Shown: piece by piece, positions 1 through 64,000 of the stretch | Layout of the letters: each line of letters opens with the position of its first letter | Position numbering within the stretch: position 1 is the stretch's first letter | DNA from: Selaginella tamariscina | Lineage: Eukaryota; Streptophyta; Lycopodiopsida; Selaginellales; Selaginellaceae | NCBI GenBank assembly: GCA_003024785.1 | Contig: PUQB01000867.1 | Coordinates: forward strand, 1-64,000 | Length of the DNA: 64,000 bases | Reading direction: 5' to 3' | Made by a program: the position numbers and the translations under genes | The notes under the pieces: model-generated | The model's database searches: none | What the model was told of the DNA's origin: nothing | Seen by the model: the letters and a program-made list of their open reading frames with translations, nothing else

Positions 1-440
1 TTCTATGATGCTCTTGATTTTGGGTGAGTGGAGGGCAGAAACTAACGATTGTGTGAAAATCTTAAGGGACAAGGCTGACTTAAGTTCTCTTTAGTATTTC
101 CAGGCTTACTTACAGCATTTGAAGAGAAATTTTACTCCCTATGCGGAGGCACCATTCATCAACAAAGTGTCCAAGCCTTAAAGATATTTCTCAAGTATGA
201 GACAATTCTAAACACATTTAAGTTGATTACAAGACATAAAGTACAATGAAGATAGCAAGTCAACAATCCAATTCAAGGATAGTGTTCCCTGTGAGAAGAA
301 AAGGTTGAGCAAGAAGGTCATGTATGTGGAAGTGGAGACAAGGCGAAGTGAGAAGAAAAGATTAAGAGTGCATGGACAGTGGACAGCCATGGCTTTATTT
401 GAATCTAAACAGAGGACTCTCACATACAAATTTTAAATTA
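1..440 (+). other. Conserved coding-like patch in the C leader
   Basis: The plus strand carries a lysine/arginine-rich coding-like patch repeated in all four C copies (minus strand near 20440-20840, plus near 47510-47790 and 62700-63100). Recognisable pieces are a Cys/His cluster (CEGHHSPTKCPSL), ISQVMRQF, IQFKDSVP and VEVETRRSEKKRL. It resembles the basic end of a gag-like protein or a captured host exon; I cannot tell which. Confidence 0.3.
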
Positions 441-3311
441 GTTTTACATGGAATGTATGGATGGGTAATAATAACTGCATTTTCTACTATAGTTAGAATT
501 GCATTAACAAGTATTATGTACATGCTTAAATAATTTCATCGATATGTAAGACTCAACCATTAGACTCTGTGTATGGTGTGTGTCTCTCTCTACGTGTTTG
601 TGAGAGAAAGTGAATAACAAATGGTTGTTGGATGAAACAATTTTTTTCACATAATCATTGCATGTGACACAAGGTGTACCAAAATAAATGAATGCTTTCC
701 AAAAAAACCCATAGTTAAAATGATAAGAAATGAATGCAATCCATTCATATGCTTGGACAATGCATGTATCTAAGAGTGCATTCATTAACACATATGTTGA
801 AGTAAAAACCAAAGCAAGTAAGAAAATGCATATATGAAACTTTCTTACCACATATGAATAAGTATAGAAAAAAATCCTATCTAACAATAAGGATTGGTCA
901 GTAAGAAAATTCTTATTTGTAAGAATAAAACTTATAATGACAAAAAGTGAATGGTTGAGAAGGTTGATGTGATGTGACACCAAGAATATGGAAGATTCGG
1001 TTAAGGGCTATACAGGAGAGAGTAGCATGTGAGAGAGAATATACAAGAGAAAATATGCATTTGCATTATTAAAATGATTATAAAGATATAATAAATGTGA
1101 AATCTTATTATTATTTGTCTTATGAACAAGATATTTTATGAATTTTCTTAGATGACAATGGCCAAAGCAAAATCCTATTCTTAATTTTAGAGACGAGGTA
1201 AGAGATGTGGAATATATATAAAGATGATGAAATCCCCAACTATATATACTATAACTTTTTATGTATTGTGTTATCAATGATTTTTACACACATAAATTTT
1301 TTATACTTTAACACATGGCGACCATGGAGGTATTGTGTCATTGTTGTGATATAATTATTTAAAATTTACGAGTGAAAAGTAATTGTGATGAAAATAGCTC
1401 TAAAGAAGTACAACTTAAAAAAATAAAGTATGTATATGGCCTATATTATAATCTTAATCCATTATTAATAAAGGAAAGAGATAATAAGCAGACTGAAAGA
1501 AAAGTTGCCCGTGAAAAACAAGTTAAAATTATTTATCACTAAAAAGTTATTGTTAGGATCATTGAATACATATTAAAAAATTGGATCACACATGAGGAAG
1601 ATATACATTATTTGACAAATTATTAAATTGCAAGAGAAGAGGAATTTTAAAGAACTCTTTAAAAAGAGAATTTCTTAATATACCGAGAGAAGATCTTTTA
1701 AAGGTTCCTGTGTTAGTACATAGGAAGGTGATAAAAGAATGTCATTGATAATGTTTAATATAACACTTTTTCTCAGAATGTTAAGAGGAACATTGATGTA
1801 TCCAATATTTTTAAAAAAAGAAAAAATCATAAATGACACTTATTATAGTTTGAAATTTTTATAAAGTTGTATAAAGTAAGAAATGCATATAAGTTGTTTA
1901 TATTTCCTCACATATTAAAAGAAAATGCATCATATTGATATTATAAGTCAAATAAAAATGTGAAATAAGATTATGAAAAAGTAACAAAAGGTATTTTATG
2001 AAAGAAGAGTTGTTGAAAGAACACTTAAAAAAACTTATGAATATTCTATAAAGAAAACTAAGACTATAAAAGAATACACACATTGTTTTAAAAAACATAA
2101 AAAGCTATGTGTTATGGAAGATGCCTTGTTTCAATAATATAAATAAGGTTTGTAAAAGTCATACATGCGTTATGCAATGATTATTTAAGAAATTAATAAG
2201 AAAGATCTTGTTAAACACCTAAAAAGATTATGAAAAGAAGAGAAGGTAAATAAAAAACATAACGGAATGAAAAATAAAATTCTCAAAAAAAAGAAGATAA
2301 TTCAAATGATAAAATGAAGTGTGAAAATTTAAAATTTAAGGCTGATAATAAAATGTTATTATAATTAGTTAAGATTTTGAAAGAAAGTTATGTGTATAAG
2401 TAGTTGGATACTAAGGTTTAATGTGTAAAAAATTAGAGGATTTAATATATGTTGTTTTTAATTCAATTTAAAATTCTTATTAAGTATAAATAATTACAAG
2501 AATCTTGGTTATATTATATATTAATGTAATTGCAATTGCCAAAATGTCAAATATTTGATAAAAAAAAAAGGCATTTAGTAAAAGATTGTAGATAATTTAT
2601 GAATCAAAATATAACTCGTGTGATTGTTACTAGATATCTTCACGAAGGCATTACCAGATATATACTTAAATTTAAATTTAGTTCTTTGTAATAAATCTAT
2701 TAAGATTGTAGTTAGTTCTATTTATTTCTTTGGACATATAATAGGAAAAACACCAAAAATAAGTGAAAAAGGACGGTCGAATGAGAACACAGAATTATGG
2801 ATTACTATGTAATATAAAGATTTAAACAAAATATGTATTAGTAAGCTAAGTAAAATACATATTAGTAAGATAAATAAATTATGACTTATGCATAACAATA
2901 AGGAAAGGTTATATAATTGAATGGATAAGATGAGGGGAAGTTACGATCGATAACTATTAGTACTAAAACGAGAGTAAGGATATAAATAGACTAAGATAAG
3001 TATATTATATACTGTACTATGTGCCTTGTGTAGACATAATATAAGTTCTGTTTTAATCTCAGTATATCTCCTTTGCCTATTTCTCTATTCTATAGTATAC
3101 TATTCTCTCCTCAATACTGCAACATGATCTGCAAATGTTACTACGTACTGTATTACATATCCATTCTTATCCTGTTTTCGACCTTCTAATTAATTTTTAT
3201 TATATCTTGTATTCTCCTTATTCAAAAATTATATCTTGTATTCTCCTTATTCTGCTCGATCCTTATTAGACGATAAGTGTTATTTTATATTAGAAAAATC
3301 TTAGGTCAACA
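1..3311 (+). mobile_element. C1: copia-like LTR-retroelement relic
   Basis: Fossil element, broken and apparently non-autonomous. A primer-binding-like stretch TGGCGACCATGG starts at about 1316. A gag-type zinc-knuckle patch (CQIFDK..HLVKDC) lies near 2535-2590. At 2632-2660 a short match LDIFTKALP recalls the end of the Ty1/copia RNase H (family motif ADIFTKxLP). The stretch 2700-3311 looks like a 3' LTR with a TATA-like motif (tataaatag, about 2979) and an end in aacA. The leader (1-1315) and the 3' LTR do not look alike, so the left boundary is not fixed and the element may be chimeric. Related copies are at 12001-12275 plus 17735-23571 (minus), at 47509-49239 plus 54201-54474, and at 62640-64000. 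Copia assignment rests mainly on one short motif. Confidence 0.55.
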
Positions 3312-3776
3312 AAATTTGATATCCTTAAAAAATAATTAAATATTTTACTGTACATATACAAAAGAATGCATAAACTTATCTTTAGTGTGTCATAGCTCTG
3401 AAACGTGGATATGCTCCTAAAATCACATTTACGTTATATATTTTACTTTAACGAGAGAGGGATGTGCTTCTTTTAAAACAATTATATTTCTCCTTTCCTT
3501 AATTTATATTTTATTAATTTTTAATAAACTGGTTTTCATAAGTCATTCGTATTGTTTGACTTATAGAAAGAGAATTATGATTATTAAGATTTACTTGATG
3601 TTTTATGCTACAAGTTCAAAAGATGGTCAAGAAATGATAACTAGTGAAAACTTATGTTTTCGATTGGTCAAACTTCTTTGACGATGGAAAACTCACGGGA
3701 GAGTTCAAATAAATAAATAAATAAATAAAACATTTTTATTTGAAGATGATCAACCGTTACATTTTAAATTTCCTAG
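3312..3776. other. AT-rich 3' flank of S1
   Basis: No gene seen. This AT-rich spacer recurs downstream of each S copy (11533-12000 and 54475-55020) and ends with an ATAAATAAATAAATAAA run just after the S stop codon, which supplies several AATAAA polyadenylation-like signals on the gene strand. Confidence 0.5.
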
Positions 3777-4145
3777 TTAATAAAAGGTAACCCGATTAGT
3801 GGCCTTTCTAACGAAATTCCCTTCAAAAGCCCAGTTCTCCCATCCAGACCACCCAGTGGTTTCAAACTCTCCCATGCCCATGAATGAAATACCCACAATT
3901 TCAGCTCCGTTTATTATCGTACTTTCACATCCCTTAACAGAACTGTGGTCGTAATCAAAACTATAAAACCGATTCCCTTTTCTCCATAGGAACGTATTAC
4001 TAAAGGGTCGACAGTTATTCAATGCTTCACGCATGGCCTCGGACCAATCTATATCATTTATTTCAACCCTAGCATTCACACTGCTAAGAAAATACAGTAA
4101 AACAATTGTGCATGGCAGTGTAAGATACTTGGAGACACTAGCCAT
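3777..4145 (-). CDS. S1: small secreted protein, unknown family
   Basis: Intact single-exon frame of 122 codons. Residues 1-25 form a signal peptide (hydrophobic core TIVLLYFLSS, likely cleavage after SVNA). The mature part has about 97 residues with two cysteines (45 and 73) that could form one disulfide, and a Trp-rich end (TGWSGWENWAF). I do not recognise the family and assign no function. The upstream flank has a TATATAAA box about 65 bp before the ATG, nearly identical to that of S2. It is divergent from X1. Compared with S2, 14 residues differ, all in the mature part, while the signal peptide and 5' flank are almost unchanged. Expression is inferred only from the intact frame and promoter. 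Confidence 0.65.
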   Translation of the reverse strand: MASVSKYLTLPCTIVLLYFLSSVNARVEINDIDWSEAMREALNNCRPFSNTFLWRKGNRFYSFDYDHSSVKGCESTIINGAEIVGISFMGMGEFETTGWSGWENWAFEGNFVRKATNRVTFY

Positions 4146-4387
4146 GTCTAATTAACCAAAACAACTTGAGAACTTACGAGTGTGATTAGCTTATACATTT
4201 CCAGAATTTATATAAAGGAAATAATGTAATAAATCAGCGGGGATTGCTATGTATTAACATTGTCATGTATTCAACTGTTGCACATGTTGTCCCTGTGTGT
4301 TCGTAGCAAATAACTATTTTTGCCATCGGGTTGCACACAGCACGTTTGTTTTCTTGTTGCATACATGATATATTATATTCAGTTTAG
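4146..4387. promoter_or_regulatory. S1 promoter region
   Basis: Shared upstream region of S1. On the minus strand a TATATAAA box lies near 4205-4215, about 65 bp from the ATG. It is essentially identical to the S2 upstream region (11055-11163), so promoter sequence is conserved while the coding part is not. Confidence 0.5.
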
Positions 4388-4643
4388 TTCCAACACTCTC
4401 CCCTAAGTCCGGGCCTACCGTTCAGCTTAGTTCCAACAGTCCCCCCTAAGTCCGGCCCTACCGCATGCCATCCAATCATACCTCTGATACCATGTTGGAA
4501 GACGGATCTCCCAAGACCTCCTACACCAGTGTCAGATGCTCTACCGTTGAGCTACTTACCTAGTTGTGCAGAAATGTTAGAAGTGTATTCATGAGGTAAA
4601 ATACAAAAGTACATTGAGACATCCAAGGGACTTAGTTCTAACA
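4388..4643 (-). mobile_element. TRIM1: miniature LTR-retroelement relic
   Basis: Mirror image of the TRIM at 10633-10945. On the minus strand an LTR (about 4493-4643, TGTTAGAAC...CCAACA) is followed directly by TGGTATCAGAGG, the classic plant primer-binding site for initiator-Met tRNA. A very short internal part, a purine tract (ACTTAGGGGGGA) and the start of another LTR follow. It has no coding capacity, as expected for TRIMs. The LTR contains a tRNA-like module (about 4500-4570). Confidence 0.65.
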
Positions 4644-4668
4644 GATAGTAATATGGGACTAAGAAAAA

Positions 4669-5417
4669 ATGAGCTTCAGGCTTTATAGTTTCGCTTTGGC
4701 ATGGTTTTTTACTTGTAATTTATACAGTAAAAGCCCCCACGTCCTAGCTTTCTAAATGCTATTACAACGGAAGAAGAAGCACTAATGTAAATGATTTATG
4801 TGATTGTTCTGCCCTGGTTATTAACGACATTACAACTGATCGCACTCCACGTCAGTACACTCGTCGAAGAGGGCTCATATCAATGTATGTTAGTGTCACT
4901 CAGTATCACGAGGGAGCTGCTGGAAGATACGATCCAAATGATTCTACGTTTGCAGATTTCTGGGAACAATCTATGGGACACATGTCTTTCATATAATTAT
5001 CCTGGAGGAGAAGTTACTTTGACGATGGTTCTATGCCGGGTATATATGCCACGTAGGTCTTATCTGCCATAATCTGCCCTACCCTACACGTTGTACATAA
5101 CAGTATATACCATGTAGCACATAACAAAGAAACTATATATATATATATATATTATCTGAGCTTATCTACACACATAAATACAATATACAATCATTATATT
5201 TATTATTACATACTTTAGCACGGTGAGAGACACGGTATACCGCCGCAGGCTGCGAGAAACCAGCCGGGAAAGTACACTTATAAGTAGCTTGACGAGCGTT
5301 GAAATTGTACGTCTGAGGGATGAGTTGATCAAGTACCTCAACAACAACAACACGTCTAGTAACCTGATCAAGGACGCAAACTTGCTCATATTAATGAATC
5401 GAGGATGCAAAGAATAA
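4669..5417 (+). pseudogene. X1: secreted-like small protein, disrupted copy
   Basis: Family unknown. A candidate start at 4669 opens a hydrophobic N-terminus (MSFRLYSFALAWFFTC) resembling a signal peptide. The body has conserved pieces: YYNGRRSTNVN, DCSALVIND, TTDRTPRQY, SMYV.VTQYHEG, GRYDPNDST, then VEIVRLRD, LIKYLNNNNTSSN and LLILMNRGCKE. The copy is interrupted: an 8-bp loss near 4968 shifts the frame, and about 260 bp of unrelated AT-rich DNA with a (TA)n tract (about 5038-5297) splits it. How the N-terminus joins the body is unclear (tiny intron or frame damage). It is divergent from S1, with the TRIM between. X copies at 10133-10616 and 55898-56389. Confidence 0.5.
5136..5154. repeat. 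(TA)n microsatellite in the X1 insert
   Basis: Short uninterrupted TA run inside the DNA that splits X1. Absent from X2 and X3. Confidence 0.9.
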
Positions 5418-5538
5418 AACATATAAGAAGAACATATGTATGTATGTATGGTTTGTTTTTGTGACTCCTAGAGAACATAAGATGTCAATTAAGTTTTTCT
5501 TCCACCACAGTAGAAGATGAATAAGATTTTGTACTAAT

Positions 5539-6711
5539 TCAGGCATTCACTATATTCTCATCTTTCCCCAACTTATCTCTTTTCACGTCCCCTCCAGTCC
5601 CATTCTTCTCCCCAACATTCTCTCGAATCCCGTCTTTAGCCATCTTCTTGCTTTTCATTGGCCCTACATTCTCATCTTTGCCCAACTTATCTCTTTTCAC
5701 ATCCCTCCAGTCCCATTCTTCTCCCCAACATTCTCTCGAATCCCGTCCTTAGCCATCTTCTTGCTTTTCTTTGCCCCTATATTTTCATCTTTCCCCAGCT
5801 TATCTCTTTTCACATCCCTGGCTTCTCTGCTTTAGCCGAACTCTTCCCACTCTTAACCATCTCACTCTTCCCCTTCTTCTCTCCAGAATTCTCTCCAAGA
5901 ATCCTCTCCATCAAAACCCGCGCTCTCTCACACTCCTGTTCAACTCTCACAACATTCTCAAACGCCACCTTCCCCACCTCAACGTCTCCACACTCACTAC
6001 ACGCCTCAAGAACTCTCATCCACGTTTTGCCATCAACCCCAGACCGAATATGCTCAGGCATCTTCTCAAAAACCTCTAGTACCTTCTTCTCCTCCTGTAT
6101 CCCGCCAACAAAGACTTAAACAACCTTGCATCTTTCCCACTAATCCCATCAACACCTCCCGAACTTTCTCCATTTTCCCATATCTCACATAAAACTCAAT
6201 CAACGAGCTCGCTACATATACATTGGATACATATCCGCTCTTCAAAAGCTCCTTATGTAGCCTCCTCTCCTTTGTTATAATACTCCTCTTCTTCAGCAAA
6301 GCTTGAGCAAGCTTGAAAAGCTGCAACATAAGTCCTTGCATCAAGGCTAAAACCACTCTTCTTCATAAGCTCAAGAAACTCCAACGCCATCTGGCTTTCC
6401 CCATTCTCCACGTATCCCGATATCATAGAGTTACACGTAACTGTCGTCCTGTTCTCCATTGCATCGAACACTTCAACAGCATTCTCCATGCTACCGCACT
6501 TCGAGTACATGTCTATTAGTGCATTTCCCAAGAACACATCACCGAACAGGTCCTCCCCGATCATCCCATGGATCTCCTTCCCTTTCTCCCTCTTCTTCAT
6601 CTCCCCACATGCTTTCACCACTGCAAGATATGTACGCGAGTTTGGCACATACTCATCCCGCATGCGTGTGAACAGCTCAAGAGCCTTCATATTATTATGT
6701 CACTTAAGTAG

Positions 6712-6747
<36 letters not shown>

Positions 6748-6751
6748 TCTG

Positions 6752-6799
<48 letters not shown>

Positions 6800-7607
6800 A
6801 CACACACACACACAAACGAACCTTATGGCTTTGCCCATTCTGAACGCATCCCGAGGTGAGAGAGTTCCAAGAGACAGTGTCCCGATGAGCCATTCTTTCA
6901 AAGACCTTGATACCATAGTTCATGTGACCACACTTGGCATACACATCTATCAGTGCGTTTGAAACGTAGAGGTTCGACTCGTGGCCTGAGTCCGTCACCT
7001 AGGAGTGTAGATCCTTGGCAAGCTTGAAACACTCTGTCTTAGATGTTGAGCTTGCAAGCTTACTGAGTATTGATACGAATAAGCGCGAGTCGGGCACTAT
7101 ACCGGCTTTCTTCTGCATTTGTTTGAATAAAGAGAGTGCATGGTTGGTTTCCCCAAATTCCACGTATCCCCGAACGAGCGAGTTCCACATTCCCACCGTT
7201 GGATTTGAGAACCTCTCGAAGATCTGATGGGCTTCAGACATGCTCCTCAGCTTGATGTACATGTCTATCAGTGTTTTTAAGATCCTCTCGTCGGATTTGG
7301 CAGGCTGTGGTGGAGCCTCTGTAACTCATCCAGCGTTGTACAGGCTTTAAGTGCATCTCGTGTTTCCAGTGTTTTGTGTGGCTTTCTTTCTGTGTCATAT
7401 CTTGTGTACCTCGCTCCAATCTGGAAGGTAAACTACAAATAATAAGGATCTCTATATACACAGACTAGCAAACAGTAAGTACCTTGGATGATGATGGGTT
7501 GTGGGGAAGCGCTGCCATTTGGATTCTTCACGCATTGTATGGCCTCTTGCTGTGGCTGCATTCCGTCTGAGTGCTTTCCCTGCTAACCCACGAGCCGCTG
7601 CTCTCAT
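5539..7607 (-). pseudogene. P1: PPR protein gene, disrupted copy
   Basis: Pentatricopeptide-repeat protein; the family binds organellar RNA. Exon 1 (7607-7483) encodes an Arg/Ala-rich mitochondrial-type presequence (MRAAARGLAGKALRRNAATA). Intron 1 is 7482-7433. Exon 2 (7432-6822) holds PPR motifs such as LIDMYIKL and [11 protein letters not shown]. Intron 2 (6821-6685) is mostly (CT/GT)n on the plus strand. Exon 3 (6684-5539) has NALIDMYSKCGS, NSMISGYVENGE and MRVLEACSECGD, then a Lys/Glu-rich repeated tail. No E or DYW domain is seen. Damage: exon 1 is one base shorter than in P3, a one-base loss lies near 7293 and a TAG codon near 7000, and the frame slips near 6250. A telo-box lies just upstream. 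Likely a pseudogene unless the indels are assembly errors. Confidence 0.8.
6712..6812. repeat. (CT/GT)n microsatellite in P1 intron 2
   Basis: Compound CT, GT and CA tract filling most of P1 intron 2. Equivalent tracts are at 8818-8898 (P2) and 57605-57705 (P3), with different lengths. They create spurious Ser/Leu and Arg/Glu open frames. Confidence 0.9.
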
Positions 7608-7640
7608 TTTCAGGGTTTAGGGTTTTACCCTATGCTCTGT
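7608..7640 (-). promoter_or_regulatory. Telo-box immediately upstream of P1
   Basis: On the minus strand AAAACCCTAAACCCTGAAA directly precedes the P1 start codon. Telo-boxes are known in plant promoters and 5' leaders of translation- and organelle-related genes. The same element precedes P3 (58501-58513) and the P4 fragment (47467-47484). Confidence 0.6.
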
Positions 7641-7683
7641 TTTAATGCTTATGGTGTTTCATTGTGAGTGTGTGTGTGTGTGT

Positions 7684-7727
<44 letters not shown>

Positions 7728-7870
7728 AATATATACAAAATATTAAGTACATAACATAAAAAATGTGAGTGTGTGTGAGAGAAAAATTGAAACTTTTATA
7801 CCACAATATATAATACAAAATATTAAGTACATAACATAAAAATGTGTTTTTCTCTTTCCTTTTTATTAGC
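7641..7870. other. R1-P1 intergenic spacer with GT/GA microsatellite
   Basis: Spacer between R1 stop and P1 leader. It holds (GT)n-(GA)n at 7666-7727 and two near-identical copies of a stretch ending AAATATTAAGTACATAACAT (about 7735-7764 and 7815-7842), a small local duplication absent from the equivalent spacer at 58540-58637. Confidence 0.6.
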
Positions 7871-8100
7871 TTACTTGAAGTGTTTGGAGATGACACCTTT
7901 CATTTGCTCCTCGTCTATTTGTAATTTACTGTTTTCAAGTGAAAACAAGTCACATAAGAATCACACACACACATAAACACACATACACACACAATCTAAA
8001 CAAACAAACTTACGTCCCAGTTTTCTTGGAGTGTTTCTCAGCAGCTGCCAATCTTCTCTCCCTCTTTGCACGGAAGGCCTCCCTTGCTGCAACTATTCTC
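7871..8100 (-). pseudogene. R1: 3' fragment of the RRM-domain gene
   Basis: Only the last two exons of R remain. The final exon (to the stop at 7871) encodes KLQIDEEQMKGVISKHFK/E. The penultimate exon, starting after a GTAAGT donor near 8012, encodes AREAFRAKRERRLAAAEKH. Homology to R3 stops abruptly at 8100, where the filler and the inverted P2 copy begin, so the gene was cut by the rearrangement. Confidence 0.75.
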
Positions 8101-8160
8101 CATACATAGTTCATACTTCATATCCAACAGCATTCTCCATACTACCTTCAAGTTAATATC
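8101..8160. other. Templated filler at the palindrome centre
   Basis: Joins R1 (minus orientation) to P2 (plus orientation). Positions 8104-8121 match 18 of 18 bases of an R intron (34968-34985). Positions 8125-8146 match 22 of 22 bases of P exon 3 (57369-57390, and the reverse complement of P2 near 9116-9137). Homology to the P exon 1/intron 1 border resumes at about 8161. Patchwork filler of this kind is typical of template switching during break repair. Confidence 0.75.
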
Positions 8161-8819
8161 CAAGGTACTACTGTTTGCTAGTCTGTGTATATAGAGATCC
8201 TTATTATTTGTAGTTTACCTTCCAGATTGGAGCGAGGTACACAAGATATGACACAGAAAGAAAGCCACACAAAACACTGGAAACACGAGATGCACTTAAA
8301 GCCTGTACAACGCTGGATGAGTTACAGAGGCTCCACCACAGCCTGCCAAATCCCGACGAGAGGATCTCAAAAACACTGATAGACATGTACATCAAGCTGA
8401 GGAGCATGTCTGAAGCCCATCAGATCTTCGAGAGGTTCTCAAATCCAACGGTGGGAATGTGGAACTCGCTCGTTCGGGATACGTGGAATTTGGGGAAACC
8501 AACCATGCACTCTCTTTATTCAAACAAATGCAGAAGAAAGCCGGTATAGTGCCCGACTCGCGCTTATTCGTATCAATACTCAGTAGCTCAACATCTAAGA
8601 CAGAGTGTTTCAAGCTTGCCAAGGATCTACACTCCCAGGTATGGACTCAGGCACGAGTCGAACCTCTACGTTTCAAACGCACTGATAGATGTGTATGCCA
8701 AGTGTGGTCACATGAACTATGGTATCAAGGTCTTTGAAAGAATGGCTCATCGGGACACTGTCTCTTGGAACTCTCTCATCTCGGATGCGTTCAGAATGGG
8801 CAAAGCCATAAGGTTCGTT

Positions 8820-8872
<53 letters not shown>

Positions 8873-10064
8873 CACACACACACACAGAGACAGAGAGAGA
8901 CTACTTAAGTGACATAATAATATGAGGGCTCTTGAGCTGTTCACAGGCATGCGGGATGAGGAGTATGTGCCAAACTCACGTACATATCTTGCAGTGGTGA
9001 AAGCATGTGGGGAGATGAAGAAGAGGGAGAAAGGGAAGGAGATCCATGGGATGATCGGGGAGGACCTGTTCGGTGATGTGTTCTTGGGGAATGCACTAAT
9101 ATACATGTACTCGAAGTGCGGTAGTATGGAGAATGCTGTTGAAGTGTTCGATACAATGGAGAACAGGACGACAGTTACGTGGAACTCTATGATATCGGGA
9201 TACGTGGAGAATGGGGAAAGCCAGATGGCGTTGGAGTTTCTTGAGCTTATGAAGAAGAGTGGTTTTAGCCTTGATGCAAGGACTTATGTTGCAGCTTTTC
9301 AAGCTTGCTCAAGCTTTGCTGAAGAAGAGGAGTATTATAACAAAGAAAGGAGGCTACAATAAGGAGCTTTCGAAGAGCGGATATGCATCCAATGTATATG
9401 TAGCAAGCTCGTTGATTGAGTTTTATGGGAGATATGGGAAAATGGAGAAAGCTCGGGAGGTGTTTGATGGGATTAGTGGGAAAGATGCAAGGTTGTTTAA
9501 GTCTTTGTGGATACAGGAGGAGAAGAAGGTACTAGAGGTTTTTGAGAAGATGCCTGAGCATATTCGGTCTGGGGTTGATGGGAAAACGTGGATGAGAGTT
9601 CTTGAGGCGTGTAGTGAGTGTGGAGACGTTGAGGTGGGGAAGGTGGCGTTTGAGAATGTTGTGAGAGTTGAACAGGAGTGTGAGAGAGCGCGGTTTTGAT
9701 GGAGAGGATTCTTGGAGAGAATTCTGGAGAGAAGAAGGGGAAGAGTGAGATGGTTAAGAGTGGGAAGAGTTCGGCTAAAGCAGAGAAGCCAGGGGATGTG
9801 AAAAGAGATAAGCTGGGGAAAGATGAGAATATAGGGGCAAAGAAAAGCACGAAGATGGCTAAAGATGAGAAGGACGGGATTCGAGAGAATGTTGGGGAGA
9901 AGAATGGGACTGGAGGGGATGTGAAAAGAGATAAGTTGGGGAAAGATGAGAATGTAGGGGCAAAGAAAAGCAAGAAGATGGCTAAAGACGGGATTCGAGA
10001 GAATGTTGGGGAGAAGAATGGGAGTGGAGGGGACGTGAAAAAAGATGAGTTGGGGAAAGCTTAA
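8161..10064 (+). pseudogene. P2: PPR protein gene copy lacking exon 1
   Basis: Inverted copy of P. Homology begins at the exon 1/intron 1 junction, so the presequence exon is missing. Exon 2 (8214 to about 8813) holds the PPR run from LKACTTLDEL to [16 protein letters not shown]. Intron 2 is a (GT)n-(GA)n tract ending near 8925. Exon 3 (about 8926-10064) carries PPR motifs NALIYMYSKCGS and NSMISGYVENGE and the acidic/basic tail. The tail has two full repeats of about 38-41 residues (GDVKRDKLGKDEN..GAKKSK.MAKD) and a partial third ending KDELGKA. Frame breaks occur near 8475, 8595, 8640 and 9350. Without promoter or exon 1 it is a pseudogene. Confidence 0.8.
9796..10062 (+). repeat. Tandem repeat in the P2 C-terminal tail
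   Basis: Two copies of a 114-123 bp unit and a third partial copy, encoding Lys/Asp/Glu-rich sequence. Similar arrays are at 5545-5815 (P1) and 56430-56705 (P3), with different unit numbers and lengths. Confidence 0.85.
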
Positions 10065-10132
10065 TTGACATCTTATGTGTCACCACAAGACTTAAAAACA
10101 AACCATACATACATATGTTCTTCTTATATGTT

Positions 10133-10616
10133 TTATTCTTTGCATCCTCGATTCATTAATATGAGCAAGTTTGCGTCCTTGATCAGGTTACTAGACGTGT
10201 TGTTGTTGTTGAGGTACTTGATCAACCCATCCCTCAGACGTACAATTTCAACGCGCATAGAACCATCGTCAAAGGTAACTTCTCCTCCAGGATAATTATA
10301 TGAAAGACATGTGTCCCATAGATTGTTGACTGCGTCCCAGAAATCTGCAAACGTAGAATCATTTGGATCGTATCTTCCACCAGCTCCCTCGTGATACTGA
10401 GTGATATGTACCCTCTTCGACGAGTGTACTGACGTGGAGTGCGATCAGTTGTAATGTCGTTAATAACCAGGGCAGAACAATCACATAAATCATTTACATT
10501 AGTGCTTCTTCTTCCGTTGTAATAGCATCTTAGAAAGCTAGGACGTGGGGGCTTTTACTGTATAAATTACAAGTAAAAAACCATGCCAAAGCGAAACTAT
10601 AAAGCCTGAAGCTCAT
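10133..10616 (-). pseudogene. X2: secreted-like small protein, disrupted copy
   Basis: Minus-strand copy of X. The candidate start at 10616 gives the hydrophobic N-terminus MSFRLYSFALAWFFTC. The body is almost colinear with X3, and its 3' half is continuous (SYNYPGGEVTFDDGSMRVEI, VRLRDGLIKYLNNNN, LLILMNRGCKE, stop at 10133). A 14-bp loss near 10407 removes SMYVRV and shifts the frame. Family unknown; its head lies towards S2, as in the other units. Confidence 0.5.
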
Positions 10617-10632
10617 TTTTTCTTAGTCTATC

Positions 10633-10945
10633 TGTTAGAACTAAGCTGAATATACACACAACCTGGGCAGTATGAAATCCCTTGGGATGTCTCAATGTAC
10701 TTTTGTATTTTACCTCATGAATACACTTCTAACATTTCTGCACAACCTAGGTAAGTAGTTCAATGGTAGAGCATCTGACACTGGTGTAGGAGGTCTTGGG
10801 AGATCCGTCTTCCAACATGGTATCAGAGGTATGGTTGGATGGCATGCGGTAGGGCCGGACTTAGGGGGGACTGTTGGAACTAAGCTGAACGGTAGGCCCG
10901 GACTTAGGGGAGAGTGTTGGAACTAAACTGAATATAATATATCAT
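10633..10945 (+). mobile_element. TRIM2: miniature LTR-retroelement relic
   Basis: LTR at 10633-10817 (TGTTAGAACTAAGC...CTTCCAACA), then TGGTATCAGAGG (10818, initiator-Met-type primer-binding site), about 40 bp of internal sequence, purine tract GGACTTAGGGGGGA, and an LTR start TGTTGGAACTAAGC at 10872. A second purine-tract/LTR-start pair follows at about 10900-10930. The right end is uncertain. The short LTR, tiny internal part and absence of coding sequence fit a TRIM. A tRNA-like stretch with an A-box-like TAGTTCAATGGTAGAGC lies near 10750-10815. Confidence 0.7.
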
Positions 10946-11054
10946 GTATGCAACAAGAAAACAAACGTGCTGTGTGCAACCCGATGGCAAAAATAGTTAT
11001 TTGCTACGAACACACAGGGACAACATGTGCAACAGTTGAATACATGACAATGTT

Positions 11055-11163
11055 AATACATAGCAATCCCCGCTGATTTATTACATTATTTCCTTTATAT
11101 AAATTCTGGAATGTATAAGCTAATCACACTCGTAAGTTCTCAAGTTGTTTTGGTTAATTAGAC
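11055..11163 (+). promoter_or_regulatory. S2 promoter with TATA box
   Basis: CCTTTATATAAATTC at about 11091-11105 places a TATA box about 65 bp before the S2 start codon. The region is nearly identical to the S1 upstream region. Confidence 0.6.
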
Positions 11164-11532
11164 ATGGCTAGTGTCTCCAAGTATCTTACACTGCCATGCA
11201 CAATTGTTTTACTGTATTTTCTTAGCAGTGTGAATGCTAGGGTTGAAATAAATGATAGAGATTGGTCCGAGGCCATGCGTGAAGCATTGAATAAGTGTCG
11301 ACCCTTTAGTAATACGTTCATATGGAGAAATGGGAATGAGTTTTATACTTTCATTTACGACCACAGTTCTGCTATGGTTTGTGAAAGTACGATAATAAAC
11401 GGAGCTGAAATTGTGGGTATTTCATTCATGGGCAGGGGAGACTTTGAAACCACTGGGTGGTCTGGATGGGAGAACTGGGCTTTTGAAGGGAATTTCGTTA
11501 GAAAGGCCACTAATTGGGTTTCCTTTTATTAA
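11164..11532 (+). CDS. S2: small secreted protein, unknown family
   Basis: Intact 122-codon frame, collinear with S1. Signal peptide at 1-25, mature chain with Cys45 and Cys73, invariant block STIINGAEIVGISFMG (75-90) and Trp-rich block TGWSGWENWAF (97-107). Against S1, my hand count is 18 base differences in the coding region: 17 change the residue and 1 is silent (codon 63). None fall in the signal peptide. Variable positions cluster at 32, 44, 53-64, 70-72, 91-93 and 118-120. Function unknown; the pattern suggests a diversifying recognition surface, but this is inference. TATA box and AATAAA signals (11568-11600) support a real transcription unit. Confidence 0.65.
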   Translation: MASVSKYLTLPCTIVLLYFLSSVNARVEINDRDWSEAMREALNKCRPFSNTFIWRNGNEFYTFIYDHSSAMVCESTIINGAEIVGISFMGRGDFETTGWSGWENWAFEGNFVRKATNWVSFY

Positions 11533-12000
11533 CTAGGAAATTTAAAATGTAACGGTTGATCATCTTCAAATAAAAATGTTTTATTTATTTATTTATTTGA
11601 ACTCTCCCATGAGTTTTCCATCGTCAAAGAAGTTTGACCAATCGAAAACATCAAATTTCACTATTTATCATTTCTTGACCATCTTTCCAACTTGTAGCAT
11701 AGAACATCGAGTAAATCTTAATAATTATAATTTTCTTTTTATAAGTCAAATAATACGAACGACTTATGAAAACCAGTTTATTAAATCTGAAAAATTAATA
11801 AAATATAAATTAAGAAAAGGAGAAATATAATTGTTTTAAATGAAGCACATCCCTCTCTCGTTAAAGTAAATTATAAAACGTAAAAATGTGATTTTAGGAG
11901 CATATGCACGTTTGCACTAAAGATAAGTTTATGCATTCTTTTGTATATGTACAGTAAAAATATTTAATTATTTTCTAAGGATAAAGTTGACCATAAAATT
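11533..12000. other. AT-rich 3' flank of S2
   Basis: Mirror of 3312-3776. No gene seen; AATAAA-like signals follow the S2 stop codon. Confidence 0.5.
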
Positions 12001-12275
12001 TGTTGACCTAAGATTTTTGTAAGACTAAACATAACATGATGTCACGTCAACCCGTAATAAGGATCGAGCGGAATAAGGAGAATACAAGATATAATAAAAA
12101 TTAAATTTAGAAGGTCGGAATAGGTAAGAATGAATATGTATGTAGCAAGTAACAGCATTGTGGATCATGTTGTAGTATTAAGGAGAGAATAGTATACTAT
12201 AGAATAGAGAAATAAACAAGGAAGACGTACTGAGAGTAAAACGGAACTTATATTATGTCTACACAGGACACATAA
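12001..12275 (-). mobile_element. C2 relic, LTR end (part 1)
   Basis: Start of the minus-strand copy of the copia-like relic C (TGTTGACCTAAG at 12001). GY2 interrupts it at 12276; the rest resumes at 17735. The target duplication CATAA flanks GY2. Confidence 0.6.
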
Positions 12276-12618
12276 TGTAAGCCATGATCTAAGAACATGA
12301 TAAGAACAAGGAGGCTTGATTTTAAAATCAAAGCAAGAGCAAGAAATAAGACAAGAACAAAGAACATAACAAGAATGATCATAAAATGACTGGTGTTAAT
12401 ATTAATTAATTGTACAACAATTAGGTCGAGCTTTTATGCTCACAACTCCAAGAGCTAATCTAGGCATGAGTTAAAAATATACTTCAAGGGCTAATCTAGT
12501 CATGAACAAAAAATAATGTTCCACATCCTGTAGGTATATCATGTCGACATATCATGTAGGCATATCCTATATATCGTATCCGTATCCCGTATTCTGTATT
12601 TTGTATTGGGTCGTGACA
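12276..12618 (-). repeat. GY2 3' LTR
   Basis: Ends at TGTCACGACCCAATAC on the minus strand (12618). Contains GGATATGCCTA-type subrepeats and an ATAAAAGC TATA-like motif. A purine tract (AGGGAGGAGGCGC) precedes it. Confidence 0.85.
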
Positions 12619-12699
12619 GCGCCTCCTCCCTAAGGACGAGTTCCATGAGTCTTGGGACCTAGTTTAGTAATAATGCCGATGAAAGAAGCAACCTTGGAA

Positions 12700-15600
12700 G
12701 AAGTATGGAGTAAATTGGATGCAGGTTCCCAAGTGCGATCATAATAACCTTTCTAATCCACCAAGTATTGAAGTTGGCGACGATGAAGACGAGAATCAAG
12801 GATGGTTGCAACTTCATACTTAGGTTTATCGTCAATGACCACAGGAGGGGGAAGAGAAGAAGCGACCAGGAAGAGAAGAAGGATGATACGGTTCCAACAA
12901 AGAGGTGTGAAACACATGATGAAGTTTCACAGTAGATGGTAGCTCTAATCGGAAAGCTACATGATTGACCTCAGCCGCAATCTTATAAGGGCCCAAACAT
13001 TGAAAATCCAACTTAAAAGAAGGCTTGTTGGTGCGAATATGCCGATGAAGAAGCCACATGAGATCACCAATCTTGTATGCAGGTGCCGGCTGACGATGAG
13101 CATCAGCATGATGCTTGTACCATTCCTGTGCCTGCTAAAGATGAACTTGAAGATCATTTTGTACCTAACGAAGATGCTGGAAATGATCTGTACTGTAGGA
13201 GAGGAAAAGAAGAAGCATGAGGAGCAAAGTCAAAACGTGGATGGTAGCCTAAGAGCGAAGAAAGGTGTCTGGCATATAGATGCGTGAACGGAGTTGTTGT
13301 AAGCAAACTCCACCATAGGAAGAAGGTTCACCAGTTGTCTTGTTGGTAACTGATGAAGCAGCAAAGATACTATTCCAAGGTCTGAATCGTGCGTTCTGAC
13401 TGCCCATTAGTTTGCAGATGATATCCTGAAGAAAGATCCGCTTTAACTTGTAGACTCCGGAGAAGCTCTCGCCAAAATCTGGACATGAATTGTGGGCCTC
13501 GATCAGAAACAATGCTCTAGAAGACCATAATGTAGGAACACTTCACGGATCACCAACTCAGCAGTTGTCTGGCTGTAGTCATTTGTTACATGGTAGGAAA
13601 TGAGCTATTTAGTGAAACGGTCAACCACCACAAGAACTGCATCAAATCCACGAGGAGGAAGATCTGTGAGGAAATCCATAGAAATGGATCTCCAAGGAGC
13701 AGAGGAACAGGAAGAGGACGAAGAAGACCAGAGGGCGCGTGACGAGGCATCTTCGACCTGTTGCAGGTGTCACAACTCCGTACAAACTTTTCCACAAAAC
13801 CTTGCAACCAGGCCACCAATAGTTGCGAGTCACCAACTCAACTGTCTTGGCCACACCAAAATGTCTGTAGCCGGGTATCATGATAATCCTGTACCACACA
13901 AGTCCTGTAAATGCCAACAGGAATGTACATGAGACCTTCCCGGTATAAGAGTCGTCCTGTATGGTAACAACTTGTAGTCTATACAGGAACTGGAGGAAGA
14001 GGAGCTTGCGATGTCAGGACTAATGTGTGAACACATTCTTTGCCAAGTCATCTGTAGTCAATTGCAAACGGATGTCCTGTAAAGTGTTGAATTTGTTGGA
14101 GCCTGATGAACTGTAGTGCTGCAAGCCGAAATCGATCAGGACCCAACAATACTTGCTTTTGAATCATATGCAGGATCGCCCGGGGTCGGTGCAAGGTAAG
14201 AGTGCCTAGACAATGCATCCGCTTTGCCATTCTGAAAACCAGGCATGTAGACGATGACAAAATCAGATAGGAATTCTGCCCACCTAGCCTGTCGTCGACT
14301 GAGAACTCAAGCCGTTTGAAAAAACTCCAGGTTCTTGTGATCCATAAGAACTTGTACATGATGCGCAACACCTTCTAGGAAGTGTCGCCACTCCTTGAAC
14401 GAATCCACAATGGCCTTGAGTTCCTTGTCATGAATCTCGTAATTGATCTTCGCCGAAAGGAACTTACGAGAGTGAAAGGCTATAGGATGGAGTAACTTGT
14501 CTTCTCCAACTTATGATAGGATAGAACCTACTGCAAAGTCCGAAGCATTTGCTTCAACGAAGAAGGGACGAGAAGGATCATGATGTGCTAAAATTAGAGC
14601 TGTCGTGAAGGTGTCCTTGAGTATTGTGAATGCATGTTCTTGCCTTTATGGACCAAGAGAAATCCCCTATGCGCTTGGTGAGTTTCATGAGTGGAAGTAC
14701 ACGCTTGGAGAAATTCTGTATGAATCGCCTGTAGAAGTTTGCAAAGCCAAGGAAACATTGTACATCTCATACAGACTTGGGCCTCTCCCACTCCACGATA
14801 GTCTTCACCTTGTGCATGTCCACGGAAATGCCAGCAGAGAGACAATGTAGCCCAAGAACTCCATAGTATCCCGTCAAAAAACACTTCTCCAACTTCGCAT
14901 ACAAGTATACTCGCGAAGCTTCTGTAAAACTAGTCGTACATGCTTGTCATGTGCCGCTGGTCCTTGGAGAAAATTAAAATGTTATCGAGGTAGATCACCA
15001 CAAACTGGTTCAAGAAGTCGCGAAAGATGTCATTCACCATGTGTTGGAACACGGCTGGGCATTTGTAAGTCGGAAGGCATCACCGTGTACTCGAAATGTC
15101 CATACTTTGTACGAAAGGCAGTCTTTCACTCATCGCCTGGACGAATCTGTACAAGATTATAAGCCCCTCGTAAGTCGATCTTCGTGAACACCTTTGCTCC
15201 TTGTAGCCAATCGAAAAGTTCCAGGATCAATAACAATGGGATGGTGACTTGATTCAAATTACACAACCAAACGCAAACTTCCATCTTTCTTCTTGACAAA
15301 GAAGATAGGTGCTTCTGCAAGGGACTTTGAGTGACAAATGAAGCCGGATGCCAAGTTGTCCTCGATGTACTGGCGAAGAACCTCCAATTCTATAGGTGAT
15401 AGCATAAATCGGTTCGAATGGTGAAGTCTTCCCTTCCGCAAAATCAATAGAACAATCGTAGGACTTGTGAATAAAAAGAACTAGCTTTGTGCTTATCAAA
15501 AATATCCTGAAAGGAGTGATACTTGAATGGCAAGGAAGAAGTAGAAGGAGGAGAAGGGGATTAAAAAACAGGAGAGTCAGATACAGAGAGGTAAAAGAGG

Positions 15601-17299
15601 ACGTAGGAGTTACTTGAAAAGCAAAGAGATGAAAAGGAGCAGAATCAGTGGCAAATTCATGCATAGTAGTGGTAAGAACTCGGAGAGGAGAAGGAGAGAG
15701 TTGAATGAAAAAAAGGAAGGATCTTGGGGGATGAAACAGAAGCAGAGTAATGAAAAGAAGTATGATTGGGAAAAACCTGTGTGGTGTTGACGAGTGTACA
15801 GAATTAGAAGAATCCTGTATAAAAGTCTGTGAATGCACAAGAGTGAGGAGAGCCTGCGAATGTGCTGACGAATTGATAGGAGGTGGATCCCGTTGAGGAG
15901 GAACCTTCAACACTGATACAGATTATAAAAACCCTGTACATGAATCCATGAACTTATAGGAGTGGAGAGAGCCTACGAACTGCATGAGGTGAATCTGTCG
16001 AGGAGGAATCTTCAATATTGATACAAGAACAGGCATGGTCAATCATGTAGTTTGTACTGCCTCAGATACTAAGGTCATATCCTACACGCAGGAAGGTATA
16101 GATTGATCCTGTTGCCGAGAGGAAAACATGAGCGTTTAGACCCAATCTATCTGAGGATTTGCAACCACAAACCATGGCATGCCCAAAACAATGGGAGTCG
16201 TCCGAGTCTTAATCAAGTTGAATGCGCCATGAGTACAAGAGAGAGGTGTGGTAGCATGGGTAACTGCACCAAAAGTAATCAGACGACCATATGCAACCTC
16301 TACAAGAACTGCACGCTTCAACTTTACCACGGAATGCCATGCTGAGTTGCAAAAGTGTCATCCATGAAGCATGCATTTGCACCAATGTCTAACAGGGCAA
16401 ACTCCTTGAGCTCTCGATTATTAAGGCGAATGTGTATAGGAAACTTGAGTGATGGAATGGTATAAGCAACACCAATGGAGCCTGCACCTACGTCCAACTT
16501 CGCGCTCCTAGACGAAGTGGACATTGAAGTTTTTTGACTAAACTTCAGCTTCAACTTCACACGTCTTGAACTTCCTAGTTTTAATAGGACATTTTGCCAC
16601 CTTGTGTCTTTTTCACCACAATACAAGCATAAGTTCTCACCATGATGACGTTGCTTCTCCGCAGTGAAAGTGGGCCACGCTTGTATTTGTCAATCTCCAT
16701 AGGAACTACACTAGAAGGTGTCATAGGAACATGTATTACAACTACAGGATTGGTTTGCAGGAACTGCTGACGGGATTTTTCCTAATGACGCTCGAACAAA
16801 TGGTTGTCGCAGTGAACGGCATGTTGCATGATCTCCACTAAGGTTCGGTACTTATCGGGATCTCCAAAGCAGGCTTCAAAGGCAGCCACAAATCCTTCAA
16901 AGTCTTCCATTAATGGGTTGTCACGCTCCAGCAAAGGGGCAACCCAAGCCCGTGGAGATCCAACTAGTAAGGATGCCAAAAGGCCAACCTTTTGTGCATC
17001 AGTCTAGTAGTGGTGGTTGCATACTGATCAAAAGCCTGATCTGATTTAAGAAACCTTGGAAATCGACGCAATTGCCATTAAACTTCTCTGGCATGCTGAT
17101 CTTTGACTCTGAAGAAGAGTTTGATGAAGAGGAAACCATGGATGCTTGAGAGAGAGCCTGCGCAACAGCCTTGGAGGATGCATCAGCAGCTGCATGCGCC
17201 ATTGGTGGAACCTTACAGATCTGTGACCACTTGGGGCAAAGTGGCCAGCTCATGAAGCAACATTTGGTGCTCGCGTTGAAATTGCTCAAAATTTGCCAT
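12700..17299 (-). pseudogene. GY2 gag-pol region
   Basis: Recognisable parts, in element order: gag from about 17299, CCHC-like knuckle near 16600, aspartic-protease patch (LLDIGANACFMDD) near 16370-16410, RT patches (FFVKKKDGSLRLVV; a YLD-type active-site patch near 14975-15005), RNase H near 14390-14580, integrase zinc finger (CDTCNRSK) near 13750, integrase end (KLHHVFHTSLLEPYHPSS) near 12870-12930, and a chromodomain patch (YEVATILDSRLHRRQLQYLV) near 12760-12820. Fossil; not translated as a whole. Confidence 0.85.
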
Positions 17300-17396
17300 G
17301 ATCCGTGAAAGAAAGGAGGAAAACAAGGGGGAAAAGCTAAAGAGGAAAAAAAAATAACTGGAAATCGGGGAGTTATAAAAGCAATTACTATTAAAC

Positions 17397-17729
17397 TGTC
17401 AAGCCACGACCCAAGAACATGATAAGAAAAGGAGGCTTGACTTCAAAAGCAAGGCAAGAGCAAGGAACAAGATAAGAATGATCATAGAATGACTAGTGTT
17501 GATAGTAACTGATTGTACAACAATTAGGTCGGAGCTTTTATGCTCACAACTCCAAGAGCTAATCTAGGCATGAACTAAAAATATACTCCAAGGGCTAATC
17601 TAGTCATGAGCTAAAAATAATGTCCCATATCATGTAGGCATATCTTATAGGTATATCCTATAGGCATATCCTATAAGCATATCATGTATCCCGTATCCTA
17701 TATCCTGTATCCTGTATCGGGTCGTGACA
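17397..17729 (-). repeat. GY2 5' LTR
   Basis: Pair of 12276-12618. The sequence after it (GTTTAATAGTAATTGC on the minus strand) lacks the usual TGG of a tRNA primer site; instead it resembles the complement of CAGTTACTATCAA inside the LTR. Confidence 0.85.
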
Positions 17730-17734
17730 CATAA

Positions 17735-19667
17735 TACAATATATAGTATACTCAAGATACTTTCCTAGTCTTATCCTATTTATTTATACCCTTACTCTCG
17801 TTTTCGTACTAAGAGTTATCATAACTTCCCTTATCCATTCAATTATGTAACCTTCTCCTTACCATTATGCATAAGCCATATTCTACTTAGCTTACTGATA
17901 CTTATTTTGCTTAGCTTACGGATACGTATTTTGCTTAGCTTACTGATACGTATTCCGTCTAAATCTTTGTATTATGGCAGTAACCCATAATTTTGTGTTC
18001 CCATTCGACTCTCGTTTTTCACTTATTTTTGGTGTTTTTCTTATTATATGTCCAAAGAAATAAATATAACTAGAAATTTTCTACATGACTAACTAATAAT
18101 TTATTACAAAGAACTAAATTTAAATTTAAGTATATATTGGCAATGCCTTCGTGAAGATATCTAACAACAATCACATGAGTTACATTTTGATATTTACAAT
18201 CTTTTACTAAATGCCCTTCTTTATCAAATATTTGACACTTTGGCAATTGCAATTTACATTAATCTATAATATAACCAAGATTCTTGTAATTATTTATACT
18301 TAATAAGAATTTTAAATTGAATTAAAAACAACATACATTAAAATCTTCTAATTTTCCACACATTAAACCTTAGTATCCAACTGCTTATACACATGACTTT
18401 CTTTCAAAATCTTAACTAATTGTTAATAACATTTTCTTTATCAACCTTCTAATTTTAAACCTTCACACCTCATCCTTATCATTTGAATTATCTTCCTTTT
18501 CTTTGAGAATTTTATTTTTTTCCGTTATGTTTTCTATTTACCTTCTCTTCTTTTCATAATCTTTTTAGGTGTTTAACAAGATCTTTCTTATTAACTTCTT
18601 GAATAGTCATTGCATAACGCATGTATAACTTTTACAAACTTTATTTATACTATTGAAGCAAGGCATCTTCCATAACACATAGCTTACACTTCTTTTTATG
18701 TTTTTTAAAACATTATGTGTATTCTTTTATAGTCTTAGTTTTCTTTGTAAATATTTATAAGTTTTTTTAAGTGCTCTTTCAACAACTCTTCTTTCATAAA
18801 ATACCTTTTGTTACTTTTTCATAATCTTATTTCACATTTTTATTTGATCATAATATCAACATGATGCATTTTCTTTTAATGTGTGAGGAAATATAAACAA
18901 CTTATATGCATTTCTTACTTTATACAACTTTATAAATTTTTCAAACTATAATAAGTGTTATTTATGATTTTTCTTCTTTCCTGCGAAAAATATTGGGTAC
19001 ATCAATGTTCCTCTTAATATTATGAGAAAAAGTTTATATTAAACATTATCAATGGCATTCTTCTACCACCTTCCTCTGTATTAACACGGGAACCTTTAGA
19101 AGATCTTCCTTTCGATCTACTAAGAAATTCTCTTCTTTGAAAAGTTCTTTAAAATTCCTCTTCTCCTACAATTTAATAGTTTATCAAGTAATGTATATCT
19201 TTCTCATGTGTGGTCCGGTTTTCTGATATGTAATCAATGATCTTAGCAATAACTTTTTACTGGCAAGTAATCTTAACTTGTTCTTCACAGGCAACTTCTC
19301 TTTCAGCTTGCCTATTATCTCTTTCCTTTATTAATAATGGATCAAGATTATAATATAAGCCATTATCCAAGTTGTACTTCTTTAAAGTTATTTTCACCAT
19401 AATTACTTTTCACTCATGAATTTAAACAAATTATATTACAATAATGACACAATACCTCCATGTCGCCATGTGTTAAAGTATAAAAGTTTCATGTGTGTAA
19501 AAATCATTGTTAGCACAATACATAAAAAGTTTTAATATAAAGTGAAGATAATAGCTCTCTTTATATATATTTCACATCTCTTAACTCATCTTTAAAATTA
19601 AAGATAAGATTTTGCTTTGGTCATTTGCCATGTGAGAAAATTCATAAAATATCTTTTCATAAGACAA

Positions 19668-19718
<51 letters not shown>

Positions 19719-20841
19719 TACACAAAATCATAAATATGCACTTGCATTATTAAAATGACTATAAAGAATAATAAATGTGAAGTCTTATTATTCTCTTGTA
19801 TATTCTCTCTCTCACGTGCTACTCTCTCCTATATAGCCCTTAACCGAATCCTCCATATTCTTGGTGCCACATCACACCAACCGTCTCAACCGTTCACTTC
19901 TTGTCATCATAAGTTTTTCTTACAAACAAGATTTTTCTTATTGACCAATCCTTATTGTTAGATAGGATTTTCTTATTAATTTTTTCTATACTTATTCCTT
20001 TGTGGTAGGAAGGTTTCACATATGCATTTTCTTACCTGCTTTGTTTTTTGCTTTAACATGTGTGTTAATGAATGCACTCTTAGATACATGCATTTCGAAG
20101 CATATCAATGGATTGCATTCATTTCTTGCCATTTTAATGATGGGTTTTTTCCGAGGCATTCATTTATTTTGGTACATCTTGTGTCACATGCAATGATTAT
20201 GTGAAAAAAATTGTTTCATCCAACAGCCATTTGTTGTTTACTTTCTACACATCCCTCTCTTGCTTTCTCACAAACACATAGAGACACACACACACACCAT
20301 ACACATAGTCTAATGCACATCAATGAAATTGTTTAAGCATGTACATAATGCTTGTTAATGCAATTCTAACTATAGTAGAAAATGTATATATTAGTACCCA
20401 TCCACACATTCTATGCCAAACTAATCTAAAATTTGTATGGGAGAGTCCTCTGTTTTAGATCCAAATAAAGCCATGGTTGTCCACTATCCATGCATTCTCA
20501 ATCTTTTCTTCTCACTTCACCTTGTCTCCACTTCCACGTACATGGCCTTCACTTCTTTCTTGCTCAACCTTTTCTTCTCATGGGGAACACTATCTTTGAA
20601 TTGGATTGTTGGCTTGCCATCTTTGTTGTACTTTATGTCTTACAACCAGCTTAAATGTCCTTGGAATTGTCTCATCACCTGAGAAATATCTTTAAGGCTT
20701 GGACACTTTGTTGGTGAATGGTGCCCTTCGCATAGGGAGTAAAAATTTCTCTTCAAATGTTGTAAGTAAGCCTGGAGATACTCAAGAAAACTTAAGTCAG
20801 CCTTGTCCCTTAAGATTTTCACACAATCTTTAGTTTCTGCC
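17735..20841 (-). mobile_element. C2 relic, main part (part 2)
   Basis: Reverse-oriented copy of 1-3000. It includes the zinc-knuckle patch (CQIFDKEGHLVKDC, about 18190-18240), the C leader, and the lysine-rich patch (20440-20841). hAT interrupts it at 20842. Fossil, broken, no complete gene. Confidence 0.6.
19672..19721. repeat. (TA)n tract in C2
   Basis: TA run, also found in C3 (48508-48534) but not at the matching place in C1, where only a short ATTATTATT stretch occurs. Confidence 0.9.
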
Positions 20842-23463
20842 ATAGTTACAAACATAGTCGAGATCCCGACCGTGTTCACCATGTTTCATGAACACGGCCA
20901 TGGGTCGTGTTCCCACGGCCGTGTTCATGAACAGTATATATTGTTACGAACACAGGTCGTGATCTCGGCCATGGTTGTTGGGGTAACACCAACTTAGGGT
21001 TATTGCACACGCAACAATCTATTTCGACTCCATCTCCTTGATCTTGCTCACCACCGCTGCCACTTTTGATTCTGGCAACACAATGCTCAATACTGACTGT
21101 GAGTGATAGGTTTAGATCTGGTTTAAATATTAGAAAAGTTTATAGTTTATTTTAATTTTAAATATTACTTTCAAAAATTTTAATATTTCTTTCATATATA
21201 GCTATATAATTAAAAATAATCAATACAATATCAACATACTGTGTGTATGTGTGTGTGTGTGAGAGAGAGAGGGGATAATAACACAGAAATGCATGTGGTG
21301 TACAGCCGCCTCCGTGTCTCCATTTGCTATGGATTGAAGGAGAGGCACTCATCTGCCATGCTGCTGCCAAGCATGTCGCAGCAATCCAGCATACTATAGG
21401 AGCAAAAGCATCCTTCTTCACAGTGGTGGGACGAGGTAAATGTGCTTGAGAGCAAGGGGCATGGCCACAAACTATGGTCATGCAAATATTGCACAATGGT
21501 GAACAAGCTCAGTGGCGTTGATCGTGTGTGAGCTCATTTGTTAGGAGATGGCCCAAGCAGTAGGGATATTGTGAGTTGCCCCCTTATCTCAGGTAACAAG
21601 AAGGCGGAGCTAGTTAACATGCAAAAGGTTATTGACTCTGAAAAAGGCACAAGGGGGAAGAAAGGGTCGAATGTAGAACTTTCAGTGCTAGTGGTATCAT
21701 CCCATGCAGGTGGAAGTGGCTGCCTTTCCTCATTGTTTAACAAGCAGAGCCAAGTCCATATTGTAGATTTGATGGATCCAGAGCAGAAGAGTTGAGTTGA
21801 TGTGGCGATTGGAAGGTTTTTCTAGAATGAACACATTCCATTTGTGAAGGCTCGATCCCCTTACTTCCTCAACATGATCTAAGAAGTTGCCAGGCATGGT
21901 GTGCCTTATGAACAACCAAAATATGATGATCTTCAGAAGAAGCTTCTATTGAAAGAGAAAGGATTCATTGACGTTGAGATGGCATCCATGAGGAAGCAGT
22001 GGGAGTAGGGGTGTAACCATATGCGTAGATGGGTGGGCAGATAGGAGGAATTGGCATATCATGGGGCTTGTGGCATATAGTCAAGGACGGGTAGCTTTTC
22101 TTAAGGCTATTGATATTTCCTCAATAGGAAAATAGATGGGGAAAATGCAAACAGAGTAGCAGCAGCAATTTTGAAACAGAGGTACCCGAAGATTCAATAG
22201 GCAGCATGTTTTCTCCATTGCTTGAACAATGCCTTGAAAGACTTTGGTGAACTTCCATGGATGGTAACACTTCTGGAGCAAGAAAAGGCTTTGGTGAGCT
22301 TCATTAAGAACCACTCTCATATGGTGGCACTGCTGGTGGAGTTTACTCACAAGCGAATGCTACGCTATTGTGATACGAGGTTTGGCTACAACTTCATTAT
22401 GATGGAGAGGTTGGTGGAGCTCCGGGAAGCTCTATAACAGATGTTTGTATGCCCTGCATACAAAGCAAGGCTTGAGTCAAAGACGAGAGTAGGTAGAGAC
22501 AGTTATGAAACTGTTTTTGATGATCATTTTTGGGAACAAGTTAAGGACATGTTAGAGGTGTCCAAGGATGTTATGCTGCTACTTCATCTTGTGGATGGTG
22601 ATATACCTGCGATTGAAAAATATATGAGTGTATGAATAGGTTGGATGCAAGTTTAGAGGAAGGACAATCGGATTATGACAGATACATGGAACTTCATCAG
22701 ATCATGTCGAATCGGTGGCATGAGTATCACTCGCTCATGCACTCGGTGGCATATATGCTAGACCCAAGTATCAAGAGCATGAAAAGCATGCCAACAGAGA
22801 AGTCATGAAGGATTGGAATGCTTATTTATCGGCCATGTTTACATCCAATGAGAGGGACGTGATACGAGATGAGCTTTTAACTTACAGGAGGATAGGAGAG
22901 ACATTTTCAAATCGATTGATGCTAAGGCTGATCGCACTAAGAAGGGAGCTGTACGTTGGTGGGAGGACTATGGTTATGAAATTCCAACCCTTCAGAAGTT
23001 GGCCATTTGAGTTCTAAGTCAGGCATGCTCGTCATCCTCGGTGGAGGGATTGTTCAGCACTTTCGAGCATGTTTCTTCAAAGAAAAAAAATAGACTTACT
23101 GTGGACAAGACAACAGATCTGGTTTTCATGGCTTGTAATAGTAGGTTGTTAACCTGCAAAAATGAGTGTGACTATGACAAGTTTGTGAGCTACAAACTAC
23201 TAGAGACAATTCCTCATCCGGAGGACGAGCTTGAGTCAAGAAAGGAAGAGGAAGAGAGACAATGTCGAAGATTGTGAGGTTAAGGATGTTTGAGTAGTTT
23301 ATATATAATAAAAAGTAACATATTCCTAGAATTAAAATTAGAATATTCTTAGAATATTCACTAGAATATTCGTGAGCCATCATGAGCCGTGATCGTGTTA
23401 TGTGGTCGGGTTCCTAAAATCTAAGCTTGTGTTCGTGTTCCGTGTTCATGTTCATAACTATAG
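20842..23463 (+). mobile_element. hAT DNA transposon, decayed
   Basis: Terminal inverted repeats ATAGTTACAAACAT at the left and CTATAGTTATGAACAT (complement of the right end). 8-bp target duplications TTTCTGCC (20834-20841) and TTTTTGCC (23464-23471), typical of hAT. Both ends carry subterminal copies of GTGTTC/CACGGCC motifs (20865-20970 and 23385-23450), likely transposase-binding repeats. The element separates C2 from its continuation at 23464-23571. About 2.6 kb, short for an autonomous hAT but with most of the transposase still visible. Confidence 0.85.
21430..23277 (+). pseudogene. hAT transposase with BED finger, broken
   Basis: Order: a BED-type zinc finger (WSCKYC...GVDRV.AHL, about 21465-21545), a middle region with FVKARSPYF and EKGFIDVEM typical of plant hAT proteins with DUF659, a long helical part, and the C-terminal dimerisation region (QACSSSSVEGLFSTFEHV, KKKNRLTVDKTTDLVF, about 23020-23150). 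Stop codons interrupt it within the finger (about 21527), near 21795, 21880, 22006, 22436, 22634 and 23014, so it is inactive. A GT/GA-rich stretch at 21240-21270 may be an intron remnant. The acidic end (EDELESRKEEEERQ) closes at 23277. Confidence 0.8.
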
Positions 23464-23571
23464 TTTTTGCCCTCCACTCACCCAAAATTGAGAGCATCAT
23501 GAAAAGCATAAGTAAAACCCAAAAGAACAACAAAGTGCAGTGGATTACAACCCCATGAGAATATTCAATAC
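23464..23571 (-). mobile_element. C2 relic, edge piece (part 3)
   Basis: Continuation of C2 after hAT; collinear with 62630-62700 read in reverse. It ends at GAATATTCAATAC, where GY1 is inserted. The empty target site is visible in the other copy (GTATTGAATATTCTC near 62620-62636). Confidence 0.75.
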
Positions 23572-24176
23572 TGTTAGGATCATAGTTAGACATTGATAAT
23601 ATTTCTTGTTATTCATGGGCAATTTAATGGGAAAATACCAAAAACAATATATATTGTTAAAAATCGAGAGTGGGAAGGATATATCGGAGTACGAGTTACT
23701 AACTTAATACTGCAATATGAGTTGTCATCGCAATATGATACCAACGAAGTACGGCATGTTTGGATAAGGATAAAAAGGAGTTACAGTAACTGAATGGATA
23801 AGGTTGAGAGGTAGTTGCGATAACTGCTAGTACGGGACCTAGAGTACGGGTATAATAGACCAGATTAGGACTAGAAGGGATCTTAAGTATACTGTTATTT
23901 TGTCCATGTGCCGTGTGCAGACATAATATAAGTTTCCTTTCTCTCTCAATACGTTTATCTCTTACTCATATTTCTGTTATGTGGTATACTATTCCTACTC
24001 CCAGTACTGTGACGGGATCCATAGTACTACTGCCTGCTATACACCTTGCCATCCTTACCCTTTCCCGACCTTCTGATGTCTGATTTCTTCTATATCTTAT
24101 TCCGGTAGACCCTTAATAAGGGTTTGTTGAAGGCAATCTTACCTATGTGCAAATGGTAGGATTTGAAGGTTCAACA
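23572..24176 (+). repeat. GY1 5' LTR
   Basis: Begins TGTTAGGATCATAG and ends near TTGAAGGTTCAACA. Contains a TATA-like motif near 23849 and a stretch clearly related to the 3' LTR of C (AGACATAATATAAGTT). Confidence 0.9.
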
Positions 24177-24689
24177 TATGGCAACCACGGAGGGATGGTC
24201 GTGTTAGTAGGTAATTGATAATGTGTTTGTAGAATGTATCAGGATGGGTAGACCGATACCCAAAGGAGTGTTGGAGTTTAAAGAAAATTGTGACGGAAGA
24301 AAAAGATTGAGGCTTTTCGTAGACTCAGGCGAGAGTCCTTAATAGATCAGTGCAGCTATTGCAGAAATGGAAGAACATTTACCAAGACAGCATGAGAATG
24401 GACCTGCAGCATATAGTAGTAAGTGAATGCATGATTATCAACGTATTCTGCAGAACACCAAAGATATGAGGAATTAAGCAGAGACAACAAAGAGAGCGCG
24501 AGGAGCAATATTTATGACAAAAGCAATAATAGAGACACGGAAGAGGATTGAAGAGCGTGAGGAACAGAGAAGGAAGGAGCAAGTTCAAGCTCGAGGAGAG
24601 GAGCAACCAACGACGACATACGACGAGGATACAGAAGAAAAGGATATTAATTAGGAGAGTGAAGATCATGGGCAACGTGTACCAACGCG

Positions 24690-27600
24690 AGGAAACTGGG
24701 ATTTGTTGTTAGTGGACGTACCTGACGAGATGGGAACACTAACGATTACGGGGAAGGTCATACCATCTACTTTTTCAGGTCTTGAGAATGAGGATACGAA
24801 TCAGCATATTCAGTAGTTTGAGAAGGCATGTGAAGCTAACGAAATCATGGATGAACATGATAAACTACAAATATTTCCATTTACATGAAAGGAGACACTA
24901 GCGATTGGTATTACAAAAATGCTAAACAATCGATAAGTACAGTGTACTACTTCCCTATTCAAGAATTATTATGTACGAAAAATATCGTAAGCGAGACCCA
25001 ACAATACAGTTACAGGAAATACGGCAGGGACCTACTGAGGCAGTGGAAGATTACACTCGATGATTTTGGAGATTATACAACGTTGCAAGGTCAGAGATGT
25101 CAGTGATAAATTGGCAAAGAAATGGTATATAAACGGACTACTGGACAATTTACAGCTCCAAGTACGACTGATAAAACCGCCTGATTTAAGTGAAACAATA
25201 AAGAAGCAGAACAACTTGAAGTGTTGATACCTCCAAGATACATCGATGATGATGAACGAGAATCAAGAAGACAATATCGGGGAGAGCGAAATACGGCAAG
25301 AACTAAAACAATATTTTGTACAACATGCAAAAATGAAGGACATAATGCTTCTGAATGTAAGTACCCAAGTGTCAGATGTGTGGAGGAATAGGACATGAAG
25401 CGGACAATGTCGGACTACGGATATAAACCCAACAAATGATGGGACGTACTGAATTTTCCACCACCACCTAGATGGAACAACAACCGGAATGCGAATTCAT
25501 ATGATTATTCAAGTCACGAAATGCTAATTCATATGATTATCCACAAAGAGCGTATAATGGGGAACGTAGGAATGGCAATGGAAGGAGATTTCCCCGTGAA
25601 TCCGGAACATTTTTCCGACAAGGTAATAATACGGAAATGTTGTAAGGAACATCTTTGTTACCACCCAGCACAACAGGACCACCGTTATTACCACCAATAC
25701 CACCTCCACCAGCATTACGAGGTCAGAATCCAAATGTGACATGTTTTAGATGTGGAGAAAAAAGGACATTATTCTACTGAATGTAATCGACTCAACAGTA
25801 TTCGCTGTTACACATGTGGTGAGATGGGACATTATTCACCAGAATGTCCCAACGCAATTTAACACCGGAACATCTTCACTGAACCAGCGACACGGAGAAT
25901 TGAAGTTCAACAAGAGAATGATCTAGCAGATGACCATCAAGAACAAAATTATGAGTGCAAATGGAGCAAGATAGAGCAAATGGGAGCAAGATACATACCC
26001 TCAACTGAGACGTATGCTGTAACAGGGCCAAACGAGTACGGGTCGAACCAGCAAAAGAAGAACCAATATGCAAGAATTGGGAGAAAGAAAAGGCTACAGT
26101 ACAAGAGTGACTGATCAAATTAGAAAATGCAACAAGAGGAAAATCAAGACTCTATGATAATGAAATGAGCATGCATTCACAGCAATCCACATCAACAGTA
26201 CCACTTGGAGATCGTATTGTTGCTGTGATTCTGCAACAACCTGTACAGTTAACTATAAGGGAGTTACTGACATTAGCACCATTTTTGCGAACGCAGATAA
26301 CAAATGCTTTGGACGTGAGCAATATTCAAACCGATACAAGTCAAGTAGGAGTGAATACAACGGAAGTTCTTACAGACGAGAAGGACTGGGATGAAGAAGT
26401 GCCAATGATTACGGCTCAATGGCAAAAACAATATTCAGAATATACCTATTGATGGAGGTTCAGGAGTGAATATAATTGAAGAGCAGACTTGCAAACAATT
26501 GGGTCTTGGGCCTATTGAAAATGCACCCTTCTTGGTACGGATGGCTGATCAGAGGAAAGTCAGACCCATTGGTATAATCAGTGTATGTATGGAAATTGTA
26601 GGAATCAAGTTTAAGGTGTCTTTGGTCGTACTACGTATCGAGCAGACGAGCAAACCATACCAGATATTACTGGGAAGACCATGGTTAAGAGATGCAAAAG
26701 TACGACATAATTGGGAGCACGACGAAATGGTACTCTATAAGAATGACGAGAAGCAGTCGTTCGAACACAACAGAAAAAGCAATCGAACGACCAACTCGAC
26801 CATTACAAATGGAGGATTTCGACTGGCATTACGGCTTGAAACAAGGAAGAAGAAAAACTCCTTTTCAAAAGCAATCCAGACCTCGTAGAGATAGCACAAG
26901 TGATTTATACCAAATGACACAGAAGAGAAAACCAAAAAGACAGCTACTAGTAATCAACAACAGCAACATATGGATACTCTCGGACTGACGGATAAGTTTA
27001 AACAACCTCTGCAACAAAATTACAATTCGAGATAGAGCACAAACAAAGAATACGGACTAACAAAAACTAGAAATTACGACGAATGAGAAGACTGAAGAAG
27101 TTGAAATTAAAACAAGTGAATATGGCACGAAAAGTACGAATAGCAGTTGATCTCGAGCCGGAATACCGAAGACAGCTGATAGCAGTACTACGTCAAAATG
27201 CAATGTTTTTGCTTGGAGTTACGAAGATCTTAAGGGAGTTCCACCCACAATTTGTACCCATAAGATAGAACTACTACCACATGCAGTCCCAGGAAAACAG
27301 CAAGCATACCGAATGAATCCAACATTTTTGGCGAAAGTTAGAGAAGAAGTGGACAAGTTATTACAGGCCGGATTCATATATCCAATTGAAAACCCGCAAT
27401 GGTTATCACCAATTGTCGTAGTCCCAAAGAAGAATGGCAAATTACGTATCTGCGTCAATTATAAGAAATTGAATGATGTAACGAAGCGGGATACGTACCC
27501 AATACCATTCACCGAAGAATTGTTGGATACAGTAGCAGGACACGAAATGTACTCCTTTTTGGACGGATTTTCAGGATATAACCAAGTACAAGTAGATCCA

Positions 27601-29330
27601 GGATCAACCGAAAACGGCATTCATTAGTCCTTGGGGTACATATGCGTATCGCGTTATGCCTTTTGGGCTATGCAATGCACCATTTACCTTCCAATTGGTT
27701 TCCGGGATTATTTGACCACGTTTATGAAAGTTTTCTTGGATGATTTTAGCATTTATGGAGCACAAGATAAACACCTGGACTGTTTAACGAAGTGTTTTGG
27801 GAAATGCCGATTAAATAATATAGCTCTTAATCCGAAGAAGTGCGTATTTCTGTAGATCAGGAATTTTGCTCGGGCATATTATATGCAAGGATGGAATAAT
27901 GGTGGATCAAGATAAAATCAAAGTCATACAAACAATGCAACCTCCTAAAGACGTAAGCGGAGTACGACGGCTTCTTGGGAAAATGGGATATCATCGAAGA
28001 TTTATCAAAAATTACGTAGCAATAGCAAAGCCATTAACTATGCTTTTGAGGAAAACACAACCATTCAAATGGGATCTGCAATGCGAACAGAGCTTCAATA
28101 CGTTAAAGCAGGCATTAATGACGGCTCCATTTAGCTAGTCCAAATTGGCGAAGGAGTTTCATGTACAAGTGGACGCATCGTCATACGCTATCGGATGCAT
28201 ATTAACACAAACCCAGGAAGACGGAAAAGATCGACCATTATATTACGCGAGTCGGCGGTTAGCACCTGCAGAAGAAAATTATACGACTACGGAAAAGGAG
28301 GCACTCGGAATGGTTTATGCAGCAAAGAAATTTTCACATTATTGCTAGCAAACAAAGTCAAATTCATTGTCGATCATCAAGCTCTTACACACTTATTAAG
28401 CAAGACTAAGCTCGAAGGAAGATTAGTACGCTGGTTTTTATTACTAAGGAGTTCGACTTTCAAATCATCATAAACCAGGCAAACTACACCAACAAGCAGA
28501 TTTCTTAAGCCGTATTACGAATGAAGAAGAAGGTGTTGGTGTGAATGATGAACTACCAGATGCTAACTTATTTCAGATACAACAAAACAACAACCAAAAC
28601 ATGGAAATCAAAGGATATCTACAAGATATTGAACACTTTTTAACTACTGGAACAGCACCAGATAAGTATGCAACAACAACAACAACGCAAACAACTCGTC
28701 TTACGATGTAAGCCATACTGCATGGTGTCAGGTATACTATATAAGAAGGGCAAAGATGAAGTTTTAAGGAGATGTGTGCCAATGGAAGAAGTTCAGCTCG
28801 TATTACGGGAAGCTCACTCAGGGGAACACGGTGGACATTTTCAGAACGTTAACAGCACGAAAAATATTACAGTCGGATTATGGTGGCCCACGTTATTCAA
28901 GGATGCTATCGAATATTGTCAAAATGTTTGAAAGTAACGAACATCAACCAGCTCCACACCATCAAGTTCAACCATTACATCCAACGGAACCATTAGCTCC
29001 ATTTATGAAATGGGGAATGGATTTTATGGGACCAATCAATCCTAAAAGAGCAAGAGGAATCAGTATATATTGGTACTCACGGATTACGTTACTAAATGGG
29101 CAGAAGCTATGCATTACGGGATTGCCGCGAACACGTGTAGCTAAGTTTATACGAGAATATATAGTACGATTTGGCGCTCCAATGGAACTTATCAGTGACC
29201 AAGGAACTCATTTCGTCAACAACGTCATCAAAGTACTTTGCAACGAATATTTAGTAAAGCATTACGTCTCCACGGCGTATTATCCGCAAGGCAATGGACA
29301 AGCAGAGGCTACTAACAAATACTGAAGACC
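24690..29330 (+). pseudogene. GY1 gag-pol region
   Basis: Visible parts: gag from about 24700; zinc knuckles CTTCKNEGHNASEC (about 25317) and a pair near 25738-25856 (CYTCGEMGHYSPEC); a protease-like DGGSGVNIIEEQTC near 26452; RT with VPKKNGKLRICVNYKKLNDV (about 27421-27480) and FLDDFSIYG (about 27733); RNase H with FHVQVDASSYAIGCILTQ (about 28155-28210); integrase H-C finger near 28810-28920, ISDQGTHFVNNV (about 29190) and YYPQGNGQAEA (about 29277). Fossil, in pieces. Confidence 0.85.
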
Positions 29331-30235
29331 GTATTAACCAAGATAGTAAACACAATCGCAAAAAACTGGATGAAAAACTTCCATCAGCATTATGGGCATA
29401 CATACTACATATAAAGTGGCAACAAAGTTTACTCCATTTCAACTTACATATGGATTAGAAGCTATTACGCCTATAGAGTATATCATTCCATCATTGCGGA
29501 TGTCACTCGAATACGGCATTGGGAAAAGCAGAACAAGTTAAACAACGACTATTACAACTCGAAAAACTCGATAAGAGAAATGACAACAAGCAGTTTTCAA
29601 CATACAAGCAATACAAACACGTATTAAGGCGTGGCACAATCAATTATGACGAGTACAACGACGACCCATATTGAGTCGGAGAAATGGTATGGCATTATCA
29701 AGGAAATCTTGACCCATTGGTCATAAATTAAGTCCAAATGGTATGGACCATATATTATTACCGATATACGAACAACAACACCGTCACTCTTATGGACGCT
29801 ACAACATGAGTCATACTTACAACAAATACGAATCGCATAGGAAATATACATCTAACAAGCCAGAGGAAGATCTTGATAATGACCGGAGTACGAATTGCAC
29901 AATCGCCGGACCCAGAAACATCTGCACTAAACAGTAAGTCGGAGCAAGACATGGAAAAGCACGTGACCTCTTGGCAAGTAGATTAGCAGAATCTTCTGGA
30001 AACATCGACAGGATCACTCACACGAGCAAATGACAGAATCCAAGAAATCGGCAAATCCAAGGAATATAAAATCCAATGATGAGATATTCTCTATCAAATC
30101 TAGCGCAAACCAAGGTATTCACACACTCAACCAATATGAACTCGACACGTGGACTGCTTCGCAGAGACTGACAGACCATTAAATTCTCTAAGTTAAAATA
30201 GGAGCACTACTCAGCCACATAACACATTAGGGTTT

Positions 30236-32142
30236 TTGAGTTCTTCTTTAGTTTCTTCCTCTTTTTCCCATCTTCAAGTTTGTCTTTTTCTTCTTTTATT
30301 CGGCAGCACATATGGAATCGATGGACGAGTACACCGACACAATGAGTACGTCTGCAATGGCGATCAATACGGCATCCCAATCAGAATCGACAGTTTCAAT
30401 TCCCCTCACACCAATACTCTATCGTATTGTTCGTCCGGCACCAACACTCATCTCGGACATACGAGAATGGATCCAAAGGATGCAGTTGGAGCAATATTTT
30501 GAAACGTTTGTACACAAATGATTGGATCAACAAGGTGAACACTAATTGATCAGGCGATTAAGGCATACATACCGCGATACAAGGCTTATAACTACAAGGC
30601 GGGGCATTTGCGTTCACAAGTAAGCTTATTCAAGATGTCTTTGAATTCCCAATCCAGACATCTCATACGATCCAATTCCACAAGCCACAATACGTCCATC
30701 CTACACTGATAATTTTGGCAAGTTTCTCCAGAAGCAGAAGACGGTGAATGTAGCACCAACATCAATTTACTTGAACCTTATAAGAGTCGTATTAAGGCTA
30801 TCACCACTGCGTTCGCTTTCTGCAAAACACCGGCAGGAATTAATAAGGAGATTGGGTATGTATATCATCTATCTGAACAGGACAGAAACCGGATTGGGGG
30901 GAGCTAGTTGTAGTAGGGCTGCAACGTGAGCTGAACACTCTACATAACCCCAAAAGCAAGAACAAGGAGACGTCCGTATTTTCGTGCTTCATCACATTTT
31001 AACAACTCTCAACATTATGTATGCGGACTTAGCACCGACAGGTACACTGGTACTCACAACAAGGATGGGCTTTTGGTTAGGTTTTACCAATCAGTACCCA
31101 GATAATGTTTTTCAACATCCGTAATTTGGACGCACCACTACCAACTAAGCTGAAAAACGGACCACGTACACAAACAAAGAAGCCAGAAGAACCGCAGTCC
31201 AAGGCCTGAAATCATACTCGAGTTTGTGGACGAGGAGGAGGATGATGATCAAGTATTGCAGAGGAGACCTTTACCTCAAGGAGGGACCAGCGAAGTATGC
31301 GTAACAAGCCCATGGCATCAACTTCTGTACCAACACAAAGTGTGAAGAACAACACCACCAGATCGCAGTCAGCCCACAGCACCAACTTCAACAACACCCA
31401 TGGAGTGTGGGGGAGTCTGCTCCATTCGACAATACGGGCCCTACCGTAGTTCTGTCACCACCATCAGTTCAACATCAAACTACGGCAGGTACATCTTCTC
31501 ATATCATACCACCACAGATAATACCTCTAGCACAGCAAGTACGGGAGTCAGTAGTACGGCAATCAGGACAAGAATGGATTCGGCAGAACCGACACTTGGA
31601 CAATCTGCCAAGAACGACATTCACAATAAGAGCAGGACCCATAGCAACCCTATTCACCAATACAACAGATGGGACATCATGCTTTGATCGTCAAAACGGG
31701 ACATCTCAAGGAGTTCGAAGTGCACTCGTTGATCAGACTGCTTCACCCGGATTACCACCGCAAGACCCACCGCAGGATACTACTCTCGAAGGTCAGCTTT
31801 CACACCTTCGTAGTGTCATTGATTCATCACCCAATAGGTAGCACTTCAACGAGCAAACACTACTATTAGTCAGCAACTTCATGACCGCTGTAATACGATC
31901 GACAAGCAATTCTTGAGCAGTCGAACATTATACGACATTTGTATGACCAAAACAAGGTACTCATGGACACCGTACACACACTAGTTGACCAAGTCCGTAA
32001 TATCCATGAGAAGATGAGCGACTTCAACCTAGCAGCTACTCCAACATCGGACGATGCGGACGAAGTACGTAAATTACGCGAGGAGAACCACAAGCTGAAG
32101 AACTTCGTCGCTTCCATGTGCGGAACAGCAGGCACATCGTAA
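30236..32142 (+). pseudogene. GY1 3' ORF region, function unknown
   Basis: Between integrase and 3' LTR lies about 2.5 kb with sense-strand coding-like segments, including a Ser/Thr/Pro-rich N-terminal patch (30312-30521), a Ser/Thr/Gln-rich segment (31407-31841) and a likely coiled coil near the end (DQVRNIHEKMSDFN, VRKLREENHKLKNF; 31939-32142). Extra 3' ORFs are known in some gypsy lineages; I see no envelope motif or membrane span. Confidence 0.5.
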
Positions 32143-32182
32143 GGTTGCATAGGGGCGATGCAACACTTCCAGTTTGGGGGGA

Positions 32183-32776
32183 TGTTAGGATCATAGTTAA
32201 ACATTGATAATATTTTCTGTTATTTCATGAGCAATATAATGGGAAAATACCAAAAACAATATATATTGTTGAAAATCGAGAGTGGTAAGGATATACCGGA
32301 GTACGACTAAACTTAATACCGCAATATGAGTTGTCATTGCAATACGATACCAACGGATACGGCATGTTTGGATAAGGATAAGGAGTTACAATAACTGAAT
32401 GGATAACGTTGAGAGGCAGTTGCGATAATTGCTAGTATGGACCTAGAGTATGGGTATAAATAGACCAGAATTAGGACTAGAAGGGGATCCTGAGTATACT
32501 GTTATTTGTACCATGTGTTGTGCGTGGACATAATATAAGTTTCCTTTCTCTCTCAATACATCTATCTCTTACTCATATTTCTATTATGTGGTATACTATT
32601 CCTATCCCAATATTGTGACGGGATCCATTAGTACTATTGCCTATTATACACCTTGCCATCCTTACCTTTTCCGACCTTCTGATGTCTGATTTTTCTATCT
32701 TATTCCGGTGGACCCTTAACAAGGTTTGTCGAAGGCAATCTTACCTATGGCAGATGGTAGGATTTGAAGGTTCAAT
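32183..32776 (+). repeat. GY1 3' LTR
   Basis: Pair of 23572-24176, preceded by the purine tract AGTTTGGGGGGA. Confidence 0.9.
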
Positions 32777-33413
32777 AATACACACATAGTAGACTGGTGA
32801 CGTGCGTGCACATAGGCAAACCTTCTTCAGTTCGTGGCCAGCCAATAATGGTTCACCACGAACCCCACAGTGACAACAGCTGGCCGTGGCTCCTTTGGAG
32901 ACTTCCTATAAGTTATACTGCTATTGACTAGGTTTGCGGCGAACTCAATTGAGTTCGTGGCTCCTGCCATTGACTTCCTGCTAGTCAATGCATACCAAAA
33001 CTGGTTTCCCCATGGGTTTGTGGTCAGTCACCGGCTCATTGACTAACCGATGACTCATTTTTTTAAATCAGAGAAGGCCAGCCCCATTTATGATGATTAC
33101 CAGGTATGTTATTCATATAAACAAAAACAAAAAAGTTCTGAGTGAGCCATTCGCTTAAGTATACGTGCAAGTAACCGTTTATTTGTGTGTGTGTGTGGGT
33201 GTGTTGTGTTTGTGTTTATATATGCATGTTAATGTATCTTTTAGAAGGATATACACACAATTTCTACACCTCTCCGTAACGTATACATAGTAGAAAATGT
33301 AACTCTTCTATGTAAGTATGTTAACGAAGGGATTGTATGTGAGTTGCCTTAGTATGTACTGTATAAAAGAAGTTTTGTCCTCTTTACTATCGAACACGAA
33401 CCACTCAAATTAC
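32777..33413. other. Z4: unassigned host spacer with palindromes
   Basis: Host DNA collinear with 61950-62640 in reverse. No gene recognised. It contains an 18-bp perfect palindrome CGAACTCAATTGAGTTCG (32940-32957), a GTTCGTGG...CCACGAAC foldback near 32840-32876 and several AGTCAATG/CATTGACT copies. It may be a decayed short inverted-repeat element. Confidence 0.5.
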
Positions 33414-33516
33414 AAATGGGGCAAAGAAAAGCAAGAATGGCTAAGATGAGAAGGACGGGATTCGAGAGAATGTTGGGGAGAGGAGAGAGTGTGGAGAAGA
33501 AAGACGGGAAATAGCA
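33414..33516 (+). pseudogene. Fragment of the P-tail repeat in Z4
   Basis: About 100 bp matching the Lys/Glu-rich repeat of the P C-terminus (GGGGCAAAGAAAAGCAAG, GGGATTCGAGAGAATGTTGG). In the other copy (61838-61945, minus) it ends with a splice-donor-like AG/GTAAGTGC, so it may be a lost exon of another gene or a displaced P tail. Confidence 0.65.
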
Positions 33517-33852
33517 TAATCCTACTGATATTTTATTTATATATACCTATATACACTTTTCAATTCTTAAGTTTATTTGGACAGAAATATTATTAAAAAA
33601 ACCTTTTTAATATAAATGTTGGTTTTTAGAATAAAAATTATTTTAATATCATGTTTATAAACTAATTATAATTTTTTAAAATAATTTTAAGAAGCGTGTG
33701 AGTTGAAGTTACACTGTTTTTGATTGGTTGTTGGATGGTACACAGACCAGGAGTGCAGTTTACTTTTGTGTCCGCACGCACTGTACATTTTTCGACGTAC
33801 ACATTATATACGTATATACACATGTAATCATAATTCTATATATGTTGTATGT

Positions 33853-33883
<31 letters not shown>

Positions 33884-33899
33884 TGTATGTATGATGTAT
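33517..33899. other. AT-rich spacer with (TA)n
   Basis: No gene seen. Runs of A and T and a (TA)n tract at about 33855-33879; collinear with 61500-61830 in reverse. Confidence 0.6.
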
Positions 33900-34166
33900 G
33901 TGTATGCGATGGCAGTAATGCAGGATCAAATGAGACATAACAGCCTATGCCGGGGAACTTGACAAATTATATGCTTCTTTTCCTCCTGGTCATGGTTTTG
34001 AGAGCTCATACTGCTCATTATCTTCCCATCTTTCGCTCGAGTACCTTCATAACGTTCCTCACACATTGATGGCACTCTCCCATCTCACCACATTATCCAA
34101 CAAGGGGTCAGCCTGCCAGAGGAACTCTGCTCTTTGCTTCCATCCCGACGAATAAAAACGAGTGAA
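33900..34166 (-). pseudogene. W4: short coding-like segment upstream of R4
   Basis: Minus-strand counterpart of W3 (61123-61440). Reads in pieces as WKQRAEFLWQADPLLDNVV, RWESAIN.CEE and KKHII..VPR. It lies head-to-head with R4, about 130 bp from its start codon. No family recognised; the frame is not continuous here. Confidence 0.35.
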
Positions 34167-34267
34167 CACCTCTTGCTAATACTGTATTTTTTTACACTAT
34201 TGAAGAACATAAATAAGTAGATTATAAAGGTAGAACCTTCAGCTTGGATGAACTTGGGATGGGCAAA

Positions 34268-34290
34268 AACCCTAACCCTTAGGGTTTATG
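34268..34290. promoter_or_regulatory. Telo-box pair upstream of R4
   Basis: AACCCTAACCCTTAGGGTTT lies 6-28 bp before the R4 start codon. R3 has the same feature (60901-60923). Being symmetric, it could serve both R and the divergent W. Confidence 0.6.
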
Positions 34291-34295
34291 AGGAA

Positions 34296-36613
34296 ATGGC
34301 TATGGCGATGAATGGTTGTTCATGGGCGCCCTGTGGATTTCTCCTACCAAATCCTTCACTTCATAAGATACGGCTACAGGTATGCTGTATAATGCTGTGA
34401 TTTTCTAAATTTAAATGTGTAGTTTTTGTAATGTATGTGTATGTGTGTGTGTGTCTATATATATAATCTGTGTGTATTTGTGTGTGAAGATTTGCATATA
34501 AACACACCACATGCACGCACATACACATAATTATCTGCTAGCTTCCTGCCCATTTAATTTGAAACCTACACACACACACATACGTGTGTTTGTTTCATCG
34601 TATGTTATAGGATATGTAAGGCAGAGAGCACTGCCAAGAAACAGCCAGTTCAAAGAAGACATCTGTAGACAAAAAGACATCGGTAATCTCCACACACGCA
34701 CGCAACGCACACATACACCACACACTCATGTTATGTTATTTAGGAAAAGAAAAACAAGCCTCAGAAGACCAGCAAGGATGAGAACACGTATATACAATCC
34801 GAATATGTCTCAGTGGATAAAGAACGTTCCCCAGGATTCGGAGTTGGTAAACAATATGATACACCTCTCGAGGATGAGATGATGGCCGACATTGAAAAGG
34901 AAAGGGAGCTCCGCACAATTGCAAAAGCGAAAAGAAATGAAAAGAATAATGTAAGTATACTATTATTACATAGTTCATACTTCATTATTGTTAATCCTAC
35001 ATATGTATTATCTCTTTATGCTCGTTATGTACTTTTTATGATAATATTAATCTTATTGTATATATTAAGGAATCTCAAGAATCCGGGAAGACGTCAAAGC
35101 CACTAGCCAGAATTACTCTCAATGGAGGAAAAGTTACAGATAAGAAAATTGACAAGCCTGTAGTAAGAAAACCAGGTAATTTCTTCAACACCACGCACGC
35201 ACGCACGCGCACACAACTTGAATGTGAAACAGAGCAATTACCGGATGGTGTTAGAGTGAAAGTTACTCATTTACCAAAAAAGAAGAACATCACAAGAGAT
35301 CTCCAAGCTGCATTTAAGGACGTACAGGGCCTTCTACACATGAAACCAAATGAACTAGCCAACAAGAAGACTAGAGAACCTCTCTGTAAAGGATCTGCAA
35401 TCCTCACTTTTGCAACCGAAAGAAACGCCAAACAGTTAAGTGTGTGTATCTGTGTGTGTGCATATATATTAATTTGTTACTAGCTTTCTGGAGAAGTTCC
35501 AAGGAAGGAGGCTTATGTTTGGGAAGCTGGAAAAGAAAGTGGGCTATGAACTGCATAGTAAGGTAGAAGTAAAGAAACCTCAAACAGGACAGAGAATGAA
35601 GATCAGGACGGAAGAGACACAGGGTTCCTCACCCCATTATTCAGGTAAACAGAACCATGTGCAGGTATCAGCTACAGATGCAGAACAGGAAAGCTCGGAA
35701 GATGATGAAGAAGATGAAGGCTATAAACTTACTGTTTCAGGCGGATCACATTCTGATATAAACGACCAGAGTATTTCAGAGAACACAGAGGAGTATACAA
35801 GCTCAGAGGAGGAAGTGTTTGAAGCTACAAGCTCCGGAAATGTCCGGGACGAAATAGATGGTGCAGTAGTGTTAGAAAGTGTATATTCAGAAGATGATGA
35901 GACAGTCCAGACTTCAGAAGACGAGGCAGACGAAGAGCTTACTCCTTCCTCGACTTACACTATGGAGATAGAATACAGTGAAGACAGTGAAGAATATGAC
36001 AGTGAGGATTTCACATCAGACGAGGAGGGCTACGAACAAGATGGCGAACAGGAGGACATCGAGAAGCTGGTTGGCAACGGAGGGAGTATATAGAGGTGGA
36101 TGTTTCGGCTCCATTGAGTGCCAAGGACCTGGATGGAGATGCAGAGCAGATTAACGAGAAGATTACTGTTCTTGAGGAGCAAATTTCTAAGCTTGAGAAG
36201 AAACTGAGGAGGAAGAAGTCCAAGAGATTGAAGATGAGATTCGCAAGGTATGTCTGTGCGTGCGTGTGCCTGTTCTTATAAGCAAGACTGTTCTATGCAT
36301 AAGCATAGAACACACACACACACACATTTTGTCGAGTGCAGCTGAGGAGGAGAAGATTGAGCATTTTAGAAAGGAGGGTATTTGCGAGAATAGTTGCAGC
36401 AAGGGAGGCTTCCGTGCAAAGAGGGAGAGAAGATTGGCAGCTGCTGAGAAACACTCCAAGAAAACTGGACGTAAGTTTGTTTGTTTAGATTGTGTGTGTA
36501 TGTGTGTTTATGTGTGTGTGTGATTCTTATGTGACTTGTTTTCACTTAAAAACAGTAAATTACAAATAGACGAGGAGCAAATGAAAGGTGTCATCTCCAA
36601 GCACTTCGAGTAA
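34296..36613 (+). pseudogene. R4: RRM-domain protein gene with acidic tract, near-intact copy
   Basis: Exon 1 (34296-34379) encodes a transit-peptide-like MAMAMNGCSWAPCGFLLPNP. Exon 3 (from about 34742) encodes a Lys-rich segment with FGVGKQYDTPLEDEMMADIE. An RRM spans the exon from about 35232 and the next exon (VRVKVTHLPKKKNIT, CKGSAILTFATERNAK, FLEKFQGRRLMFGKLEKKVG), split by a (GT)n intron near 35434-35491. A Glu/Asp/Ser-rich region follows (about 35690-36060), then a coiled coil (about 36150-36240) and basic C-terminal exons (AAAEKHSKK; QIDEEQMKGVISKHFE). Damage: one base short at exon 2's start (near 34613), near 36085 and in the penultimate exon (near 36410). These may be assembly errors. 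Probably an organelle or nucleolar RNA-binding protein; that is inference. Confidence 0.7.
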
Positions 36614-36667
36614 ACCAATAAAAAGGAAAGAGAAAGACACATTTTTTATGTTATGTACTTTTTGTAT
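36614..36667 (+). other. R4-P4 spacer up to the GY5 insertion
   Basis: Contains an AATAAA signal after the R4 stop. Ends with GTAT, the target duplication of GY5 (36664-36667 and 47370-47373). Confidence 0.7.
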
Positions 36668-36830
36668 TGGGAGAGCTCGGAATATACAAATGTGTATATC
36701 CATTATTTAGAAACCCTAACTATATATATAAGAGTCAGTGTTCAGATTGAATTCAATTGGACGATTATTAAAATTCACTATGCTAATAATAATATGTGCA
36801 CATGTAGCCGTACATGTGGATTTTGCATCA
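36668..36830 (-). repeat. GY5 3' LTR
   Basis: Shares GAGAGCTCGGAATATACAAA with the other LTR; followed on the plus side by the complement of a purine tract (GAGAGAGAAGGGGATGA). Confidence 0.75.
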
Positions 36831-39800
36831 TCCCCTTCTCTCTCAAAAGGATGTAAGTTGATTAGGGTTCTCTTGTAGATGGGCTTGGATTTGAAGGAAC
36901 ATCAGGAGGAGGCACTGGTGGATCTGTAGGCGGCATAACTTGTTCTCGTTGCACAAAATGCTTCAACTGTTGCATGTACAATCTCCAAAGGATCGGGTTG
37001 AATGTCATGTCAAACCTCATAAATCTACGTCCTACTTGCCGTAACACTCAATACGGTCCTTTCCACTGAGGAAGGAGACTCTTAACTAAACCACGTACCG
37101 TAAACTTGAGAAAATGAACAACACTAGTTCATTAACCTTGTACTTCGCATAAGGACAATGGTGCGAGTTTGTAACGTTGTTGTTGTCATACTTGTACACG
37201 GCCCAAGTGTTCTGTTGACTCCGCATGAACCAATAGAAAGAATACTCGTCAGATACCGATCTCACGACCTAGCATCAGCAGTTTGCAATAACGAGAAGGC
37301 AAACCCAACTCCATTGGCAATACCGGGTCATGACCATACAAGAGTTTATATGGAGAAGTACCAATGGAACTTTGTACTCCAGTGACATAAACATATCAGA
37401 AGACGGCAGATAACCATCCCAATCTGAATGATGAAAGTTCATATACTTCGCAATCATCCTCTTGAAAGTTCTGACGAGCCGTTCTACTAAACCATTTGTC
37501 TGAGGATAATAAGCACTTGTAGTGTGGCGTATCCCTAGTCGAGACGTCAAAACATGAAATGCCTTAGCCATAAATGCAAGATCATTATCCAAGAGAATTT
37601 GTTCCAAACAAGAATGCTGAAACACAACCTGATTAAGGAGAAACTGACCAATAGTAGAAGCAGTCGCACTAGCAAAAGCATCAACTTCTACCAACGAGTT
37701 AGGTAATCAAAAGCAATAATAATGTACTCGTTGCCAGCAGTTAACCACGGAAAAGGTCCCATCAAATCAAATGCACCAACTCAAACGAACAAGAAACTGC
37801 AATTGACTCCAATCGTCCTTCCGAAGCACATGGGAGAGTATTGCGAGCTTGGCACCACACACAGTTATACGCACACCGAATCACATCTCCTCGCAACTCT
37901 GGCCAATAGAAAGATCTATGCAGCTTCTCCATCACACAACGATGTCCCATGTGCCGCCAAGAATAAGAGTCATGGTAAGCATGGAGGAAGCGTGAATGAA
38001 GACTGAAGGCCACCAACCGCAAAGGATCATCTGGATCAGTCCTCACAAAATAAGGAAGGTCGTAATGTAAATGCCTGAAAGGCAAGTCATCAGCAAGTGA
38101 TACAAGATTCTCAAATCCATCACGAAGCCTTTGAATCCATGGCTCAACCTTTTGAGCTTCCTGAACCTCATCCAAAAGACAGCAAATCTAACTTACATTC
38201 TATAGACACTAAACGTCAAGCACAGTAACTGCTGATGGTAAGAATTTTGTCCAAAAAGTCCACGGAAGCTAGAACATCTGGTTCCTATGGGGCAACAAAG
38301 AGAGAGAAGGTGGAAGAGGAGCTCAAGAAAGAGCATCAGCATCAGCCATGGAACTTCTGGGTGATGAACAACTTCAAAGTCGTAATTTGAAGTTTCAAGG
38401 CCCACCGAACAATACGACTAAATTCTTCGCTTCAACAACGAAATGACTGCTGCATGATCGCCTTCCAACAACATCCGCAAGCCATGCAAGTAGGCATGGA
38501 GCTTCTCAAAACCCCAAATTGCTGATAACACTTCTTTTTTGTCGTGGAGTAGTTCACCTCTGCTGGCTGCAATGTACGACTGATGTATGCAATGGGATGT
38601 CGTTGGCCAGGAACACTCATACTCTCCTGCATTAATACGCCCCGACCGATGTTAGAAGCATTTACACGCAAGATGAAAGGACAGGTGTAATCCGGGTACA
38701 TCAACTAAAAGAGTCGTCAACAACTCTTTGAGATCTGTAAATGCCTGCTTGCAATCCTTAGACCAAACAAAAGAAGTCATTGACGACTTCAACAACGCCC
38801 ACAACGATGCAGTACGATCTGAAAGATGATCCACAAAACGAATATATTGTACCTTACCAAGAAAGCGTTGCACATATTCACACACTTTGGCGTAAGGAAC
38901 TTCAAAATTGCAACTAATTTGTTAGGCAAACCTTCACGTGAAATGCGATAACCTAGATAAGTGTGTCCTTTGATCCAAACACACACTTAGATGGCTTCAA
39001 CTTCAAATCAACTTCCCGCAGTCGATCCAAAACCTTACGTACATCACCAACATGCTCCTCCACGTTCCATCCAAATGGATCAAAATATCATTAATGAAAT
39101 TGGCAGTCCTCTGGCATGTCACAAAAACCTCGTCCATCATACACTGAAAAGTTGCTGGAGCATTGCTCAAACCAAAAGGCATCACCAGGAACTCATACAA
39201 GCCAAATGGTGTTCGAAAACAGTCTTGGGAATGTCCATGTCAGCCATCGAAACTTGCCAATATCCAGAGGCGAGATCTAACTTGGTGAACCAACGGCTGC
39301 CCCCAGTCGATCCAAAAGGTCTGCAGTATGAGGAAGTGGGTACACATCTGAGACGTTACCTCATTTAATGGGCGATAGTCAATGCAGAATCGAACGCTCC
39401 ATCAGGCTTCGTCACAAGATGAGGTTCGCACGCCCAAGGACTTCAAGATTTCCGGATAACCCTTCTCCAACATCTCTTTGACATTCGCTCGTAAGATCTT
39501 AAGCTCCTTTGGTGATCGACGCCGAACAGGTACCTTGATTGGCTAGCTTCTCCAGTTGGAATAGGGTGGCGTGTCGCAATCTTGGCCCCAGATGACAAGT
39601 TAAAGTTGAAAAGATCAGCATACTCCTTCTTGAGTTAATTAACAATTGCAGCACAACGATCATCTGATGGATCCAGAGAAGGAAAGAAGAACATGAAGGG
39701 AAAATGGTTGGAAGTAGGGGTGAGACAAAAGTGATGGAAGCAGAGGTGGAAGCAGATAAACGAAGTGGAATAGAAGTAAGAGGAATGAAAGAAATACGAG

Positions 39801-40714
39801 GGAGAGTCAAACATGGGAGAGACTTTTCAAAGTTACACTTGGCATGATTGCCAGTCAACCAATCCATACCAAGGATAAGGTAAAAAGCTTAACTCGACAC
39901 CATCCGCAAAGATTGAACCTCAAGCTCACAATCGTCCACACGAATAACAATGTCAACTTCATCTTGCGAACAAGCATGAGTGTCCGTTGCCGTACATAAT
40001 GAAGACTGGTTCTACCGCACACGCAAATGAAGGCTGCAACGTGTAACAACAGATTGAGAAATAAAGGACAAACTCGAACCTGTATCCACCAACACTGAAA
40101 GAAAATAAGATGTGGTGTGTGATTAAATCGAGATTGAAAAGTGAAGACCGGATGATTTAGTGCCGAGTGAACCCCTTGATGATACTCCCAAAAGAAAGAC
40201 GAAGGGGTCACTAATTTATTCGCACGAGGACCCTCCTCTACTCGTGCGATTTGTCATTTCCCAGAAGATCCACCGCATCACAACTTCCACTGCAGCAACA
40301 CCAATCGACGTTGTTGACGCCATGGCCTCCACCCTAGAAATGGGAGATGCCAATGGAACCGTTGAACGCCGATATGTGTGTCCAACCTCAACACATGCCC
40401 AACAATGAACTGCACGTCCACGTCCTCATCCACGGGCCCAACCTTGTGCTAGTACACGAGCGGCAACAACCTCAACCTCCATCGGAGCAAGTTCATCCCC
40501 AACATGAAGTGGAACGAGAGCACGTGAAGGTGCAAGTGGGAGAGGTGACAACTCATATCGTTGTGCCAGCCTCAAAGTTCGTCAAGAGTCACTGGAGCTA
40601 GTGCATGCACAAGCCCCACAAGGTCTTGACGAAGTGCTAGCCACAACATACCTAACTTGATATGTTCCAACATGTTAGGTTTTGCACGCAGCAAAAGGCT
40701 TCAAAAGCGAACAC

Positions 40715-41195
40715 AGTTACGACTGGATACAAGATGCAGGATTCTGGATAAGGATACAGGATATGGTTACAGGATATGCCTATAGGATATACTTACAAGA
40801 TATGCTTACATGATATTCTACAGGAAGATATGCCTACAGAATATGCTACAAGATATGTTTAGAGGATAAGGGTCACCATTTTAAGCTCATGACTAGATTA
40901 GGCTCATGACTAGATTAGCTCTTGGAGTTATGAGCATAAAAGCTTCGACCTAATTATTGTACAATCAGTTACTATCAACACAGTCATTCTACGATCATTC
41001 TTGTTCCTTGTTCTTGTTTTGCTCTTGTTTGCTCCTTACCTCCTGCTCTTGTCTTGTTCCTGGTTCTCATCCTACTTCTGGTTCCTAGTTCTTGTCCTAC
41101 TCCAGTTCCTGTCCTGCTCCTTGTCCTGTTCCTGAGTCAAGCTTCCTTGTTCTCGAAATCCTGCTCACTTCTTGTTCCTGGATTGTGGCTTGACA
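40715..41195 (+). repeat. GY4 5' LTR
   Basis: Contains repeated GGATATGCCTA units (about 40750-40865), a TATA-like GCATAAAAGC (about 40933) and, about 30 bp further, CAGTTACTATCAA (about 40966-40978), a plausible transcript start and self-primer. Confidence 0.85.
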
Positions 41196-41283
41196 GTTTG
41201 ATAGTAACTGCTTTCATAACTTTCCGATTCCAGCTACTTTTTTTTTCCTTGGTTTTCCTTCTTCCTTTTTCCTTTCATAGATC

Positions 41284-44200
41284 ATGGCTGATTTTGAGCA
41301 CTTTCAACGTGAGCACCAAATATTGCTTCACGAGTTGGCCACTTTGTGCCAAGTGGTCACAGATATGCAAGGTTCCACCACCGCGGCGCATGCAGCTGCT
41401 GATGCATCTTCCAAGGTTGCTACGCATGCTCTCTCTCAAGCATCCGTGGTTTTCTCTCCATTGAACACTTCTTCAGAGCTGAAGATTAACATGCCGGAAA
41501 AGTTTAGTGGCAATCGCACCGATTTCCAAGGTTCCTAAATCAGATCAGGCTTTCGATCCGCATGCAACCACATCACTACTCGACTGATGCAAAAGGTTGG
41601 CTTTTTGGCATCCTTATTAGTTGGATCTCCACGGGCTTGGGTTGCCCCTTTGCTAGAGCGTGACGACTCATTAATGGAGGACTTTGAAGGATTTGTGGCT
41701 GCCTTTAAAGCCTGCTTTGGAGATCTCGACAAGTACCGTTTCACATGCACGAAGTTAGCAAGCTCACACAAGGATCTCGACTAGCTTCTATTTATGCATC
41801 CGAATTTTAGCAACTTTGCACGAACATTCCATGGGACGAGACTGCATTAATGAACATTTCCATTTTGGGTTGAGGATGACGTGAAGGACCTTCTCCTTAC
41901 ATTACTAGATGTCCAAACATTAGCGGAGATCATGCAACAAGCCGTTCGCTGCGACAACCGTTTGTTCGAGCGTCATCAGAAAAATCCGTCAACAGTTCTG
42001 CAAACCAATCCTGTAGCTATGGTATATGTTCCTATGACACCTTCTAGAGTAGTTCCTATGGAGGTTGAGAAATACAAGCGTGACTCACTTTCCGCTGCTA
42101 AGAAGCAACGTCGCCGTAGTGAAAATCTATGCTTGTATTGTGGTGAAGCAGGACATAAGGTGTGCAAATGTCTATTAAAGCCAAGAAGTTCAAGACATGT
42201 GAAGTTGAAGCTGAAGTTCAGTCGGAAAACTTCAATGTCACTTCGTCTAGGAGCCGCAAAGTTGGACATAGGTGCAGGCTCCATTGGTGCTACTCATACC
42301 ATTCCATCAATCAAGTTTCCTGTACACATTCATCTCAATAATCGAGAGCTCAAGGAGTTTGCCCTGTTAAACACTAGTGCAAATACATGCTTCATGGATG
42401 ACACGTTTGCAACTCAACATGGTATTCCGGTGGTGAAGTTGAAGCGTGCAGTTCTTGTAAAGATGGCCGATGGTCATTTGATTGCTTTTGGCGCAGTTAC
42501 CCATGCTACACACCTTTCTCTTGCAGTCATGGCGCATTCAACTGTTCGATTTCCTTCAACTTGATCAAGACTCGGTCGACTCCCATCATTTTAGGCATGC
42601 CATGGTTCGTGGTTGCAAATCCTCAGATCGATTGGAGGTCTAGGACGCTCACGTTTTCCTCTCTGGCAGCCAGGATTAATCCTATACCTTCCTGCGTGTA
42701 AGATACGTTCTTAGTGTGAGGCAGTACAAGCTACAGGATTGACTGTGCATGTTCTGTATCAGTGTTGAAGACTCCTCCTCGACAAGATTCACCTCATGTC
42801 AGTTCCTCAACACATCCGCAAGCTCTCTCCACTCCTGTAAGTTGCCAAATTCTTATACAAGGTTCTTCAATCCTGTATTAGTGTCGAAGGTTCCTCCTCA
42901 ACAGGATCCACATCCTGTTGGTTCATCAGCACACTCGCAGGCTCTCCTCACTCCTGTGCATCCACGGAATTCTGTACAGAATTCTTCCAATCTTGTACAC
43001 TTGTCAACATCACAGGTTTTTCCCAATCCTACCTCTTTTCATTACTCTGCTTCTGTTCCACCCCCAAATCCTTCCTCTTTTTCAGTCACAGCTCCCTCCT
43101 CCTCTCCGAGTTCTTACCACTACCATGCATGAACTTGCCACTGATCCTTCCTTTTCACCTTTTTGCCTTTCAAGTAACTCCTACGTCTCTTCTACCTTTC
43201 CTGTATCTGACTCTCTGTTTTTCAATCTCCTTCTTTGCTCCTTCTCCTTCTCCTCCTTCTTCCCTACCATCCAAGTATCACTCCTTTCAGGACGTTTTTG
43301 ACAAGCACAAGGCTACAGTTCTTCCTGTTCACAGGTCCTACGACTGTCCTATTGATCTTGCGAAGGAAAGACTCCACCGTTCGGACCGATTTATGCATTG
43401 TCACCACAGAATTGGAGGTTCTTCGCCAGTACATCGAGGACAACTTGGCATCCGGCTTCATTCGTCACTCAAAGTCCCCTGCAGGAGCACCTATCTTCTT
43501 TGTCAAGAAGAAGATGGGAGTTTATGTTTGGTTGTGGACTACAGGGGTTTGAATCAAGTCACCATTCGGAATCGGTACTCGTTGCCATTGATCCGAACTT
43601 CTCGATCGGCTGCAAGGAGCAAAGGTGTTCACGAAGATCGACTTACGAGGGGCTACAATCTTGTACGGATTCGTCCAGGCGATAAGTGGAAGACTGCCTT
43701 TGTACAAGGTATGGACACTTCGAGTACACGGTGATGCCTTTCGGACTTACCAATGCCCTCAGCTGTGTTCCAACACATGGTGAACGACATCTTTCACGAC
43801 TTCTTGGACCAGTTTGTGGTGATCTACCTCGATGACATTTTGATTTTCTCAAGGACCAGGCGGCACATGACAAGCATGTACGATTAGTTCTACAGCGGCT
43901 TCGCGAGCATGGCATGTATGCGCAAAGTTGGAGAAGTGTTTTTTCAAGGATTCTGTGAGTTCTTGGGCTACATCTCTCCTGCTGGCGTTTCCATGCACAA
44001 GGTGAAGACCATCGTGGAGTGGGAGAGGCCCAAGTCTGTATAGACGTACAATGTTTCCTTGGCTTTGCAAACTTCTACAGGCGGTTCATATAGGACTTCT
44101 CCAAGCGTGTACTTCTACTCACGGAACTCACCAAGCGCACAGGGTTTTCTCTTGGTCCGACAAGGTGGAACATGCATTCACAGCACTCAAGGACGCCTTC

Positions 44201-46185
44201 ACGACAGCTCCGATTTAGCACATCATGATCCTTTCCGTCCCTTCTTCGTTGAAGCAGATGCTTCGGATTTTGTGGTAGGTTCTATCCTATTACAAGTTGG
44301 AGAAGACAAGTTACTCCATCCTGTAACCTTTCACTCCCGTAAGTTCCTTTCGGCAGAGATCAATTACGAGATTCATGACAAGGAACTCAAGGCCATTGTG
44401 GATTCGTTTGAGGAGTGGCGGCACTTCCTGGAGGTGCTGTACATCCTGTACAAGTCCTTACGGATCATAAGACCTAGAGTTATTTCAAATGGCTTGAGTT
44501 CTCAGTCGGCGACGCTAGGTGGGCGGAATTCCTATCACATTTTGATTTTGTCATCATCTACAGGCCGATTTTCGGAATGGCAAGGTGGGCGCTTGTCTAT
44601 GCGCTCTTACTTGCACCGACCCCGGGCGATCCTGCATATGACTGTCAAAGGTAAGTGTTGTTGGGTCCTGATTGATTCCGGCTTGCGGCACTACATGTTC
44701 ATCAGGCTCCAGCAATTCAACACTTTTACAGGACATTCCGTTTGCAGTTGGCTACAGGACGACTTGGCAAAGAATGTGTTCTCACACATTAGTCCTGACA
44801 TTGCAAGCTCGTCTTCTTCTAGTTCCTGTTCAAACTACAAATTGTTCGCCATACATGGACTCCTGTACCGGGAAGGTCTTATGTACATTCATGTTGGTGT
44901 TTACAGGACTGTGTGGTACAAGATTGTCATGATACCCCATCTACAAGACATTTTGGTGTGGCCAAGACAATTGAGTTGGTGATTCGCAACTATTGGTGGC
45001 ATGGGTTGCGAGGTTTTGTGGAAAGGTTTATACAAAGTTGTGACACCTGCAACAGGTCGAAGATGCCTCATCATGCACCCTCTAGTCTTCTTCGTCCTCT
45101 TCATGTTCCTTCTGCTCCTTGGAGATCCATTTTTATGGATTTCCTCACAGATCTTCCTCCTTCGTGGGTTTGATGCAGTTCTTGTGGTGGTTAACCATTT
45201 CACCAAACAAGCTCATTTCCTACCATGTAACAAGACGGCTACAGGCCAGACAACTGCTAAGTGGTGATCCACGAAGTGTTTCGACATCATGAACTTCTTG
45301 AGAGCATTGTTTCTAATCGAGCCCACAATTCATGTCCAAGTTTTGGCGAGAGCTTCTCCGAAGTCTACAAGTTAAAGCGGATCTTTCTTCAGGATATCAT
45401 CCACAAACTGATGGGCAGTCCAAACGCACGATGCAGACTTGGAGCAATATCTTTGCTACTTCATCAGTTACCAACAGGACAACTGGTTGGACCTTCTTCC
45501 AATGGGAGTTTGCCTACAACAACTCTGTTCACACATCTACATGCCAGACACCTTTCTTCGCTCTTATAGGCTACCATCCACGTTTTGACTTTGCTCCTCC
45601 TGCTTCTCCTTCTTCCATTTCTGCAATACATGATCGTCTCCAGCATCTTCATCATGTACATGATGATCTCCAGGTTCATCTTCAGCAGCAAGGAACGGTA
45701 CAAGCGTTATGCTGATACTCATCGTCAACCGGCACCTACATACAAGGTTGGTGACCTCATTTGGCTTCTTTGTCGCATATTCGCACCAACAAGCCTTCTA
45801 AGTTGGATTTTCAACGATTGGGCCCTTACAGGATTGCGGCTGAGGTCAATCATGTAATTTCCGACTTAAGTTACCATCTATGGTGAAACTTCATCATGTG
45901 TTTCACACCTCTTTGTTGGAGCCGTATCATCCTTCTTTTCTTCCTGGTCGTTCTCCTTCTCCTCCCCTCCTGTGGTCATTGATGATGAACCTAAGTACGA
46001 AGTGGCAACCATCCTTGATTCTCGTCTTCACCACGCAATACTTGGTGGATGGAAAGGTTATTTGCCTACCGATCACACTTTGGAACCTACATCCAACTTA
46101 CTCCATGCTTCGTCCAAGGTTGTTGCCTTCCATTGGCATTATCCTACTAAACCAGGTCTCAAGACTCGTGGAACTCATCCTTAGG
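41284..46185 (+). pseudogene. GY4 gag-pol-chromodomain region
   Basis: gag from 41284; zinc knuckle CLYCGEAGHKVCKC near 42129-42172; protease patch near 42350-42480; RT with [10 protein letters not shown] near 43822-43852; RNase H (FVEADASDFVVGSILLQVGE, about 44240-44310); integrase zinc finger (CDTCNRSKM, about 45038-45066); integrase end near 45880-45950; chromodomain patch (YEVATILDSRLH, about 45991) followed by WKGY near 46050. Fossil. Confidence 0.85.
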
Positions 46186-46195
46186 GAGGAGGTGA

Positions 46196-46619
46196 TGTCA
46201 CGACCCGATACAAGATGCAATATCCGATACAGGATACAAGATTTACAGGATACCTATAAGATATACCTACAGGATATACCTATAGGATATTCCTATAGGA
46301 TATGCCTACAGGATATGTTAAGATATGCCTAGAGGATAAGGGTCACCATTTTTAGCTCATGACTAGATTAGCTCATGACTAGATTAGCTCTTGGAGTTGT
46401 GAGCATAAAAGCTCCGACCTCAATTAGTTACTATCAACACCAATCTACGATCATTCTTGTTCCTTGTTCTTGTTTGCTCCTTACCTCCTGCTCTTGTCTT
46501 GTTCCTTTCTCATGCTCCTGGTTCCTAGTTCTTGTCCTGCTCCTTATCCTACTCCTGAGTCAAGCTTCCTTGTTCTCAGAATCCTGCTCACTTCCTTATT
46601 CATGGATCGTGACTTGACA
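46196..46619 (+). repeat. GY4 3' LTR
   Basis: Begins TGTCACGACCCGATAC after the purine tract AGGGAGGAGGTGA and ends GACTTGACA. Confidence 0.9.
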
Positions 46620-47208
46620 AACGCCAAACTGCATCACGACTTAAATGGCTCCTGAGAATACGATAACTACTGAAAAGCATCGTCATAGTCGTCCGCATAC
46701 CCAAATGCATATTTGAAGATCTCTGGAAGAATACTCCAATCTCCATGAGTTGCAACGTCCAGACCATTGTACCATTGCAAACCGTCCCTTGAAGACAAGT
46801 AGGAAACTCAGGCAAACACTAAGCACCATCCACGAATGATATGTGGCAACCACAGTGAAGTGGTCAAACCAATGGTACACATCATCTCCAGGATTTCCAC
46901 AAAAGAAATCCGACCGGACGGGGTTTGCAACATGAACAGAAGGAGTACCCTGGGCTGTGAATGATGCCATCAGCTGAGAGTGATTATTCAATTGCATACG
47001 CATGGCATCCAATAACTGCATGAGTAATTACTCCACAGACAAAGGATTTGCCTATTGTGAATCCATGTACGAAGAAAAGACAGAATCTACAAGAAAGGAA
47101 TAGATCTAAACAATGAAAAGCTAAATCTAAGAAGACAAAAAAATTGATAAAAAGACATAAATTCAAGCACTCGTAAGGACAATTAGAGGTGCCCCTCACC
47201 TCCACCAA

Positions 47209-47369
47209 TGTGAGAGCTCGGAATATACAAATGTGTATATCCATTAGTTCAAAAACCCTAAATTATATACAAGAGCAAGTGGTCTAAATTGAATCCAATC
47301 CGACGGCTATCAAAATTTATTATGGTAATAATAGTATGTGCACATGCACATGTACACGTGCATCTTACA
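47209..47369 (-). repeat. GY5 5' LTR
   Basis: Pair of 36668-36830; followed by the right target copy GTAT and then the continuing host spacer. Confidence 0.75.
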
Positions 47370-47508
47370 GTATTATATATTGTGGTATAAAAGTGTCAAT
47401 ATCTTCTCTCTCACACACACACACACTCACAATGAAACACCCTAAGCCCTAAAACAGAGCATAGGGTAAAACCCTAAACCCTGAAAATGAGAGCAGGGGC
47501 TCGTGGGT
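47370..47508 (+). pseudogene. P4: leader and first codons of a PPR gene copy
   Basis: Host spacer, CA microsatellite and telo-box (47467-47484), then ATG at 47487 with MRAGARG, matching the P1/P3 presequence start. Homology stops after about 7 codons at 47508, where C3 begins. This is the second breakpoint of the inverted copy. Confidence 0.75.
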
Positions 47509-49239
47509 CCAACAAAGTGTCCAAGCCTTAAAGATATTTCTCAGGTGATGAGACAATTCCAAGGACATTTAAGCTGGTTGTAAGACATAAAGTACAACGA
47601 AGATGGCAAGCCAACAATCCAATTCAAGGATAGTGTTCCCATGAGAAGAAAAGGTTGAGCAAGAAAGAAGTGAAGGCCATGTACGTGGAAGTGGAGACAA
47701 GGCGAAGTGAGAAGAAAAGATTGAGAATGCATGGATAGTGGACAACCATGGCTTTATTTAGATCTAAAATAGAGGACTCTCCATACAAATTTTAGATTAA
47801 TTTGGCATAGAATGTGTGGATGGGTAATAATATACATTTTCTACTATAGTTAGAATTGCATTAACAAGCATTATGTACATGCTTAAACAATTTCATTGAT
47901 GTGTAAGGCTCAACCATTAGACTATGTGTATGGTGTGTGTGTGGTGTCTCTATGTGTGTGAGAAAGCAAGAGAGATGTCTAGAAAAACAACAAATGGTTG
48001 GATTTAACAATTTTTTTCACATAATCATTGCATGTGACACAAGGTGTACCCAAATAAATGAATGCCTCGGAAAAAACCCATCATTAAAATGGCAAGAAAT
48101 GAATGCAATCCATTGATATGCTTCGACAATGCATGTATCTAAGAGTGCATTCATTAACACACATGTTAAAGCAAAAAACAAAATAGGTAAGAAAATGCAT
48201 ATATGAAACCTTCCTACCACGAAGGAATAAGTATAGAAAAAGTTAATAAGAAAATCCTATCTAACAATAAGGATTGGTCAATAAGAAAAATCCTGTTTGT
48301 AAGAAGGAAACTTACGATGACAAAAAGTGAACGGTTAAGACGGTTGGTGTGATGTGGCACCAAGAATATGAAGGATTCGGTTAAGGGCTATATAGGAGAG
48401 AGTAGCACGTGAGAGAGAGAATATACAAGAAAATAATAAGACTTCACATTTATTATATCTTTATAATCATTTTAATAATGCAAGTGCATATTTATGATAT
48501 TTTGTGTAATATATATATATATATATATATATATTTGTCTTATGAATAAGATATTTTATGAATTTTCTCACATGGCAAATGGTCAAAGCAAAATCCTATC
48601 CTTAATTTTAGAGATGAGTTAAGATATGTGGAATAATATAAAGAGAGGTATTATAAGGACAAAATCCTCACTTTATATTAAAACTTTTTATATTGTGCTA
48701 ACAATGATTTTTTACACATGAAACTTTATACTTGGTATTGTGTCATTATTGTGATATAATTTGTTTAAATTCACAAGTAAAAGTAATTATGGTGAAAATA
48801 GCTCTAAAGAAGTACAACTTGGATAATGGCCTATTATAATCTTGATCCATTATTAATAAAGGAAAGAGATAATAGGCAGGCTGAAAGAGAAGTTGCTCGT
48901 GAGAACAAGTTAAGATTACTTGTTAGTAAGAAGTTATTGCTAAGATTATTGATCACATATAAGAAAACTGGATCACACATGAACTATTAAATTGTAAGAA
49001 GAGGAATTTCAAAGAACTCCTCAAAGAAGAGAATTTCTTAGTAGACCGAAATGAAGATCTTTCAAAGGTTCCCATGTTAATATAGAGGAAGGTGGTAAAA
49101 GAACGCTATTGATAATGTTTAATATAACACTTTTTCTTATAATATTAAGAGGAACATTGATGTACCCAATATTTTTCGTAGAAAAGAAGAAAAATCATAA
49201 ATAACACTTATTATAGTTTGAAAAATTTATAAAGTTGTA
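47509..49239 (+). mobile_element. C3 relic, left part
   Basis: Copy of C1 starting at CCAACAAAGTGTCC. Contains the lysine-rich patch, the leader and part of the gag-side region, then abuts GY3. Fossil; the part seen here is shorter than in C1. Confidence 0.6.
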
Positions 49240-49689
49240 TAGGATACGAGGAATACGGGATACAAGATATAAGATACGGGATACAGGATATGCCCACAGG
49301 ATATGCCTACAGGATATGCCTATAAGATATACCTACAAGATATGCCTACAGGATATGCCTACATGATATGGGACATTATTTTTAGCTCATGACTAGATTA
49401 GCCCTTGGAGTATATTTTTAGTTCATGCATAGTTAGTTCTTGGAGTTGTGAGCATAAAAGCTTCGACCTAATTGTTGTACAATCAGTTACTATCAACCAG
49501 TATTTTACGATCATTCTTATCTTATTCCTTGCTCTGCCTTACTTTTGAAGTCAAACCTCCTATTCTTATCATGCTCTTGGTCGTGGCTTGACAGTTTGAT
49601 AGTAATTGCTTTTATAACTCCCCGATTTCCAGTTACTTTTTTTTCCTCTTTAGCTTTTCCCCCTTGTTTTCCTCCTTTCTTTCAGGATC

Positions 49690-52600
49690 ATGGCAAATTT
49701 GAGCAATTTCAACGCGAGCATCATATGTTGCTTCATGAGCTGGCCACTTTGCCCCAAATGGTCACAAATCTGTAAGGTTCCACCAACATGGTGCATGCAG
49801 CTGCTGATGCATCCTCCAAGGTTATTGCGCAGGCTCTTCTCAAGCTTTCGTGGTTTCCTCTTCTTCAGAGCCAAAGATCAGCATGCTAGAGAAGTTTAGT
49901 GGCAATTGCGTTGATTTCTAAGGTCTCTTAAATCAGATCAGGCTTTTGATTAGTATGTAACCACTGCTACTAGACTGATGCACAAGAGGTTGGCCTTTTG
50001 GCATTTACTAGTTGGATCTCCACGGGCTTGGGGTTGCCCCTTTGCTGGAGCGTGACAACCATGATGGAGACTTTGAAGGATTGTGGCTGCCTTGAAGCCT
50101 GCTTTGGAGATCCCGATAAGTACGAACCTTAGCAGAGATCATGCAACATGCTGTCACTACGACAACCATTTGTCGAGCGTCATTAGGAAAAATCCTGTCA
50201 GCAGTTCCTGCAAACCAATCCTATAACTGTAACACATGTTCCTATGACACCTTCTGGAGTAGTTCCTATGGAGATTGACAAATACAAGCGTGGCCCACTT
50301 TCACTGCGAAGAAGCAACATCATTGTGGTGAGAACTTATGCTTGTATTGTGGTGAAACAAGACACAAGGTGGCAAAATGTCCTATTAAAACTAGGAAGTT
50401 CAAGACGTGTGAAGTTCAAGTTGAAGTTTAGTAAAAAAACTTCAATGTCCACTTCATCTAGGAGCCGCGAAGTTAGACGTAGGTGCAGGCTCCATTGGTG
50501 TTGTTTATACCATTCCATCACTCAAGTTTCCTATACACATTCGCCTTAATAATCGAGAGCTCAAGGAGTTTGCCCTGTTAAACACTGGTGCAAATGCATG
50601 CTTCATGAATGACATTTCGGTGATAAGTTGAAGCGTGCAGTTCTTGTAAAGGTTGCATATGGTCGTCTGATTACTTATGGTGTAGTTACCTATGCTACCA
50701 CACCTCTCTCACTCATGGCGCATTCAACTTGATTAAGACTCGGACGACTCCATTGTTTTGAGCATGCCATGGTTTGTGGTTGCAAATCCTCAGATAGATT
50801 GGAGGTCTAAGACGCTCATGTTTTCCTCTCCGGTAGCCAGGATCAATCCTATACCTTCCTGTGTGTAGGATATGACCTTAGTGTCTGAGGCAGTACAAGC
50901 TACATGATTGACCGTGCCTGTTCCTGTATCAGTATTGAAGATTCCTCCTCGACAGGATTCACCTCATGTCAGTTTGTCAACACATCCGCAGGCTCTCTCC
51001 ACTCCTATAAGTTCATGGATTCCTGTACAGGGTTTTTATAATCCTGTATCAGTGTCGAAGGTTTCTCCTTAATAGGATCCACCTCCTATCAGTTCGTCAG
51101 CACATTCGTAGACTCTCCTCACTCCTATGCATTCATAGACTTCTGTACATGATTTTTCTAATTTTGTACACTTATCAACATCCGCATAGGTTTTCCCCAA
51201 TCATGCCTCTTTTCATTACTCTACTTATGTTCCATCCCCAAGATCCTTCCTCTATTTCATTCACAGCTCTCTCCTTCTCCTCTTTGAGTTCTTACCACTA
51301 CTATGCATGAACTTGCTATTGATCCTGCTCCTTTTCATCTCTTTGCTTTTTAAGTAACTCCTACGTCCTCTTTTACCTCTCCTGTATCTGACTCTCCTAT
51401 TTTTTAATCCCCTTCTCCTCTTTCTACTTCCTCCTTACCATTCAAGTATCACTCCTTTCAGGACGTTTTTAATAAGCACAAAGCTGTAGTTCTTTCTATT
51501 CACAAGTCCTATGACCGTTCTATTAATTTTGCGAAAGGGAAGACTCCACCGTTCAGACCGATTTATGCACTGTCACCTACAGAATTGGAGGTTCTTCGCC
51601 AATACATCGAGGACAACTTGGCATCCGGCTTCATTTGTCACTTAAAGTCCCCTGCAAGAGAGGCCTAAGTCTGTATGAGACATACAATGTTTCCTTGGCT
51701 TTGCAAACTTCTACAAGCGATTCATACAGGACTTCTCCAAGCGTGTACTTCCACTCACGAAACTCACCAAGCACACAGGGGATTTCTCTTGGTCCGATAA
51801 GGAAGAACATGCATTCAGAACACTCAAGGACACCTTCACGACAACTCTAATTTTAGCACATTCTGATCCTTCTCGTCCCTTCTTTGTTGAAGCACATTCT
51901 TTGGACTTTGTAGTAAGTTCTATCCTATCACAAGTTGGAGAAGACAAGGTACTCCATCATGTAGCCTTTCACTCTCATAAGTTCCTTTCGGTGGAGATCA
52001 ATTACAAGATTCATGACGAGGAACTCAAGGCCATTGTGGATTTGTTCAAGGAGTGGCGACACTTCTTGAAAGGTATTGCGCATCATGTACAAGTTCTTAT
52101 GGATCACAAAACTTGGAGTTTTTTCAAACGGCTCGAGTTCTCAGTCAACGACAGGCTAGGTGGGCAAAATTTCTATCTGATTTTGTTATCGTCTACATGT
52201 CTGGTTTTCAAAATGGCAAAGCGGATGCATTGTCTAGGCGCTCTTACCTTGCACCGACCCCGGGCGATCTTGCAATAATGTCAAAAGCAAGTATTGTTGG
52301 GTCCTGATCGATTTCGGCTTGCAGCACTACATGTTCATTAGGCTCCAGCACATTCAACACTTTTACAGGACATCCGTTTGCAATTGACTACAGACGACTT
52401 GGCAAAGAATGTGTTCTCACACATTAGTCTTGACATCACAAGCTCCTCTTCCTCCAGTTCCTGTACAGACTACAAGTTTTCACCATGCAAGACGGACTCT
52501 TATACCAGGAAGGTCTCATGTACATTCCTGTTGGCATTTACAGGACTTGTGTGGTACAGGATTATCATGATACCCCGGGTACATGACATTTTGGTGTGGC

Positions 52601-53830
52601 CAAGACAGTTGAGTTGGTGACTCGCAACTATTGGTGGCCTAGGTTGCAAGGTTTTGTGGAAAAGTTTGTACGGAGTTGTGACACCTGCAACAGGTCGAAG
52701 ATGCCTTGTGACGCGCCCTTTAGTCTTCTTCGTCCTCTTCCTGTTTTCTCTGCTCATTGGAGATCCATTTCTATGAATTTTCTCACAAATCTTCCTCCTC
52801 GTGGATTTGATGTAGTTCTTGTGGTGGTTGACCGTTTCACTAAATAGGCTCATTTCCTACCATGTAACAAGATGACTACAGGCTAGACAACTGTTGAGTT
52901 GGTGATCAGTGAAGTGTTCCTACATTATGGTCTTCTTGAGAGCATTGTTTTTGATCGAGGCCCACAATTTTGTCTAGATTTTGGCGAGAGCTTCTCCAGA
53001 GTCTACAAGTTAAAGCGAATCTTTCTTCAGGATATCATCTACAAACTGATGGGCAATTAGAATGCACGATTCAGACCTTGGAGCAGTATCTTCGCTGCTT
53101 CATCAGTTACCAACAGGACAACTGGCTGAACCTTCTTCCTATGGTGGAGTTTGCTTACAATAGCTCCGTTCATGCATCTACATGCCAGACACCTTTCTTC
53201 GCTCTTACAGGCTACCATCCACGTTTTCACTTTGCTCCTCATGCTTCTTCTTCTTTCGCTCCTGTAGTACAGGATTTTCTCCAACATCTTCGTCAGGTAC
53301 AAGATGATCTTCGAGTTCATCTTTAGCAGGCACAAGAATGGTACAAGCATCATGCTGATACTCATTGTCAGCCGGCGCCTGCATACAAGATTGGTGATCT
53401 CATGTGGCTTCTTCATTGGCATATTCGCACCAACAGGCTTTCTTTTAAGTTGGATTTTCAACGTTTAGGCCCTTATAAGATTGCGACTGAGGTCAATCCT
53501 ATAGCTTTCCGATTAGAGCTACCATTTACTATGAAACTTCATCATGTGTTTCACACCTCTTTGTTGGAACCGTATCATCCTTCTTCTCTTCCTAGTCGTG
53601 CTTCTTCTCTTCCCCCTCCTGTGGTCATTGACGATAAACCTGAGTATGAAGTTGCAGCCATTCTTGATTCTCGTCTTCATCGTCACCAACTTCAATACTT
53701 GGTAAATTAAAAAGGTTATTCTTATCGATCGCACTTGGGAACCTGCATTCAATTTACTCCATGCTTCTTCCAAGGTTGCTGCCTTTCATTGGCGTTATTA
53801 TCCTGCTAAACTAGGTCCTAGGACTCGTGA
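49690..53830 (+). pseudogene. GY3 gag-pol region
   Basis: gag from 49690, protease patch near 50565-50610, RT start patch near 51540-51660, RNase H ([20 protein letters not shown], about 51980-52040), integrase (52590-53330), integrase end KLHHVFHTSLLEPYHPSSLP (about 53535-53595), chromodomain (YEVAAILDSRLHRHQLQYLV, from about 53646). Fossil. Confidence 0.8.
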
Positions 53831-53854
53831 AACTCATCCTTAGGGAGGAGGCGC

Positions 53855-54200
53855 TGTCACGACCCAATACAGAATACAGGATACGGGATACGGGATACGG
53901 GATACAGGATATGCCCATAGGATATGCCTACATGATACCTATAGGATATGGGACATTATTTTTAATTCATGACTAGATTAGCCCTTGGAATATATTTTTA
54001 GCTCATGCCTAGATTAGCTCTTGGAGTTGTGAGCATAAAAGCTCCGACCTAATTGTTGTACAATTAATTAATATCAACACGAGTCATTTTATGATATTAT
54101 TCTTGTTATATTCTTTGTTCTTGTCTTATTCTTTGCTCTTGCATTGATTTTAAAATCAAAATTCCTTATTCTTATCATGTTCTTAGGTCATGGCTTGACA
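53855..54200 (+). repeat. GY3 3' LTR
   Basis: TGTCACGACCCAATAC to GGCTTGACA, preceded by AGGGAGGAGGCGC. Confidence 0.9.
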
Positions 54201-54474
54201 TTTGTGCCATGTGTAGACATAATATAAGTTCATTTTACTCTCAGTACATCTTCCTTGCTTATTTCTCTGTTTTATAGTATATTATTCTCTCCTTAATACT
54301 GCAACATGATCCGCAATGTTGTTACTTGCTACATACATATCCATTTTTACCTTGTTCCGACCTTCTAAAGTTTAATTTTTATTATATCCTATATTCTTCT
54401 TATTCCGCTTGATCCTTATTACGGGTTGACAGTGAACTGTTATGTTTTAGTATTAGAAAAATCTTAGGTCAACA
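54201..54474 (+). mobile_element. C3 relic, LTR end
   Basis: Remainder of C3 after GY3 (GCCATGTGTAGACATAATAT to AGGTCAACA), homologous to 3030-3311. Confidence 0.65.
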
Positions 54475-55019
54475 AAATTGATGGTCAACTTTATCCTTAG
54501 AAAATAATTAAATATTTTACTGTACATATACAAAAGAATGCATAAACTTATCTTTAGTGTGTTATAGCTCTGAAACGTGCATATGCTCCTAAAATCACAT
54601 TTTTACGTTTTATATTTTACTTTAACGAGAGAGGGATGTGCTTCTTTTAAAACAATTATATTTTTCCTTTTTTTCATTTATATTTTATTAATTTTTCAGA
54701 TTTAATAAACTGGTTTTCATAAGTCGTTTGTATTATTTGACTTATAAAAAGAAAATTATACTTATTAAGATGTGTTATGCCACAAGTTCGTATTATTTGA
54801 CTTATAAAAAGAAAATTATACTTATTAAGATGTGTTATGCCACAAGTTCAAAATATGGTAAAAATGATAAATAGTGAAAACTTATGTTCGATTGGTCAAA
54901 CTTCTTTGACGATGGAAAATTCATGGGAGAGTTCAAATAAATAAATAAATAAAATATTCTTATTTGAAGATAAAAAAATAAATGATCAACCGTTACATTT
55001 TAACTTTCCTAGTTAATTA
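54475..55019. other. AT-rich 3' flank of S3 with 60-bp tandem duplication
   Basis: Matches 3312-3776. Contains an exact direct duplication of a 60-bp unit (about 54731-54790 and 54791-54850) absent from the other two copies. No gene seen. Confidence 0.8.
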
Positions 55020-55371
55020 AAGGAAACCCAATTAGTGGCCTTTCTATTGTAATTCCCTTCAAAAGCCCAGTTCTGCCATCCATACCACCCAGTGGTTACA
55101 AACTCTCCCTGCCCATGAATGAAATACCCACAATTTCAGCTCCGTTTATTATCGTACTTTTACATTCCTTAGCAACACTGTGGTCGTAATCGAAAGTATC
55201 AAACTCATTCCCATCTCTCCATATGAACGTATTACCATAGGTTCGACACTTATCCAATGCTTCACGCATGGCCTCGGACCAATCTCTATCATTTATTTCA
55301 ACCCTAGCATTCACACTGCTAAGAAAATACAGTAAAACAATTGTGCATAGATACTTGGAGACACTAGCCAT
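55020..55371 (-). pseudogene. S3: small secreted protein, disrupted copy
   Basis: Third S copy. The signal peptide lacks three residues (TLP) compared with S1/S2. The mature region keeps Cys45 and Cys73 equivalents and the block STIINGAEIVGISFMG, then the frame shifts near 55105 and stops at 55096; the Trp-rich end is still recognisable out of frame down to about 55020. In hand alignment with S2, about 20 base differences all change the residue and none is silent, e.g. P47T, F48Y, S49G, I64D, V72E, E74K. The frame may be broken or a one-base assembly error. Confidence 0.6.
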
Positions 55372-55554
55372 GTCTAATTAACCAAAACAACTTGAGAACT
55401 TACTAGTGTGATTAGCTTATACATTTCCAGAATTTATATAAAGGAAATATATAATAAATCAACGGGAATTGCTATGTATTAACATTGTCATATATTCAAC
55501 TGTTGCACATGTTGTCCCTGTGTGTACAATATCGATACAGATAGATAGATAGTG

Positions 55555-55870
55555 TTGCAAAACGTTCTAACACCCCCCTAAGTCCGGGCCTAACACAGGC
55601 CATCCAACCATAGTGTTGGAAAACGGATCTGAAAACGGATCTGAACATATTCAGCTTAGTTCCAACACTCCCCCTAAGTCCGGGCCTACCATCCATGTTG
55701 AAAAACGAATCTGAACAGGCCAGGGATTGAACCCAAGACTTCCGACACCAGTGTCAGGTACTCTACAACTGAGCTAGCTGCCCGGGTTGTGCAGGAATGT
55801 TAGAAGTTTATTCATCAGACAAATACAAAAGTACATAAAGATATAAGGGATTTCATATCAAAAGTACCTG
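55555..55870 (-). mobile_element. TRIM3: miniature LTR-retroelement relic
   Basis: Third TRIM copy. LTR-start motifs (GTTGGAACTAAGC on the minus strand, near 55665) and purine-tract copies (GGACTTAGGGGG) recur, showing local rearrangement. Its LTR keeps the best-preserved tRNA-like module (55716-55785). Fossil, no coding sequence. Confidence 0.6.
55716..55785 (-). ncRNA. tRNA-like module in the TRIM3 LTR
   Basis: About 70 nt with an A-box-like TAGCTCAGTTGTAGAG, an anticodon-arm-like hairpin (CTGAC/GTCGG with a 6-nt loop), and a B-box GGTTCAATCC inside a T-arm-like fold. The acceptor stem pairs only in part and the anticodon loop is short, so this is not a functional tRNA. It may be a Pol III promoter module or SINE head. 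Confidence 0.45.
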
Positions 55871-55897
55871 CCCAGTAATATGGGACTGAGAAAAAAA

Positions 55898-56389
55898 TGA
55901 GTTTCAGGCTTTATAGTTTCGCTTTGGCATGGGTTTTTACTTGTAATTATACAGTAAAACCCCCGTCCTGATTCTATTACAACGGAAGAAGAAGCACTAA
56001 TGTAAATGGTTTATATGATTGTTCTGCCCTGGTTATTAACGACAGTACAACTGATCGCACTCCACGTCAGTACACTACTCGTCGAAGAGGGTACATATCA
56101 ATGTATGTTCGCGTCACTCAGTATCACGAGGGAGCTGGTGGAAGATACGATCCAAATGATTCTACGCTTGCAGATTTCTGGGACGCAGTCAACAATCTAT
56201 GGGACACATGTCTTTCATATAATTCCTGGAGGAGAAGTTACCTTTGACGATGGTTCTATGCGCGTTGAAATTGTACGTCTGAGGGATGGGTTGATCAAGT
56301 ACCTCAACAACAACAACACGTCTAGTAACCTGATCAAGGACGCAAACTTGCTCATATTAATGAATCGAGGATGTATGGTTTGTTTTTAA
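55898..56389 (+). pseudogene. X3: secreted-like small protein, best-preserved copy
   Basis: Candidate start at 55898 (MSFRLYSFALAWVFTC, signal-peptide-like), one TGA near 55969, then a long body in the same frame: YYNGRRSTNVNGLYDC, SALVINDSTTDRTPRQY, RRGYISMYVRVTQYHEGAGG, RYDPNDSTLADFWDAVNNLW, DTC. A two-base loss near 56222 shifts the frame, after which VEIVRLRD, LIKYLNNNNTSSN and LLILMNRGC continue. A potential N-glycosylation site (NNTS) fits secretion. The stretch DFWDAVNNLWDTC resembles S residues 33-45 (DWSEAMREALNKC), hinting at a distant link. Function unknown. Confidence 0.5.
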
Positions 56390-56425
56390 GTCTTGTGGTG
56401 ACTCCTAGAGAACATAAGATGTCAA

Positions 56426-57606
56426 TTAAGCTTTCCCCAACTTATCTCTTTTCACGTCCACTCCAGTCCCATTCTTCTCCCCAACATTCTCTCGAATCCC
56501 GTCTTTAGCATCTTCTTGCTTTTCTTTGCCCCTACATTCTCATCTTTCCCCCTACATTCTCATCTTTCCCCAACTTATTTCTTTTCACATCCCCTCCAGT
56601 CCCATTCTTCTCCCCAACATTCTCTCGAATACCGTCCTTCTCATCTTTAGCCATCTTCTTGCTTTTCTTTGCCCCTATATTTTCATCTTTCCCCTTCACA
56701 TCCCCTGGCTTCTCTGCTTTAGCCGAACTCTTCCCACTCTTAACCATCTCACTCTTCCCCTTCTTCTCTCCAGAATTCTCTCCAAGAATCCTCTCCATCA
56801 AAACCCGCGCTCTCTCACACTCCTGTTCAACTCTCACAACATTCTCAAACGCCACCTTCCCCACCTCAACGTCTCCACATTCACTACACGCCTCAAGAAC
56901 TCTCATCCACGTTTTCCCATCAACCCCAGACCGAATATGCTCAGGCATCTTCTCAAAAACCTCTAGTACCTTCTTCCCATCCCTTTCCTCCTGTATCCCG
57001 CCAACAAAGACTTAAACAACCTTGCATCTTTCCCACTAATCCCATCAAACACCTCCCGAGCTTTCTCCATTTTCCCATATCTCCCCATAAAACTCAATCA
57101 ACGAAGCTCGCTACATATAAATTGGATGCATATCCGCTCTTCGAAAGCTCCTTATGTAGCCTCCTTCCTTTGTTATAATACTCTTCTTCAGCAAAGCTTG
57201 AGCAAGCTTGAAAAGCTGCAACATAAGTCCTTGCATCAAGGCTAAAACCACTCTTCTTCATAAGCTCAAGAAACTCCAACGCCATCTGGCTTTCCCCATT
57301 CTCCACGTATCCCGATATCATAGAGTTCCACGTAACTGTCGTCCTGTTCTCCATTGTATCGAACACTTCAACAGCATTCTCCATACTACCGCACTTCGAG
57401 TACATGTCTATTAGTGCATTCCCAAGAACACATCACCGAACAGGTCCTCCCCGATCATCCCATGGATCTCCTCCCTTTTCCCTCTTCTTCATCTCCCCAC
57501 ATGCTTTCACCACTGCAAGATATGTACGCGAGTTTGGCACATACTCCTCATCCCGCATGCGTGTGAATAGCTCAAGAGCCTTCATATTATTATGTCACTT
57601 AAGTAG

Positions 57607-57705
<99 letters not shown>

Positions 57706-58495
57706 AACGAACCTTATGGCTTTGCCCATTCTGAACGCATCCCGAGATGAGAGAGTTCCAAGAGACAGTGTCCGATGAGCCATTCTTTCAAAGACCTTGA
57801 TACCATAGTTCATGTGACCACACTTGGCATACACATCTATCAGTGCGTTTGAAACGTAGAGGTTCGACTCGTGGCCTGAGTCCGTCACCTGGGAGTGTAG
57901 ATCCTTGGCAAGCTTGAAACATTCTGTCTTAGATGTTGAGCTTGCAAGCTTACTGAGTATTGATACGAATAAGCGTGAGTCGGGCACTATACCGGCTTTC
58001 TTCTGCATTTGTTTGAATAAAAAGTGCATGGTTGGTTTCCCCAAATTCCACGTATCCCCGAACGAGCGAGTTCCACATTCCCACCGTTGGATTTGGGAAC
58101 CTCTCGAAGATCTGATGGCTTCAGACATGCTCCTCAGCTTGATGTACATGTCTATCAGTGTTTTTGAGATCCTCTCGTCGGGATTTGGCAGGCTGTGGTG
58201 GAGCCTCTGTAACTCATCCAGTGTTGTACAGGCTTTAAGTGCCTCTCGTGTTTCCAGTGTTTTGTGTGGCTTTCTTTCTGTGTCATATCTTGTGTACCTC
58301 GCTCCAATCTGGAAGGTAAACTACAAATAATAAGGATCTCTATATACACAGACTAGCAAACAGTAGTACCTTGGATGATGATGGGTTGTGGGGGAAGCGC
58401 TGCCATTTGGATTCTTCACGCATTGTATGGCCTCTTGCTGTGGCTGCATTCCGTCTGAGTGCTTTCCCTGCTAACCCACGAGCCGCTGCTCTCAT
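56426..58495 (-). pseudogene. P3: PPR protein gene, best-preserved copy
   Basis: Exon 1 (58495-58370, 126 nt, phase 0) encodes MRAAARGLAGKALRRNAATA plus about 22 residues, a mitochondrial-type presequence. Intron 1 is 58369-58321 (49 nt). Exon 2 (58320-57713) starts FTFQIGARYTRYDTERKP and holds PPR motifs. Intron 2 (57712-57580) is a (GT/GA)n tract. Exon 3 (57579-56426) carries MYSKCGS, ISGYVENGE, LEACSECGD and the charged tail. Expected product is about 620-630 residues: a short PPR protein without E/DYW domain and with an unusual Lys/Glu-rich repeat tail. One-base indels near 58117 and 57770, and slips near 57110, 57050 and 56975, break the frame. A telo-box precedes the ATG; R3 ends 143 bp upstream on the same strand. 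Confidence 0.8.
57605..57705. repeat. (CT/GT)n microsatellite in P3 intron 2
   Basis: Compound dinucleotide tract with CA end, filling most of the intron. Confidence 0.9.
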
Positions 58496-58500
58496 TTTCA

Positions 58501-58513
58501 GGGTTTAGGGTTT
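58501..58513 (-). promoter_or_regulatory. Telo-box upstream of P3
   Basis: AAACCCTAAACCC on the minus strand 5 bp before the start codon. Confidence 0.6.
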
Positions 58514-58637
58514 TACCCTATGCTCTGTTTAGTGCTTAGGGTGTTTCATTGTGAGTGAGAGAGAGAGAGCAATATATAATACAAAATATTAAGTACATAA
58601 CATAAAAAATGTGTTTTTCTCTTTCCTTTTTATTGGC

Positions 58638-60893
58638 TTACTTGAAGTGCTTGGAGATGACACCTTTCATTTGCTCCTCGTCTATTTGTAATTTACTGTT
58701 TTCAAGTGAAAACAAGTCACATATGAAAATCACACACACAACACACACAAACTTACGTCCCAGTTTTCTTGGAGTGTATTTCAGCAGCTGCCAATCTTCT
58801 CTCCCTCTTTGCACGGAAGGCCTCCCTTGCTGCAACTATTCTCGCAAATACCCCTTCTCCTCCTCCCTCAGCTGCACTCGACAAAATGTGTGTGTGTGTG
58901 TGTGTTCTATGCTTATGCATAGAACACAGTCTTGCTTATAAGAACAGGCACAGACATACCTTGCGAATCTCATCTTCGATCTCTTTGGACTTCTTCCTCC
59001 TCAGTTTCTTCTCAAGCTTAGAAATTTGCTCCTCAAGAACAGTAATCTTCTCGTTAATCTGCTCTGCATCTCCATCCAGGTCCTTGGCACTCAATGGTGC
59101 CGAAACATCCACCTCTATATACTCCCCTCCGTCGCCAACCAGCTTCTCGATGTCCTCCTGTTCGCCATCTTGTTCGTAGCCCTCCTCGTCTGATGTGAAA
59201 TCCTCACTGTCATATTCTTCACTGTCTTCACTGTATTCTATCTCCATAGTGTAAGTCGAGGAAGGAGTAAGCTCTTCGTCTGCCTCGTCTTCTGAAGTCT
59301 GGACTGTCTCATCATCTACCTTTCTAACACTACTGTACCATCTATTTCGTCCCGGACATTTCCGGAGCTTGTAGCTTCAAACACTTCCTCCTCTGAGCTT
59401 GTATACTCCTCTGTGTTCTCTAAAATAGTCTGGTCGTTTATATCAGAATGTGATCCGCCTGAAACAGTAAGTTTATAGCCTTCATCTTCTTCATCATCTT
59501 CCGAGCTTTCCTGTTCTGCATCTGTAGCTGATACCTGCACATGGTTCTGTTTACCTGAATAATGGGGTGAGGAACCCTGTGTCTCTTCCGTCCTGATCTT
59601 CATTCTCTGTCCTGTTTGAGGTTTCTTTACTTCTACCTTACTATGCAGTTCATAGCCCACTTTCTTTTCCAGCCTCCCAAACATAAGCCTCCTTCCTTGG
59701 AACTTCTCCAGAAAGCTAGTAACAAACGAGAGAATTAATATATATGCACACACACAGATACACACACTTAACTGTTTGGCGTTTCTTTCGGTTGCAAAAG
59801 TGAGGATTGCAGATCCTTTACAGAGAGGTTCTCTAGTCTTCTTGTTGGCTAGTTCATTTGGTTTCATGTGTAGAAGGCCCTGTACGTCCTTAAATGCAGC
59901 TTGGAGATCTCTTGTGATGTTCTTCTTTTTTGGTAAATGAGTAACTTTCACTCTAACACCATCCGGTAATTGCTCTGTTTCACATTCAAGTTGTGTGCGC
60001 GTGCGTGCGTGCGTGCGTGTGTGTGTTGAAGAAAATTACCTGGTTTTCTTACTACAGGCTTGTCGATTTTCTTATCTGTAACTTTTCCTCCATTGAGAGT
60101 AATTCTGGCTAGTGGCTTTGACGTTCCCGGATTCTTGAGATTCCTTAATATATATAACAATAAGATTAATATTATCATAAAAGTACATAACGAGCATAAA
60201 GAGATAATACATATGTAGGATTAACAATATATGAAGTATGAACTATGTATAATATGTATACTTACATTATTCTTTTCATTTCTTTTCGCTTTTGCAATTG
60301 TGCGGAGCTCCCTTTCCTTTTCAATGTCGGCCATCATCTCATCCTCGAGAGGTGTATCATATTGTTTACCAACTCCGAATCCTGGGGGAACGTTCTTTAT
60401 CCACTGAGACATATTTGGAATTGTGTATACGTGTTCTTCATCATTGCTGGTCTTCTGAAGCTTGTTTTTCTTTTCCTAAATAACAACATGAGTGTGTGGG
60501 TGTATGTGTGCGTGCGTGCGTGTGTGGAGATTACCGATGTCTTTTTGTCTACAGATGTCTTCTTTGAACTGGTTGTTTGCTTGGCAGTGCTCTCTGCCTT
60601 ACATGTCACCTATAACATACGATGAAACAAACACACGTATGTGTGTGTGTAGGTTTCAAATATTAAATGGGCAGGAAGCTAGCAGATAATTATGTGTATG
60701 TGCGTGCATGTGTGTGTTTATATGCAAATCTTCACACACACACACACACACACATTTACAAAAACTACACATTTTAATAAAAAAAATAAAAATCACAGCA
60801 TTATACAGCATACCTGTAGCCGTATCTTATGAAGTGAAGGATTTGGTAGGAGAAATCCACAGGGCGCCCATGAACAACCATCGCCATAGCCAT
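58638..60893 (-). pseudogene. R3: RRM-domain protein gene with acidic tract
   Basis: Minus-strand copy collinear with R4. Exon 2 is in frame here (VTCKAESTAKQTTSSKKTSV). The acidic exon runs on into the coiled coil without the R4 break (YIEVDVSAPLSAKDL, then EEQISKLEKKLRRKKSKEIE), ending at a GTATGT donor near 58960. RRM patches VRVKVTHLPKKKNIT and CKGSAILTFATERNAK are intact. Differences: exon 1 lacks four bases near 60880, so the N-terminus reads out of frame; the exon before the last has lost part of KIEHFRKE; the last exon ends ISKHFK at 58638. Each R copy is intact where the other is broken, so a functional gene probably exists in the genome. Neighbour P3 starts 143 bp downstream. Confidence 0.7.
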
Positions 60894-60900
60894 TTCCTCA

Positions 60901-60923
60901 TAAACCCTAAGGGTTTAGGGTTT
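60901..60923. promoter_or_regulatory. Telo-box pair upstream of R3
   Basis: AAACCCTAAGGGTTTAGGG, two facing telo-boxes 8-30 bp before the R3 start codon. Confidence 0.6.
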
Positions 60924-61122
60924 TTGCCCATCCATCTACCTGTATAATCTACTTATTTATGTTCTTATTTCTATATCATTTATCAAATTCTAATATATTA
61001 GGTTCTTTTTTCATTTTTTTCAAATTTTGTTTAGTATAGATTTTCACATTTTCGATAACTTTTGATATTTGATAATGTGAAACATATTTAACAAAAAAAT
61101 GTATACCATGTTCAATAGTGTA

Positions 61123-61440
61123 AAAAAAAAATACAGTATTAGCAAGAGGTGTTTCACTCGTTTTTATTCGTCGATATGGAAGCAAAGAGCAGAGTTCCTC
61201 TGGCAGGCTGACCCCTTGTTGGATAATGTGGTGAGATGGGAGAGTGCCATCAATGTATGTGAGGAAGGTTATGAAGGTACTCGATGCGAAAGATGGGAAG
61301 ATAATGAGCATGTATGAGTCCATGACCAGGATGGAAAAGAAGCATATAATTCAGCAGATAGTTGTCAAGTTCCCCGGCATAGGCTGTTTTATGTTCTCTT
61401 TTGATCCTGCATTACTGCCATCACATACAACATACATACA
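61123..61440 (+). pseudogene. W3: short coding-like segment divergent from R3
   Basis: Readable pieces are CFTRFYSSIWKQRAEFLWQA, DPLLDNVVRWESAINVCEE, then in another frame MYESMTRMEKKHIIQQIVVK and FPGIGCFMFSFDPALLPS. Conserved with W4, head-to-head with R3. No family recognised; it may be a remnant exon pair. Confidence 0.35.
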
Positions 61441-61837
61441 TACACACACACACACATATATAAATATTACATACACACATATAGAAATTATATGATTACA
61501 TGTGTATATACGTATATGTGATGTGTACGTCGAAAAATGTACAGTGCGTGCGGACACAAAAGTAAACTGCACTCCTGGTTTGTGTACCATCCAACAACCA
61601 ATCAAAAACAGTGTAACTTCAACTTCACACGCTTCTTAAAATATATTTAAAAAAATTTATAATTAGTTTATAAATCATGATATTTAAAATAATTTTTTTA
61701 TTCTAAAAACCATGACATTTATATTAAAATATGGTTTTTTTTTTAATAATATTTCTGTCCAAAAACTTAAATAAGAAATTGAAAAGTGTATATATGGTAT
61801 ATATTAAATAAAAATTCAGTTAGGATTATGCACTTAC
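61441..61837. other. Z3 AT-rich spacer
   Basis: CA and TA-rich sequence and A/T runs; no gene seen. Collinear with 33517-33880 in reverse. Confidence 0.6.
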
Positions 61838-61945
61838 CTCTATTTTCCCGTCTTTCTTCTCCACACCTCTCCTTCTCCCCAACATTCTCTCGAATCCCGT
61901 CCTTCTCATCTTTAGCCTTCTTCTTGCTTTTCTTTGCCCCATTTG
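61838..61945 (-). pseudogene. P-tail-like exon fragment in Z3
   Basis: Encodes GAKKSKKKAKDEKDGIRENV followed by GEK and a Glu/Arg-rich end, then AG/GTAAGTGC, a good splice donor, on the strand of P and R. Sequence matches the P C-terminal repeat. Confidence 0.6.
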
Positions 61946-62639
61946 TGTAATTTGAGTGGTTCGTGTTCGATAGTAAAGAGGACAAAACTTGTTTTATACA
62001 GTACATACTAAGGCAACTCACATACAAGTCCCTTCGTTACCATACTTACATAGAAGAGTTTACATTTTCTACTATGTTAACATAGAAGAGTTTACATTTT
62101 CTACTACGTATACGTTACGGAGAGGTGTAGAAATTGTCTGCCATTCCTGTGTATATCCTGTTCTAAAAGATACATTAACATGCATATATATAAACACAAA
62201 CACACACACACACACACAAATAAACGGTTACTTGCACGTATACTTAAGCGAATGGCTCACTCAGAACTTTTTTGTTTTTTGTTTATATGAATAACATACC
62301 CGGTAATCATCATAAATGGGGCTGGCCTTTCTCTGATTTAAAAAAATGAGTCATCGGTTAGTCAATGACTGACCACAAACACGTGGGGAAACCAGTTTGT
62401 GGTATGCATTGACTAGTAGAAAGTCAATGGCAGGAGCCACGAACTCAATTGAGTTCGCCGCGAACCTAGTCATATCAGTATTGACTTATAGGAAGAGACA
62501 CTGGCCAGCTGTTGTCAATTTGTCACCGTGGGGTTCGTGGTGAACCATTATTGGCTGGCCACGAACTGAAGAAGGTTCGCGTATGTTGCACGCACGCCAC
62601 CAAGCAAGTCTACTATGTGTGTATTGAATATTCTCATGG
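61946..62639. other. Z3 spacer with palindrome and 31-bp duplication
   Basis: Collinear with 32782-33413 in reverse. Holds the CGAACTCAATTGAGTTCG palindrome (about 62439-62456) and a tandem copy of TAGAAGAGTTTACATTTTCT (about 62051-62105). Contains the empty target site of GY1 (GTATTGAATATTCTC, about 62620-62636). No gene recognised. Confidence 0.6.
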
Positions 62640-64000
62640 GGTTGTAATCCACTGCACTTTGTTGTTCTATGATGCTCTTGATTTTGGGTGAGTGGAGGGC
62701 AGAAACTAACGATTGTGTGAAAATCTTAAGGGACAAGGCTGACTTAAGTTCTCTTTAGTATTTCCAGGCTTACTTACAGCATTTGAAAGAAATTTTTACT
62801 GCTTATGCAGAGGGCACCATTCACCAACGAAGTGTCCAAGCCTTAAAGATATTTCTCAAGTGATGAGACAATTTAAAGACATTTAAATTGGTTATAAGAC
62901 ATAAAGTACAATGAAGATGAAGTCAACAATCCAATTCAAGGATAGTGTTCCCTGTGAGAAGAAAAGGTTGAGCAAGAAGGTCATGTATGTGGAAGTGGAG
63001 ACAAGGCGAAGTGAGAAGAAAAGATTAAGAGTGCATGGACAGTGGACAGCCATGGCTTTATTTGAATCTAAAACAGAGGACTCTCACATACAAATTTTAA
63101 ATTAGTTTTACATGGAATGTATGGATGGTAATAATAGTTGCATTATTACCCATTATTACCCATTATTAGTCATTATTACCATACAGACTATGTGTATGGT
63201 GTGTGTGTCTCTCTACGTGTTTGTGAGAGAAAGTGAATAACAAATGGCTGTTGGATGAAACAATTTTTTTCACATAATCATTGCATGTGACACAAGGTGT
63301 ACAAAAATAAATTAATGCTTTCCAAAAAAACCCATAATTAAAATGATAAGAAATGAATGCAATCCATTGATATGCTTGGACAATGCATGTATCTAAGAGT
63401 GCATTCATTAACACATATGTTGAAGTAAAAACCAAAACAGATAAGAAAATGCATATATGAAACTTTCTTACCACATATGAATAAGTGAAAAGAAAATCCT
63501 ATTTAACAATAAGGATTGGGCAGTAAGAAAATTCTTATTTGTAAGAATAAACTTATAATGACAAAAAGTGAATGGTTGAGAAGGTTGGTGTGATGTGGCA
63601 CCAAAAATATGGAAGATTCGGTTAAGGGCTATACAGGAGAGAGTAGCATGTGAGAGAGAATATACAAGAGAAAATATGCATTTGCATTATTAAAATGATT
63701 ATAAAGATATAATAAATGTGAAGTCTTATTATTATTTGTGTTATGAACAAATATTTTATGAATTTTCTTAGATGACAATGGCCAAAGCAAAATCCTATTC
63801 TTAATTTTAGAGACGAGGTAAGAGATGTGGAATATATATAAAGATGATGAAATCCCCAATTTATATACTATAACTTTAAATATTTACTTTAAAACCTTAT
63901 AAAAAGATTATTTTAAATTTATGTTATATATTTGACTGAATTAACTACTCATCCTTACAACACGTAACGCACGTGCGTGTGTCTGTGTGTGTGAGAGAGA
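62640..64000 (+). mobile_element. C4 relic, start of the next repeat unit
   Basis: From 62666 it matches 1-1260 almost base for base, and runs off the window, implying that the array continues. Around 63135-63180 a short (CATTATTAC)n expansion replaces part of the leader, and 63870-64000 diverges from C1 (CGCACGTGCGTG and GT/GA repeat). Confidence 0.65.

What the first reader, a model, noticed from the sequence alone, without database searches (positions are those of the whole stretch)
3777..55371. S family: secreted protein with almost only amino-acid-changing differences between copies
Seen: S1 (3777-4145) and S2 (11164-11532) are intact, with identical signal-peptide codons and near-identical promoters and 3' flanks. 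In the mature part my hand count is 17 replacing and 1 silent base change. S2 versus S3 (55020-55371) gives about 20 replacing and 0 silent. Neutral drift should give roughly 3 to 1. Changes cluster at residues 43-74, between invariant blocks. Inference: diversifying selection, or gene conversion from diverged paralogues, as in secreted recognition or defence proteins. The family is not one I know.
Basis: partly seen in the sequence, partly recalled or inferred. Interest (0 to 1): 0.88.

Follow-up and report, generated by a model that had tools for sequence, protein, structure and literature searches.

The report
Fast-evolving secreted plant protein family
Several copies of a small, probably secreted plant protein keep the same export signal and core but differ by changes that mostly alter the protein, which points to selection for variety, as in proteins that meet a changing partner such as a microbe.

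Summary
The finding holds and grows stronger with more copies. S1 and S2 are intact 122-codon genes. S3 lacks one base in a G run, but an intact counterpart lies on contig C778. Mature-part counts are 16 replacing to 2 silent (S1/S2) and 21.5 to 0.5 (S2/S3). S1 against S2 alone is not significant (omega 1.65, p 0.50); the three copies together are (omega 5.6, p 0.016). The window's 300.7-Mb genome gave 54 matches, fragments included. On 10 distinct copies, site models favour positive selection (M1a/M2a 2dlnL 30.3, p 2.7e-7; omega 6.6 at 14% of codons). On 7 of them, 0 of 100 null simulations reached the observed value. Five same-type pairs show 0 differences in 1,419 compared bases. Gene conversion is also supported: S1 and S2 are near-identical upstream but differ by 5-14% downstream, and S4 is a mosaic. 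No relative was found in the protein, structure, viral or prokaryote collections searched, which hold little plant sequence. Defence or recognition is the likeliest role and is untested.

The parts
3777..4145 (-). S1: intact 122-aa gene for a probably secreted protein
11164..11532 (+). S2: intact 122-aa gene for a probably secreted protein
55013..55371 (-). S3: same gene with a 9-base in-frame deletion in the signal peptide and a 1-base deletion in a G run at codon 91; the end at 55013 is my reading of the stop codon in step with the intact counterpart on contig C778 at 94226-94588
11299..11379 (+). S2 codons 46-72, variable loop between the two invariant mature cysteines (45, 73)
3930..4010 (-). 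S1 codons 46-72, variable loop
55165..55245 (-). S3 codons 46-72, variable loop
11096..11103 (+). TATA-like box of S2 (-68)
4207..4214 (-). TATA-like box of S1 (-69)
55433..55440 (-). TATA-like box of S3 (-69)
3018..8100 (-). S1 arm of an inverted duplication (S1 plus PPR-gene region)
8158..12274 (+). S2 arm of the inverted duplication
54203..58613 (-). S3 copy of the same unit
12276..17729 (+). LTR retrotransposon-like insertion (about 81% identical direct terminal repeats, TG...CA ends, CATAA duplicated) downstream of S2; matching left junction downstream of S3; site empty downstream of S1

Best explanation
S is a multicopy family, known so far from this one genome, of small secreted proteins: a signal peptide of about 25 residues and a 97-residue mature part. 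A conserved core rich in glycine and tryptophan carries two invariant cysteines, 45 and 73, which probably form one disulfide. Positions beside the cysteines, in the loop between them and at the C-terminus are changed by recurrent positive selection. Duplication makes the copies, gene conversion homogenises promoter and signal peptide and shuffles mature segments, and selection favours amino-acid novelty between types while keeping each type unchanged. Shown: ORF structure, copies, a codon class with omega above 1. Strongly indicated: conversion. Inferred: secretion, the disulfide, and that the host is a plant. Inferred, and most likely in my view: the variable face binds a fast-changing partner outside the cell, more probably a microbial or herbivore molecule (defence) than a mating partner.
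For: Site models on 10 distinct copies: M1a/M2a p 2.7e-7, M8a/M8 p 3.7e-8, omega 6.6 at 14% of codons; significant also on subsets of 7 and of 4 copies. 0 of 100 null simulations reach the observed value on the 7-copy set. The S1-S2 reading frame has 0 gaps where 4.8 are expected (p 0.008), so the genes look constrained. Five same-type pairs: 0 of 1,419 compared bases differ, although the surrounding sequence of those copies differs by about 0.5-2.5% substitutions. Controls: ORF pieces of the PPR region in the same units show neutral-like silent/replacing ratios in 8 of 8 comparisons (P 0.57-0.96). In the mature part of S1-S2, 13 of 18 changes are transversions, against 20 of 57 in 750 bp of 3' flank (p 0.007). 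Both cysteines and the G/W core are kept in 8 of 8 aligned members, the other seven 37-91% identical to S2. Five of 11 sites with posterior above 0.5 lie within 3 residues of a cysteine (p 0.004). Changes show no bias toward G/C.
Against: S1 against S2 alone: omega 1.65, p 0.50. Replacing divergence exceeds the 3' flank in only 12 of 21 pairs. The transversion excess of S2-S3 is not significant against the first 500 bp of 3' flank (p 0.56). Within the C736/C869/C659_90 subgroup omega is below 1 in 5 of 6 pairs. Recombination among copies can inflate site-model tests. MFGK copies elsewhere in the window also show 6 replacing, 0 silent (P 0.19). No expression or binding data; both predicted structures are poor (pLDDT 39.5 and 38.2).
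Confidence: 0.6

Rival explanations
1. Mosaic by gene conversion alone: copies imported segments from old diverged paralogues, and the excess of replacing changes is chance plus low silent counts.
For: S1-S2 divergence steps from 0-3.6% per 250 bp upstream to 5-14% downstream, near the signal/mature junction; S4 is S1-like with S2 codons at 91 and 93; S1-S2 alone not significant.
Confidence: 0.12
2. The proteins act in mating or fertilisation recognition rather than defence; selection is for partner specificity.
For: Reproductive proteins often show such selection (general knowledge); poppy PrsS is a small, polymorphic secreted protein (PMC13033167, passages seen).
Against: Same-type copies on different contigs, of which the C1289/C659 pairs are probably two haplotypes, are identical in the mature part (0 of 1,419 bases over five pairs), unlike polymorphic mating determinants; no match to a reproductive family in Pfam.
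Confidence: 0.22
3. Relaxed or absent constraint: the copies are pseudogenes drifting neutrally.
For: Several copies have frameshifts or stops.
Against: No gaps in the S1-S2 frame against 4.8 expected; same-type identity; drift gives omega 1, not 5.6; several single-base gaps sit in copies otherwise identical to intact ones, as assembly errors would.
Confidence: 0.05

Closest known systems
Conotoxin-type gene families (conserved signal peptide, fast mature part)
   Same: Signal peptide conserved while the mature part is extremely diverse (PMC3862624, abstract start and passages seen).
   Different: Conotoxin genes have 2-3 exons and encode short cysteine-rich venom peptides (recalled); S is a 97-residue, two-cysteine protein read as one ORF, and it has no match in the libraries searched.
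Plant S-protein homologues (SPH, Pfam PF05938) including poppy PrsS
   Same: Small secreted plant protein of similar size, polymorphic; both perhaps beta-rich.
   Different: PrsS has four conserved cysteines (PMC13033167, passages), S has two; PF05938 is not among the families matched up to E 10. No PDB chain matches at E 0.001 (the first two were run to E 10 and gave only 1rdu_A); whether the solved SPH15 is in that copy was not checked.
Plant cysteine-rich proteins (CRPs: defensins, LUREs, SCR)
   Same: Secreted, small, multicopy; fast evolution is general knowledge.
   Different: CRPs typically have at least four conserved cysteines (PMC13033167, passages); S has two in the mature part.
Potato type II proteinase inhibitors
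   Same: Duplicated plant defence proteins with molecular adaptation (PMC2259423, title and abstract start in a search listing only).
   Different: No Pfam match that would place S there.

Membership tests
SPH / PF05938 | Match to the Pfam profile | tested here: not met
   8 members scanned up to E 10: four families listed, none PF05938 (HMMER's filters drop most matches above about 0.1). The search of the genome with this profile did not complete.
SPH / PF05938 | Four conserved cysteines | tested here: not met
   Two cysteines in the mature part of S1 and S2, both invariant in 8 of 8 aligned members; the definition is from PMC13033167 (passages).
SPH / PF05938 | Eight- or nine-strand beta-sandwich | tested here: inconclusive
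   Predicted models have pLDDT 39.5 and 38.2.
[quoted passage not shown]
   definition PMC13033167 (passages).
Secreted protein under diversifying selection | Class of codons with omega above 1 | tested here: met
Secreted protein under diversifying selection | Signal peptide | tested here: inconclusive
   Hydrophobic N-terminus ending VNA-R read from the sequence; no signal-peptide predictor was available.
Secreted protein under diversifying selection | Expression and an external partner | not testable with these tools
   No RNA or binding data.

The most novel reading that the evidence does not exclude
S is a new structural class of plant recognition protein: a two-cysteine, G/W-core fold carrying a hypervariable disulfide loop, diversified by palindrome-driven gene conversion and positive selection into a set of fixed variants, in a plant lineage where such proteins are hardly known.
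Probability: 0.3. Interest if true: 0.8.

Novelty: new member of a known kind. Interest (0 to 1): 0.58.

Why it matters
Statistically firm positive selection on a family without any match in the libraries searched, with candidate selected residues named, gives a short list of testable contact sites. If the partner is microbial, this is an uncharacterised defence family. The inverted-repeat arrangement also lets one study gene conversion and selection acting on the same 369 bases.

Tried and rejected
Homologues: one search of 5.8 billion proteins with S2 and one with the three-copy alignment found none; viral contigs scanned twice and GTDB genomes twice, no relative. NCBIfam (3 proteins) and PHROGs (2 proteins): none. 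Pfam gave a weak DUF3775 hit (best E 0.0077, 16.6 bits, cut-off 27) in 5 of 8 members, below cut-off and rejected. PDB sequence searches gave only weak hits (1rdu_A E 0.066 and 0.15; 5i8l_A E 0.03 and two weaker) and none with the eight-member profile or the C498 member. Two structure predictions were too poor to use; a Foldseek search with the first gave 0 matches at E 0.001. Biased gene conversion toward G/C: 8 W>S and 9 S>W changes. Charge-changing replacements are not significantly enriched (P 0.09-0.16). Literature: six answered searches, one of them with no paper; nothing on this family seen in the listings.

Rows dropped: of 20 copies laid out, 16 were used, 7 or 4. c778_33 (five single-base gaps) and c701_82 (stops and gaps) were left out, as were c1289_62 and c659_223 (a stop and loss of most of the variable block). 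Six codons of c659_177 were masked by hand where the alignment slipped, and the alignment of c1289_20 was replaced by its own gapless reading. L024 and the C498 copies were not in the codon tests. The 13 regions fetched (weaker matches) were not analysed.

Full report
What is there. S1 (3777-4145, -) and S2 (11164-11532, +) are intact 122-codon ORFs; S3 (55013-55371, -) reads the same kind of protein until a missing G in a G run at codon 91. tblastn finds only these three in the window at E below 1. Each has a TATATA box at -68/-69. S1 and S2 lie on the two arms of an inverted duplication (3018-8100 and 8158-12274) with copies of a PPR-gene region; S3 lies in a third copy (54203-58613). That the host is a plant is inferred from the PPR repeats and the genome size.

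Checking the counts. Silent/replacing steps in the mature part are 2/16 (S1-S2), 0.5/21.5 (S2-S3) and 1/27 (S1-S3). A codon model on the three gives omega 5.6 (p 0.016; 1 of 100 simulated nulls as extreme with omega above 1). It gives S1-S2 alone 1.65 (p 0.50), S2-S3 p 0.004 and S1-S3 p 0.009; codons 26-90 alone, before S3's gap, give p 0.08. With kappa estimated or fixed at 1, 2 or 4, the three-copy omega is 5.1-8.9 and p 0.0008-0.019. ORF pieces of the PPR region in the same units show ordinary ratios (8 of 8 comparisons, P 0.57-0.96); the MFGK pair shows 6 replacing and 0 silent (P 0.19).

Flanks. For S1-S2 the upstream side differs by 0-3.6% per 250 bp, the signal peptide by 0/75, the mature part by 18/294 (6.1%) and the 3' side by 5-14% per 250 bp, leaving out a 9-bp end bin. 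Against the 3' flank, replacing divergence is higher in 12 of 21 pairs and silent divergence lower in 15 of 21. The transversion excess in the mature part is significant against 750 bp of 3' flank for S1-S2 (p 0.007) and S1-S3 (p 0.038) and against 3.4 kb for S2-S3 (p 1.3e-5), but not for S2-S3 against the first 500 bp (p 0.56).

Conversion. An insertion with direct terminal repeats (12276-17729, TG...CA ends, CATAA duplicated), as in LTR retrotransposons, sits downstream of S2. S3 has the matching left junction (its right end differs) and S1 has the empty site. S2 and S3 therefore share a derived insertion, yet S1 and S2 are nearly identical upstream, which suggests later conversion between the arms. 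S4 matches S1 at 12 of the 15 codons that differ between S1 and S2, and S2 at 70, 91 and 93. The related copy on C778 already has the S2-like codon at 70, so the clear transfer is 91-93.

The genome. After many unanswered attempts the search of the window's own genome (300,702,823 bases, 1,391 contigs) returned 54 matches. A repeat of the window's first 1.26 kb at 62665-63877 had predicted a further S near 66.8 kb; one lies at 66659-67006. Contig C778 carries at least four copies of the window's types. Three of them follow the order and orientation of S1-S2-S3, but the one at 44.7 kb shares a 33-base signal-peptide duplication with S4, so it is unclear which copies correspond and whether C778 is the other haplotype or a further array. 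C659 mirrors C1289 (95.2% identity over 5.3 kb) and is probably its other haplotype. The 54 matches therefore overstate the number of loci and include fragments. Several gaps are single bases in copies otherwise identical to intact ones, which fits assembly error; I cannot prove that without reads.

Selection over the family. Ten distinct copies: M0 omega 1.80 (p 0.024); M1a/M2a 2dlnL 30.3, p 2.7e-7; M8a/M8 p 3.7e-8; class omega 6.6 at 14%. Seven copies: M0 p 0.08, M1a/M2a p 4.3e-6. Four copies: M0 p 0.16, M1a/M2a p 6.7e-8. Null simulation under M1a on the seven, with tree branch lengths as first estimated: 0 of 100 reach the observed value, maximum 7.2 against 28.2. The models are my own implementation, not codeml, and do not allow for recombination. 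On the ten copies, sites with posterior above 0.5 are 46, 47, 59, 64, 71, 72, 74, 93, 112, 120 and 122; 5 of 11 lie within 3 residues of cysteine 45 or 73 (p 0.004), while enrichment inside the loop as a whole is p 0.07. Selection is not everywhere: in the C736/C869/C659_90 subgroup 5 of 6 pairs have omega below 1.

Within types. Five same-type pairs show 0 differences in 1,419 compared bases, codons with gaps and six hand-masked codons left out, while the aligned surroundings of the same copies differ by about 0.5-2.5% substitutions. My reading: types are kept as they are, and differences between types are adaptive.

What it is. Eight aligned members, down to 37% identity with S2, keep both cysteines and a core around W54, N58, YD66, NG80 and GW.GW.NWA. 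The C498 group is a more distant branch; a search with one of its members gave 29 matches, many of them those. Nothing matches above cut-off in Pfam, NCBIfam or PHROGs (S1-S3 and S1-S2 only), or at E 0.001 in PDB. Nothing was found in 5.8 billion proteins (S2 and the three-copy profile only) or in viral and prokaryote contigs. A PPR query of the protein collection found a single protein, so it holds little plant sequence, and relatives in other plants remain possible. The family fails the cysteine definition of PrsS/SPH and CRP proteins (PMC13033167, passages). It works like conotoxin-type families in keeping the signal and varying the mature part (PMC3862624, passages), but is not one.

Verdict. 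A real, rapidly diversifying and probably secreted family, with positive selection shown by site models and gene conversion strongly indicated. Defence or recognition is the likeliest role and is untested.

Noticed in passing
window 12276-17729 and 49273-54203: LTR retrotransposon-like insertion shared at its left junction by the S2 and S3 units and absent at the S1 unit, a marker for the duplication order.
   Followed up: partly
window 5562-7767, 8158-10059, 56431-58613: Three copies of a PPR-gene region whose ORF is split between frames, with neutral-like change.
   Followed up: partly
window 35515-36093 (+) and 59316-59867 (-): Two copies of an acidic protein ORF (MFGKLEKKV...) with 6 replacing and 0 silent differences, no Pfam match.
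   Followed up: no
upstream of each S, about 4420-4680, 10620-10900, 55640-55900: tRNA-like stretch resembling a tRNA-derived SINE head (motif recalled, not from a tool; ARAGORN reports no tRNA gene).
   Followed up: no
L025, L026, L027, L028 (contig C498): A divergent branch of the family, two of whose copies are 41-43% identical to S2 over about 80 residues, possibly with a separate signal-peptide exon upstream.
   Followed up: partly
L009:2660-3058 (-) and L013:1650-2050 (-): In-frame 33-base duplication in the signal peptide (LTLPCTIVLLY repeated) in two S1-like copies.
   Followed up: no
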